Assembly: GCA_026419785.1 (NCBI GenBank)
Contig: JAODTK010005659.1
Coordinates: 1 to 64,000 of the forward strand
Direction: 5' to 3'
DNA length: 64,000 nucleotides
DNA from: Sclerodactyla briareus
Taxonomy: Eukaryota; Echinodermata; Holothuroidea; Dendrochirotida; Sclerodactylidae
A model generated the notes under the pieces. That model was not told the DNA's origin. It ran no database searches and saw only the letters and a list, made by a program, of their open reading frames with translations. The translations under genes were made by a program, and so were the position numbers. Every line of letters starts with the position of its first letter. Within the stretch, counting starts at the first letter, position 1. Of this stretch, positions 1-64,000 are shown piece by piece.

Positions 1-2025
1 GGAACATGAAGGTACAGCGACATGAATATTAAATTAATTTGAATGACTGTATTGTTGCTTTACAAAAGGTGAAGGCTACACGGAACCCTCGTTTGGTTGC
101 ACCCCCCCCCCTCCTCAACAAGCAGTGTGAGGCCTGACCTGAGGTGAAGGGGGAAGTATTTGTTGTTGTTTATGAGGCGTGGAGGGGAAGGGGTAGGGGA
201 GGTGATTGACAGGGATGATACAGCATGCCTAGCGGCGGAGGGATACCTGTAGCAGTTTGCCGACATTGTTTGGACTCTGGTGCATCGGTCACATTCAGGT
301 CCAACTTCCAACTATAAGTTTGGTATCTTGCGCCACTGACCTCGGTCTGCGGTATATTCGTTAGCACAGGTTGTGAATGCTCATCTCGCATGTGGTTCAG
401 TATATTCTTTGGAAAATTGAGTCACGCCATAACCCTACGCGTGCTCTTCTCGATTGTGTATCTCAGAAGAAGGCAAAATAGGGTACGCATGGAATGTTAG
501 TTATGGTCTGTGTTCCTTGAACTCATCTTGGCTGCATTGTGGAGTGGCTCATCCATATGTTCCCTGAAATTTGGCTCCCCCGTGTATTCACGAGCCGGTG
601 CATATTGGTCGAAGGGGGTGAGCGGCCAACTCTAACCTGAAGGAAATGTAGAGAACATTTGAATCTTGTGGCCTGTTCCAAAGTGCAGTGTGTTCTATCC
701 AATATGGATATATGTTTTCATAGCTTATGTGTTCACTCTCCCTGCAGTGTGTGGGGGGTGGGGGGGGCACTTGGGCACGCATGCTTCCACTCGGTCAGAT
801 CATTTCCGCGTATTTTGGGGGAGGACCCCAAACCAGCCTCCTGGTGGGGGGGGGGAAGACGTTTTTTCATTGATTCGCGACACTTTAGTATGTGTCTATA
901 GGAGGGCAGGAGAGTCAAGCTGGAGTGAAGCCCAGTAGGGGCCCCTACTGCTGTCAGTTGGGACCACCGTCTGATTCATCTTCGGTTTTCTCTACCACCA
1001 CCCCCCAAAAGCATGCTCTACCTCGGTGGTGGTAGGTACCCGCCAATTTAGGTTGTGAACGACCTGCTAATAATACTGGCGCAAAAAATCCTAATATAAT
1101 ACAAAATCATGATGGATTTCATTCGTATTTTATTGACGTTATTGTTGAAAAAATTTTCCACAATGTTCAACTTTGAAGTTTGCGTAGCGGCTCCGCGGTA
1201 TCTGTCGAAATAAACTTTCCCAGACAATGCGTCTCTCAGAATTGTCTTGGCGGCAGGATGTTGAGAGTTGAAAAATTGGGGCTATATCGATGGTCCCAGG
1301 GTTCGATGTGCCCCGACGCGTTTGTGTTCCCCAGTTGATTTATTATTTATTTATTCTCAATTATGAGACTCGGACGATCCACATTTTCGTGTTTACACCT
1401 GCTAGCGCACACGGAGGGAAACGATTGTTTCGCAATTCTGGTCTTCCATATGCGTTGAACAAAACCATTTCTTGTGGAACATTGTTTTCAGACTGCCCTG
1501 TGTTTTTTTTTACTGTATGAATTTCGCGAGTGACACTTTTACATCGGACTCCGGGAACATGAACTGGGAACTCGGGAACAGCGGGAGACCCCGACCGAAA
1601 ATGGCTGTGTGTGAGACAAAGACATAATTGTAGACCAGGTCCCCAGGAATAGTGGTATTCCCCCCCCCCCCTCCCTCCCAATTCCTCATTTCCATATTGA
1701 CACATCGTGCAGTAGTTTACCAAGTGGTAGGAGAGAGCAGTCTCGGAAGATGTAGGACTAAATCTGCCAAGTCAGAATGAGATATGCCGTTGAGACAACG
1801 GACACTATTAGACTAGGCACTTTTTTGACATGTAAAAAAACAAAAACATATCGCCTCACACCACTCGACACAAACGATTGAAACATAACACACAAAATGC
1901 GTGATAAAACATCGAAGCACTTGAAGAGAAAAAGCAGACCCGGGGTGGGTCACATGACGGAGAAAACAAAACGCTACGAGAAACAAAAATAGTTGCATAA
2001 TGGCTCATCTGGGATCGAATTCCAG
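1..2025. repeat. Dispersed repeat X, copy 1
   Basis: This stretch aligns along nearly all its length to 8,576-10,549 in the same orientation. Shared landmarks include AACATGAAGGTACAGCG at the start, the C-run followed by CTCCTCAA, GGGGCCCCTACTGCTGTCAG near 940, and the A-rich block with ACATATCGC before the end. The copies differ by many one-base indels and by some replaced blocks, for example 1,680-1,790. No open frame is kept in both copies, so I see no protein. The right edge ends in GTTGCATAATGGCTC, matching the sequence next to the tRNA-like head of copy 2. The family is unknown to me. Confidence 0.75.
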
Positions 2026-2959
2026 AGCTACCAACTTTTTTCTCCAGGAGGCTGTTACTTGGCAGTTTTCACTCCATGTAAGCTGACTGCAGTGGAGTTT
2101 TGGGGGTTTCTGGGGTTCTGTTTCAGGCTGTGGGCAGTTAATGTTGAACTTGAATTTTCTGCTCTCTAGATATGGGAAAGGGGTGGATCCTGAGTTCACT
2201 GAATTGGAGAGAGGACTAAGTCTCGTGAGATATCTGAAGAATGGAAAAACACTCAACATTGGATCAGATGTATTGGTTGTAAAATATGGAGAGTACGAGC
2301 CCTAGATTGTTCGTCCAGCCCGGTCTTCAAGGCAGTTCAAATCACGAGTGTACCACAATCTTGGTGTCTCATTGAATATATTATTTGACCTTTTGAACTC
2401 AGGGCGAATACCGGCTTTCCAGGTTGTTAGTCGTCAGTACAGGGGTAATGGACTACAACAAACTGGCCTATATTACATTGGTTCTGGTTCACGGAATGTG
2501 AAACCACCATTGCTAGTCAGATGGCTGGTGTATTACTGTACGCATCTCGACCTGTACAGTTAGTTTGGGTGTGGCCAATTGAAATGACCTTTAGGATTGA
2601 AAGCGGGCATAGTTCTCTCACTTTTACAGCTGCTGTGAAATACAAATCTATAAGCCATACCACCTATGTCAAGGCAAATTTAGCAAGTGTAATTGATTCG
2701 CACGTTTGGGTTATCAACTGGCATTTTGATTAGCACTGCAGAAAAATTGAATAGCATAAAACAAATCTTAGTTAGCAACAAAGTTCTGCATGTATTTCTA
2801 CTCACAGCATTTAAGTTCACGGAGATAAACATATGTCGATATGGAGAAGATGGTTCAGGTGCTCCATTTCTCAGTCGCTTTACACTCTTCTCATGGATGA
2901 AAATGCCCGTTCTACTTTGGCATTTGTTACAGGTAGAAGTTTAAGCACAATGAACAAAT
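2026..2959. other. No recognised feature
   Basis: Moderately AT-rich sequence. Open frames are below 85 codons and show no known motif or convincing splice pair. Confidence 0.5.
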
Positions 2960-3655
2960 GCAGGAATGGTGGGTATTGTGCCTTTACGATTCCTGTGACT
3001 CCCTCTCTACCATCGACTGCTTGCAAACTATTACTGCACAAGTTATCTGTATAGGCAATGGGTACATGGAAGATAATGCCACCCCATGCCATTTACGTTC
3101 ATGCTTCATCCCATAGCTACATGACAGGGCAAATCCTCAACGGAAACATTTTTCTGGCCGTAGTTGATGTTTTCACAGGCAAATTGTATTTGTGTGAATA
3201 TAATATGAAAACAAAATGAAATTTCAATGGCTTCAATAATTCCCGCAAGGTAGCAGCAGTAGGGCCTAAGCTATGAAATTGCTATGATTTCTAAAGGGAC
3301 CACAATAGCTGCAGTAGATCAGCAAGTGATACCCTGGAGACACCTTGCAAATAACATGATTCAGTCTTTTGGAATGTGTTGTATCAACCACTACAGTGCC
3401 TGTTCTTATTTGAGATTTTACAATGTTTTCAGATTGCAGATGTTAACGTTATTTATCAGTGACTTGGTCCCATTCAACATGGTCAACATAGAATGGGGGA
3501 CATTACACAAGTCTACAAAATCATGTCAGTTGGAAGGTATTCAATGTCTGGCTCTTCCTAGTGTTTTCTCTCATGTCCTGCAGTGTTACGGCATGTTGAC
3601 ACACAATTGTATGCATACATTGTGACTGAAGTACCAAGATCGGACTGGTTGAACA
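2960..3655. repeat. Dispersed repeat Y, copy 1
   Basis: This block aligns to 6,745-7,400 in direct orientation. Shared landmarks are GACTCCCTCTCT, GCTTCATCCCATAGCTACAT, AAGGTAGC(C)AGCAGTAGGGCC, AATAACATGATTCA and TTTTCAGATTGCAGAT. The copies differ by many substitutions and indels. The 113-codon frame at 3,284-3,625 is not preserved in the other copy, so it is probably not coding. Confidence 0.75.
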
Positions 3656-3925
3656 CGGTGCAAAATTTGTTATTACTTTGTGGAAATCAAAGTGCGGAGT
3701 GTTCTGCATAAAAATCATTTGTATGTCGGGATTTTGAGTTTGAGTTAACCACAGAACAAAGTACCGAATTTTGATTCGCAGTACATCAGCGTAAGAAATA
3801 TTCTCGCATGCCCTTTTGACTCGTAAACTGCGATGCGAACCCGACTAAATTGTGCCGCCTATTGTAATTAGAATCACTCCAGGGATGACCATATGGCATC
3901 AAGGCAAATTAGGTACTATCAGTAA
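3656..3925. other. No recognised feature
   Basis: Spacer between repeats Y and Z. No motif recognised. Confidence 0.4.
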
Positions 3926-4475
3926 CTATCTATCTGTCCATCTGTCTATCTGTCTACATCTGTCTGTCCAGTATGTTAAGCAATTGCCTTTTGTCCCTAA
4001 AAAGTCCATCTGTGATAATGTCCACTAACTTGAACAAAATGTTTATTGCCATGAGACAGTTTGACTTTGAAGGTCATGCGTCAAAAGGTATCAAGGGCAA
4101 ATGTAGGCATTATGTGTGGAATTTGAAAATGTATTCCTCACTCAATTATATACAATGGATTTTTTTTGGCTGATTTTTGGGATGCAACATCTTATATTGC
4201 GTAGAAGTAACTCTGATGGAAAAGAAGGCCAAAACAGAATACTTGAGGCATGTTGACCAACTTGGACCCATTGTTCAATTTGGGACATCTTCAGTCATGG
4301 CCGTCAGGTCATAGGGTCAATAAAATGCACCAGATCAAAAGTCGTTAGAGGGGCACGATAGGCATCGATTGAAACTGCCTTCTGGCCTCATGCTCTTGAA
4401 AATTTGACAAATAATTGTACATTTTTCGTCTTGGTACATTTGGCGGTTGAGCTACAGCACTATGGTGCCTAGGTT
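3926..4475. repeat. Repeat family Z, short copy
   Basis: The block starts with a CTATCTGTC-type microsatellite (3,926-3,969). It continues with a module holding ATTGCCTTTTG, GTCCATCTGTGATAATGTCC, CAAAATGTTTATTG, GAAGGTCA and TAGGCATTATGTG, and closes with GAGCTACAGCACTATGGTGC. The same opening, module and closing motif bracket 49,265-51,300, which has about 1.5 kb of extra interior. This copy looks like a compact member of the family. No coding sequence is seen. Confidence 0.6.
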
Positions 4476-5164
4476 GAACATGCTGGCTAAATACATCCAG
4501 GTGCTGTATTGACTGATTGATTAGAATACTGGTCAGGCAAGAATATTGTGACCCACCTCCAATACAATGGTGAATTTATTTGCGGGCGCCACGCATGGAG
4601 GTTCAAAATTTGTATAACACCAATAAATCCAAGTCAATAATCAACTATGACAGGTGTGGGAATTATCTCCCTTTCATGAAAGGCAATTATTGCAACATTC
4701 AATGTTTTGGGCTAAGTCTCCAATTCTTCAATGGGTAGGATCGCGCCATACAAGGGAAGGTGAATGTACAGAGGTATTGTCCATCGTTGTAACCTCTCTT
4801 GTTCCAACAAACATAGTTTTGTTGATTTGAATCAGAGGCTTGGATTAAACATATTGTAAAGTAATTTCACTCAACAGACATCATATCACCTGCCATGGGT
4901 ATATGTACACGCTATTAGCCAGCAAGGTGTGAACCATTGCTATGCAGTATAATGCATATTGATTGGATCCAATGTCAGCTTGACAGTTAATGTGGGCATG
5001 GGTGTGAATTATTGACTCAAATTGAGTATTATATAATACTTGGACCCTCAGTACTGTCAGCTTACCAATTTGATCTAACAATTAATTATTGCAATTAATT
5101 GGCATTCACCCATTCAGAAGTGCACGCTCTATGATCAGGATAGGAAAGATAATAATCTGGGTTT
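4476..5164. other. No recognised feature
   Basis: AT-rich sequence with only short open frames. Confidence 0.4.
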
Positions 5165-5540
5165 CATGCGGAGAGGGGGGGGGGGGGGCTAGTGGTTCAG
5201 TGTAGTACCTCTGAATACAGAAACAACCATGGACCCAGGGTATGCCAGCAGCACCAAGTGATTTGGTGGGACTGGCCTGAATTTTGTGAGTCTGCCCCAT
5301 ATGCATTCACAGTACATTGTAGCTTGAGGTCTGTATTGATTATAGATAGGATGGGAAGTAAGCTCTGGGTTCTGGGGAACGAGAGGGGGGGGAGGGGGAG
5401 AACAATAATGTGTTCAATGGGTTACCCTGAATACAGAAAACCATGGACCCATGTTATGCCAGCAGCACCAAGGGATATGGTGGACTGCTGAATTTTGTGA
5501 GGTCTGCCCCATATTCATTCACAGTAGCTTGCAAGTATGT
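5165..5540. repeat. Two-unit tandem duplication, ~225 bp period
   Basis: Each unit begins with a G-rich run (5,174-5,188 and 5,385-5,399). Shared blocks follow: CTGAATACAGAAA, CCATGGACCCA, ATGCCAGCAGCACCAAG and TGAATTTTGTGAG(G)TCTGCCCCATAT. The units are diverged, so this is a local duplication that has aged or is noisily sequenced. Confidence 0.75.
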
Positions 5541-6744
5541 ATGCTCTCTTATTCTCAAGAAATCAATCTAGTACATATTACATAAATGTCACTCATTGTA
5601 TGTTACTATGGAACACACATGCATCAGTATGCCATTTTGGATCATGAGCAAGTTCTGGGCAAATCACCAAGTGTATAGTGTATGTTATTGAACTGACAAT
5701 CTAAAACTTTGCTCATTCTGATAACTCCGATACTAAAATGCTGTACTTCCTATACTAAAAATTTGAAAGATTAGCTTACAGGATTACAGAGAAGCTTCGA
5801 CAAGGTACCTCCTAAGCATCTGACTACAAGCTCCAACACTCTGGCACAGATCATCACATGGATTAAAGGCTTTTTTGAATCCTGTACCCATTTGTGTGTT
5901 TTCGATGGTGTTAAATAGTAACTTGGTGCTTCTGTCGGTTACCTCAGGGACTGGTTCTTGGACCATTGCTTTTCTCTCTATGATATTAATGTCTCTACTT
6001 GCGAACTCTATAATCGTTGCGATCGCTGCATTTTGTATCAAACTCATCAGTTGCATCAAGGACAGTCATATCTGTGACTCCAACAAGGACCTGGATGAAT
6101 TTGTCATTTAGGATTTAAAAAACGTATCCACATTGCAGACAAAAGCTGAATGCGAATATTACGGAATAAAGACATGAAACGTTGAAATGAATAAGAAGAC
6201 ATCAAAATAAATAATTAATGTAAAAAGTAATATTCACAGACAAAAAAATGAACTAAAGGCAAGATCATGAGTAAAACTACGACCAGGGCAAGGAGAAAGA
6301 CTAGAGTTGAATATTACACATCATGGGCGCGTTTAGGCGATGTCAGTCAGAGAATGGGTTGGGCTATTATACCTCCTGTTTGTTCTACACAGGGCTCGAA
6401 AAATATTTTGAAATTTAGTAGCCCTCGGGCTCCAAGTGCTGAATTTGGTAGCCCGTAAGGGCGGACTGGGTGTCCATGATTTCCCGGTGTTTAAAATGTT
6501 AAGTTCATGCAACTTACTAACGCACTGAAGAAATTGAGGCAATTTAGTAATAGTCAGCTGTTTGCTAGGGTTTCCAATGTGGGGGGCGCCATTCCCCCTC
6601 TCATTTTTCAAAGGGGGATTTTGAAATCAGGGGGGGGGTCTCAGAAAATAAGCTCAGTGAATTTTCTGTACCATGCACTGGCATGCCGCCGAAATTGCCG
6701 TTTTTACATAGGAAGAGTGTGTTTGCTAAGGGGTTAGCCTCCTT
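5541..6744. other. No recognised gene; overlapping antisense ORFs
   Basis: A 91-codon minus frame (5,784-6,059) overlaps a hydrophobic 78-codon plus frame (5,875-6,111). They lie on opposite strands over the same DNA, neither has a recognised domain, and at most one could be real. The later part (6,390-6,640) has GGCTCGAAAAATATTTTG and G-rich runs but no identified feature. Confidence 0.35.
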
Positions 6745-7400
6745 GTGCCCAATTGTTCCTGACTCCCTCTCTCCAATCCTGCAGTGCAAGCTATTGCTAC
6801 ACAAGGTTACACTGTATATAGGCCGTGGGTACCTGGGGATAAACACCCATGCCATACCATTCCTGCTTCATCCGATAGCTACATGACGTCGCCGAAAGGG
6901 CAATCCTCAACGGCAACCTTTTTCGCCATAGGGAATGTTCTTCCATGCAAAATTGTCTTTGGTGAATAAATGAGGAAAAATATGATAATTTTTAAATGGC
7001 ATTTAATGGACATGACTAATTCCCACAAGGTAGCCAGCAGTAGGGCCTAAGCTACGAATTGCTATTTTTTTTTTAAGTTTGGACAGGGACCACACGAGCC
7101 TAGCCTCAGATAAGTAATTCCTGAAGACACCATGCAAATAACATGATTCAATCTTTTGGGAATGTGATTGTATAACCCATCTACATGCTGTTCCGTATTG
7201 TGATTTAAGTTTTCAGATTGCAGATTTAACGTTATTTTACAGTGAATTGGTTCCATTCCACATGGTTAACATGGCATGTGTGCAGGCACCAGTTAACTAC
7301 AAAATCACGAAAGTATGATGTGCGATAAAAATGGGGTTTTCTCTCATGCATGCAGTGTTACGTTACAATGTCTGAAACACATGAGATTAGTATGCATACA
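6745..7400. repeat. Dispersed repeat Y, copy 2
   Basis: Diverged direct copy of 2,960-3,655, sharing GACTCCCTCTCT, GCTTCATCCGATAGCTACAT, CAGCAGTAGGGCCTAAGCTA, AATAACATGATTCA and TTTTCAGATTGCAGAT. It carries its own indels, including a T-run near 7,067. No protein is supported. Confidence 0.75.
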
Positions 7401-8575
7401 TGTGCGGATCGCACAGTCCGCACCTTACGGAGGCCATCCAAATTCCCTTTAGCGTCCCCACGCCTCTGTCAGGCAGCGTTTTAATCTGGCTGACTTGGAA
7501 CGCAGTGAATAGAATTTATTCAACTGTCGAACAATACACAGAAGCCATTGCCTCCTGACGGCCCTCTCTTATGAGCAAGCGGTAATCCTCTCAGCACCGC
7601 CTGCGACGGCGACCTGTTTGTAATTCCTCTCACCACTATCAAAGAAATAATCCCACGACGTCTAAGTGACCTCTTAGCAGGCTATGCAACTGTGAAGAGC
7701 TTTAACGAGAGATACCATTAGTTCCATAACTAGGCCTAGGCTAAGTTGATATGTAGAGACCAACCTATTGTACAGTACGGACCCGTCGAGGCTGAGATTA
7801 GCTTTGAGGATATACCGTCAAGTATCACGAAAATCATCGTTAAATGCATGCTCAAATTGGGCTGATGAAAAGCGCTGGTTTCGATGAGAGTTGTAGTACA
7901 GATTCGATGCAACAACATTGTTGGTGCGTTTAAAATCCTAACAATAGCGACCGAAAAGGTGAATAGGCGACGAGTATAACAACGCGAACAGGATAGCGTG
8001 ATCGATTGGTCCTGGCACCGGCACAAGCTAGGGCCCGCTCAAAGTGTTATGTGGTAGTAAGCTCGTAGTACCACTATACCGACTTAGTATATAGGCTAGA
8101 TTAATACATGACATCGTTGAAAGGGCTATGGGTCTGGTTTGGTCAGGGTTAGCCGCGCTTAGCTGACCTTTCTACTCCAGCAACAATGAACCGCGGTAAT
8201 GATTAAATAGTGGAGGTTGTTTTAGCTGTAATAAATTACTGCAGAGCCTCCAGTAGACACGAAATTGGCATTCTAAAAGAGAAATAGGTAGCTTAGTATC
8301 GTATTATTCCAAATGTAAATTCACGTAAAGCTATCGAGCCCTTGTAAGTCCCCAAAACTATAATTAAAATAAAAAAAAAATTTGTAAAATTTCAGGAAAA
8401 TAGTTTCGATCGCTCTTTTTGTGTACAAGCGAATTATCATGTATTTATTGTTAGGCTTCACGATACAAAGTCGCGATCGGATGCACAATTCGTGGGTTTT
8501 CCCCACGAGCGATGTACTCCAGTGTCTTTACTGCCATTGAATGTTTAATAAGAAAATATAATGTAAGTGTTGAAG
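7401..8575. other. No recognised feature
   Basis: Mixed-composition sequence between Y copy 2 and X copy 2. The longest frame (96 codons, minus, 7,736-8,026) has no recognisable motif. Confidence 0.4.
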
Positions 8576-10549
8576 TAACATGAAGGTACAGCGCATGAAT
8601 ATTAAATTATTGAATAAGATATGTGTTATCTTCTACAAATGTGACTGTCCACGGTAACACTAGTGTTGCACCCCCCCCTCCTCAAAAAGCAGGGTGAGCT
8701 GCCCTAGGTGAAGGGGAAGTATCGTTGTTGATGGTTTTATGAGTGCAGTGGAGGGGAGGGGTAGGGTTGAGGTTGGTTGTGACAGGGATATGAGTTAAGC
8801 TATGCCTTAGCGGCGGATACCTGGAGTCAAGTGCCTGTTACACTGTTGTGTGACTCTGGTGCATCTGTTCAATTCAGGTCAAACTTCCAACTATAGTGCT
8901 TGGTTATCTTGAATTCGCAATGACCTCGGTATGCAGGTATTTCGTTCGCACAGGGTGGAATGCCTCATCTCGCATGTTGATTCAGGATATCTTGGAACAT
9001 GGTCAAGCCATTAACGCTTATGCGTGACTCTTCGACTGGGTATCTCAGAAGAAGGAAATATGGTACATGGATGTTGAGTTAATGGTCCGTGGATAATTGA
9101 CTGCATTGTGGAGTGGCTCGCCTATGTTTCCCTGAAATTTGGCCCCCGTGTATTCACAGCGGAGCATATGGTCGAAGGGGGGAAAGCGCCCAACTCTAAC
9201 CTGAAGGAAATGTAGCTACATTTGAATCTTGGGCCTGTTCCAAAGTGCAGTTGTGTTCTATAATATGAAGATGTTTCAATTAGTGACTGGTTCACTCTCC
9301 CTGATGTGTGGGGGGGGGGGCACTGGGCACGCATGTAGTCCACTCGGTCAGGGCATTATTTCCGCGTATTTTGGGGGAGGACCAAACCAGCCTCCTGGGG
9401 GGGGGGGGGGAGAAGTTTTATTTCATTGATTCGGGACACTTTTCATGTGTCTATATATGTATATTGAAAGACAGTAGGGGCCCTACTGCTGTCAGTGGGA
9501 CCAACGTATGATTCATCTTCTGTTTTTCCACCAACCCCAAAAAGCATGCTCTAATCGGTGGTGGTACCCGCAATTAGGTTGTGTGAACGACCTGTTAATT
9601 AATACTGCGGCAAAAATCCTCATATGAATAAAAATCATATTGCTCATTCCTATTATGACGTTATTGTGAAAAAGGTTACAATGTTCAACTTTGAAGTTTG
9701 CACCAGCGGCTCTGCGGTGTCTGTCAAGTTAAACTTTTCCAGACAATGCGTCTCAGATGTGTCTTGGCGGCAGGATGTTGAGAGTCGAAATGGGGGCTAT
9801 ATCGATGGTCCCGGGGTTCGATGTTCCGAGGTTGTGTTCCCAGTTGATTTATATTTTATTTATTCTAATTTATGAGACTCGACGATCCACATTTTCGTGT
9901 TACACCTGCTAGGCACCGGAGGACGCGTTTCGAATTCTTGGTCTTCCATATGCGTGAACAAAACATTTTCTTGTGGAACAGTTGTTTCAGATGCCTGTGT
10001 TTTTTTACTGTTATGATTTCGCGAGTGAACTTTCACACAGGGAACATGAACTCGGGAACTCGGGAAATCGGGTAGACCCGAAAATTGTGTGTGAGACAAA
10101 GACATAATTGTAGAAACTAGGTCCCAGGAAGTGGTATTCCCTGAGCCCCCCGGAGCTCCGCGACTACACACTTCATGTGCTCATTTCCCTATTGACCCAT
10201 CGTGATCACTGCAGGGAGTTGACGTAAATTCTCGAGACCGCACGGATTTGTTTTGTAGACCCGACGATCTACGGGTTTATTTTGCCATTTGGGTGGATCC
10301 TCACTGCTGCAATGGCAGATTTATGCTGTATATGCGATGACGACAACGGAACTATTAGACTTAATGGCACCTTGTTTGACATGTAAAAAAACAAAAAACA
10401 TATCGCATCACACAACTCGACACCAACGATTGAAAACAAACAAGGCAACTGAGTGGAATAAAACATCGAAAGCACTTGAGAAAAAGCAGACCCGGTCAAT
10501 CTGAAGGAGAAAAACAAAAAACGCTACGAGAAACAAAATGTTGCATAAA
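8576..10549. repeat. Dispersed repeat X, copy 2
   Basis: Direct copy of 1-2,025, displaced by about 8.57 kb. It starts with AACATGAAGGTACAGCGCAT and ends with GAGAAACAAAATGTTGCATAA. Indels relative to copy 1 are frequent and scattered. Around 10,150-10,340 it has sequence that copy 1 lacks or has replaced. It abuts the tRNA-like segment at 10,550-10,634, so the minus strand may be the natural reading direction, with the tRNA-like part as a promoter head. Confidence 0.75.
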
Positions 10550-10634
10550 CGGCTCCTAATGGATCAAACCCGCGAACATTCGCATAACCAGCTCCGGGTT
10601 CCAGCCGCCGAACCGCTAGGCCACAGCACTCCGC
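10550..10634 (-). ncRNA. tRNA-like pol III promoter head (tRNA pseudogene or SINE head)
   Basis: On the minus strand this segment has TGGCCTAGCGGTT, a good A-box match, at 10,611-10,623 (written for the plus strand). It has GGGTTTGATCC, a near-consensus B-box, at 10,561-10,571. Their order and spacing suit a tRNA-type internal promoter. The 5' part (GGCGGAGTGCTG) and 3' part (AGGAGCCG) do not pair into a clean acceptor stem, so a functional tRNA is unlikely. Its position at the edge of repeat X suggests it heads that repeat. Confidence 0.45.
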
Positions 10635-11214
10635 CGAACTGTTAGGGCCGTCAATATCTCATTTAACTTGTTTAGCAACCTTACACGTGATGGTATGGAA
10701 GAGCTTTGTTGTGTTTTCGTTGTTTTTTATTCAAAAATTTCATGTGAAAGTTGATGTGTGGCTGGTTGTTTTAATGTTTTCTAATATGGGTTGTATTGCA
10801 TGGTGAACTGTTGATTCATTTATAATGTGTGGTACTTTGGTCGCTTCAAGTGAGCTACAACGGGCCATGCGATGGGTAGTTATTCGATCCAATCCCAATA
10901 TTATGAGCGTTGAAGAAGAAAAATGGGGAGGGGGATAGTTCTTACCTTGTGTTTCAGCCTATTTGACAGACCACGAACCATATTATATTGTGCACATTGA
11001 AGCATGGGCGTTGAGATTGCAGCTGGCACAGAGGGAACACGCGCCCCCCTCCAAAACTTTCGAGGAGTGGGAGGGGGAATATTATCAAATTCCCCATATT
11101 CGCATAGTATGGGAATAAATTTTCAGCGGGCCAACTGTGGTGTTTTATTTTTCGCCAATTTACAGAATTCTCTTGATAATAAAACACGAAAGATAATCTA
11201 TTTCAGTACTCAAA
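10635..11214. other. No recognised feature
   Basis: AT-rich flank to the left of the family 1 element. No motif recognised. Confidence 0.4.
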
Positions 11215-11320
11215 ACTTACCCCATATTGCACTTTTGCCACCCCACCGCGCCTTGAACATCTGCAACTTTACGTAGTCAGGGTGGCAACCTATCGTCCTT
11301 CTTATTTTGCCAGTTGAAAG
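11215..11320 (+). repeat. Left terminal inverted repeat, family 1 copy A
   Basis: Begins ACTTACCCCATATTGCAC and runs to about TTATTTTGCCAG. Its reverse complement is at 17,015-17,123 with scattered indels. Confidence 0.75.
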
Positions 11321-11649
11321 TTTAAGTTCATGAGCATTTTGGCTAAGGAAATTTCCACGATTTTTCATCGCCGAAAAATAACCCATATGCTTTCAATCGA
11401 CATTCAGGATCTTGCGAGAGGCAATTTTTTCCGACGTCGTATATCAGGAATGTTTATCCTTAGCGGGTTGCGTGCTATTGGTTTGGATTTATTTCTCCGC
11501 TCGATCCGTTTTGCTAAGTCCATATTTAGGCCTAGGCTGCTCCTAGCACCCAAGGGGTGTGCATGCTTCACCCGTAGCCAACACACGTGGGTGTGTGGTC
11601 TCCTATTGTGTTAGGTTCAGTCAGGCTGGACTGTTGTCGGGTGCTTTCC

Positions 11650-11735
11650 CTAGCTGAGCCCCCCCCCCTCTCCCTCCCTCCCTCCTCCTTGGGTTTTTCC
11701 CTTCCCTCCCTGTCCTTCTCCCGGGGGGGTGTGTG
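11650..11735. repeat. Pyrimidine-rich tract with CCTTGGGTTTTTCCC core
   Basis: C-runs and CCCTCCCTCC repeats lead into CCTTGGGTTTTTCCC and then a G-run. The equivalent tract occurs at 44,288-44,370 in family 1 copy B and at 28,275-28,372 in family 2, at a similar place inside the left end. This is one of the few interior blocks shared by the two families. Confidence 0.65.
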
Positions 11736-11844
11736 TCTCTCCGAGCGCAGCGCTAGAATGTTAGCAAGACGGGTTGAGTGAGAGACGGGGGAATAGGGAA
11801 TGGGGATACTTTGTTCGTTTAATGGGTTGGAGTCTAAGTTTAAC

Positions 11845-12560
11845 TCGGTCTTCGTAAGTTACGTTACGGCCGATTATTGTATTTGTATAGTCTATACTGA
11901 CAATACACTACGAGTTATGACATTCGTTATCATGTCGGAAGTGATTCCTTCTTGTGATATTGCTTTTGTATACCGTTCGTTATCGGATGATGTTTGTATT
12001 TTGTATTATTCGTATCTGCAATACACTCGTTACTAGGAACATTTCGCTTCTCTGTCGGAAGTGATTCCTATTTGTGAATTGTTACCGGCGATGATTGTTT
12101 GTATAGTTTATACACAAACACCAGTATTATGACATATGCTTCAGGGGGCTCGGAATGATCCTATTGTGAGGACTATGTTATACCGTTCGTTATCGTCTGT
12201 TGTTATGTATTTTGTGTAATCTTATACTGCAATACTTTCGTATTATGAACATGACATTTAGCCGTTCGTTACGGCTGATTGTTATGTATTTTGTATAATC
12301 TTATAATGCAATACAGTATTATGACATATCACATTTCTTTCGGACGTATTCCTATTTGTGATATTGTTGTTGGTATATCGTTCGGGAGGAGGTATACTCC
12401 TGAAGGCTATTTTCCGTAGCTGACGGTATGTATTGTGTCTTAATCGATATGCATCAGCTGTATTATGACATATCAACATTTCATGTCGACGTGATTCCCA
12501 CCAACACCTATTGTGATATTGTTATTGTATATCGTTCGGGGGAGGTTTACTCCTGAAGGA
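11845..12560. repeat. AT-rich tandem array, ~130-140 bp units
   Basis: The units repeat CGTTCGTTATCG, GTATTTTGTATAATCTTATA, GCAATACA, TATTATGACATAT and GGAAGTGATTCCTA, separated by TTGTGATATTG. About five imperfect units are visible. A shorter version is at 44,505-44,885. Its composition contrasts sharply with the GC-rich remainder of the element. Confidence 0.7.
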
Positions 12561-12904
12561 TATTTTCAGTAGAGGGAATTTCCTCAGATAAGGGGAAAGG
12601 TGCGGCTACGGACCTTACGGCCATTGCTACCTGGGACAGAGGAAAACGCTGTGAGGCACCGCCTTGTCTATGAAGACTACATACGACGGCAGAGAAGAAG
12701 ACCCAGTGGGATGGCGGCGCTCGAAGAAAAAGGAGAAGAGGGGAGTTCCCGAGCTTGGCCCCTTCCGGGCCCGTGGGCAGGTGATCGTTAGCACCGTAAG
12801 TCACACAGGCATAGAGCTCTGGGCAGCCATGGACCCTAAAGCGGCGGGACGGGCCGATGGTTGCTGTCCGCACGTCGAGGGAGGCCGCTCTGTGGTTCCT
12901 TCCC

Positions 12905-13335
12905 TCGGCGCCGGAACCAGAACGGGGGGTGTCGTTACACCTCAAGATCGGTCCGGGTGTTCACGACAGTGAGGTCGGGCCGACAGGGGGGCGGGCCGAG
13001 GTGGCTCGTCTTTGCATGGTCCCGGCCCGACGGGTAAGGTCGGCGCCGGCACTGCCGGGTCCGAACGGGGTGAGGTGTCGTTACAAATAGGGGACGCGGG
13101 GGGTCCGACAGGAGAGGTCGGGGCCGGCCAGCGGGTCCGATCGAGGGTGGTTACACCTCGGGACGGCCCGGGGGGTCACGACAAGCTAGGTCGGGGCCGG
13201 CCCGCCAGGTCCGAACGGGGTGTCGTTACACCCGGGACGGCCCGGGGGTCCCGCCACGCAAGGTCGGGGCCGGCCCATCCGGAGGGGGTCCGATCGGGGT
13301 TTGTTAAACACGAAACCGACCGGAGGTGGGGGTCC
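12905..13335. repeat. GC-rich tandem array, ~76 bp units
   Basis: The repeated blocks are GGTCCGAACGGGGTGTCG, TTACACC, GGACGGCCCGGGGGTC and AAGGTCGGGGCCGGCC. Four to five imperfect units are visible. The equivalent array in copy B is at 44,885-45,180. Open frames here, such as 13,012-13,449, simply follow the repeat. Confidence 0.75.
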
Positions 13336-14740
13336 GACGAGGTTGCGGTCGGGGACCGAGTCCCTCGGCCGCGCATCCGGCGGGCGGGCTACGGCTCAGC
13401 ATCAGACCAGCGCAGGGGACCAATGGGTCCAGGATCTGTCAAAGCCTAAGGCACAGGCCTACATCGTCAAATCTCCCAGGAAGGTCTCTGCTCGGATTAG
13501 GATAGCGCTAGGTCGAGAAGTTTTACATTGGATAGCAAGCCGCGAGGATCCTCGGGGCGATGTTTCAAACCAGTTTCGAGGTTCTCACGAAGTTAGAGCG
13601 GCGAGTTCCGGGGCCCGTACGGCTTGACGATTCTGGACCTCCCGGCCTCTCGTAGGGGAGGTTAGAGCCGCGGAGGGCCCCTCAGGAACCTCAGCTGCTG
13701 GGTTCCTGGCAAGAGGGGGAGGAAGACGACAAGACGTTCCCCGATACCGAGATCTCTCGGGGGGTCTCTGGGGGTACGAGGCAGTCCGTCCAAAACAGCC
13801 GTAGCGCCGGGAAGTCTCTTGTCAGGCATTGACGACTCAAGTGGAGCATTGTGTTCTACACCCAGGAGCGCCGAGGCTATTACCCGCCGATAGTCCTCGG
13901 GGAGTCGGATGGACCGCATCCTTGTTAGGATGCCGTTGATCCCCGATCAACCTAGGAGCGAGACTTAGCGCTGACGGTCTCTTTTTTCGGGAGGGACGGG
14001 GTTAAGGTCCCGCATCGACACAGAGACTGCTCTCGGTCTATCCGACATAGTACTACGTTCGGGGACCAGACTCGCTACGCGTCGAATTTCAAGTGACTCT
14101 ATAGCGTTCGGAGTCCGGGGCCCTCATCTCCATGGCCAGCAGTCTGTAAGACTTGAGCGCGGGTGATTTAAGGCCGCACGGACAGGGCACAGGCCTGGGA
14201 CCAGCCCCGTGGCGGTAGAGTTGCATTTGTCAACATCCATCGCGGGCCGGGGCTCCTCGCGGGATATTTCGACGGAAGTGCGGACTCGCGGGATGATAAA
14301 TTAAGTCCTTAAGGGAGCCGACTTGGAAGGAGTCTTCCACCAAAGGTCTGACGTCAGGACCGTATAAGCCTCCTCGCAGACAGGGGAGCCGCTCGGGTCA
14401 GAGGCGGGGTTTTTGCTGCGGCCGCCAGGAGCGCCCACACTGCAAGAGTCGGATATCTTTAAAGAGAATCAGCGGGCTCGCGGACGGCCATCAGCTGGAA
14501 GACTACTAAGGTTCGCAGGCGAATGGACTCCTATCTAGCCTCCCCCCCCCCCCCCACCCGGGCGGAAGGCCACCGGGGCGGAGTTTCATGCTCCACTATT
14601 CTAGCGAACAAGTACAGCGCTGCCAGTCGGAGGACCGGGCCGTTATTCCGGTCAGGGTCGGGATTCCAAGCGTTACTGTTACGTGGGAGAGAATAGCAGT
14701 TGGCTACTGACATAGTAGCCAAGTCCGCCGACGTCTCGTT
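13336..14740. other. Non-array interior of family 1 element
   Basis: GC-rich sequence with a diverged counterpart in copy B (about 45,180-46,520). Shared blocks include GAAGTTTTACATTGGATAGC, GTACGGCTTGACGAT, GGCTATTACCCGCCGA and CGGTCAGGGTCGGG-like ends. The open frame at 45,659-46,051 in copy B is broken by indels in this copy. No known domain is recognised. Confidence 0.5.
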
Positions 14741-15335
14741 CTCTGATGAGTTAGGTATCGTCCGCTCTTCTCCTGGACCCTATTACGTCTTTGGCGCAGT
14801 TATCAACTTCACGTCGCACGAGCTTTCCCCGAAGCCAGCACGCTCGCTCGATCGAAACGACTGTCGTGAGGGACCAGCAGAACCATACGGGCCCGCTACG
14901 GAGCAACGGCTCCCCCCGAGGTTTAGACTGCTCTCTGCAGCATCTTGCCGTCTACTCCGCTGGACCACAATGGCTTACTTCGACGCTTATACCTTCACGG
15001 CGGACGCGTTTTCCCCGAAGCCAGCACGATCGCTCGATAGACCCGCCCTGTCCGCTGAGAAGAGACAGACCACGGCCCGTTTACGGAGCAGAAGGCTCAC
15101 CCCCGAGGTAGGCCGTGCTCTCTGCAGACCCTCTCTGCCGTCTACTCCGTGGACCCCATGACTTACTCCAAAGCAGTAATCACCTCACGTCGGACGCGTT
15201 TTCCTGAGTCAGCAGTTTCGGCTCGATCCGACCCGCCCCGTCGCTGAGATGATGAGGGACAGAACCGTCCGGCCCATTTAGGAGCACCGCTTTACCCGAG
15301 TAGCCGGTGCTCCCTACAGCCGGCCCTGTTACAGA
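14741..15335. repeat. Tandem array, three ~190-200 bp units
   Basis: Three successive units share TGGACCC, CTTCACGTCG(G)ACGCG, GAAGCCAGCACGCTCGCTCG, CCCGTTTACGGAGCA and GTGCTCTCTGCAG. Copy B carries the same three-unit array at 46,755-47,345. Confidence 0.75.
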
Positions 15336-15409
15336 CGGGGGCTGGCCGGCCCCCCGCTGGACCGCGGCGTTGCCACGGTTGGTGGGGCGTTATTCCGTGT
15401 CCTAGCCGG

Positions 15410-16230
15410 CGACTGTGTATCATAGAGCCTCCAGGAGGGGGTGGGTCTGCCCTCAGAGCCGTGAACCGCCTCTCCCGGCCTTCCCGAACCGGGGGTATGC
15501 CTCCGGAGCCGTGGGTAGGCTCTCCAGAGACGTGAACCGTCTCTGTCGGCCGTTTCGAGCCGTGTGCGACCTCGCAGACCCTCCGGGGCTGTGGTCGGAC
15601 TTCTCCGGCCTCCTGATTTAGATGGGCTATCCCGAGCGGATGGTCGCCTTCCCGGTTTTCCAGTTCGGGGTCGTGATCTATCAGCCGCCTGCCGGTCTAG
15701 TCCCATTCTCCGACTCTCCTGGGCCAGATCAACCCTCCCGAGCCGCGGTTCGAATTTCCCGTCTCTCTGGAGAGCCACGGATCGATGCTTCATGCCATCC
15801 GAAGCCAGCTCCCTGCGCAGTGGTTCGCTCATACCGGGATTGCCTAGCCGGAGGCCCGACTCTCCTGCCCTCCTGTGTGAGATCGGCATACAGAGCCGAG
15901 GATCGGACCCAGCCCGAATCACCAGGGCAGTGGTCAGACTTTCTGCCCTCCTGGGTGAGATCACCTCTACCGAGCCGAGGGATCGATGCCTGCCGAATCT
16001 CAGAGAAGTGGTCCAACTATTCCTGCCGATCCCTTGGGGCATAACGATCATGGATGGTTCACCCGGGCTCCATAGCCAGGTAGTCCGACTCTCCTGCTTC
16101 ATATGTGAGGAGGCCCTACCGCCGAGCAGCAGGATCGGGCCTCCCATGCAGACTCTTTATGCCTCCTGAGCCAGATCGACTCTACCGAGCCGTGGGTGGG
16201 CTCATACGTGATCCGACTCTTTAGGCCTTT
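15410..16230. repeat. Tandem array, ~75-85 bp units
   Basis: The units carry combinations of GTGGTCAGACTTTCTGCCC, CTCCTGGGTGAGATC and CTACCGAGCCGAGGGATCG. They are imperfect and partly rearranged. The counterpart in copy B is 47,400-48,290. The 272- and 201-codon frames on opposite strands here are by-products of the GC-rich repeat. Confidence 0.65.
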
Positions 16231-16865
16231 CCGGGCCAGATTGGTACTCCAAAGCCTGCGCGTCGCAGCCGCGACACCTACCCTTAGAATCGAACAGGTC
16301 AGCCTCTCTTCGAGGCGGTTGGGTGACCCCACGGCGGGCGGGGGTGGGTCACACCGTCAAGAAATTGACCTCTGCACAGTCGGAATTCTATCCACGGTTG
16401 AAGGCGTTAGGTGGGGTGTTGGTGCGGTCACGGAAACGTACGGGTGAAAAAAAAGTTTCGTTCGTTAACGATTCAAACTCTTCTTCCCATGTAGTCAGCT
16501 TTTCTCCCGGCATCGAAGGCTTTCTAATTAGTGGGATAGAGAGCCTCGCAAGTCCGTATATCTCTTGAGCAGGTTGCGCTGGTTACAATGTGACTACCCG
16601 TTGCATCCGCGAGCTGGGAGTCGGCCCTCCTCGTGCTCCCGAGCTACGCTTCTTCGCGAGTCGGTTATCGAGCGTATGTGGGGTTTACCACCACCGACGT
16701 CGTTCATGATGAACTTCTCCAACACAGACTGGCAGCCGAGCACGGGGGCTTGCATCTGCATATCTACAAACAGACCAACCAACCCTGTCGTGACGGCACA
16801 GACCGCACCAGTGGCCCTGTCTAGTCATGTGCAAAGTGCATATGGGTAAGTTGAGTAAGTTGAAT

Positions 16866-17168
16866 GATTCACAAAACTTACTGGTGTGATCTGTGAACTA
16901 CGAAATACTTACCCCATATTGGCACGTACCCACCCTACCGTCCCACTTCCGGGCCATCAAGGGGCGTCCTCCTTCGTCGATCGCGGGCATGCGCCCCCAT
17001 CCTGGACGCCTTCTGCCTAGAAAACAGAAAGGACGTAGGGTTGGCCAGCCCGGAATACTGTAAAAGTTGCAAGATGGTCAATGGAGCGGGGTGGGGTTGC
17101 AAAGTGCAATTGGGGTGGTAAGTATTCGTAGTTTCACAGATTCACAAAACAGAAGTTTGTGGAAATCT
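16866..17168. repeat. Right-hand module of family 1 copy A, with its own inverted repeats
   Basis: The left arm starts GATTCACAAAACTTACTGG and runs through GAATCTGTGAACTACGAA-like sequence to ACTTACCCCATATTGG. The right arm, from GGTAAGTATTCGTAGTTTC to 17,168, is its reverse complement. The middle has GGACGCC, TGCCTAGAAAA and AAGGACG. Equivalent modules end all four large elements in this window. It could be a separate MITE that always lies there, but its inner right edge is also the long right TIR of the whole element. Confidence 0.65.
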
Positions 17169-18440
17169 ACAGTATAGCAATTTAGCAACCTTAATTTCCA
17201 AGCACAAGGGAATGAATCGAACATCAGATTAGGTATTATGATTGAGAAGTTAACAAATTAGAAATGAAAACAAAAATATGTAAGGCTGACAAATCGCCAC
17301 TCGCGTTCTGACCGTTCAAAAACGTAAGCCGGTCGCAGCGAATGGAAAGTTCAGAAACATTTTGACATGTTAGTTTTTTTTCTTTCAAATGATTGAAATT
17401 TTCAGGAAATACACAAAATAAGAAGCCGACTATTGTATATTGGTTGTGTACAGAAGATAGATAGCGAATTTTCAAACATGTCCAAAATTGGCAGTAGGAT
17501 GGGAGCAAACCTACCTGAGCGGTACTTTAACGAGAGGGGGCGGCCGCATTATGAGAGGAGCGTTTATTATTATGTTTTGCTTGACGATGATCATACGGTC
17601 AGGGAATGCACACGAACCATATTCTTCTTTATGCCAAATACAATTGATACAAGAAAAACATCATTCTCACAGTGAACGAAAATAAGGAGAAAATAAACGA
17701 AGCACAAAAGCGACGATTGTCTCTCAACATAATTATTTGAAAATGCATACACAAAACTTTATTATTAAACACAGAAATTGACAAGCACAGTAGAGAATGT
17801 GAATGCATACATGCAATAATATAACGGAATTGTAGTCACTTGCAATTGCTACGTTTCTGTATAAAAAGCTTCGATCATTACCTACATCAGCCAAGGGGCA
17901 CAGGCCCGGGAACCCCCCCCCCCCCAACACCTCTTGTTGCAAGCGGTTGTCTCCCAAGTCCTACATGGAGGGTTAGCACCGTCGCAGAGTCCAATCAGAT
18001 GCGCTTGTCACAAGCCGTATCAAATACTCTTGGGAGAAGCATCATAACCGGATGTGATCGATCCTTTGGCAATCTGAAGATGTCAGCACGGCTTACATCT
18101 TTGCAGTGGACTTGTCTTTTTACTTGCAGCTGCCATTTCAAAGAACCAAGATTAAGGGCCAGAACATTACTGAGAGACATCTCTCTATGAGTTTTCTAGT
18201 CATGGCTGGCAGTAGCAGGAATGCCTTTGCTTCTGTCTGGACTCCAGTGCTGCTCTCTCACTTTTTGCATTCCTTGAACTTCATATATGGTCACCCATTT
18301 CAGCGTAGAGAAACCGATTACAACCTTGTTAACAGATAGGTGAAGTTCCTCATCAACATAGACCGGCCATCAAGGGTAGGCTAGGCTGAATTCTCAGTGG
18401 TCTTGTCCAACAGATACTGTAATCGGATTATTATTTGTGG
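17169..18440. other. No recognised feature
   Basis: AT-rich sequence with a C-run at about 17,914-17,926. The longest frame (116 codons, 17,840-18,190) has no motif and no splice or repeat support. Confidence 0.4.
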
Positions 18441-18801
18441 ACTTTATTGGCAGAAATGGTGTACCGCTACAGAAACTCGATCTAACTCAAAACTGGAAGG
18501 GATTTTTTTTAGTCGCTGAGCGGACCTCTAAACTGATTAAAGGATGCTCTTTCCATCGGTACCACTTTCGAGAAAATCGGTCGAGCCCGGCTAGGATACT
18601 AACTTTTTCGCGGAACCTCGGTACCATGGGGCGTAGCTCAGCCGGGGGGCTACGCCGATTTTCTCGAAAGTGGTATGATGGGAAAAAAAAGCATCCTTGG
18701 TAGGTTTAGGAATCTGCTTTACCACCGGAAAAAAGTCGGAAAATCCCTTCGTATTCGGTATGACGATTTTCTGTAGCGGTACACCATTTTGCCAGTGAAG
18801 T
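18441..18801. mobile_element. Fold-back MITE with ~150 bp inverted arms
   Basis: The left arm starts ACTTTATTGGCAGAAATGG and includes GGTGTACCGCTACAGAAA, AGGATGCTCTTTCC and ACTTTCGAGAAAATCGG. The right arm is its imperfect reverse complement and ends CCAGTGAAGT. A short central stem, GCGTAGC (18,631) with GCTACGC (18,649), closes the hairpin. There is no coding capacity. I cannot fix an exact target-site duplication. The flanks TTTGTGG and TTTGG are only suggestive. Confidence 0.75.
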
Positions 18802-19929
18802 TTTGGAGCTGGCAGCGAATCTAACTTTGGAGTGTTTTGTAATGTGCTAAAGTACGAAGCTGTGTGACATCCTGGGCCCGCGCATTTAGACAACCCCCCC
18901 CCCCCCATGTATTGGTTTTGAAGTAAGACTAAATACTTTGCAAGGCTGTAGCCTTGGTTACCAGCTACTTAAAATACCTACGTTAAATCCAAGCCATCAG
19001 AAAAGTTCTCCCGAATTAACAACCACAAATAAACCTGGACTGGAATTGAAAAATCGAATGTTGTTATCTTCAACTGCTAATCCATCGGCGTCCCAACCCC
19101 CAACAAAAACTTGCACACACAAACCTATTATGTACAGGGCCACAGAGGTTGGGTGCGATGCCCATTGATAGTCAGATTTCTGCGGACAGGATGGCCGGTA
19201 AATCCTTTCGCGTTTCGACGGGATCGGCGTTGCCGGACGGCCCCAATTGTGTAACATCGAGAGGCGCTGGAAACACGGGGAGAAACGCTAAAACGATGTG
19301 GATGGCATCCTTCTTAGCGTAAACCTGGTTCGATAGTAAACTACACAAAGTAGGGCTGGAAGCCCACAAGCATGTTTTCTCTCTTAAAAATATCTTTTTT
19401 TTTTCTTCCTCTTCCTATTTTTTTTTGATTTTATGTGCAGTTCACCTTTGGGAGTGATTTTTTGGCTGTCATAAATCCCCCCAAAATTTTTTGCATTTCG
19501 CGCTCCGCGGAGGGGGCTGATAGAGGCCGCCGTTGAATGGCTATTTACCGCAGAGGATTAGTGTGTAAGGCCAATCGCCCTATTTGAGATGTCCCGATAA
19601 TTTTATTTTAAACTTTACACCGGTCAATCGGATCGTAGTTGCAGGAAAGTGTAAAATATCTGACACTTGTATCGCAATGTGGGTGCGAACAAAATTGATG
19701 TGATTGTTGTGCTGATTGATCATGTGTTGGCTATATAATATGGGCTCCGTAATACCGTACTTTCAAAATACAAGACTTACAGATGATGCGGTTAAGTTAG
19801 CACCGACACGCATTTCGCAATGAAATCAGTAGCCAGAGGGCACGAAGTGGAGGCCCCGGGCTACCGGCGCAAGGATTTTTAGCACCTTGGTTCTACACCG
19901 TGATCAAGGGAGAGGGCGGTGGGGCGGTC
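18802..19929. other. No recognised feature
   Basis: Unique-looking sequence with a C-run at about 18,893-18,906 and a T-rich stretch near 19,390-19,430. No gene-like signal. Confidence 0.4.
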
Positions 19930-20300
19930 CATCATGAACAAATGTTGGCAGATCAATCTAAATGCTTCTAAGTGCAAGTATATGGTTGTTACATTAAAAA
20001 GGGCGTATACAGACCAGAAAGTCATTGATAAATCCTCTTGAACTGGTGAAAGAACATACATTACCTTTGGTGTCCACAATCACGAGAAATCTCTCTTAAA
20101 CATCGCATATCAACAAACATTGTTTGTAAAGCCTCCCAAATTCTCGGATTGATTCGCAGAATGTAATGACTGTGATATCAAAACGAAAGTTACTGCCTAT
20201 AAATCTCATGTTCGTCCCTGTTTGGACTATGCCTCACCAGTTGGGATCATACGAATCAAGTAACAGTTATAACAGACTCAAAGGTTCCGCGTTAAAGCCG
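19930..20300 (+). mobile_element. Decayed non-LTR retrotransposon: reverse-transcriptase C-terminal fragment
   Basis: Conceptual translation across frames gives WQINLNASKCKYMVVT, a degenerate region where RNITKNLSW-like sequence is expected (here ITRNLS), then RIDSQN and AYKSHVRPCLDYASPV. The order and spacing match the segment after the catalytic YADD motif in Jockey/CR1-like reverse transcriptases, up to the 'RP.LDYASPVW' thumb motif. Frameshifts and stops break it and no endonuclease is nearby. It is a dead 5'- and 3'-truncated copy. The exact clade cannot be assigned. Confidence 0.7.
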
Positions 20301-21835
20301 TGTTTATGACCACTGGGGGGCGGCGCGGGGCAACGCGGGTGACCTGTCCTGCAACGGGGAGGATGGGGGGCTTTTTTTCCGGGCGGGTGCTGCGTTTCAA
20401 CATAATCATGCACCTCTTCTCACTTTTAGTGTGTGTGTATATGGCTATATAAGAAATGTGTATTATTATATTATTATTATCAAAACACTGGCGCACCGGT
20501 GTTAATTTTACAATCATTGTTCTAAGGTCAACGATAGCACCTGAATATATTAAAACTTCACAAATTACAGGTTTTGGAGATTTGAATAAATAATTGACAC
20601 GTCATTGGTCTTAAACATGCAAATATGTGTGCAAATTGTGTTCAAGTAGGTGTCTGACCGTTGGAAAATAGAGAAAATTTCTGTATAAGAGAATGTATCA
20701 TCACGAGTGTTGAAACAGTATGAATGTTGTTTGGAACATTTTATTAGAACATGGAAAGTGATGACGAAATACCAGCGGGCACGCGGAGGGGCAGGTAACG
20801 GGAAATCGCTAATGACCGATGCGAGAGAAAAGTCCGGCCCGCTGCCGCCCGCCCCGGTCCCACCGCCATGCATGGAAACGCCGCTTAAAGCAGCTCGATT
20901 TGTTTGCAGCCTCTCGTTGATCAACCAGTGTGAAAGCCTTTCTTTCAATAACTTGGCTTTTCCTACCACGCATGAGAGAAGACGTGATTCGCGACTCAAC
21001 TTTCTTTACAAATCGGTACAACTGGTGGCTCTCCCAGTAAACCGACTTCGCGTTGACTAGTCCATCCTCAAGATCATCATTAGCCCATGGCTCTAGTTAT
21101 AGACTGTTAGTTACACAGATGTTTTCCACGTGGTACTTTTGGCCAAGAACAATTCCAGATTGGACTATGTGCTTTTTACGCCAACCAAGAACAACAATCC
21201 CCATTCCTTTCTTACTTGATAGGATGGTTTTCATCATCAGTATTTAGGCTTGTGCATTGCGGCATTTTGCCCCCCTTGCAGTGATAACCACTAATTTGGT
21301 GTTTTTGTCATAGTAGAACGACACGACAGACAAATTTTTTGTGGTATCAAGATATCACTCTCCTTGCATGAATAAACAGGGTTGATGCATCTTCAGCTGG
21401 TACAAACCCATGGTCTCCTGCAATCGAAGGTTTGATTTGAACAATTAGATTTTCTACAAGGTTCAGGAAGCCATTTGAGGGCGCTCTAGGAACCCTAGCC
21501 GCATTGGTCGTGGATGAGCGCTAGCGATAACTCACCTTCTATTTTCTCACCTAGTGCTCAGAAATGATATGAGGCAGGGGTGTCACCATCCAAATCCCAA
21601 CTGCTCCCAGGACTGCACTATTTTACTTTTACTTCTCATCCGGAAGGACTCATCAGTGACTCCAGGCCCGACCACTTTCTCTGAACCTGGAGGAGCGGAA
21701 ATTCAATTCAAACAGTCTGCTTCCCCCTGCTGACACAGCCGACGGCAGAAACGTGATTTGACTTTTGCAAATATCCCGTAACAAACTGGAAACCCAGGAA
21801 ATCCACCGCATTACAGTTTTAGTTTAGTTTTAGTT
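20301..21835. other. No recognised gene; short (ATT)n at 20,460-20,481
   Basis: Overlapping open frames on both strands near 20,565-21,060 (144 and 117 codons) have no recognised domain. An AATAAA-like signal lies on the minus strand near 20,745. The rest shows no motif. Confidence 0.35.
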
Positions 21836-22403
21836 TAGTTGAAAAAGGGTCAGGAATGACAAAAATAAAAATCCTCTTGCAAAATAAATCAAGACCTGTT
21901 CTTGAATGCATTTAACATGGAACCCTCTTTAGCCCGAACAACATCCTTGTCATAATAGGGCTATTCCACTTCATTAAATCACTCTCTGGAGCAGGATATT
22001 TCCGAATGTCCACTCCTAACAGCGTTCACCACGAAGTTGAGACAATTGCCCCTATTGGTGGTAACTTTGGAAACTCAAAGACGCAGTGGAAGGAAAGGCC
22101 CTCGAAACCATGAACAATTTTTAAAAACCTGAATCAAATCCACCCCGAATCATCTCAGTTCCATTGAAGTTAAACCGAGAAAACCGAAACGCCATAATCC
22201 TCTCCGTAAGGTACATCTCTAGAGATTTATATTACTCCTCGTGGCCCTCCGCTGAACGTTTTTCAATTACCTGAAACAATTGAAAAACAGTTGACAATCG
22301 AAGACCATTTGGCGATATATATCAAGATCCTTTTGGACAATTGCAACCTCATCGTTCGAAGCAACCTCCGCGCTACAACTTGGAAATCTATCTCCTTTAT
22401 TCC
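21836..22403 (-). mobile_element. Non-LTR retrotransposon, RT C-terminal part, interrupted on its 5' side
   Basis: On the minus strand, the frame next to the family 2 insertion reads EVASNDEVAIVQKDLD followed by CQLFFN, the usual sequence just after the YADD box in Jockey-like RTs. Further along, in shifted frames, come blocks resembling ERIMAF-type, RG.LIQVFK-type and 'KWNS' segments, then NRLDLFCKR-like sequence. These match the C-terminal ends of such polyproteins. The part upstream in coding order lies at 25,227-25,440 across the inserted element. Stops and frameshifts show a dead copy. Confidence 0.65.
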
Positions 22404-23279
22404 CCTTGACCCCACATGGACTATGCAAAACCCCCCCCATTGCCCACGTCGACTTTCTGGACATTACACAAATGCGGGTTGGCTACGCGTATGCCGCGTT
22501 AACATCAGGCAAGAGCTCGTTTTCGTTTCTTGATTCTGACTGTCAGCTGTTGTTGTGTTTCCGGCGGCCAGGCTTGGGACATGCTGATCGCGGGGCGAGC
22601 CCTGTCGGCCCGGTGACCGGCGCGCCTGGACTCCGCCCTCCGGAGGTGAACGTGCCCGCGGAGCGGGTTTCGGCTGCCCTCCGCTGGTCTCGGCGCAGCG
22701 GACGTTCTGGCGAGGTCTTCCCGAGGGTTACCTCCGGGCAGTGATCTCCGGTTGAGCACCGCGGAGGTTATGGCTCTAAACGCCTGATGTTGATTAGTCC
22801 CCAGGGCCTTCAGCTCAACCACGGCCCTCCACGCGCAAGCGGCGCAAGCAGCGAACCTAGAGATGCCCCTTAACCAGCAGTTACCTGCCCGGTGGAGGAG
22901 GAGACTGATGCACCTCCCGGTAGCATGGGTCGGTGGGGTACTGAGACCTCCCGGGTCATGTTCCCCCTCCTCCCGAGAGCGTCGACATCGAGCCTCATGA
23001 CCCACCGAGAGCGCGCTCGTTTCAGGCTAACTCTGCGCTGGGCACGCGGGTCCAGGCCCTACGTCGCTAATCAACCTTGGGGGCTTTGCGGTGGCCGGAG
23101 CGGTGTTGGGGTGGAGTTCTTGGTAGGATTAGGCCTCCGGCCGCCCCTGCCGCCGCACGGGGGGGGGCGGCTTCCACCGTTTGGGCTGGTCGGCGGGGAC
23201 GGTGGCCCCCCCGATGAAAACCAACTTTTCCCTCCTGCGGCTCTGCAACGCCTCCATGCTCCACCGCTCCGGTGCGCGG

Positions 23280-24660
23280 GCTCATGGGCTTTGTGACTCC
23301 GGCTTCGCGCTTCCGATTGTGGCTCTAGCCACGCTTGGCCCCGCGCGGCTCCGGGCTACAGGCTCCGGTTTTTGTGGCCCCGGGGCTTTCATGGCTCCGG
23401 CTTTTGTGGCCCGCCGCTCTGGAAATCCTGGCACATCGGGGTACTGGACCTCCGTATTTTGTGTCCCCGCGACTCCAGGGCTTTTTTTGTGGCCCCGCGG
23501 CTTCGTTGGTTCCGCTACTTCCGGGCTTTCTGCCATCCGGGCTTCGTGGCTCCGTGGCTCCGGGCTTTATGACTCCCGGCCCCGCAGCTCCGGGCCCCCC
23601 GGCTCAGCTCCGCTGCTCCGCGGCTCCGGCCCCTCCGGAGCTTGTCGCTTCAGGCTATGAGGTCCAATCAGGGTGCAGTTGCTGGGCCTGCGGGGGAAGC
23701 TTCGGTCTCCGCGCTCCAGCCTCAGCGGTTCCGGCCTTCTGCGGTTCTGGCCTTGGACCTTGTGGCCCAGGCTTTGTGGCCCCATGTGCCGCAGCTGCGG
23801 GACCCGCAGCTCGGGCATCCGACCTTTGTCGCCCCCGGGCTATGTGGCATCGGTGCCGCAGCTGCGGGCTCCGCATGCTTCCGGCCTCCCCGCTTTCGGC
23901 CTCTGCGGTTTTGACCTTCCGGGCCCATGCTTCTTTTGTCTCAGGTGGCCGCCCGGCTGCGGCTCCGCGGCTCCCGGCTCCCGGCTAAGCTCCGTGCTCC
24001 TCCGTGTTCGCGGGCCTCCGCCTTTCCGGTTACGCGGGTCCCCGGCCCCGCTTTACGCGGTCCCGGCTCCGCCTTTCCGGTTCCTCTCGGTTCCGGCCTC
24101 CGCTTCTCGGTTTTCCGCGGCTCCGCCTTTGCGGATTTCCGCGGCTCCAGCCTACGCGGCTCCGGCATATGCGGTTCCGCCTTTCTGTTTCCCACGTTCA
24201 GCTCCCCCGCCTTCCAACTTTTTAATGCGGCCTCCGGCCTCTGCGGTTCCGCGGCTCCGAACCAAATCTGCGGCTCCGCTCCAATGGCGGGAAAAAACCA
24301 ACCACCCACTTATTACGCCGGTTTCCGGCCTCCAGCTTCCGGTTTTCCGTGGCTCCAGCCTTTGGCGGTTTCACACGGCTCCGGCCTATGCGTGTCCACG
24401 TCTCCGGTCTCTGCGGTTTCGCGGTTTCCGGCCTTTGCTGTTCCGCCTCCGCCTTCCCTGTTCCGCGGCCCCCGGTCCCCCCCCCCTTTTCCCGCCCGCG
24501 GTTCCGCCCTCCGTCTTTTCGCCCCGCGGTTCTGGCTCCCGGCGGCCCCGGCCGTCCGATTTCCCGCGTTTTCCGGCCTAGGCGATTCCGACCTACGCGG
24601 TTCCAGCTTCCGACCTTCAGGTCCCGCGGCTCCGCATCTCAGCTCGGTGACTCCAGGTCC
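23280..24660. repeat. GCGGCTCCGG-type GC-rich array, family 2 short copy
   Basis: Degenerate repeats of roughly 11-24 bp built on GTGGCTCCGGG and GCGGTTCCGGCCT variants. The first half (to about 23,930) favours GTGGCTCCGGGCTTT. The second half favours GCGGCTCCGGCCTTTGCGG. The matching array in the full copy is 32,440-33,770. Open frames of 217-302 codons run through it in several registers and give repetitive Gly/Ser/Pro/Arg sequence, which argues against coding. Confidence 0.7.
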
Positions 24661-24923
24661 CGGACAGGAGCGCCTCTCCCGTCGTAGATAGTGCTCTCAC
24701 TGTTCTTTTTCCGCGCCTCGATACGACCAAGCTGACTCTGGGGCAGGTCCACCCAAAACACCTGTGGTTTTGCTTGGTTGGGGGCTGCCCCTGCAGTCAC
24801 TGAACCCTCCCATTACGGTCGGCACTCCATCAAACTAACCAGCGTGATGGCACTTACCCGCCTCCGGGTTCCCTGGCTAATCTGGTGCATAGTCCAATGT
24901 GGGGTAAGTTGAAATAAATGAGA

Positions 24924-25226
24924 TGAATTCACCAAAACAGAACAGGTTTGGGAATCTGTGAATTTATGAATACTTACCCCACCATGGGACTTTCCCGCCC
25001 TCCTTCCTCCCCCTCGCTTCGGGCATCCTGCGTCACCCTTCGGGCTCCCGAGGCCCTCTCCGGTTGACGCCTACCTGGAAAAAATTGAAGGGCGATGGGT
25101 TTCCACGACCCATTTGTGTAATTGCCAAAGCTCGACGTGGCAAGGGGGTGGGTGCATAGTCTATGTGGGGTAAGTATTCATAATCTCACCGCTCCCAACC
25201 TGGTCTGTTTTGGTCTTCACCAAATC
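24924..25226. repeat. Right-hand module of family 2 short copy
   Basis: The left arm starts GAATTCACCAAAACAGAACA and runs to ATGAATACTTACCCCACC. The right arm (from GGGGTAAGTATTCATAA to CTTCACCAAATC) is its reverse complement. The centre has GCGTCACCCTTCGGG, GACGCCTACCTGGAAAA and AAGGGCGATGGGTT, homologous to the family 1 modules. Confidence 0.7.
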
Positions 25227-25440
25227 TTCTAATGTCATTAATACCCAGAGAAGTAAGGCCAAGAACCGATCCTTGGGAACAACCACTGGTGACTTTTTTG
25301 TTGCACGAGGCGAATCTCATTGATGGCAACTCGTTGTTCAGTGGAACCACGAGGGGGAAACCTCGCAAGACTAGACCTTTCCGTCGTCCATACGCACTGC
25401 CTGTGAAAGTCGGCAGCCCACCCATCGCACCCATGCACCA
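25227..25440 (-). mobile_element. Non-LTR retrotransposon, RT core fragment
   Basis: The minus-strand frame reads KKVTSGCSQGSVLG then LGINDI, a degenerate version of the reverse-transcriptase motif VTSGVPQGSVLGP...YINDI. The frame is lost exactly where the family 2 module begins. The continuation of this RT lies at 21,836-22,403 on the same strand, so these are two parts of one retrotransposon split by the 2.8 kb insertion. Confidence 0.75.
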
Positions 25441-26228
25441 GCCCCCCCTCCCCTTCCCCCCGCCACTGAAATTTGATGTTCAGAGAAATTTGTGCATTTC
25501 AAGCAAATAGACATTTCTGTCTGCATTGTCCTTCGTAAGTCCATTACTGCCAAAGATGGACTGCCCAAATTTTAGAATAATTTAAACAGGATGCACAGAT
25601 TTCACAACTTTGTACAGGAGTTGTACTGTACTTGTAACCAATGCAGTTGCATTGGGTTTGTTGGGAGGCCGTGACTCCAATGACTGCAATGTGGCTATCG
25701 CCAGGGTTTATTACGAACCTCAACATTTCGTTTTATGTTAGTTATAGGCAGGCAGTTGGCAATGTGTTTCGGAAATGTGAAAGCTACAATTCCTGCAGAA
25801 TTAACCACCACAGGAATAGGCAGAAGAATGACTATTGGGAATAGGGAAAAAATGTGAACTGCCAGAATTCCCATGCTGGCCATTACAAATAATAGTTGGT
25901 TGCAGCCCCCCCACCAAAAAATTGTTCCCCCCATTGTGCGCTCGCTCACTGCGAAAATTCCTGGCTATGCACTGATGGTTAATCCTTACTCGACTCCTGG
26001 TTAGTAGAAATTGATCAAGCAAACAGGTAGGTATGAGGTAGGCATTTGTGAACCGACAAATTATAACTCTCACTTCTTTGCCATGGGAGCGGTGAAACAG
26101 GTTGGCGAAGGAAGGCCGCCAGTGGGTAAAAAACCAGTTGCGTGTCTTTGAGGTCAGTAACTTAGGTGCATACATATGATAAATGTGTCATACATATTTT
26201 GTTTCATGCTTTATACTTCTTTTTGCAG
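25441..26228. other. No recognised feature
   Basis: Contains C-rich runs and a 124-codon minus frame (25,801-26,175) with no recognised domain. The final ~40 bases are pyrimidine-rich, as expected upstream of a splice acceptor. Confidence 0.4.
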
Positions 26229-26376
26229 ACGGTGAAGGTTATGGATGACATCTCAGCAGCGCATGCTACGATGTTCGACAATGACCCACAATTCAGGTCT
26301 GAGTGGGCACGACCAATGCTGGAAGGGAAGGGAAGTCTACAGATAAATCCAAACAATGACATCAGTTCTTATGCAG
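26229..26376 (+). CDS. Candidate internal exon, unknown protein
   Basis: A T-rich tract and TTTTTGCAG precede the segment and GTATTATA follows it, giving AG/GT borders. The 148 bp between are open: 49 full codons starting ACG GTG AAG (phase 0 in, phase 1 out). The residues include VMDDISAAHATMFD, FRSEWARPMLEGKG and INPNNDISSY. The composition is ordinary soluble-protein-like and unlike the surrounding repeats. I do not recognise the family. No neighbouring exon with compatible phase was found, because the exon at 52,247 needs phase 2. It could be a chance open segment. Confidence 0.35.
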
Positions 26377-26769
26377 GTATTATATTAGTATTTTTTCTTG
26401 GTGATATACTGTGGGTCTGTAGCGCCAAGCCAACATTTTAGTGGGTCCAAGCATGCTTCGGACCCCCTTAAATCCACTTCTCTGAATCTAAGGGGTCCAG
26501 CTCTCTTTTCAAGGGGTCAATCGTCAGAGTCGGGATTCAATAATGCATTATTTGCAGCCCGGGAACTGATGTTGCTTGTCATTTACTATAGCCTAGGCTG
26601 TATTCTTTTAACCCAGTGAGCTAAGTTCACTCAACTTCTATTTCCATTTAGTGTTATGAAACCTACAAACAACTGAGTGGTGTGAGTTTTCTGATTGAAA
26701 TGTGGAATATTAGATCACTGTGAAGTTATATAACCAAGAGCTTTGATCTAACATTGTGTTACTTTTCTT
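26377..26769. other. No recognised feature
   Basis: Intron-like AT-rich sequence containing short GGGTCC direct and inverted repeats near 26,428-26,520. Confidence 0.35.
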
Positions 26770-27615
26770 CCTGGCTCAGAGATTGCGATGATTCCAGTTT
26801 CTTCAGTACTGTTGACTCAATCTGTACCCCTAAATCTGAAAGGAGTTTGCCTGCTCATACTTGTTCTGGGGTCCTTGCTGATCATTTGCGCATTCTTCTC
26901 TGGAAGGTCGCCACATTTGTGAAGATCTGCGACAAAACACAGGTAGATAATCATCCTTCAGAAGTCTCACTTTCTTCCCATGTCATTGTAGAATTCCAAA
27001 ATTGTTCTAACGGTTGATAGCATCGTATGTCATGACTCCAGAAAACCTGTTCCTGGACCCCTACCGACATCTCTGTTCATCACTTGCATTGATGCATTAC
27101 TCCCGTGGTACTGACACTGTTAATCTGTCACTCTTGTTTCAGGCATCCATGCCCAGCTGTATGAAAAATGCTCACGTTATGCCCATCCTGAAGAAGCGTA
27201 ATTTGGAAGTTGACATCTAAAGAACTATCGGCCAGTCATCTTCTGTCTTTTCTCTCTATGTCTTGAGATGTGTGCCTTCTGCGTTCAACTACAACTCACT
27301 ACAATTTTCTTTGATCATTACCATTTACCCTCACCATTCCAGTCCCCCGCTTATCGCCCACTTGCCTCCCCAGCATTGAGACTTCGCTTCTAAAAGTGCA
27401 CGATGACCTTCTAAGGGCTGCAGACAATCTTCAAGAAATTCGGTTTCTCATTCTATCGGCTTATGACCCCGTTCGTTTACATCACCATCGATCACGCCTT
27501 TTTTGGTTGTCATCGCTTGCAAATCCAGGTTCGGAATAGGTGGTACTGTCGTCAATGGTTCTCGTCCTACTTAATGAAAGAACCAGGCTTGCGTATAGGA
27601 TCGCCAGTGCCGATC
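26770..27615 (+). mobile_element. L2/CR1-like LINE, N-terminal half of RT domain
   Basis: Blocks appear in order on the plus strand. A DDSSFF-like linker lies near 26,790. HVMPILKKRNLEVDI, then KNYRPVI in a shifted frame, match the first RT motif (usually P.LKKP.LDP...KNYRPVSNL). Next are KVHDDLLRAADN, a degenerate AFDTIDH region (near 27,470-27,500) and WFSSYLMKE (usually WF.SYL..R). The order is that of L2/CR1 reverse transcriptases. Several frameshifts and stops interrupt it, and it is lost near 27,615 before the catalytic YADD. Confidence 0.75.
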
Positions 27616-27814
27616 GCGCGCTCCTCCGCGTTCCTTAATTTTGATTAACCCGCGCGATTCACAGCGCTCCTAAAAAATACCTACGTGCATTGCTTTCCTT
27701 GTATCCCACGGGAGACAACGGACGCGCCCCCGGGAAACCCGCGGGGCGCTCAGTACTGCCACGTACTGTCGCACCATACATCCAACATCGTAATCAGAAT
27801 CTTCTCATTTATTC
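27616..27814. other. Junction sequence before family 2 full copy
   Basis: GC-rich start, then AT-rich. The last bases, CTTCTCATTTATTC, recur next to the left end of the short copy and, inverted, at 24,907-24,923. The repeat therefore probably extends about 15 bp left of ACTTACCCC. Confidence 0.4.
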
Positions 27815-28274
27815 ACTTACCCCACATGGACTATGCACCCACACCCCCTTGCCACGTCGAGCTTCTGGCATTAACACAAATGCGGGTTGGCCACCCCACC
27901 TCGTCCGTCTCTTTTTGCCAGGCTAATTGTCTAGTTCCGTCGGTTTTTGGCTCAAGATTTTGCCCAACAATCGTTCCTAGTAGCATTTTTTCTGGCTTTC
28001 TATCATCTTTTTTTTTCTTCCTTGCTTCTTACTTTGGCTGGAATTTGTAGCGTTTTTCGTGACCTTCGATTCAAGTATCTCTCTCTTCACTTAACGTGAC
28101 AGTTTGAATGGTTTTTAGTCTCTCTCTAAACGCCGTTCCCTCCTGCGCTGGGGGCGTTACCTAGTTTTGCCTACCTAGCTGTAGTGTTTTGCGTAACTGC
28201 AGACTAGCCTAACACGAACACGGTACCGGCCTATCGCCTGGACCGCGCGGCTTCTTTGGTCTTTCGGGTTTCAT

Positions 28275-28372
28275 TCCGAGGGCCTACCCCTCTACCTCCC
28301 TCCCCGTCCCCCCTGCCCTGCCCCTTGGGTTCCCGTTCCCTTCCCTTCCCCGGGGTTTTGGGGACCTTTTAG
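28275..28372. repeat. Pyrimidine-rich tract, family 2
   Basis: CTACCTCCCTCCCC...CCTTGGGTTCCCGTTCCC, then GGGGTTTTGGGG. It is homologous in layout and core to 11,650-11,735 and 44,288-44,370. Confidence 0.6.
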
Positions 28373-29319
28373 GCCCGCCCTTTTTCGTTGTTTGGCCTCG
28401 CTCGCAGCGGGCGGCGGCGCGAGAGAGAATTTTCGCTCAAAAGAGCTCCGCTCGGGGGTAATTCCCTCGGGGGACTGCGTCCCCGAATCGGTCGCTTGTG
28501 TCATTCTCCGTAATTTCTTGATTTTTCTACGGATGAAGCTTCCAAAATCTTCGTGTAGCGTAACAAGATTTTTGGCCCGTGGGCGGCTTTATTTTGTATC
28601 ACGTAACTTCCTTTTCTTCCACGGAAATTCCAGCACGCTCATTGTGCTGTGGTCGTCATGCATCACAACCGAGCCTTGGATACCGCGGACGTTCCGTGGC
28701 TCTGTGGGCCGTCGTTAATTACCCACCGCGGTCGTTAGGGGTTATCCGAGCCTTGGATACCGAATGTCCCGGTGGCTTCGTGGAGGCCGGGGTTAATTGC
28801 CGCGGGGGCCCGGTGTGGATGATTCGTGGTTCCCGTATAACCGGGTGTGCCGTGGCTCAACGGTCCCTGGGGAATCATACCACACTCAGGCCTGTGATTC
28901 AGGATACCGAAACACTGGTAGTTACCAGCGGACTTCAACAACCATCATCGGACGACCAGATGCCGTCCACACGCACCTCCAACACCGGGCCACTTCATGG
29001 TCACAGCCCAACGGCTACGGGAGAAGGATCACACCAGTCCAGACGACGTCCGGCGGGACCCCCGCCCCAGGAAGATCTAGAGATCGGGCAGCCTTTGTCC
29101 AGCGCCGCGGAGCGCGAGCCCCCGGAGAGACCGTCTGGCCGGTGCGCTCGCATATAGGCTCTTAGGCCCCCAGGGGGAATCTCCTCCCGGTCGCCTGTCT
29201 GCGCTTGGGCCCCTCTGCGGGCTGGACCAGCCCTCCTCCGCCGCGGCATTCCCCCGTCGGTGGAGCTGGGCGACGGCTTGGCCCGGCGGGCCCTGCTTTC
29301 TGGATAGCCCAAAGCCTCC

Positions 29320-30745
29320 CACCACGGCTCGGAAGAGCCGGCCGAGCCGACCCACGGCTCGGTAGAGCCGACCACGGCTCGGTAGAGCCGACCCACGTCT
29401 CGGTGGAGCCGACCCACGGCTCGGATGAGCCGACCCCGGCTCGGACCAGCTGCCATCCGCCCCATCGGCGCGGTAGAGCCTACCCACGCTTGGTAGAGCC
29501 GACCCACGGCTCTGTGGAAGCCGGGCCACGGCTCGGTAGAGCCGACCCACGGCTTCGGTGGAGCCGGGGGGCCACGCTCTGGGAGCCGGGCCACGACTCG
29601 GAAGAGCCGGCCCACGTCGGAAAGAGCCGCCCAACGGCTCGACAAGCTGTCCCAACGGCCTCGGCAGAGCCCGGGGCCACGGCTCGTGGAGCCGGCCACG
29701 GCTCGGAAGAGCCTTGCCAGCAACCGGCTCAGAAAAGCCGGCCCACGGCTCGAAAAAGCCGGCCCACGGCTAGGAAGAGCCGGCCATGGCTCGGCCTAGC
29801 CGACCCGACCCACGGCTCGGCTCAGTGGGATTACGGCTCGGTAGAGCCGACCCACGGCTTGGTAGATCCGAACTGGGTCCACGCCAGGCCCCTCCGCTAC
29901 CACGGCTTGGCCGAGCGACCAGCGGCTCGTTAGAGCCGGCTAAACGGCTCGAAGGGCCGTCCCACAGGCTCGGAAAAGCCGGACCACGGCTCGGCCGATC
30001 CGGCCCACGGCTCGTAAGAGCCGGCCCACGGCTAGGAAGAGCCGGCCCACGGCTCGGCTGAGGGGACGCGGCTCAGTAGATGCCGATCCACACTCGCGTA
30101 GCCTGGCCACGGCTGAAGCCGGCCCCGCTCGGTATTGCCGGTCTATATTACTCGGCAGGGCCGACCCACCGGCTTGACAAAGGCGACCACGGCTCGTAAG
30201 AGCCGGGCCACGGCTTGGCAGAGCCTAATCCACAGCCAGACAGCGCCGACCCATGGCTCGTTAGAATTCCGTTGTCCAGCTCGGCATGGGCCGACCACGC
30301 TTGGCAGAACCTACCCCGGCTTGCGAGCCTACCCATGGCTCGGTAGATTCCGGCCCACTGCTCGGTGGTAGCCGTCCATGACTCGGTAGAGCCACCCGCG
30401 GTGCAGCAGAAGCTCGGCCCATGCTCGGCATAGCCGACCCATGGCTGGGCAGAGCCGACCTGCGGCTTCGGCAGGCCTTCATAATGTCCTCTACGGGGTC
30501 CCGCCGACCCAAGACCGCGACCTCGGGCGACCTCACCCGGCGGCTTTCGGCTCGGCGATCCACGTAAAACTGGCCCTCGCTCCGCGGCTCGACATGGCCG
30601 ACCCGCGCTCAGTTGTGCTGGCCCTCAGGGCCTGTCCACGGCTCGGTAAGGCTGCCGACCCGCGGCTCGGCTAGGGCCGGCCCTGAAATCGTATAGCGGG
30701 TCACGGGTCAGTAGAGCCGGTCGCGGCGCTCAAGCCGGCTCGCGG
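29320..30745. repeat. Tandem hairpin array, ~21 bp units
   Basis: The best units read CCACGGCTCGGTAGAGCCGA, repeated head to tail with small variation and occasional extra bases. Each unit contains the dyad CGGCTC-GGTA-GAGCCG, a 6 bp perfect stem with a 4-base loop. Sixty or so units fit in the interval. The dyad is kept in many units even where the loop or linker varies (GGAA, GGTG, GGAT). The array is absent from the deleted copy. Long frames here on both strands simply follow the repeat. Confidence 0.8.
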
Positions 30746-32439
30746 GGCCCGCGACTTTGCTAGATCCGGCCCACCGCCCGAAAGGACCCAACCCGCGGGA
30801 GAAGCGGATCACGCTCGGAAAACGCGATTGGGGCACAGTTGAGGACTGGACGCGCGGCTCGGAACACAATTGGAGGGTGAGTATGTTGGCCTGCCTTGAC
30901 CATGGCCTGTCGGAAGCCAGGCCCAGCTGGAATCACCCGGCAACGGTCCGTGCACAGCGGCATGCCGTCGGCCAACGGGCCTCGCCGAAGGCGAAACCTG
31001 GATGTCTCCCCGGATCGTCCCCGATTGTGCATCGCCTTGTTTCCAGGTGCATCACGGTTCCGCGGCTCGGCAGTTCGCCTGGCCTCCCTCCACCCGCCAA
31101 GGCTGTACCCAACCGCGAGTGAACATCGGGGACGGAGACGGGAGCAGCGTCCTCGGTCCGACTATCCGAGCTGGAGCCAACCAACCAGCTCGCGGCCCCG
31201 GCTGGCCGTCCTCTCCAGTCTCTTCTTCGTCAACCGCTGACCGACCCCGCTTTGCGGGCTGACGCCTTCGTAGTCACAGGAGGAAGCGGCGTAGGCGCAG
31301 GTCCCCCGGCCGGTATCCTGCGTCACTCGTCTCCTCGATGGGAGCGCTCTGCTGGGACCGGCTGCAGGAGAGCCTTGGGTATTTCCCACAACAACAACGC
31401 ACAGCGTAGTTCCCACAGCAATCCTACCTCTGGGCTGTCCCCGCTGGCCGTTTTTTGCCAGCAGTCCTCCCGTTTTCCCCTTCCTCATCTCGCACCCGCG
31501 TTTGCGGACCCGTCCGGGGTACATCGACAGCCAGACCGCCCTCTTGTTCTCAACGCAGCTCCTGCTGCGGGAACTAGACTCCCCCATTCCGTTGATGCGC
31601 GTAATGCATTGTGCGCAGGGCTAGTGGCTATCCGCGGTTGTGCCGCGTTCAGAAATCAGCGCCGAATAGCTCGTTTTCCTTCTTGATTCTGACTGTCAGC
31701 CTGTTTTATTGTGGGGTTCCCCCCCCCCTCCGGCGCAGGCTTGGGACGGGCTGATCGCGGGGCGAGCGGGTGCGGCCCGGCTCCGCGCGCCTGGACTCCC
31801 CCTCCTCCGGGAGGGGGACGGTGCCGCGCGAGCGGGTTTTTCGGCTGCCTCCGCGGTTTCGGCGCAGCGAATGTTCTGGCGAGCTCTTCCGCGAGGTGAC
31901 CTCGGCAGTGATCTCCGTTAAGCACCGCGGATGTTTGGGCTCTCCACGACTGATGTTGATTAGTCCGCCAGGCCTTCGAGCTCACGCGACGGCCCTCCAC
32001 GCGCAAGCGCGCAGCATCGACCCTAGAGATGCCACTTAACCATAGTTAACCTGCCGGTGGAGGAGACTGTAACGCACCTTCCCTGTGGGCATGGGTCGGT
32101 GGGGTCACCTGAGACCTCCGGGCAGTTCCCCCTCCTACGAGAGCGTCGACATCGAGCCACTGCCCACCGTCAGACCACCGATAGTCCGCTCGTTCAGCTA
32201 ACTCGGCCTAGCGCGAGGGTCCCAGGCCCTACATCGCTCTTAACCTTTGGCGCCTGCGGTGGCTGAGCGTTTTCGGTGGAGTTCTTGCGGTATTAGGCCC
32301 CGTCCCTTCCCGCGAAACTTGGGGGGCTGCGTCCACCGTTTGGTCGTCGGCGGGAACTGTGGCTCCCACCGAGAAAATCACTTCCCTCCTGACGGCTCCG
32401 CTCGACCTCCAGGTCACCGCTCCCCGGTGGCCCGGGGGC
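30746..32439. other. Non-array interior of family 2
   Basis: GC-rich sequence. The part from about 31,668 onward aligns with 22,513-23,280 of the short copy, sharing CTTGATTCTGACTGTCAG, ACTGATGTTGATTAGTCC and GAGAGCGTCGACATCGAGCC. Frames are not conserved between the two copies. No known domain. Confidence 0.5.
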
Positions 32440-33770
32440 TACATTGCTTTGTGACTCGGGCTTCGCGTCGCCGGAACTCGTGGCTCCGAGAGTCCAGCTC
32501 TTGGCCGCGCGGCTCCGGCTACATTGCTCCGGTTTTTGTAGGCCCCGGGCTTCATGGCTACCGGGCTTTGTGCTCCTCTACTCTGGAAATCCGGGCCTGC
32601 ATCGGGTACCGGACCTCCGTATTTTGGGGCCCCGCGACCAGGCTTTGTTGGCCCGCGGCTTCGTGTTCCGCGACTCCGGGCTTTCTGCCTCCTGGCTTCG
32701 TGGCTCCGCGGCTCAGGGCTTTATGAACTCGGCTCTGCAGCCTCCGGGCTCCGTGGCTCCGGGCTTCATGACTCCGGCCCCGCAGCTCCGGGCCCCGCGC
32801 TTCATGCCTCCGCGGCTCCGGCCTCCGGACCTGTCCTTTTCAGGCTATGGGTCCCAGGTGCCGGTGCTGCGAGGAAGCTTCGGTCTCCCCGCTGCTCCAA
32901 GCCTCAGCGGTTTCCGTCCTTCTGGGTTCTGGCCTCTGGACCTGTGGCCCAGGCTTGTGGCCTCATGTGCCGCAGCTGCGGGACCCGCAGCTCTCAGGCC
33001 TCCGGTCCCTTTGTCGCCTTGTCGTCCGCCGGCTATGTGGCATCAGGTCCGCATCTGCGGGCTCCGCAGCTCCGGCCCTCCACGCTTTCGGCCATCCGCC
33101 GCGGTTTTGGCCCTCCGGACTTCGGGCCCAGGCTCTTTTTGTCCCTCAGTGCCGCAGCTGCGGGCCTCCGCGTCCCTGGACTCTGCGTCTAACCTCCGTG
33201 GCTTCGCGGTTTCGGGCCGCCGCTTTCCGGTTTACGCGGTCCGGCCTCCGCTTTTACGCGGCCCCGGCCTCCTCCTTTTTCGGTTCCCGCGGCTCCGGCC
33301 TTTGCGGTTCCGGGGCTCTGTCCGGCCTACACGGGGGCTCCGGCCTACGCGGTTTCCCGCCGTTTTCTGGGGTCCCACGGTTCCCGCCTCCGCTCCCCGG
33401 GTTTTCTGCGGCTCCGGCCTCTGCGGTCCGCGGCTTCCGGCCTCTGGGTTACTCGGTTCTGGCCTCCCCGCCTTCCCGGTTTTCCGCGGCCCCAGCCTTT
33501 GCGGTTCCGCGGCTCGGGCTTATGCGGTTCCGGGCTCCGGTCTCTGCGGTTTCGCGGTTCCGCCTTTGCGGATCTCCCGACCATCCGGCTTTCCGGTCCC
33601 CGCGGCCCTGGCCTCCACCTTTTCCTCCCGCCCTCGGTTCCGCGGCCTCTCGTTTCGGTTCCCGCGGTTCTGGCTTTTCCGAGCGCCCCGGTCCTCTCCG
33701 ATTTTCCGGTTTCTCGGCCTAGGCGATTCCCGAACCTACGGGTTTTCCCGCGGATCCGCATCTGGCAAAC
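32440..33770. repeat. GCGGCTCCGG-type GC-rich array, family 2 full copy
   Basis: Same degenerate repeat and two-part organisation as 23,280-24,660. The 443-codon frame at 32,444-33,775 is a by-product. It translates to monotonous R/G/S/P/L repeats and is not in the same register in the other copy. Confidence 0.7.
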
Positions 33771-34021
33771 GGTGACCCACAGTCCCGACAGGAGCGCCTT
33801 CCGTCGTAGATGCCTTTTCTCTTCCGCGCCTTGATACGACCCAGCTGACTCTGGGGCAGTCACCACACCACTGTTTCTTGGTCGGGGCTCCCACATGTCA
33901 CTGAACCCTTCATTACGGTCGGCCACCCATCATCCTACCAGGTGATGGCCCTCACTCACCGCCTCCGGGTTCCCTTTGCTAGTCTGGTGCATAGTCAATG
34001 TGGATTAAGTTTATATGAGAT

Positions 34022-34315
34022 GATTCACCAAAAAGAAACCGGTTGGGAAATCTGTGAATTTCTGCATGATATACCCCACCATGGGACGTTCCCTGCCCTT
34101 CCTTCCCCGCTTCCGCGCCATCACTGCGTCACCACCCTTCGGGCTCCGAGCCCTCTCCCGGGTTGATGCCTAGCCTGGAAAAAAGTGAAGGTCGATGGGT
34201 GCCAACCCGCATTTGTGTAATTGCCAAAGGCTCGACGTGGCAGGGGGTGGGTGGCATAGTCCATGTGGGTAAGTATTCATAAATTCACAATTCCCAAACC
34301 TGTTCTGTTTTGTGT
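34022..34315. repeat. Right-hand module of family 2 full copy
   Basis: Starts GATTCACCAAAAAGAAACCG and ends with the inverse arm AATTCCCAAACCTGTTCTGT. The centre carries GCGTCACCACCCTTCGGG, TTGATGCCTAGCCTGGAAAA and GAAGGTCGATGGGT, as in the other modules. Confidence 0.7.
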
Positions 34316-35700
34316 CTGCTCTGAAACACGTGCAAGCGGTAGCGGCTCATGCCCGCCAGAGCGGTATGGTATGCCTCAACGTCTGATCCACGTGTGCAGG
34401 CACACTAGCAACACTCCACATCACGTAACAAGCCTTTCCATTGGCTCGATTCATAAATACGGTCGTCTGTGTCCCGAGAGACCGAGACGACCATAATTTC
34501 TTCGGACACCACAGAACTTTAAAGTTGTTGCCCGACGGACAACCATTTTCCTCCTTCACAAATATTTTTGTATGATAATGCTCCCTTCTAAAACATTGAT
34601 CTCCCACCTGATTAGTCTTTTGTTTGACATTTTCACAAATCACAAAATTCATTCTAAATTCGTCACCTTTTCACATCGTCACAATTTTCTTTACGGGATG
34701 AACGTAACGGCTAGCGCGAAGGCGCTGGCCGGCTCGCTGCACGCCCATATCACAACCGGATGCAGTGAATTTTAACGGTGCTTTGTATTTGATACACTGT
34801 TGCTGATAGGTATTGTTGACATCGATCATGGCATGCACACGATGTACCGATGTTTACAGTACATCGTCCACTAGCCGGCTGGGAAAACAACTGTCACTAC
34901 ATGATCTATGCACGACATATGGGCATTATTTTTCGATTTTACTGAAAATTTCCTAACGTTGATATTTCGCAGAATGGTACATTTTTAGTTATAATACATA
35001 CATATTATACCCTGTGTTTCTAGTACAAATCACTGAAAAATACGTTAAAAACATCATTCTGAATTCTTCCAAAAATATAAAATGATCTAACCGAAGACAA
35101 AATGGGTTCATGTCACTGCAATTCACCTAAGTTTGCAGCACATCTTTGCGTTCCGTCTTCAGACGGTGGATTTATTTTTTAGGCTAACGGGGTCCCCTGT
35201 ATCAAAATGATAGCAAATTCAAACAGTTTAGGCTTTGTTCTGTCCTGTGAACAGAAAATAGGCCTAGATAGTTTGAGGCTTCCCTATAACCCCATGATCT
35301 GATATTTTTCCTACAAATCAAATCATTCCCCAAAGAATAATTTATGGATCATAATAAAAATTGCAGATATCAAAATGTGCTTTCGCGGGATGGGAGAACT
35401 TTTTCCGTGTTACCGAATTTGGAAGTCCCCAAGGCCCAAACAATACTTTTATGTGGGGGCCTATGTAGGACTATGCATGTCAAGTTTGTAATAGATCTCA
35501 ATAAGAACAGCAGTACGCACCAGTGTGAACACATGTATTTTGGTCAATCTATTTTATCATTACATACAAGGCAAGGATTCTGACAACCAATTGCTAGTTC
35601 TCTTACGTATCAAATTGTGCTACATTACATGTAGCTCAGACTGTCAAAGGCCAATAACGTTGTTATCAAATCGTCCCTTTACTTCGAAAGTTTTTTGTGA
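34316..35700. other. No recognised feature
   Basis: Mostly AT-rich unique-looking sequence without motif-bearing frames or clear repeats. Confidence 0.4.
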
Positions 35701-35701
35701 G

Positions 35702-35812
35702 GTGAACAGGGGGACGGGAGGGATGAAGACATGGGAGGGTGGGAAGGAGAGGGAGGGAAGGGGGAAGGGGGTCATGGGAAAGGAGGGGAAGGAAAGGGGA
35801 CATGAGGCCATG
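35702..35812 (+). repeat. Polypurine tract
   Basis: About 110 bp that is almost only G and A on the plus strand (GGGAGGG, GGAAGGGGG, GGAGGGGAAGG). It has G-quadruplex and triplex potential. No gene is seen around it. Confidence 0.65.
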
Positions 35813-37941
35813 GGCTCCTCAAAAAAAATTCAAATATGCCTTATCATGGAGAGGCACAACACGACAAGAATTGTGGCCTAGGGAGAACGAGAGAAGAAGC
35901 AGGAAACAAAAACAAGGGGAAGAAGGGGAGCGTAGAGACCTGCAAACACAATCGGAAATCAACAATGACTGATAGATTGCTATGCATGCATCATCAATAG
36001 GTTAAAATTCTAACCCTAACCAATGGGCCTACTCTGCATAATTTGAGAGATAATCCAATTCTCTCCTGAGACCTCCAGGAAGCAAATGTGGCCTAAGTGT
36101 TTCTGACATATTATAATGCCATAAGGAGAGCATATGATCCACCCTACAGTCCCCAGGAGAGCATTTTCAGGTGCTCTCCTGGATTTTCTAACAAGAACGC
36201 AACAATGCGTAGTGATTTCATTGCCATATTTTGGTTTATGTCCATACGCCCACTTCCGATGAACGATGCAGATGCCCTATAACATTATAAGGGTCAATGT
36301 CTACAGTTTGTAATTTGGAATACCACCACTCCACTGTCCCGGCCATGTATAATTTGGTTTGGGAAATCCGGTCATACGAGAAGGAAGAGGGTGGGTAACT
36401 ACGGGTGATAGTCTCTACTGTCATAGGAGTTAACTATAAAAGGAAAAACTCACTACAAGCTATTATCATCTCCCTGCCCGTACCTACCCTACAAGTACAG
36501 TGGCAGTGATGAAATAATGCTGCCATAAAGATGCAAGTTTGGGGCAATAATAGAAATGTGGATTGATGTCATTGCTTTTTGCAAAACGTTACGTGTGAAA
36601 AATCTGCCAAATGGGCAACATTCCATTATTTGGGGAAAAGGCTGCCATCTCTAGTTGGGTCTCTAATTGACTGATGATACAGCTGACTAAACACAGTGTC
36701 CACTGTTTAGTCCACTTTGGCTATAATTGCGGGGGCGACTCTAATAATCTTTGCTTTATATATCACTTCCCTTCGCGTGAATCAAGCCGATGTGTCAAGC
36801 AAGAGTGCATTCATCTACGCCTTGGCTAGGTAGGCCACAATCACAAACAAAAGTAAATGCACAAAACTACACCTCATTCCGCTTTGCAATGCTGGCACAG
36901 TGTCCCATTGTGGGTATGTCCCCATTGTGACATTGTTTTGCTTCAGTAACTTTTGCAAGATAAACTCATGGATTCCAAGTTTTTCACCATTATCAAGTCC
37001 CTCCCTGATTTTAGGCCACCGACTTGAGTCCAAAAAGGATCCGTTCAGGGATAGGCAAAGTTTTTATCCCAACAATAATTGGGTGATAAGACACCTTTGC
37101 AAATAACTACCCTTAAGATATCATTAAATTCTACCTTCCCATAACTAAACCCTCCGGCTCACCACTGTTGAAAGGGCTTTAAAAGGAAGTGGTTTTGGTG
37201 TCAGTGGCAAATCCACAGGTCAGGTAATTACCCATATTTGCTAAAACTGTCTGGAGGGGATGACACTTGTCACAGTAGAATAGGTAATCATAGTTGTCTA
37301 ACTGACCGCTGCTATATTGTGATCTGGAAGACGAGTATTTGTACCCAGGAAATTCCCCAAACTCATCACTTCAAAGTTGTGGTGTTGACAAATCCTGATT
37401 ATGGTGTTTACAGTAAATCAGGTCCTACATTGGATCTTGGCTTGGACAGATGTTTTTATTGCCATTCCTGTGGGAATAATGGTAAACTTGAAGTAGGCAT
37501 TTCTGTGTTTCAGTAGGGCAACTGCTTCAAAAACACTTGAATTTGATAATTGGAAGCTAAACCATATATAACAGGCACCAGGTTGTAGTAGCCAGACAAC
37601 AAAATTTTCCATTATGAACCCTCTGAAATATTTTGTGCAGACTGAGATATACGGGTTTTCCTATGTATGACCTCAATTGACCTTGACCTGGAACAACAAA
37701 CACTACGGTTCATCCTCATCATATGTATAAACACACTCATTTGAAACTCTGTACAGATGTCATTGCGCACCTCTAATTATCCACATTTCAGTGTTTTAGA
37801 CTGTCTTTACCTTCCACATTTGTTGAGTGAGCTTGGTGATGGAGTATCGTAGTATGGCATTGCAATTGACCTTTTTGTTTATCTTAACACAAGCATCCGG
37901 CCAATCACACAAATTAAACACTCAAGGTTCCACCATGCAAA

Positions 37942-38280
37942 AGGTCAGTGAGGTCAAGAGGTCAAACTAGGTCAATTGGTCACCAATGTTTTTCGTAAGA
38001 CAAACAAACTTTCTATTGGTGATACAAATCCCACAAAACGTTTCGTTGTCAAGATGTATGACGATTCGCCAAATTTATTCACATTTCCGTAATTTCGGCT
38101 GATTTCACCTTTCATTTCGGCCGTGAGATAGCGCGTCATGGAGTATCCAAGTATGGTAGGTAAATTGACTTTTTTGTTTGTCTTAACAAGAGCTCTGACC
38201 ATTGCAAAAACTTAGCACTCACGGTCCCTAGGTGAAGAGGTCAAATGAGGTCAAAAGTCACATAAGGTCAAAGTAGGTCA
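37942..38280 (+). promoter_or_regulatory. AGGTCA half-site clusters (possible nuclear receptor sites)
   Basis: At 37,942-37,982, four AGGTCA and one TGGTCA half-sites are spaced by 3, 2, 4 and 2 bases (DR3, DR2, DR4, DR2). At 38,238-38,280, two perfect AGGTCA DR4 pairs follow one another. Both clusters are duplicated at 41,253-41,293 and 41,549-41,591. AGGTCA direct repeats are the known binding sites of RXR-type heterodimers. Function here is only inferred, since the motif belongs to a dispersed repeat and no gene is adjacent. Confidence 0.35.
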
Positions 38281-38779
38281 CCGAATGTATCCACCAGACG
38301 AACAAAACTTTCCATTACGGCAGTCCTCCAAAATGTTTCTTTGCGAGATATATGACGATTGCCATATGGTGACCTTGAAGGACCTTGACCTGACGGAAAA
38401 TAATAAGGGATCATCCTCACCGACAGTTCTACCCACCTACCGATTTGAACTTGATAGATGCTGGCGTCGTTAAGCAATTATCGTGCTGACAAGCTTTTTG
38501 AACTTTGCCCTCTCATGACCATGATGACCTTGAATATCACCCCAACACAATAGGGGTCATCCTCACCATATATCAACCCACCTACCAAGTTTGAACTTCA
38601 TACCTCCGTGCGTTCGTCAGATATCGTGCTGACAAGGGGTGTCACACACACCCACATCACACAGACGCACACACACACACACACATACGCCCAAACTTGA
38701 TTACATAGATTCATTTTGCCTTCGCACTGAATCAAATCAAGGCCTGAGACCAACATGTTGTGATTAATGGCTGTGGAGT

Positions 38780-39153
38780 CTCCGCCCCCATGGCCTGCGT
38801 TATGTGTCCCCCCGGGATAGTCCTTGGTCCCCTCCTGTATACTGTCTACACCAGCCCTATCAGGACTCATCTGTTCACGACCTGTAACCACATGATCTAT
38901 GCTGATTATACGCAGTTGTACCTCCTCTATCAATCATCTGATCGATCATCTGCTATCAGTAGACTTTCAAGAAATGCCATATCCGCGGGCTGCTTTAAAT
39001 AAGCTTAAAATAAATGACTCCAAGACCCAGTCATTCCATATCACCCCAGACACCTGAGTACCTACCACTTCCCCACTAGCGCGTTGGGAATTCACTTATC
39101 CAGCCCTGTCATTCTCCAGAAACCTTGGAGTTTTCAGTTGATCATCATCTATA
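38780..39153 (+). mobile_element. L2/CR1-like LINE RT fragment in duplication unit 1
   Basis: The translation has GIVLGPLLYTVYTSPI (motif QGSVLGPLLF..YT.P) and MIYADYTQLYLLYQS (catalytic box normally YADDTQLYL; here the second Asp is Tyr). Then come KLKINDSKTQ-like and RNLGVF-like blocks in shifted frames. The altered catalytic residue and the stops make it inactive. It ends abruptly at the duplication breakpoint. Confidence 0.8.
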
Positions 39154-39169
39154 GGAGGCAAAACAAGCA

Positions 39170-42100
39170 AATTGTGGACACGAGAGAAAGAGAGAACAAG
39201 GAAAAAACAAGGGGGAAAGAAGGGAGAGGAGAGACCTGCAAACAAAATAAAAATAAACAAGACTGCTAAGAATTGGCTATGCAGCATCATCCATAGGTTG
39301 AAAATTTCTTCTAACATACCAATGGGCCCTACTCTGCATAATTTGAAGATACAATTGCTCTCCTGAGACCTCCAGAGACAAAATGGGCCTAAGTGTTTCT
39401 GACATATTAAAATGCATCAGAGAGCTATGAGCACCCCCTAAGTCCCCAGGAGAGCATTTCAGTGCTGCTCCTTGGATTTTCTAACAGAACGCAAGCATGC
39501 GTAGTGATTCATTGGCATATATTTGGTTTTATGTCACTAATCCCAATTCCTGATGAATGATGGCAGATGCCCTATAACAGTATAGGGTCAATGTCTACAG
39601 TTTGTTTTGGATACCTCCACACTCCACTGTCCCGCCATGTATAACTTGGGTTTGGGAAATCCGGTCGTCAATACTAGAATTAAGAGGTGGGTACCTACTG
39701 GTGTATTCTCTACCTGTCATAAGGAAGTTAACTATAAAAGGGGAAAAAGGTAAAACACATAACTACAAGCTATTATCATCCCACTGCAAGTACCTACCCT
39801 ACCAGACATGGCCGTGATGAAATAATGGCTGCCATAAAGATGGCAAGTTGGTGGAATAATAGAAAAGGGGATGGAGGGCATGGCCTACTTTTGGCAAAAG
39901 TTACTGTGTGAAAAATCATTCCATGGGCACATTCCAAGTATTTGGGGGAGAAAGGCTGCCATCTCTAATTGGTCTCTAATTGACTGATGATCCGCTGACT
40001 ACACAGTGTCCAACTTTTTATTCCCTGTGGGCTAGAAGTACGGTGCGACTCTAATAAGCTTTGCTTTAAATATCACTTCCCTTCGCGTGAATCAAGCCGA
40101 TGTGTCAAGCAAGAGTGCATTCATCTACGCCTTGGCTAGGTAGGCCACAATCACAAACAAAAGTAAATGCACAAAACTACACCTCATTCCGCTTTGCAAT
40201 GCTGGCACAGTGTCCCATTGTGGGTATGTCCCCATTGTGACATTGTTTTGCTTCAGTAACTTTTGCAAGATAAACTCATGGATTCCAAGTTTTTCACCAT
40301 TATCAAGTCCCTCCCTGATTTTAGGCCACCGACTTGAGTCCAAAAAGGATCCGTTCAGGGATAGGCAAAGTTTTTATCCCAACAATAATTGGGTGATAAG
40401 ACACCTTTGCAAATAACTACCCTTAAGATATCATTAAATTCTACCTTCCCATAACTAAACCCTCCGGCTCACCACTGTTGAAAGGGCTTTAAAAGGAAGT
40501 GGTTTTGGTGTCAGTGGCAAATCCACAGGTCAGGTAATTACCCATATTTGCTAAAACTGTCTGGAGGGGATGACACTTGTCACAGTAGAATAGGTAATCA
40601 TAGTTGTCTAACTGACCGCTGCTATATTGTGATCTGGAAGACGAGTATTTGTACCCAGGAAATTCCCCAAACTCATCACTTCAAAGTTGTGGTGTTGACA
40701 AATCCTGATTATGGTGTTTACAGTAAATCAGGTCCTACATTGGATCTTGGCTTGGACAGATGTTTTTATTGCCATTCCTGTGGGAATAATGGTAAACTTG
40801 AAGTAGGCATTTCTGTGTTTCAGTAGGGCAACTGCTTCAAAAACACTTGAATTTGATAATTGGAAGCTAAACCATATATAACAGGCACCAGGTTGTAGTA
40901 GCCAGACAACAAAATTTTCCCATTATGAACCCTCTGAAATATTTTGTGCAGACTGAGATATACGGGTTTTCCTATGTATGACCTCAATTGACCTTGACCT
41001 GGAACAACAAACACTACGGTTCATCCTCATCATATGTATAAACACACTCATTTGAAACTCTGTACAGATGTCATTGCGCACCTCTAATTATCCACATTTC
41101 AGTGTTTTAGACTGTCTTTACCTTCCACATTTGTTGAGTGAGCTTGGTGATGGAGTATCGTAGTATGGCATTGCAATTGACCTTTTTGTTTATCTTAACA
41201 CAAGCATCCGGCCAATCACACAAATTAAACACTCAAGGTTCCACCATGCAAAAGGTCAGTGAGGTCAAGAGGTCAAACTAGGTCAATTGGTCACCAATGT
41301 TTTTCGTAAGACAAACAAACTTTCTATTGGTGATACAAATCCCACAAAACGTTTCGTTGTCAAGATGTATGACGATTCGCCAAATTTATTCACATTTCCG
41401 TAATTTCGGCTGATTTCACCTTTCATTTCGGCCGTGAGATAGCGCGTCATGGAGTATCCAAGTATGGTAGGTAAATTGACTTTTTTGTTTGTCTTAACAA
41501 GAGCTCTGACCATTGCAAAAACTTAGCACTCACGGTCCCTAGGTGAAGAGGTCAAATGAGGTCAAAAGTCACATAAGGTCAAAGTAGGTCACCGAATGTA
41601 TCCACCAGACGAACAAAACTTTCCATTACGGCAGTCCTCCAAAATGTTTCTTTGCGAGATATATGACGATTGCCATATGGTGACCTTGAAGGACCTTGAC
41701 CTGACGGAAAATAATAAGGGATCATCCTCACCGACAGTTCTACCCACCTACCGATTTGAACTTGATAGATGCTGGCGTCGTTAAGCAATTATCGTGCTGA
41801 CAAGCTTTTTGAACTTTGCCCTCTCATGACCATGATGACCTTGAATATCACCCCAACACAATAGGGGTCATCCTCACCATATATCAACCCACCTACCAAG
41901 TTTGAACTTCATACCTCCGTGCGTTCGTCAGATATCGTGCTGACAAGGGGTGTCACACACACCCACATCACACAGACGCACACACACACACACACATACG
42001 CCCAAACTTGATTACATAGATTCATTTTGCCTTCGCACTGAATCAAATCAAGGCCTGAGACCAACATGTTGTGATTAATGGCTGTGGAGTCTCCGCCCCC

Positions 42101-42464
42101 ATGGCCTGCGTTATGTGTCCCCCCGGGATAGTCCTTGGTCCCCTCCTGTATACTGTCTACACCAGCCCTATCAGGACTCATCTGTTCACGACCTGTAACC
42201 ACATGATCTATGCTGATTATACGCAGTTGTACCTCCTCTATCAATCATCTGATCGATCATCTGCTATCAGTAGACTTTCAAGAAATGCCATATCCGCGGG
42301 CTGCTTTAAATAAGCTTAAAATAAATGACTCCAAGACCCAGTCATTCCATATCACCCCAGACACCTGAGTACCTACCACTTCCCCACTAGCGCGTTGGGA
42401 ATTCACTTATCCAGCCCTGTCATTCTCCAGAAACCTTGGAGTTTTCAGTTGATCATCATCTATA
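39170..42464. repeat. 3.31 kb direct tandem duplication, unit 2
   Basis: Second unit. The region 39,170-40,069 is a noisy copy of 35,870-36,759, and 40,070-42,464 is practically identical to 36,760-39,153. Here the LINE continues past the breakpoint to its natural 3' end, so unit 2 holds the original right-hand junction. Confidence 0.9.
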
Positions 42465-42882
42465 AAGCTAGCTCATGCTAGCTCATGCTTTTGTCCCGTT
42501 TAGACTTCTGTGATAGCTTACTCGCTGGTTCCCCTTTTGTCAGAACTTGGTAACTCTAGCATAATCAGAAGCAGCGGCCATAATTGTCACTTTATAAGCC
42601 CAGGCAGCCATCACTCCTCCTGCGCAATCTTCATTGGCTGTTTTGGTTCCCCCAAGTGCCGCTTGAATTTCCTTCACCTGTTTTGCTTGTCAGTTTAAGA
42701 TCACACGGTGATTCCCCGCTGGTCTACACCGCAACTCACTCCCCTAGTCTCAGCTCTTCAAGAGAAAGCTGAACTCCTCTGTTCATGCTTCACTCCTGAT
42801 TTCCTTCTCTTCTCATTGTAAAGCGCTTTTGAGGCATTGCATTAGGCACTATTATAAGCACTACTTTATTATTATTATTATG
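42091..42882 (+). mobile_element. L2/CR1-like LINE, RT core to 3' end with (TTA)n tail
   Basis: It repeats the RT segment of unit 1 (GIVLGPLLY, YADYTQLYL) and continues with SRLDFCDSLLAGSP (usual RLDYCNSLLYGLP) and LRNLHWL (usual ILRSLHWLPV). The 3' part ends GTAAAGCGCTTTTGAGGC, ACTATTATAAGCACTA and (TTA)n at 42,866-42,882, the usual 3' terminus of this LINE group. Frameshifts and the missing catalytic Asp make it non-functional. It is 5'-truncated. Confidence 0.8.
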
Positions 42883-43606
42883 TCTACAATTCAGTATGTG
42901 AAAAGAAGACTGTCATTGGTATACGTACATCTAGCAAGTGCGCCAAAGCCAAATCACAATTCTCAGATTGTCAGTGGAAAAAGCATAGGAGTCTAATAGG
43001 TATTGGTATCAGACTGTGGGCTCATATTATATCAACTGGCGAAGACATGTCAGCGATACCTGTTACGATTTGAAGAGAAACAAAAAACGAAGTCGAACTG
43101 TCTGGTTCTGCGGACTGCAAGATGCATGTGGCGAATATACTTGCATGTTCTTCAATATTCACATTGCTTGTTTGTTTCACATTTATTTGAACTTTACTGA
43201 CATCAGTCATAACCTTAGATGACTGGGAACATGTCTACACATGCCTAATATTGTGCTATCATTGACCCATCACAAAGTACCCGCACAACCAATTCCTAGG
43301 CTGTATATGTCTATTGTACCCAACAAAGCCAAAGCTGTAGGTGTACCCAGCACAACTCATTCCTAGGCCGTAGCAGTAACAGGTAAACACACTTGATCCA
43401 CAAGGGCTAACCCCACTGCAACATGTCTATTTATCTCTAGCATTCTACCACCAGTGTCCTTAAGTATAGAGCGTTATCAGTGAATTGCCGGGGTTAGGTC
43501 ATAATCTACGTTTGTACTGCCACTAATACTACAAAAATTGTTGAGTATCATACAAGTTATACAGTAGGACATGAATTTGGAATGAGAATTTTGGCAGCAG
43601 TCCCAT
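42883..43606. other. No recognised feature
   Basis: Contains a small direct repeat around CCAACAAAGCCAAAGCTGTAGG/CACAACTCATTCCTAGGC-type sequence (43,285-43,372). The frame at 43,016-43,222 lacks splice signals. Confidence 0.35.
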
Positions 43607-43770
43607 GGGCCGTATCACGAACTTTTGCGAAAATACTTTGCGTACGCAATAAACTTACGAAGTTTGTACGGCAACGTCGTAAATCGTATGCCTCAAGCAT
43701 TCTGACTTCAGTTCGTAAGGGACAAACGTAGCGTTAGATGATTTTTGCGTAACCAATCGAAGCCCCTCGT
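43607..43770. repeat. Possible terminal repeat, GGGCCGTATCACGAAC type, left
   Basis: Starts GGGCCGTATCACGAACTTTT and is rich in CGTAAG/TTACG words. A roughly inverted counterpart lies at 51,670-51,802, ending ACGTTGTGAAGACGGACCC. This could be the split ends of a DNA transposon interrupted by the family 1 and Z insertions. Confidence 0.3.
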
Positions 43771-44504
43771 ACAAAGCTAGAACACCGATTTTTAGCTCAA
43801 AAACCAGCATGTGGTTGAGCTATTGAATCTATTTCCCTTACTTACTCAACTTACCCCATATTGCACTTTGCACCCCCCCGCGCCATTGAACATCTGGCAA
43901 CTGTTACAGTAGTCCTGGCTGGCAACCCTACGTCCTTGCTTATTGGCCAGTTTGAACGTTTAAGTTCATAATCATCTTGGATAAGAATTTCATCGTTTTT
44001 ATCGCCGAAAATCACCATCTGCTTTCATCGACATTCAGAATCTTCTAGGAGGCATTCTTCTTCCGACGTGTTCGATAGATAGGTTTATCATGAAGAGTTG
44101 CGTGATATGGTGTGGATTTATTTACCGGCTCGTCCCGTGTTTGCGTAAGTCCATATTTAGCCGAGCGGCTCAGAGCACAATAGGGTTGTGCATGGCCTTC
44201 CCCGTAGGCCGACCACGCGGGTGTGTTGGGCTCATAGTGTGTTAGGTCAGTAGGCGCTGGATGTTGTCCGGGTGCTTTACCTAGCTGAGCCCCCCCCCAC
44301 CCTCCTCTCCCTCCCTCCATCCACCTCCTTGGGTTTTTTCCCCTTCCCGCCCTGTCCCCTTTCTACCGGGGGGTGGTGTGTCTCTCCGCGCGCGGCGCTA
44401 GGGAATGTTACGCAAGCGGGTGAGAGCGGGTGTTTTGTTTTTTTTTTGGGGTAATGGCGGGATACTTTGTTCGTTAACTTAACTTGGAGTCTAAGTTAAC
44501 ACGT

Positions 44505-44885
44505 CTTATCGTGAGTTCGTTAACGGCCGATTACGTGTATTGTATAGTCTTATAGCAATACACTACGGTTAGGACATTTCGCATATACCTGTCGGAAGTG
44601 ATTCCTTCCTGTGATATTGATTTTGCTATAACGTTCGTTATCGGCTGATGGGTTTGTATTCTTGTATAATTCTCTTGACTACTGCAATACACACTCGTGA
44701 CTATGACCATTTCGCTTATCACTCGGAAGTGATTCACCAGTTGTGATATTGCTACCGGCGATGATTGCACAGGCTGGTATATTTTTTTTTCTTTTTTTTT
44801 GTCTTATACAGTATTACACCAGTATTATGACATGTCGCAGATCAGGCGGAAATGCTTCCTACTGGGATATCACTTGGTATACAGT
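44505..44885. repeat. AT-rich tandem array, family 1 copy B
   Basis: Short counterpart of 11,845-12,560, with GGAAGTGATTCCT and TGTGATATTG recurring about three times. A T-run interrupts it near 44,781-44,800. Confidence 0.65.
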
Positions 44886-45180
44886 TAGTTATCGGGCCCG
44901 AATGGGATGTCGTTACACCTCGGGCCGGGCCGGAGTCCGACAGGGAGGTCGGGGCCTGGCCCAGCCGGGTCGATCGAGGGGTGGTTGTTAACCTCGTGGA
45001 CGGACCGGGGGTCCCGAAAAGCTAGGTCGGGGCCGGCACAGCAGGTCCGAAACGGGGGTGTCGTTACACTCGGGAGGCCCGGGGTAGTCCCGAAAAGCAA
45101 GGTCGGGGCCGGCCGGCGGTCCGATCGGGGTGTGGTTCCACATCGAAACGGCCCCGGAGGTCCCGACGGAGTGCGTTAGG
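44885..45180. repeat. GC-rich ~76 bp tandem array, family 1 copy B
   Basis: Units with GGTCGGGGCCGGC, GGGTGTCGTTACAC and GGCCCGGGG. Direct counterpart of 12,905-13,335. Confidence 0.7.
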
Positions 45181-46754
45181 GGGAACCGGTCCCGCGGCCG
45201 CGGATCCGGCGGGCCGGTACGGCTCAGGCATCAGACCAGCGCCAGGGAACAGGGATCCAGGGATCCAGGGGACAGGGATCGCTCAAGCCCTTACGGCACA
45301 GACTACATCGTCAACATATCCCCAGGAAGGTCTTGCTAGGATCGATAGCGGTAGGAAGAGAAGTTTTACATTGGATAGCCCAGCCACGAGCCCAGGGGCG
45401 ATGTTTCAACTGTTTCGCCGGTTTTCAGACAGTTTAGAGCTGGCGACGTCCTGGGACGTACGGCTTGACGATCCTGGACCCTCCCGGCCTCCGCGTAGGG
45501 GAGGTTAGGCCGACGGCGGCCGCAGGAACTTCAGCTGTTGGGTTCCGGGCAAGAGGGGAGGAAGACGACAAGGACGCTCCCGATACCGAGATCTCTGGGT
45601 GTCTTCCGGGGGTACGAGGCAGTCTGTCCGAAAACAGCCGTAGCGCCGGAGTTCTCTCTTGGCAGGCATGCGGACTCAAGTGGAGCAGGTGTTCTACACC
45701 AAGGAGCGGCGAGGCTATTACCCGCCGAAAGTCCTCGGGGGTCGGATGGACTGCATCCTTGTTAGTGTGCCATTGATCCCCGATCAAACTAGAGCGAGAC
45801 TTAGCGCTGGCGGTCGCTTTTGTCCGAGGGACGGTGTAAGGTCCCGCATCGCCAGGACTGTTCTCGGTCCTCTCCGAAATAGTTACTACGTTCGGGACAG
45901 CCTTCGCTACGCTGTCGCTATTCAAGTGACTCTATCGCGTGCGTTGGTCCGGTGGCCCTCCTCATCCCATGGCCAGTCTGTCAGATCGAGCGAGGGTGGC
46001 TCAAGGCCGCACGGACAGCGCATAGGGCCTGGTGACCAGCCCGTTCGATAAGAGTTGCCTTCAGTCAAACATCATCGAGGGCCAGGGCCTCCTCGCAGGA
46101 TATTTCGAAGAAGTGCGCTAGCGGGACGAATAAATTAAGTCCTGAAGGGGCCGACGTGGAAGGAGTCTTCCCCAAGGTCTAGTCAGGACCGTAAAGCCTC
46201 CTCACCTAGACGAGGGAGCCGCTCGGGTCAGCGTCGGGGGTGCTGCGGCCGCCAGGAGCACCACACCTGCAAGAGTAGGATATCTGTAAAGAGAAATCAG
46301 CGGCTAGCGGAGGCCACTGATGGTGGGAGGACTCGAGGTTCGCAGGCGAAGGACTCTATCTAGCCTACCCCCCCCCCGGGCGGAAGGCCCCGGGGCGGAG
46401 TTTCATGCTCACTATCTAGCGACAGTACAAGCCGCTGCCCGGTGCCAGTCGAGGACCAGGGCCGTTATTCCGGTCGGGTCGGGCTGCCAAGCGTAATGCT
46501 TCCGTGGGAAAAACTAGCAGTTGGCTACCTTCACTCGGGTTCTTACCAGGCCCCACTCTCGCTCACCTCCGTAGCGGAGACTCTAGAGGGCTCGAGATAC
46601 AAGACAGCTTACTGAAGATAGGTGGGGCTCAAACGACTGGAACGGCCGATATAACGGAGGAGTTTGGTGGCGGGACTACGTTGCTTGTAGGCCTACGACC
46701 TAGTAGCCAGGTCTCGCCCCCTCTCCCCTTTCCCTCTCCCTCCTAGCCGACGTT

Positions 46755-47345
46755 CGTTCTCTGCTGAGGTAGGTCTCGTCCGCTCTTATCCGTGGACCCT
46801 ATTATTCTTTGGCGCAGTTATCACCTTCACGTCGCACGCGCTTTCCGAGCCGCAAGTTCGCTTGACGCGCCCGACCTGTACGTGAGGGACAGAACCAAGG
46901 CCCGTTTACGGAGCAAACCGGATCACCCCGAGTAGCCGTGCTCTCTGCAGCCGTTCTCGGCCGTCTTATCCGTGGACCCAATGGCTTACTTAGACGCAGT
47001 CATCACCTTCACGTCGGACGCGCGGTCCCACGGACGCCAGCACGATCTCTCGATCGACCCGCCCGGTCCGCTGAGAGACAGAACCACGGCCAGTTTATGG
47101 AGCAGCCGGCTCACCCCGGGTAGCGTGCTCTCTGCAGACGCCTGTGCCGTCTACTCCGTGGACCCCATGACTTACTCCAAGCAGTCATCACCTTCACGTC
47201 GGACGCTTTTTCCTGAAGTCAGCACTTTCGCTCGACCGACCCGCACCGTTCGCTGAGAGACGAACCGTGGCCATTTACGGAGCAAACCGGCCTTACCGAG
47301 GTAGCCGTGCTCCCTACAGCCGCGCCCTGTTATAGACCGGGCTAG
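46755..47345. repeat. Three ~190-200 bp tandem units, family 1 copy B
   Basis: Repeats CCGTGGACCC, CACCTTCACGTCGGACGC, GTTTACGGAGCAAACCGG and GTGCTCTCTGCAG. Same unit number as copy A. Confidence 0.7.
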
Positions 47346-47399
47346 GCCGGACCACGCTGACAGCGGAGTGCCACGGAGGTGGGGCGTTCCGTGTTCATA

Positions 47400-48290
47400 C
47401 CGGGACTTGTCTCCTAGAGACTCCAGAGCGGGTCTGCCCTTCAGAGGCGTGAACCGCCTCTCCGGCCATTCCCGAAACCGGGTTCTGCTCTTCGGAACCG
47501 GTACGGCTCTCCAGAGCAGTGAGCCGTCTCTGCGGCCGTCTCGAGCCGTGTGGCGACCTCTTCCGACCCTCGGGGGCTGTGGTCGGACTTATCCGGCCCT
47601 CCTGATTTAGATGGGCTCTCCCGAGCCCATGGTCGGCCTTCCCGGTTTCCAGTACGGGGTTGACTATATCAGCCCGCCTGCGCCAGACGGGCTCTCCGGC
47701 CCGAGGGTTAGCCCCTACCGACCCCTACGAGGCCTTCGTCCCATCTCCGACTCTCACATGAGCCAGATAAACTCTCCAGAGACGCGGTTCCGATTACCCG
47801 TCTCTCTGGAGCCGCGGATCGACGCTTCAAGCCATCTGAAGCAAGTCCCGTGCGAAGTGGTGCGCTAGCCAGGGCTTGCATAGCGGAGCCCGACTCTTCC
47901 TGCCCTCCTGTGTGGAGATCGGCCATACAGAGACGAGGATCGGGACCCGCCGACTCACCCAGAGCAGTGTCAGGACTCTTCACTGCCCTCCCTGGGTGAG
48001 ATCGCTCTACCGAGCCGAGGAACGAGCCTGCCGACTCCAGAGAGTGGTCACCACTATTCTGCGGCTCCATTGGGCATCGATCCCTGGGATTGGTTCACCC
48101 GGAGCTTCCATAGCCCGAGTCCGACTTCCCTGCCTCCTATGTGTGAGGTGGCCTACCGAGCAGGGATCAGGGCTGCGACTCTTTCTGCCATCCGGCGCAG
48201 ATCGATCTCCCGAGCGTGGTGGGTCACCGTGTCAGGACGATTTAGGCCCTCCCGGGCCAGATTGGTACTCCAAAGCCTGCGTGCAGCCGC
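47400..48290. repeat. ~75-85 bp tandem array, family 1 copy B
   Basis: Counterpart of 15,410-16,230, with GATTTAGATGGGCTCTCCCG, CTGCCCTCC(T) and GAGATCG words repeated. The 279-codon frame starting at 47,876 is not kept in copy A. Confidence 0.6.
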
Positions 48291-48946
48291 CGCAACTACC
48301 CTTGACATTCAAGCCAGGTCAGCTCTTCGAGGTGGTGGGTCGACCCCACGGCGGTCCGTGGGTCGGGTTCACACGTCAGAGTCTTACCTCTGCACCGTCG
48401 GAATTCTATCCACGGGTGAGCGTACAGGTGTGGGTGTCCGGTGCGGTCACGGCACTGGTACTGGTGAAAGAGAGACAGTTGTTCGTTAACGGTGAATCAA
48501 ATTCTTCTTCCCATGTAGCAGCTTTTCTTTCCGGAATCAAGGCTTTCTCAATCCGTGGGATAGAGAGCCTTGCAAGGCCGTATATCTCTGGCAGGTTCGC
48601 TGGGTTCACAATGTGCCACTACCCCGTTGCACGCGAGCCTGGAGAGTCGGCCCTCTCGTTCCCCCGAGCTCCGCTTCTTCGCGAGCGGTATGCGAGCGTA
48701 TGCTGTGGGGTTTAACACACGACGTTCGTTTCATGCGGTCTTCTCCAACACAGCCTCGGCCTAGCTGGCTACGAGTGGCTTGGAGATCGTCTAGCATTGA
48801 GACGCAAGACCCGATACAAGAACCCTGTTTACGTGCCGGATCACGGACACCCCCGCCCACACAGTGGCCTGTGTCACGTGTGGCGTGCACTCCCCACAGT
48901 GCACTAATACAGGGCCTGGTATTACGTGCCAGGTCAACGTGATATA

Positions 48947-49255
48947 GATTCACAAATCACTTATCTGTGTTGTGAAATGTCTGTGAACTACGAATACTTA
49001 CCCAATATTGGACGTACCCACCCTCCGTCCCCACTTCCGGGCCAAAGGGGCGCCTCCTTCGTCGGATCGCGGGCCTTCGCCCCTCACTCCCTTGGACGCC
49101 TTGCCTAGAAAAAATAAGAAGGACGATAGGGTTGCCAGCCCCGCCGACTAATGTAAAACGTTGCCAGATTGTTCAAGGGCGCGGGGTGGGGTCGCAAAGT
49201 GCAAGATGGGGAAGTTCGTAGTCACAGATTCACAACCAGTAAGTTTTGTGAAATC
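48947..49255. repeat. Right-hand module of family 1 copy B
   Basis: Left arm GATTCACAAATCACTTATCT...CTGTGAACTACGAATACTTA. The right arm, ending GTAAGTTTTGTGAAATC, is its inverse. The middle carries GGACGCCTTGCCTAGAAAA and AAGGACGATAGGGTTG. Confidence 0.65.
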
Positions 49256-49264
49256 TGCATGTCA

Positions 49265-51300
49265 CTCTATCTATCTTATCTTCATCTAATCTATCTATCT
49301 ATCCAGTGTTTAAAATTGCCTTTTCGGCCGCCAAATGTCATCTGTCATGGATGTCGACCAAATTTAGACACAATGTTCATTGACCCAGTGGGACATGGTG
49401 ACTTTGTAAAGGTCAAGGCTCTCAAAGGTCATTAAAGGGGCAGTTTAGGCCATTATTCAAAATGATTTCCTCCTACAAATGGTTGGTTGCACAGTGCTGA
49501 TGTTTGGACATAATGCTGGCCTAACAGCCTTACCTTCGTGGTGTCAGAATTTGCGATCCACGGCCCTTTGGGCCCAAGGGTCCAATTTATGAAATTTCAC
49601 CAATGGGTACTTGAAATGCATCTCCTCCACAAGCTTCAATTGATTTTCTTAAAGTTACATGTAATGTTCCTTGGTAATGGACATTAGGGGTGTTCAAGAA
49701 TGTTGGCCCTAGGCCGGTTTGGACCATAGGGCCCAGTATGTGATATGCCGCAAAATATTGTATCTCCATACACATCTAGTAGCACCAGTATGATGTTTGT
49801 CATAATAATAGTCTAGTTAGACATACCTTTTGGGTGCTCAGGATTTTTTTTTGGTCAAGAGTCCGACTGGGCCCGGGGGCCCATTTTGTGATATTTCAAA
49901 CAATGGTGATTGGAAGCATCTTCTCCTTCAAGCTTCAATTGTTCTTATTTGAAGCTCCAGGGGAATGGTCTGTAGTAGGGTCTGGGGGTTTGTTCAGGAA
50001 TTGGTCCCCTGGGCCCGTTTGGGCCCGGGGGCCCCATGCATTATATGAAATACTGCAAATCTGTCTCTACCGACAATAATTTCGTTGCACCATGCTGATT
50101 GTTCGGTCATAATGATGGTTATATAGCCGTACTTAAAGTGGCTCAGGGATTTAACCAAGGCCCAGGTGGGCCCGAGGGACCATCCTGTGGATTAGGCAAA
50201 TGTAGTTCTCTATTAGTTTGGTGCATTATGAGGACATTCACTCATAATGATGGTTAACAGTTGCACCCCCGGGGTGGTCGGGAAAGTTTATTAAACCGGT
50301 TCCCCACTTAGGCCTGAGAGCCCATTCATGGAATTTCACACATTGGTGAGGGGTCCATAAGGGAATTTGCAAACTTTTGCGCCTTCAGGGCCCAATGGGG
50401 CCCATCATGGCAAATCACGCAAATGTTTCTACCGGATTTTGTTGCACAGGTCCGTTGCTGATGAACATGGTCAATAATGGACATTCTAATAGCATTACTT
50501 CAGGGTTTTCTTGGAGTTTTTTAGACTTAAGGCCCCCAAGTGGAGCCCGGTGGCCCATCATGTGCAATCATGCCAAAAAAATGCTTCTCCTACAACGTTT
50601 TTGGTGCACATTGCTGATGTCCGATCATGAGATGGAATGGCCATACTAGCTATACTACAGCCCACAGCCTATCTACCCTGTCCAGTTCGTCAAACATTCC
50701 TTTTGGCTCCCAAAACAGGTCATTCTGTGACAATGTCAACCCAAAATTGGGCACATGTTATGGACCCTGGGACATTCCACTTCGAGGAGGTCAGGGTTCA
50801 AAAACGGCAACAATACAGGCCATTATGTGTAAATTTCAAGATGAATCTACTTAAAGACACTAGATTTCCTTGTAAAACTGTGTCATTAATGTTTCTTGGG
50901 CTTTGGAGGTGCTCGTTTCAGCTTGTTCACAGATTTTAGATGCAACAACATATAGTGTTGTTAGAATTTAACCATAAGATCTGATAAAAGAAGCAAAAAC
51001 CAGTCATTATTCGATGGATTTGACCACTTGCGACCCAATGTTCATTTTCCCAAATCGCCTTTTTCCTCTCTCGATTGGGTCATCTTTGATGGCTATTGTA
51101 CCAAACTGAGTAACAATGTTTGTGACTGCTATTGACATCCCGGTGGGCATATGAAAAACCAATGTCAAGACATTAACAGGGGCACAATGGGCCATTGTTT
51201 GAAAACTGTATTCCTGGACCGTCAGATCGTGACATCTTCGTCTTCGTAATTTGTGCGGGTGTGAGCTACAGACACCATGTGGTGCTCTAGTTCAATGCTC
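49265..51300. repeat. Repeat family Z, long copy with GGGCCC-rich interior
   Basis: Opens with CTATCTATC repeats (to 49,302) and the Z module (ATTGCCTTTT, ACACAATGTTCATTGACCC, AAGGTCA, TAGGCCATTAT). The interior (about 49,550-50,650) repeats blocks with CTGGGCCCGGGGGCCC, GTGATATTTC, GGTTGCACAGTGCTGATG and CATAATGATGG every ~300 bp. Two more Z modules follow (from about 50,675 and 51,030). It closes with GTGAGCTACAGACACCATGTG near 51,260-51,290. There is no coding content. Its ends match the short copy at 3,926-4,475. Confidence 0.65.
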
Positions 51301-51669
51301 GTCAGGCAAGATGTGGTTCCTTGAGCACGAACAATCAATCCGCGCTCACCGATGCGCGTAGTTTGTATTAAACGCAATTACCAAAGGAAGAATAGGATGA
51401 ATCCCTGTTACCAAATTGCAAGTCATGCTTATGCTCTACCAAGGCTATTGATAATGCAGCATCGGACAATCGCCCAGCCTCTCTAAATCTGCTTTCAAAG
51501 CTAAGAGAGGCTCTCGGGATTAACTCAGCAGTGAGAACTCAATAATAAGAACATTGTCAAAAGAGTAACGAAAAACACGCCGGTCTCTTTGCCTCTTTTC
51601 TCCCCGGAGAACAGTTTTACCTCGAAATTTTGCCAATTTTAGCGCCGTGGTGTTGGTCGCTATGACAGG
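51301..51669. other. No recognised feature
   Basis: Sequence between repeat Z and the possible right terminal repeat. No motif seen. Confidence 0.35.
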
Positions 51670-51802
51670 AACTATCTTGGCTAAAGTTACGAACAAAATT
51701 ACGTTACGCGTGTTTCGGGATACAACCTGTTCGTGAAATACGCTGGTAAATTGGACTTACGCAAGAAACTTTGCGTAAAGTTACGTTGTGAAGACGGACC
51801 CA
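51670..51802. repeat. Possible terminal repeat, right counterpart of 43,607
   Basis: Rich in TTACG/CGTAA words and ends GTTGTGAAGACGGACCC, an approximate inverse of GGGCCGTATCACGAAC. The match is loose and no target-site duplication was identified. Confidence 0.3.
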
Positions 51803-52246
51803 GAACGTTTGCAAAAACAAATCCTGAGGCCACAAGAATGGCAATTCAAGAAGTACTTACAATTAATTGGAGCGTCAGGGACTGGGACAAGATATATTTT
51901 GTTTTTCATTGGTAGATCATATAGCGTGCTATGCTTGAATCAGGAACTGTGGTGCTAGGGTGTAATGTAGGTAGGATAAGTCAAACAAGAGATCAAAGAA
52001 AAGATTTCCCTGATGAGAAATTTTGATGAGAAAAATTCAAATCTCTCAGGAAAGAATTTTCTCGAGGTAAATTCTGTTTGAGAATTCCCGCCCAAACAGC
52101 AGATGGGGCCCTATCCCACCCTTAAGCACCACCACTACCCCTGATCCCCACAGCTGTGTTAGTTCGTAAATATCCAACACAGGAGTTTTTATTTTAAAAT
52201 TGTGTGATTCATGATTATTGTATTATTTTATTTTTCTCTGTTGCAG
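51803..52246. other. No recognised feature
   Basis: AT-rich sequence that ends in TATTTTTCTCTGTTGCAG, a strong polypyrimidine tract and splice acceptor for the next entry. Confidence 0.4.
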
Positions 52247-52355
52247 TTCAAGTTCCTTCACCTTTGAAAACAGAGATTTTGTAATGCAAAAGGGACGTGG
52301 TGGAACACCCCATCCGAATATATTAGGTTACAACCCACTTCTATATATCATTAAG
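52247..52355 (+). CDS. Candidate internal exon, unknown protein
   Basis: A TTTTTCTCTGTTGCAG acceptor precedes and AAG|GTAAGT, an ideal donor, follows. The 109 bp are open in one frame: one base completes the previous codon (phase 2), then 36 codons, ending in phase 0. Residues include FTFENRDFVMQKGRG and HPNILGYNPLLYIIK. This is the best splice-bounded segment in the window. I do not recognise the protein. The exon at 26,229 leaves phase 1, so the two cannot be directly joined. At least one unseen exon would be needed if they belong to one gene. Confidence 0.45.
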
Positions 52356-53049
52356 GTAAGTTAATGGGCTTCCAGTTGTTTGGTAATAAGGTGATTGCTT
52401 CTTCAGAATAGTTTAACAAAATAATTTTTATTTTTTAATTGATTGAGTGAGTGTTAGATCCCACCAAGCTTCACAGAAGAGAGAATTTGCATATCTTTTG
52501 TGAATGTACAAAGGACGAATGGTGTCAACATTCTGTGGGAATGTGATGAAATGAGGTCATTAGAGGGTTAAACCATACTGTATCAGTTCAAAGAAGGTGC
52601 CCTGAGCAGATGCTAACACTTGAAGCAGTCTGTCTTTCAGACATTGATCCTCAAGCTAGCACATGTATAGAATGACACATGGTTGAGGTGATTCTCGGCC
52701 AATGTCGTTCAAACAAAATGCTTTGAGCAGTGAATGCAGTTATCCAAACATATGGAAGAACACCACTTTTAATGTAATGATGCCTGGGATTTTTGTGGTA
52801 GCCAGATAACCCAGAACGACCAAATATTGACAAAAAAACTAGTTTTGGACCTTTGTCTAGTTTTCATCTGCTCCTTATTGGGACTATAAAATCACACTTT
52901 ATTTAAAACACTCACATGACGCCTTCAGTAGGGCATGAGCTCTGTTGAAATGCATACGATATTCAAAAGGATAATTTGTTTGTGATATAAATAGCACAAA
53001 GTACATGGAGACCACATAATATAAATTTTTTCAATGTGTTCATATTTTG
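52356..53049. other. No recognised feature
   Basis: Intron-like AT-rich sequence. No coding or repeat signal recognised. Confidence 0.35.
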
Positions 53050-53770
53050 CTGACTACCTGCCTCGTGGGTAAGCTCCAGGGTGCCCGTTCCAGTGATTAC
53101 CACACATTTGCATGTAATGCATCTCCTCTAAACATTCTTGATTTTTGTGTAAAGCGAAGATACTGGTTCTTGGGGGTAGGGTAGTGCGCCATGGGGGATT
53201 GTTGCGGATTTGTGAAATCTCGCAAAATGTTCTTCTCTACAAACTTTGGTGCACAGTGATGATGTTGGTCATAATGATGCTATAATAACCAACACCTGAG
53301 GTGTTCAGGATATTGGTCCACGCCCACTTGTTGCCTTGGCCCATTTTATGAATATCCACATAATGTGATGGAAAGGAATCTCCACTTATTGTACCAAGGC
53401 CCAACATGGACCCTAGGGAAAATTGCCTGTGTTTGACGCCTAATAGCCAGTGCTTTGACGGATGCTGTCCATCTATCGAAATTTGACACAATGTATTTAA
53501 AAACTCTGGGTGACCATAGCCTTAGTATCGAAGGCCAAGGTCAAGAGAAATAAAGAAGCCTAAATGGCGGCCATTGTGTGGAAATGGAAATTTCTCAAAC
53601 TAGTATACTCCAGCTTGGGGAGTTAATGTCGTGATAGGTAATTCTGTGATGAAATGGTGAAATATTCTGCAAATCTGCATGAATAGATGCTCTTTGCCAA
53701 AACAGACCTGTTTGTTACATTTGTGCAGATTGAGCTAAGCCCATGGGGCTCTAGTTTGGTAAAAACTATA
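53050..53770. repeat. Repeat family Z, partial copy
   Basis: Contains TGTAATGCATCTCCTC, TTTGGTGCACAGTGATGATG, GTCATAATGATG and a Z module (TGCTGTCCATCT, ATTTGACACAATGT, AAGGCCAAGGTCA, GGCGGCCATTGTGTGGAAAT). It closes with GAGCTAAGCCCATGGGGCTC, the family's end motif. The order is as in 49,265-51,300. Confidence 0.6.
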
Positions 53771-54029
53771 TCAAGAAAGAAATTATTACAAGTGGTGGTT
53801 TCAGCAGATTGTTTGTTCTCTCTGAAGGGGGGCTACCTCTGTAGGTGTAACCCTGCCAATGCCCTTGTATGCTATGTTGCAGGAATTTCCTCCAAAAAAG
53901 GGTCTTATACGAGGCGAGTCTATATTAACCGGTTACCTAATCGGCCGAAGGGAAGGACTCCTGTGAACTGACCTTGTCACACAAAAATTGGAAGGATCCA
54001 AAGGGTGTGCTTGATGCCATCATTTCATC

Positions 54030-54200
54030 CTAAGCTCTTCAATGTAATAATAATAATAACAATAATAATTATATATAATACTTAAGAATAATAATAATAA
54101 TATGTGTTTAATGCAGCCACACATGCCAAAAAGGGCTCTTGGCACTTCACAGTTTAAAAACAGGAAATCCCCTGTCAAACACTGAACCTGTCTGAAGAAC
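54030..54200 (-). mobile_element. LINE/SINE 3' tail with (TTA)n
   Basis: On the minus strand the sequence reads GTGAAGTGCCAAGAGCC, then TGTGTGGCTGCATTAAAC, then ATTATTATTATT tracts (plus-strand 54,041-54,104). This resembles the ...GCGCTATATAAA...(TTA)n ends of L2-like LINEs and their SINEs. No coding part is attached. Confidence 0.5.
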
Positions 54201-55239
54201 AGCAAGAGTTAAATAGTACTAAAAACGAGGAAAAAGGAGGAAAACGACGAAAAAAATTAAACAAGGATAAAAATTCAAGCCCAAATAATTTTAGAATCGA
54301 ATGATGCTTTTGTCTCGCCTGATGAAATTCAGGAGGGACCTTAGTAGTCCCTTATGGCATGTATGTGTGTGGGTATGGTGTGTGTGGTTTCACACTTGCT
54401 GTAGCAGGGATACTTTCTAACGGTTTAGTGAATGACCGACAAAATTTTCAGGGTAGCATTGGGGTTGAGAACACGATTGATTAGATTCGGGACAAAATCA
54501 ATAATCAAGTACGGTAATTAGCCATTTTATGAATTATTGTTTAGGCTCGTTAGCAAGATTACGGATGAACCGTAGGTGCTATGGGTACTTGATTTGGCAC
54601 AAGATGCGGATTATAAGTAGAGAACTGATAGATTTTCAGCCGAAAATAATGTAATTAAGTCGTCACAATTTGCTAATTTATGCGAAATTCAAAAGTTTGT
54701 CGAATTTTCACGGAACTGGTGAAGGTCTACCTTCAGTCCCAAAACGTTTTAAAAAGAATCGTGGTCAATGGAGTCTTTCAAATACATAATACATACATAC
54801 AAATATTTATATGCGGCTGCTCATCAAGATCGCAGCGCAGTTAAACCAATTAACGATAAAACACATAGTATTGATACAGTAATGTTTTGAGTTTTCTTGA
54901 AGATGCTTACAATCCTGACAAACTTTAAAAAATGATGCATGAATGATACAAATTTCACTGTACTAATGGCTAATTATGAAAAATCTTCAAGTTGCTGGGA
55001 TTTTCATGAAGCCTGGGGGGATGGTTCCCTTGAGTTCCAAATTTTTTTTATCATGGATTCGGGTCAGGGAGGTCATTCACAAAGATTATAATTTGCAAAT
55101 TATGGATAATTTTAAAGTTTGACGGATTTTCGTGAAACTTAATAAATTGCCCAAATTTGCTACTTTGGCAATGAGTCACTTTCCACAAAACTTTTACTAT
55201 TTTAGTAGACATTGTCAATAATCAGTCCCCAAATATGAA
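54201..55239. other. No recognised feature
   Basis: AT-rich repeat-like sequence with a GT-rich stretch at 54,362-54,392. No gene signal. It contains direct TTTTCA(C/T)G(A/G)AA words but no clear array. Confidence 0.35.
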
Positions 55240-55246
55240 ATTGGTC

Positions 55247-55292
55247 ACCCCCCCCCCACCCCCACACCCCCCCCCCCCCCCCCCCCCCCCCC
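55247..55292. repeat. Poly-C tract
   Basis: Nearly unbroken C-run of ~45 bases with a few A interruptions. The exact length is unreliable in noisy assemblies. The complementary strand could form a G-quadruplex. Confidence 0.8.
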
Positions 55293-56762
55293 TCTGATTA
55301 GAGGCTGTTCTGTTTAAATCTAATTCGAAACTTAAAGCGGGCATGGAAAGGTATTGTAATTGTGCATGGTGAAGAATAGAAGTAAGCATAAATCGCGCAA
55401 CCAGGCGAGAAACTGGGGGTGAGCGCCTTGTTATGTGGTCATAGTGAGCGACGCATTCTAATAGAAGGGCACAATCACTAAAACATGATTCACACAACTA
55501 CACACTTGTATTGAGATATGAGGAGGTGTGTTGGAGGCACATTGTACTAACAAATGAAGTGGATCAGATAGGCATCTGTAGAAACATAACAAAGTGAGGG
55601 CTCAGGGTTTAGTCCTCTTAAGTCGAAGACGACCAACTTTTGACAAAATTTCTCTTTAGACTCACAGACTCTCTGAATGTCAGGGGCTTCCATTAGGTTC
55701 ATTATCGTCATTCGTGTCAGTGTTATCACCATGATCTCATGGCACTGTCCTCATTTTAAGCATGGGGGGTCTCAGATATGACAATAAACTGTTATCACAA
55801 TAAAAACAAATGGCAGACATTTTGGGTTCATATTTGTGAGCAACGACTGTTGAGGCTGTGAGTGGTGGTGGTGAGCAATTGTATTCGGAGTTATTAGGTG
55901 ATCAAGTTCTAACATTTGCAGTTACAACAGTATTATACATAGAAGAATCTAAAACCTGGCTGTTTGGCCCCTCATACCTTGGAGATTTCTGGAAAATTTT
56001 GAACTGTATGGGAAGATGTTATTGCTGAGCAATTAACCCACTGACATGTATGGAAGGGAACAAAGAGGGTCTGATATTGGTATTGTGTATGATGCATCGT
56101 GTTGAGAACAATAGGATCTTAATGAAAGACTAGGATGATCGTAAAATAGTTGGTCAGTCTATCATTGACAGGAAAATGGGTAATGGGGGTGGTCAGGGAA
56201 AGTTGCGGTCAAATGTCATCAGGAGGTGATTTTTGCCATTTTGCAAATCCTACATACAAACGTATGATCCTAGAATTTGTTGGTATATTAATTTGAAATG
56301 TGGCTGGATTCTAGTATTATCAGCTTTAGGTTCAGGGGAGTAGTATGGCCTGGGTATTTCCTGAGTTGTAAGAGAGGCAGCCCCAGTATAGTGGGTTTAA
56401 TTCTATCTACCTAGACATTACTAATTTCAAAATAGGGGGGTTTTGTAACAAAGACATTGTCGAAAATTTGCCTATGCCAGTGTGTAGTTACCGCATTTTC
56501 TGCTGGGAAGTTTCAGGATTTGTATAAGTATCAATATACCATAAATCTAGCAGTGTGTTAGAGTTGTGGGGTGGTTACAAGAACAATGCCAGAAACTGTT
56601 TGTTTTTGCATTGGTTTGTGTTCTATTTGAAGTAGTGCCGTTGTCTGAAAAATTAGGGTGTGGGTATCTGATAATTTTGTGTCACAAGTGACACTATCTA
56701 CTTGTCAAATAGGAGAAATTTCACTGTTACAATTCAATCTTGCTGGGACTGATGCTGTCTTC
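55293..56762. other. No recognised feature
   Basis: About 1.5 kb of AT-rich sequence with only short frames. Confidence 0.4.
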
Positions 56763-56888
56763 ACAACCCCCTCACCACCCCATCACCCCATCGTACACCC
56801 ATCACCCCACGTCATCAGCCCAATCATCAACCGCATCACCCCACTCGGCCCCCAATCATCACCGCAATCAACCCACTCATCCACCAAT
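56763..56888. repeat. CACCCCAT-type minisatellite
   Basis: Degenerate repeats of CACCCCATC/CAATCATCA words give a Pro/His/Thr/Ser-rich frame that is not a credible protein. Confidence 0.6.
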
Positions 56889-57201
56889 GGACCTGACACA
56901 TGGAATCACCTACTCTAATGCTAGACATCAACTACATGGAGCAGAATAATCGTACCCAGTTGATAGTGACGTCTGCTGTATTGTTCACTGCAGTTTGATA
57001 TATCACAGCATGACTCAAAAAGCCTACTCTAACTTTGAAAAACAGTAGTGGTGTGTAAATGGTTTGTGAGGATAAAAGCCACTGATGGGTAACAATTCCG
57101 TTGCCATTCGTACAAAATTCAAGAGACTGGAGCGTGAACACTTCAAGGACCAACATTTCTGCCTATGTAGTATACAGGTTATGTGAAGTCTGTATATACC
57201 A

Positions 57202-57289
57202 ACATTCTTGCAATATGGGCAATTGGAAAGTACTAAGTGGCATTATGATGCTTATATGTAACATTCTTGGAATATGGGCCATTGGAACT
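57202..57289. repeat. 58 bp-spaced direct duplication
   Basis: AACATTCTTGCAATATGGGC at 57,202 and AACATTCTTGGAATATGGGC at 57,260 each continue with (A/C)ATTGGAA. Confidence 0.75.
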
Positions 57290-57538
57290 GCTAGTGCATT
57301 TGAAGGACAACTGCAGTACAAATTATAAAGAGGCTAAATATGGCAGCTACAGGGAAATGTGCCGGTCTGAACCCAACCTCCATACCAATTGTTCATTTAC
57401 TATTTGGAGGCCTCAAAGTTTGGCAAGTGTTTTGTGGGGATTGAAAGCATTATAAAATAGACAGGTGTAGGCGAGTAACGCCACGTGTATATCCCCGCTG
57501 TTGAGCAAATCATAGGGAAGAAGTATCTAACACCCCCA

Positions 57539-58760
57539 TTAATAATAATAATAATAGACATTAAGAATGCTTTCACAAAGCATCAAAGCGTGTACAAAAG
57601 CAAAAATCAATAAGATGGGTTTTGAGCATACCTCTTAAAAATGACAGTGATGCCGCGGAATGCAACATCACGAGGAAGCTTATTCCACTCGTTGACAGAG
57701 TAGTAGTTAAATGGCCTATCGCAGAGAGCATATCTGCTACGGTTTGGAATCACCAACCGGTGCGATCATGCGGATGACATAAAAAGTACGTCATGGGACG
57801 TAACTTTGGCAGATGGCAACTTAAGTATGAGGGCGCTAGATGTTTAGACACTTGTATACAAAAACCAGATTCTTAAAAAACAACAATTGGGAATCGCAAC
57901 AGGGAAGGTCATTAATCCAGGGGGTGTGCACTCACTCGCCTGCTTCCTTTAAAAATAACGCGGGCAGCGCTATTCGAGACGCGGTAGAAACGGCCTGGTC
58001 TTTCTAAAGACAACGAAAACAGGCGTATTACAATAATCGAGCCGGAGATGCAACTCAGGCGCGACCCATGGGACAAGTGTGACATCAATATATCTGGGAT
58101 ACGCCATATGTTCCTAATGTGACGTTAACAGATTGTTTTAGATGAGTGATGTGGTCATAAAGACATAGAGGAGTTAAAGAGAACACGGAGGTTGCGAACA
58201 GAATTGTGGGAGTAATATCGGATGCACCAATAGGTAAGTAAGGTGGAAGCCGCTTTTGATTTTGCATTGAGGCTGCAATGAATAACTCAGTTGTAGAGTC
58301 ATTTAGTTTCAGATGGTTTTGACTTATCCAGGACCGCACTTCACAAAATTACAGTTGCAAGAATTGAGAGTAGCACGGAGATCCCCTTCGCTCGGGATCA
58401 ACTGGGACACAGACAACTGAATATCATCAGAGTATAGATGGTAAGTAACTATTGTGCTTACGGATTATCTCGCCCACAGGAGTGATGAGGTGGTGCAAAG
58501 AATTGGGCGAGTACAGGACCCTGGGGGACACACCATCAGCAACAATCGGTCAGATAGATGACCAGTACATTTACCGGTTTGTCCAAACATTCTACTAGGA
58601 AGCGAAAATTCCGAAAGCGCTTACCACGAACCCCAAAACATCTGGCAAGGCGTTTTTTAGCAGAATGCCATGATGGCCTATGTCAAATGCCGCGCTCTTA
58701 TCTAAATAGTGAGGATCACGACCTTATGCACTCCATTTCATGACAATATACATTGGCAAC
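57539..58760 (-). mobile_element. L2/CR1-like LINE, 3' half with (TTA)n tail
   Basis: On the minus strand, from 58,760 down, there is an AAFDIGHHGILL-like segment, a degenerate PQGSVLGPLLF box, YHLYSDDIQLSVSQ (catalytic YSDD retained), NHLKLNDSTTELFIA, LPPYLPIGASDI and DHITHLKQSVNVTL. A degenerate RLDYCN region follows, then LPSAKVTS-like and VNEWNKLPRDV blocks. The element ends in (TTA)n at 57,539-57,556. The order matches L2/CR1 reverse transcriptases through their C-termini. Several frameshifts break the frame. The first half is missing. Confidence 0.85.
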
Positions 58761-58869
58761 TAGGGATACTTTGGTCAGAACCAAGATAACTCATACTCCA
58801 AGTTTTGTTATAATCCATGGAGGATAATAGGCCGAGTTATGCAAATTTGATCAACAATTGGCTTTGAAA

Positions 58870-59165
58870 TGACTTTTAACAAATATAGCCCCCCATCCAC
58901 CACGTTCCTTCAAATCTGACGAAGGTTGGAAACATTGCAAAGTTTGCAAATTTGACCTCCATGACCTTGAAATGCCACCTCCACATTTTTGGGGAATCAA
59001 CTATAGGCCTACCAACCAAAGTTTCGTCAAATCTGGACAAAGTTTGGAGGAAAATCGCCATAAATTTAAGCAAATTGACCTCCGTGACCGTGGAAGGCCA
59101 TCAATTTTTCGGGATCAACTATAGTCCCTACCCACAAGTTTCGTTCGAATCCGACTAACTGACAA
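58870..59165. repeat. Tandem repeat, ~100-120 bp units
   Basis: The units share AAATTTGACCTCC(A/G)TGACC, CATTTTT.GGGAATCAACTAT-like and AAGTTTCGT(C/T)(A/C)AATC blocks. Two to three diverged units. The next segment to 59,380 has a GC-rich GGCGGCGG core. Confidence 0.65.
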
Positions 59166-59784
59166 TTCGCATAAATTATGCAAATTAGCGCCCCCAGCAT
59201 TGCAGCGATGCCCACTTTGAATCATCCAATATTTCACTAGGGCGGACATGTGTACCAAGTTTCAGATCATCGGATAAAGCGTTAAAGAGTTATTGCGCTA
59301 ACGCCGAAGTTCCGGCGGCGGCGTTGGAGCCTGGGACGGCTGGAGGCGAAAAGGCATGGGACGGCGGCGGGCCTACACAAACCTTAAACCATAATATCCC
59401 GGACACTTACAGTGTCGCAGGGGTATACAATGATGGCATGTTGCATAGCCGGCACATATGCTCGTTTTTTTTCTGTTTAATAAATTGGAGTTAAAGAATA
59501 TACTCAGCAGGACATTGCAACACTGTGGAGAACTACTGTAGAGGTATTCAACATGGAAAAACAACGATAAAATACATAAGATTCGTCTGCGTTGTTCAGC
59601 TCTTGATGTCACATTTACTGACCTATTCTATGCAATGATGGACTAAACTTGGTCAATTCTTGAAACTCCTCAGAGAAAACATCAGTTTGAAAGGGGCTTG
59701 AACCTGTAGATCTGGTTTTCGATTCCCCATATTACCATTTTTGATGCCTGGACGAAGTCAGCGGAGCTATGCAGTCATGACAGT

Positions 59785-60780
59785 GGTGTGTATGTTTGTT
59801 TGTATGTAGTATGTATGTAGGTATGTGTGTATGTAACACTGGCTTGTGAACACGATCACTCGACCCCACCTGGATGGATATGAAGCTCATACGTGGAAGG
59901 TGTGTTCCCCATGTGAGTACATGAACTCTTATTGTTTTGGGGTAGGTCAGAGGTTATCTGATGGCACCAGAGGTCAAACAGTCTGAAAACTTGTGAAAAC
60001 GTGAGTCCAGAATGGTTGGTCTGATCGGGTCAATTTTGGTGTGTAGCGTTCTTATGGGGAGTAAAGGAACCCTATTGTTTTTGGGATAGGTCTGGGGTGA
60101 ATTTTGGTCAAAATAGGTAGAAATTTTCGGTAAAAGTCATAGTTTGCGCCAATTTTGGCTTGGACACGGTAACTCGACCCCACATGGATGGATGAAAGTT
60201 CATCCTGGTGTGTGTTCCCCATGCTGAGTACATGAACCCTAATTGTTTTTGGGGTCAGGTCAGAGGTCATCTGAGGTCACCAGAGGTCCAAAAGTCTGAC
60301 AACCTTGGGAACACCAATAACCGAACCCACATGGATGGGAGGTAGCTCATACTGGTATGTGATGAGTTCCCCATGATGAGAATGAACCTTATTGGTTTGA
60401 GGTCAGTTCAGAGGTAAGCTGAGTTCACCAGAAGTCAAGTCTGAAAACCTTGTGAAACGATAAGTCCAGAAGGTTGGTCTGTTCGGGTGGAAATTTGGTG
60501 TGTACTTTCTTATGAGAAGTACACGAACCTATTGTTTTGGTATAGGTCGGGGGAATTTGGTCGAAAGAAAATTTGTGGAAAAGTCGATATTTTGGCATGA
60601 TGGCTTGTGAATATGAAACTCGACCTAACCTGAATGGATTAAGTTCCTACTTGGTATGTGGGTTCCGATGATGAGTTTAATGAAACCTACTGTTTGAGGT
60701 CTCCAGGAGGTCAAAGTCTGAGAATCCTCGCAATAGTGTGTAGCTATCTTATCAAGAGTATAGGAACCTATTGGTTGGGT
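59785..60780. repeat. Satellite-like array with AGGTCA clusters
   Basis: Begins with a TATGTATG-type microsatellite (59,787-59,836). Repeated blocks then follow: ACTCGACCCCAC(C/A)TGGATGGAT, GTGTTCCCCATG.TGAGTACATGAAC, TATTGTTTT(T)GGG(G)TAGGTC and CAGAGGTCA. Four or so imperfect units of about 150 or 300 bp are visible. At 60,257-60,289, AGGTCA half-sites are arranged DR1, DR4, DR4. There is no coding content. Confidence 0.7.
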
Positions 60781-63700
60781 GGAAAAAATGGAAATTTGGG
60801 ACAGACGTTATGGTTCCCATAACGAGCTGGGACAATCTCCATTGTGTTGGCTATAGGTTGCAGAAAGAGTCAAGGAATCGCTATGCCTTTTGGTTCTGGA
60901 TTTTCCACCTGCAGTCCTTTGAGCTATGCAGAATATGGAACATCATAGATGCAGCTATGCTCGAACCAAATCACAGTCATGCTACATGGTTTTATTCCGC
61001 CATATTTTGCTGAGGTGTCACACTATAACTCTGAGCTCAAGTTCAACTCTAACCCCCCCCCTTCCCCCACTTCCCTATTTATGGACATGGGATTTGTCAA
61101 TTTTATGGAAAGTTTTGATGACAGGTAATGCATGCAGGGCCTGATTGCTGAGAATCCTACTCGCCTATTTGGCATTCAAATAGTCTTATTTGTGACTGGC
61201 TGTTCATCGTTTCACAGCGTTGACTGTTATATAGCAGAAGAGGCAATATTGGTTGGTTATCAACTGGTGAAGAGCACAGTGGTGCTTGAGTGACGACAAT
61301 GAAACATAGTCACAGATCAATTGCTATACACGATTAAGTCTATACATCACTAATATGCAATTGCCAAAACAAACAAGCACAATCATAAACCTCTTGGTTG
61401 CTGCGAGGCAAATATGCTGAGGGTAGGATCTGTGGGAATGACTCGGGAACCAAATGTTTTTATCCCTAACCATTCACTCCTATACCTCTTCACTAAACAT
61501 CTTCATCTTGCTGCTAGAAAAATCTCAAGTATGGTAATTGACACCATTGAAACAAACCATAACAGACTAAAACCCAACACCATGGTGGAAACACTCATTC
61601 TGGGTTACAGCCACAGAAATCGAATGTGATGTGGTAACAGAAAAATAATCCGAGACTCTTGCTTACCTGGACTGCTGGACAGCTAAGATAATCACTTCTG
61701 CCTGCCTGCTCTGCAGAGCTAAGGAGGTAATGTAAAACAAACACCTCTCAATGAGAGCGTGATGAATGAATGGCTTTAAAAAATGGGGTAATTAATTGGA
61801 TTTAATTAAAATCTTATAATACTATGCCGAAACTAACAAGAAATGTAAATCAGCCAGCCAGTAACATGCTCCATCCACCCACCAAGTTCAACCTGATGGC
61901 AGTATGTCAGAAGTTATGAGTGAAGTGACAAACAAACAGACCCGAAAGAACGAACTAAAAACGAACGAATTGGACGGAGAGAATGATGATCTACAACCCC
62001 TGTAGACGCTTGCTCTCCCGCAGCTAAGAACAAGTCACAGGGGATAATGGCACAGTGAAATGTTGATGAAATGATTCAGTTGTCCTAGAAGAATGGTATT
62101 AGTTTCACTGTGGGACGCTTCTACAGGGAGGGAGGGTTCACATCAGCAATATGTTGGGGCGTAGGCACAGTAACAGGCAAAAACTGGTTTATTAGAGGAC
62201 ATATTGTGGTCATGCCAGTTGTACAGGTGGTTAACAATGAGGTTTTTTAAATCAATTATATACAACCATAGTAGAGGAATCAAAGCAACAAGAAGGACAA
62301 GGTCAGTACAAAAAATCAGCAGAGGGAGAATCAGTTAACTTACACAGTTTGTTCCATCAGAGAAATAGAACCTTTCCCATATTCACCCAGGCCGCCTCAC
62401 CTGGAAACAGACATATGTGCTCAATTTCATATCACCCGGGGCACGCATTGCCTTGCCTTCAGTGGTATTGACAATTTAGGGTTGGTTTGTTGGATACCAG
62501 TCACAAATGCTCGGGACATAAAATTATGTTAGTTCAAGCTGCATAGCATCAGTGATTGATTCCAGTAGGCGTTTGGTGGAAATCTTGATGTACGGTGTGA
62601 TTGTACACAGTTACTATTAGATGGATGCCTTAGATTGTAGTCCAAACTACTGCTTAGGATACAGGACAATGCGTAATAATGCATTGAGGGTCATCTTCCT
62701 ATGAAGAGCTATGAAACCCTGACAGGCTTTGAATAGCTCTTTTGTCAGAATGTAAATCAAAGGACACTAATACGTTGTACAAGCACAAAAAGTGTTACAG
62801 TTGAATCTTCTTGCCTAGCCGGGGAGGCAAACAGATACCATAACAGGTTTTTGATTTCTTGTCTTTCCCACCCCTTGTAACACAGATAACTGGGATAGGT
62901 CATCAAGGTAAAACAGAGGTTAAAGTCTGTTCACCTTTGGTCAAGACAATAACTTAATAGAAACAATGGTTGGGCAGTTTTGTGCTATATAACACAATCT
63001 TTCCAGTGACAGGGAAGCCGTGGAGCTGAAACCATAATATCCATGAACAGGGAGATATAATTATCAGAGCATTACAAGTGCATCTACCATCTAGGCTAAA
63101 AGCGCTACTTTTGGTTCCAATTGGTTGTGAATGATTGGTAAAGAAACTGCCGGATTGGCATTAACAGGGATTCATATTGTGTGGAATGAAAAAAATTATA
63201 TATCCTTGTCTGAATCCTATTTGAATACAATGTATTTGTTTGGGAGCTATTACCCCAGTTTGACCCATTATGCAGACAATAAAAGTGAACACAAATAGAG
63301 ATACCTGGTTTCATTGTTGTCTGTGCAGGAGCTCTACTGTCTTTTTTTACAAAAGTAAACCATGAAACCCCTATGTCCTATCTGGAATACAGCAATTTCT
63401 TCAAACAAATAATTATTTTTCAAAGTGGAAATTCCACAGGAATTGTTTAGAGGACAAAAAGATTTTAGGGGGGGTCCATGACATACCAATGAGTGCTAAT
63501 AAATTTACTAAGATATTTAGTTTTACCTGTTCTTTTGGAATGCCCCCCCCCCTTCTTTTACAATAGGTTTTGCTTCTGTGATGAGACATAGGAATTTCAT
63601 TATGTTTCTAGTGTTTAAGATGCAGTTTGTCTTCTGTATTTACAAAATGGAAAAAAAAAAAAACTTTTTGTTTGCTTGGAGATCAACAGCAACTAAACCG

Positions 63701-64000
63701 CAAGGAACCACATGGCAGTGCTGCACTAATTTATTATGCCCTTGTTAATAAAAGTTGCACCCTTAATATCCTGGGGCATGATCAGGATTGTGCACTATCA
63801 GTTCAAAGTGATTCACTGTTTGCCCCAAGGAATAGAAAGAACTGGCATGTCAGTTTTTAAAGAATTGCAAGTCTTTTAAGTGACTAAGGGCATGTCAATG
63901 TACAACGAATATTGACCCACCTATGACAATGACTCACCCTACCAAAATAAAGCAAAGTATTGGAGGTTGCATCATTACAAATGACAACTGCGAGTGCAAT
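60781..64000. other. No recognised feature
   Basis: About 3.2 kb of mostly AT-rich sequence with C-runs near 61,053 and 63,544 and an A-run near 63,647. Frames are all below 85 codons and lack motifs. Short repeat-like text near 61,870-61,990 (TCCACCCACCAAGTTCAACC, GACAAACAAACAGACC) resembles dispersed repeats but no second copy is in the window. Confidence 0.4.

What the first reader, a model, noticed from the sequence alone, without database searches (positions are those of the whole stretch)
11215..49255. Two families of large TIR elements with array-filled, transposase-free interiors
Four elements (11,215-17,168; 43,849-49,255; 22,404-25,226; 27,815-34,315) have ~105-115 bp terminal inverted repeats starting ACTTACCCCA. 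The inner parts of the TIRs, GGTTGGC-type, CGTCCTTC/CGACCTTC and TTTT..CCAGG-like blocks, are similar between families although the outer 20-60 bp differ. Both families carry a pyrimidine tract with CCTTGGGTTT(T)CCC, several unrelated GC-rich tandem arrays and a shared right-hand module. I recognise no transposase in any. Known MITEs are usually much smaller and do not carry several arrays, so this could be an undescribed class of non-autonomous DNA transposon.
Basis: partly seen in the sequence, partly recalled or inferred. Interest (0 to 1): 0.75.

Follow-up and report, generated by a model that had tools for sequence, protein, structure and literature searches.

The report
Gene-less DIRS-type retrotransposons with repeat arrays
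The four elements are most likely not DNA transposons but DIRS-type "circle-forming" retrotransposons that have kept the ends and the internal circle template, appear to have lost the enzyme genes, and are filled with GC-rich repeats.

Summary
The four elements and their inverted repeats are real (4 of 4), but ACTTACCCCA is not their outer edge: about 20 bp more follow on the left and a different 40-51 bp on the right. About 220-340 bp before the right end lies a block that reads, in one piece, as the reverse complement of "right end joined to left end" (4 of 4; scores 74-117, shuffled maxima 30-38; F1b weak). That is the internal complementary region with circle junction, the hallmark of DIRS1-like tyrosine-recombinase retrotransposons. 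Extension sizes, AAT termini and the lack of a variable target-site duplication fit too. So "DNA transposon" is not supported; "non-autonomous" probably is: a frameshift-tolerant search with recalled fish DIRS proteins found no convincing RT, RNase H, methyltransferase or recombinase, whereas simulated RT, RNase H and recombinase genes at about 30% identity with read-like errors were found in 10-12 of 12 runs. Caveat: the window reads like unpolished long reads, so open frames and the 74-82% copy identity are unreliable. Ten open-access searches showed me no description of gene-less, array-filled elements of the ITR/ICR type. Host and genome could not be reached.

The parts
11195..17168 (+). 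Element F1a, core to core (cores 5,969 bp apart)
   Evidence: End alignments and core search
11195..11199 (+). F1a left core AATCT
11208..11313 (+). F1a left inverted terminal repeat
   Evidence: Pairs with 17,013-17,132 at 76.6%, score 106, shuffled maximum 28
11640..11720 (+). F1a pyrimidine tract with CCTTGGGTTTTTCCC, similar in F1b and F2b
13097..13276 (+). F1a 73-bp tandem array
14796..15249 (+). F1a 186-bp tandem array
15865..16013 (+). F1a 78-bp tandem array
16829..16939 (+). F1a internal complementary region: reverse complement of right end joined to left end
   Evidence: Score 110, shuffled maximum 30 of 200, wrong order 70, same strand 76
17013..17132 (-). F1a right inverted terminal repeat
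17124..17168 (+). F1a right extension ending in AATCT
43826..49256 (+). Element F1b, core to core (cores 5,426 bp apart)
43844..43944 (+). F1b left inverted terminal repeat
   Evidence: Pairs with 49,113-49,222 at 83.9%, score 136, shuffled maximum 32
44260..44350 (+). F1b pyrimidine tract
44946..45124 (+). F1b 76-bp tandem array
46814..47323 (+). F1b 182-bp tandem array
48933..49031 (+). F1b internal complementary region (left arm weak)
   Evidence: Score 74, shuffled maximum 33 of 200, wrong-order junction 71, same strand 44; right-extension test 0 of 200 shuffles, left-extension test 153 of 200
49113..49222 (-). F1b right inverted terminal repeat
49217..49256 (+). F1b right extension ending in AATCT
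22385..25227 (+). Element F2a, core to core (cores 2,838 bp apart); internal-deletion form of F2b type
22405..22482 (+). F2a left inverted terminal repeat, cut short by the internal deletion
   Evidence: Pairs with 25,103-25,174 at 79.5%, score 86, shuffled maximum 32; deletion
23361..24359 (+). F2a short GC-rich arrays (15, 21, 23 and 24 bp) scattered over this stretch
24886..25004 (+). F2a internal complementary region
   Evidence: Score 117, shuffled maximum 32 of 200, wrong order 78, same strand 42; arms adjoin at 24,930/24,931
25103..25174 (-). F2a right inverted terminal repeat (part paired within the element; 25,074-25,175 pairs with the F2b left repeat)
25176..25227 (+). F2a right extension ending in AATCT
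27798..34317 (+). Element F2b, core to core (cores 6,515 bp apart)
27807..27925 (+). F2b left inverted terminal repeat
   Evidence: Pairs with 34,171-34,284 at 83.2%, score 149, shuffled maximum 30
28270..28360 (+). F2b pyrimidine tract with CCTTGGGTTCCC
29344..30474 (+). F2b 20-21-bp tandem arrays (GAGCCGACCCACGGCTCGGTA type)
32702..33571 (+). F2b GC-rich arrays (15, 23-24, 45, 78 bp) scattered over this stretch
33986..34087 (+). F2b internal complementary region
   Evidence: Score 91, shuffled maximum 38 of 200, wrong order 55, same strand 45; arms adjoin at 34,026/34,027
34171..34284 (-). F2b right inverted terminal repeat
34275..34317 (+). F2b right extension (core reads TGTCT)

Best explanation
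These are DIRS-type (tyrosine-recombinase retrotransposon) elements with ITR/ICR ends that appear to have lost, or never had, the reverse transcriptase, RNase H, methyltransferase and recombinase genes, and whose interior is filled by GC-rich tandem arrays. Proposed working: the element is transcribed left to right (inferred); a relative elsewhere in the genome supplies reverse transcriptase and recombinase in trans (inferred); the internal complementary region, which carries the complement of the joined right and left ends, serves as template or splint to restore both ends and close a cDNA circle (inferred from the published DIRS-1 model: PMC5633606 passages, PMC3266345 passages and section 10); the recombinase then inserts the circle at an AATC(T)-like site without making a target-site duplication (inferred; the constant core and the lack of further duplication are observed). 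Shown here: the anatomy. Supported but not proved: the absence of the genes.
For: Anatomy: in 4 of 4 elements a single alignment runs through rc(right end + AATC + left end) in the block before the right terminus, scores 110, 74, 117 and 91 for F1a, F1b, F2a and F2b against maxima of 30, 33, 32 and 38 in 200 shuffles each. With the end extensions alone, the right extension finds the block of its own element with 0 of 200 shuffles reaching it in 4 of 4 (scores 43-54; the same query unreversed 15-28); the 21-bp left extension with 18, 153, 0 and 1 of 200. The arms adjoin to the base in F2a and F2b and overlap by 4 nt in F1a. Termini: AATCT at the left in 4 of 4 and at the right in 3 of 4 (TGTCT in F2b); no flank direct repeat beyond the core longer than 2-3 nt, as random pairs give. 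Published DIRS1-like elements agree: right extension 46-49 in Lottia, 48 in Aplysia, 50 in Daphnia; left and right ICR of 38-46 and 67-89 in these; LgDIRS2 has start/end/junction AAT/AAT/ATT; a block of at least 10 nt shared by both ITRs and both ICRs (PMC3266345 section 10 with Table 3, read whole), here ACTTACCCCA. DIRS are described as lacking TSDs (PMC8969392, passage). [quoted passage not shown] Gene absence: frameshift-tolerant searches with sensitivity controls; no coding periodicity in 11 element stretches (control in 48); no Pfam family for the 5 element ORFs scanned.
Against: F1b's junction match is only 3 points better than a wrong-order junction (74 against 71) and its left arm alone is at chance; the wrong-order scores of the others are 70, 78 and 55, and F1a's same-strand control is 76 against 110. 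The shared 10-nt block is exact in 7 of 16 expected places and has one mismatch in an eighth. The left termini read AATCT before AT or TC, while three of four ICRs read AATC or AATTC before AT and only F1b reads AATCTAT, so the core is not settled to the base. The protein queries were recalled fish DIRS fragments, so a very divergent gene set would be missed (at about 25% identity simulated RNase H was found in only 7-8 of 12 runs); the methyltransferase had no control and gag was not searched. One of 32 searches and one of 24 slightly exceeded 20 shuffles, both RNase H in F2a; with 300 shuffles 11 and 5 reached it, and F2b gave 231 and 289 of 300. Narrowed afterwards to about 540 bp of F2a, 0 of 300 reached it (homologous stretch of F2b: 32 and 67 of 300); that narrowing was post hoc. 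No autonomous partner and no further copies could be looked for in the host genome.
Confidence: 0.82

Rival explanations
1. They are ordinary autonomous DIRS1-like retrotransposons whose genes are unreadable because the window is unpolished long-read sequence; the 'arrays' are partly coding repeats.
For: Three of four lengths (5.4, 6.0 and 6.5 kb) lie in or near the range of annotated DIRS1-like elements, 3,974-6,283 bp. The error load would break every long frame: indel events exceed mismatches in 7 of 8 repeat pairs, and in simulations only indel-rich noise gave ratios above 1. A weak RNase H-like trace in F2a.
Against: The frameshift-tolerant search found nothing convincing (1 of 32 tests, 1 of 24, not upheld element-wide or in F2b), although simulated RT, RH and YR genes at about 30% identity with read-like noise were detected in 10-12 of 12 runs. 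No 3-base periodicity in 11 stretches (largest excess 0.028, in the 21-bp array) against 0.088 in noisy simulated genes with GC-rich codons.
Confidence: 0.12
2. A class of non-autonomous DNA transposon with long TIRs.
For: Inverted terminal repeats in 4 of 4 and no Pfam family in the 5 element ORFs scanned.
Against: The unequal extensions beyond the repeats and the internal complement of the joined ends are not explained; no variable target-site duplication.
Confidence: 0.04
3. Penelope-like or Helentron-type elements with inverted or asymmetric terminal repeats.
For: Penelope copies can have inverted pseudo-LTRs and short end extensions (PMC8969392 passage); Helentron derivatives carry arrays (recalled).
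Against: Neither is known to me to have an internal block complementary to both ends in junction order, found in 4 of 4 here.
Confidence: 0.01
4. Assembly artefact: the paired ends come from mis-joined or duplicated reads.
For: The window does contain an apparent assembly duplication at 35,851-42,464: 78-86% identity over its first 1 kb and 99.5-100% in each 200-column block of the rest.
Against: Four elements with different flanks, two families and the same junction-ordered anatomy are not expected from a mis-join.
Confidence: 0.01

Closest known systems
DIRS1-like retrotransposons of molluscs and Daphnia (LgDIRS1-3, AcaDIRS1-2, DpuDIRS3), PMC3266345 section 10
   Same: ITRs, right extension of about 46-50 bp, left and right ICR with an AAT/ATT circular junction; for the group: ICRs at the 3' end, a short block shared by both ITRs and both ICRs, no TSD
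   Different: The survey found its elements through RT, MT and YR profiles; here no RT, RH, MT or YR was found and the interior is GC-rich tandem arrays
DIRS-1 of Dictyostelium discoideum (PMC5633606 passages)
   Same: ITR/ICR plan and the proposed circle-forming mechanism
   Different: Three ORFs; longer ITRs (conserved part 304 bp for DIRS1-2 in Table 3 of PMC3266345)
SIRE, the truncated non-autonomous version of the trypanosome VIPER element (PMC6681497, passage)
   Same: A short derivative that keeps end sequences of a YR retrotransposon
   Different: Split-direct-repeat type, roughly 0.4 kb by the lengths given there, no ITR/ICR plan
TOC1 of Chlamydomonas (recalled; the one search for it found no paper)
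   Same: Recalled as a non-coding element linked to DIRS-type ends
   Different: Not tested
LARDs and other long non-autonomous LTR derivatives (recalled)
   Same: Large, gene-less derivative with retained ends
   Different: Direct LTRs and integrase-type TSDs (recalled)

Membership tests
DIRS1-like retrotransposon (ITR/ICR type) | Inverted terminal repeats | tested here: met
   4 of 4 within the element, 83-125 columns, 77-84% identity, scores 86-149 against shuffled maxima of 28-32
DIRS1-like retrotransposon (ITR/ICR type) | Right extension complementary to the right ICR | tested here: met
   4 of 4, 0 of 200 shuffles reach it
[quoted passage not shown]
   4 of 4 as one alignment; weak in F1b, where a wrong-order junction scores 71 against 74 and the left arm alone is at chance
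DIRS1-like retrotransposon (ITR/ICR type) | Same short sequence at both termini and in the circle junction | tested here: met
   AATCT left 4 of 4, right 3 of 4; the ICRs, reversed, read AATC (F1a, F2b), AATCT (F1b) or AATTC (F2a)
[quoted passage not shown]
   ACTTACCCCA exact in 7 of 16 expected places, one more with one mismatch; the others differ by more
DIRS1-like retrotransposon (ITR/ICR type) | No target-site duplication | tested here: met
   Longest flank repeat beyond the core 2-3 nt, as in random pairs; empty sites could not be compared
DIRS1-like retrotransposon (ITR/ICR type) | Genes for gag, RT/RNase H, methyltransferase and tyrosine recombinase | tested here: not met
   controls in 25 and 48 for RT, RH and YR only; no control for the methyltransferase, gag not searched. 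Hence not filed as a complete DIRS1-like element but as a presumed non-autonomous derivative that works like one
TIR DNA transposon | Inverted repeats at the very ends | tested here: not met
   Unequal extensions outside the repeats
TIR DNA transposon | Variable target-site duplication of fixed length | tested here: not met
TIR DNA transposon | Transposase or an autonomous partner with the same ends | not testable with these tools
   The host genome search did not complete

The most novel reading that the evidence does not exclude
Large, gene-less, array-filled DIRS-type elements form at least two recently active families in this genome: the ITR, ICR and end extensions alone are enough for mobilisation in trans, and the cycle of circle formation and recombination breeds and spreads GC-rich tandem arrays, making DIRS derivatives a source of minisatellites.
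Probability: 0.45. Interest if true: 0.6.

Novelty: new variant of a known kind. Interest (0 to 1): 0.45.

Why it matters
The role of the DIRS internal complementary region rests on a model that PMC5633606 (passage) calls experimentally not fully proven. Elements that keep only ITR, ICR and extensions, in two families, would show which sequences are needed in cis and give natural test constructs.

Tried and rejected
Rejected: ACTTACCCCA as the outer end. Rejected: reading the 74-82% copy identity as age, and open frames as genes, because indel events exceed mismatches (93/53, 94/64, 150/110, 275/160, 316/182, 174/83 and 67/62 in seven pairs; 43/45, not exceeding, in the eighth), while simulated natural divergence of 10-25% gave ratios of 0.27-0.53.

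The first protein search used too lenient penalties (shuffled queries scored about as high as the real ones). There RT in F1a (129 against a maximum of 107 in 10 shuffles) and RH in F2a (98 against 88) exceeded the shuffles, 2 of 32 searches. I dropped these settings for stricter ones, under which RT in F1a did not exceed (40 against 47; 64 against 72) and RH in F2a did so slightly (see evidence against).

Led nowhere: Rfam (0 matches); tRNA scan (0); ITR patterns as exact matches in viral contigs (0) and in prokaryote genomes (0), collections in which a eukaryotic element was not expected; related loci for the recalled RT in viral contigs (5 pattern matches, none confirmed); Pfam on 7 window ORFs, 5 in elements and 2 outside (0 families; the 55-ORF list was otherwise not scanned). 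Paper searches for non-autonomous DIRS elements; searches returned nothing, searches listed 20 of 36 and 20 of 968 papers. None of the titles and abstract openings listed, nor the passages I read, describes a non-autonomous element of the ITR/ICR type; of PMC8498967, 12 of 22 places were shown.
Full report
The starting observation. The finding lists four elements with inverted repeats starting ACTTACCCCA. Extracting the stated ends, comparing the window with itself and pairing the two ends of each element confirms the repeats in 4 of 4: F1a 11,208-11,313 with 17,013-17,132 (76.6%), F1b 43,844-43,944 with 49,113-49,222 (83.9%), F2a 22,405-22,482 with 25,103-25,174 (79.5%) and F2b 27,807-27,925 with 34,171-34,284 (83.2%), scores 86-149 against shuffled maxima of 28-32. 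The two F1 copies align in three long pieces covering most of their length, and F2a aligns with the right two-fifths of F2b plus its left end. F2a lacks what corresponds to about 27,894-31,625 of F2b, so it is an internal-deletion form. GC is 56-66% in 2-kb windows wholly inside the elements and 38-47% in those wholly outside. Tandem arrays with periods of 15-186 bp sit in all four.

Sequence quality. An apparent tandem duplication at 35,851-39,153 and 39,155-42,464 is 78-86% identical over its first 1 kb and 99.5-100% in each block of the remaining 2.3 kb. I read this as an assembly joint between noisy long reads. In the element pairs, the duplication and one background pair (3-1,709 with 8,577-10,204) indel events outnumber mismatches by 1.4-2.1 to 1; two smaller background pairs give 1.08 and 0.96. 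Simulated natural divergence with the same aligner gave 0.27-0.53, and indel-rich noise gave 1.3-1.6. The copies may therefore be far more alike than the 74-82% measured, and reading frames in this window mean little. The mismatch rate in F1 and F2 (about 7-8%) is only a little above that in the noisy part of the duplication (about 6%; computed), which suggests that the copies are young; this is inference.

Where the elements really end. Aligning the ends shows that similarity runs past ACTTACCCCA: about 20 bp on the left, and 40-51 bp of a different sequence on the right. Outside, all four left ends carry AATCT and three of four right ends do (TGTCT in F2b). Beyond this core no direct repeat longer than 2-3 nt is found, as in random pairs of places. 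A constant core at every site is not a target-site duplication of the usual kind.

The internal block. Before the right repeat lies an inverted block. With the extensions alone as queries, so that the shared repeat cannot help, the right extension matches the block of its own element in 4 of 4, with 0 of 200 shuffles as good; the unreversed query scores 15-28 against 43-54. The shorter left extension does so clearly in F2a (0 of 200) and F2b (1 of 200), weakly in F1a (18 of 200) and not in F1b (153 of 200). In F2a and F2b the two matches adjoin to the base; in F1a they overlap by 4 nt. Taking the predicted circle junction (right end, AATC, left end) as one query gives one contiguous match per element: 16,829-16,939 (score 110), 48,933-49,031 (74), 24,886-25,004 (117) and 33,986-34,087 (91), against maxima of 30, 33, 32 and 38 in 200 shuffles. 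The wrong-order junction scores 70, 71, 78 and 55, because the repeat itself is part of it, and the same-strand control 76, 44, 42 and 45. F1b is therefore the weak case, and F1a's same-strand score is high for a reason that I did not trace.

What this is. PMC3266345 (section 10 with Table 3 read whole; other passages) describes DIRS1-like elements by ITRs, a right extension, and two ICRs that overlap at a circular junction, with no target-site duplication. In its table the mollusc and Daphnia elements have right extensions of 46-50 bp and ICRs of 38-46 and 67-89 bp (other groups differ); LgDIRS2 has AAT, AAT and ATT as start, end and junction. It also notes a block of at least 10 nt common to both ITRs and both ICRs. 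The present elements have right extensions of 40-51 bp with part or all of the core, ICR matches of 99-119 bp in all and AAT at seven of eight ends; ACTTACCCCA plays the part of the common block, though it is exact in only 7 of 16 expected places and has one mismatch in an eighth. PMC8969392 (passage) gives the same definition. The likeness in sizes to mollusc and Daphnia elements is suggestive for the host, no more.

Genes. I wrote a frameshift-tolerant local alignment and used recalled fragments of fish DIRS proteins; Pfam recognises the RT fragment (E 2.6e-29), the RNase H fragment and, below its cut-off, the recombinase fragment as phage integrase. Of 32 searches (4 proteins, 4 elements, 2 strands) one exceeded its 20 shuffles, RNase H in F2a by 51 to 49; of 24 (3 proteins) at a softer frameshift penalty again only that one did, 64 to 58. 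With 300 shuffles 11 and 5 reached it, and F2b gave 231 and 289 of 300. When I narrowed the search to about 540 bp of F2a around the match, 0 of 300 reached it, against 32 and 67 of 300 for the homologous 600 bp of F2b; since the region was chosen after seeing the match I give this little weight, but a worn RNase H remnant in F2 is not excluded. As controls, RT, RNase H and YR genes simulated at about 30% identity with read-like noise were found in 11-12, 10-11 and 12 of 12 runs; at about 25% in 10-11, 7-8 and 11-12 of 12 (a gentler RT simulation gave 12 of 12 down to 30%). No control was run for the methyltransferase, and gag was not searched. G+C autocorrelation shows no coding period in 11 element stretches, where noisy simulated genes with GC-rich third positions show it. 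I conclude that the four are probably non-autonomous, with the reservation that a very divergent gene set would be missed.

How it would work. In the DIRS-1 model (PMC5633606, passages) the transcript lacks parts of the ends, the ICR restores them during cDNA synthesis, the cDNA is closed to a circle and the recombinase inserts it. The present elements keep the parts that the model needs in cis, and would borrow the enzymes. The pyrimidine tract about 430-560 bp from the left end, seen in F1a, F1b and F2b but lost with the deletion in F2a, could be a further cis signal; this is a guess. The arrays differ between families apart from a GAGCCGTGGGT-like unit in opposite orientation and look like filler.

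Novelty. A truncated non-autonomous derivative of a YR retrotransposon is known for VIPER (SIRE; PMC6681497, passage). For the ITR/ICR type I saw none in ten searches of the open-access library, two of which listed only part of what they found. As a word start, 'autonomous' does not occur in the main text of PMC3266345 and PMC2685390, and in PMC9210276 it occurs once, in a reference. Subscription papers and Repbase itself could not be searched, so described cases may exist. I rate it a new variant of a known kind. All four elements lie in the same orientation within 38 kb.

Noticed in passing
35851-42464: Apparent 3.3-kb tandem duplication, noisy over the first 1 kb and nearly identical over the rest; probably an assembly joint.
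   Followed up: yes
3-2019 and 8577-10568: Two direct repeats of about 2 kb at about 80% identity, which at this noise level may be nearly identical; perhaps long terminal repeats of another element.
   Followed up: no
18441-18801: A 360-bp stretch that matches its own reverse complement at 68%, perhaps a MITE.
   Followed up: no
59840-60689: Diverged tandem repeat with spacings of about 150, 315 and 460 bp.
   Followed up: no
22565-22877: Weak RNase H-like frameshifted match in F2a (5-11 of 300 shuffles as good over the element; 0 of 300 in a post hoc narrowed region); not upheld in F2b.
   Followed up: partly
15476-16208 and 29323-30079: The F2b 21-bp array unit recurs in reverse orientation in F1a, so the two families share an array motif.
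   Followed up: partly
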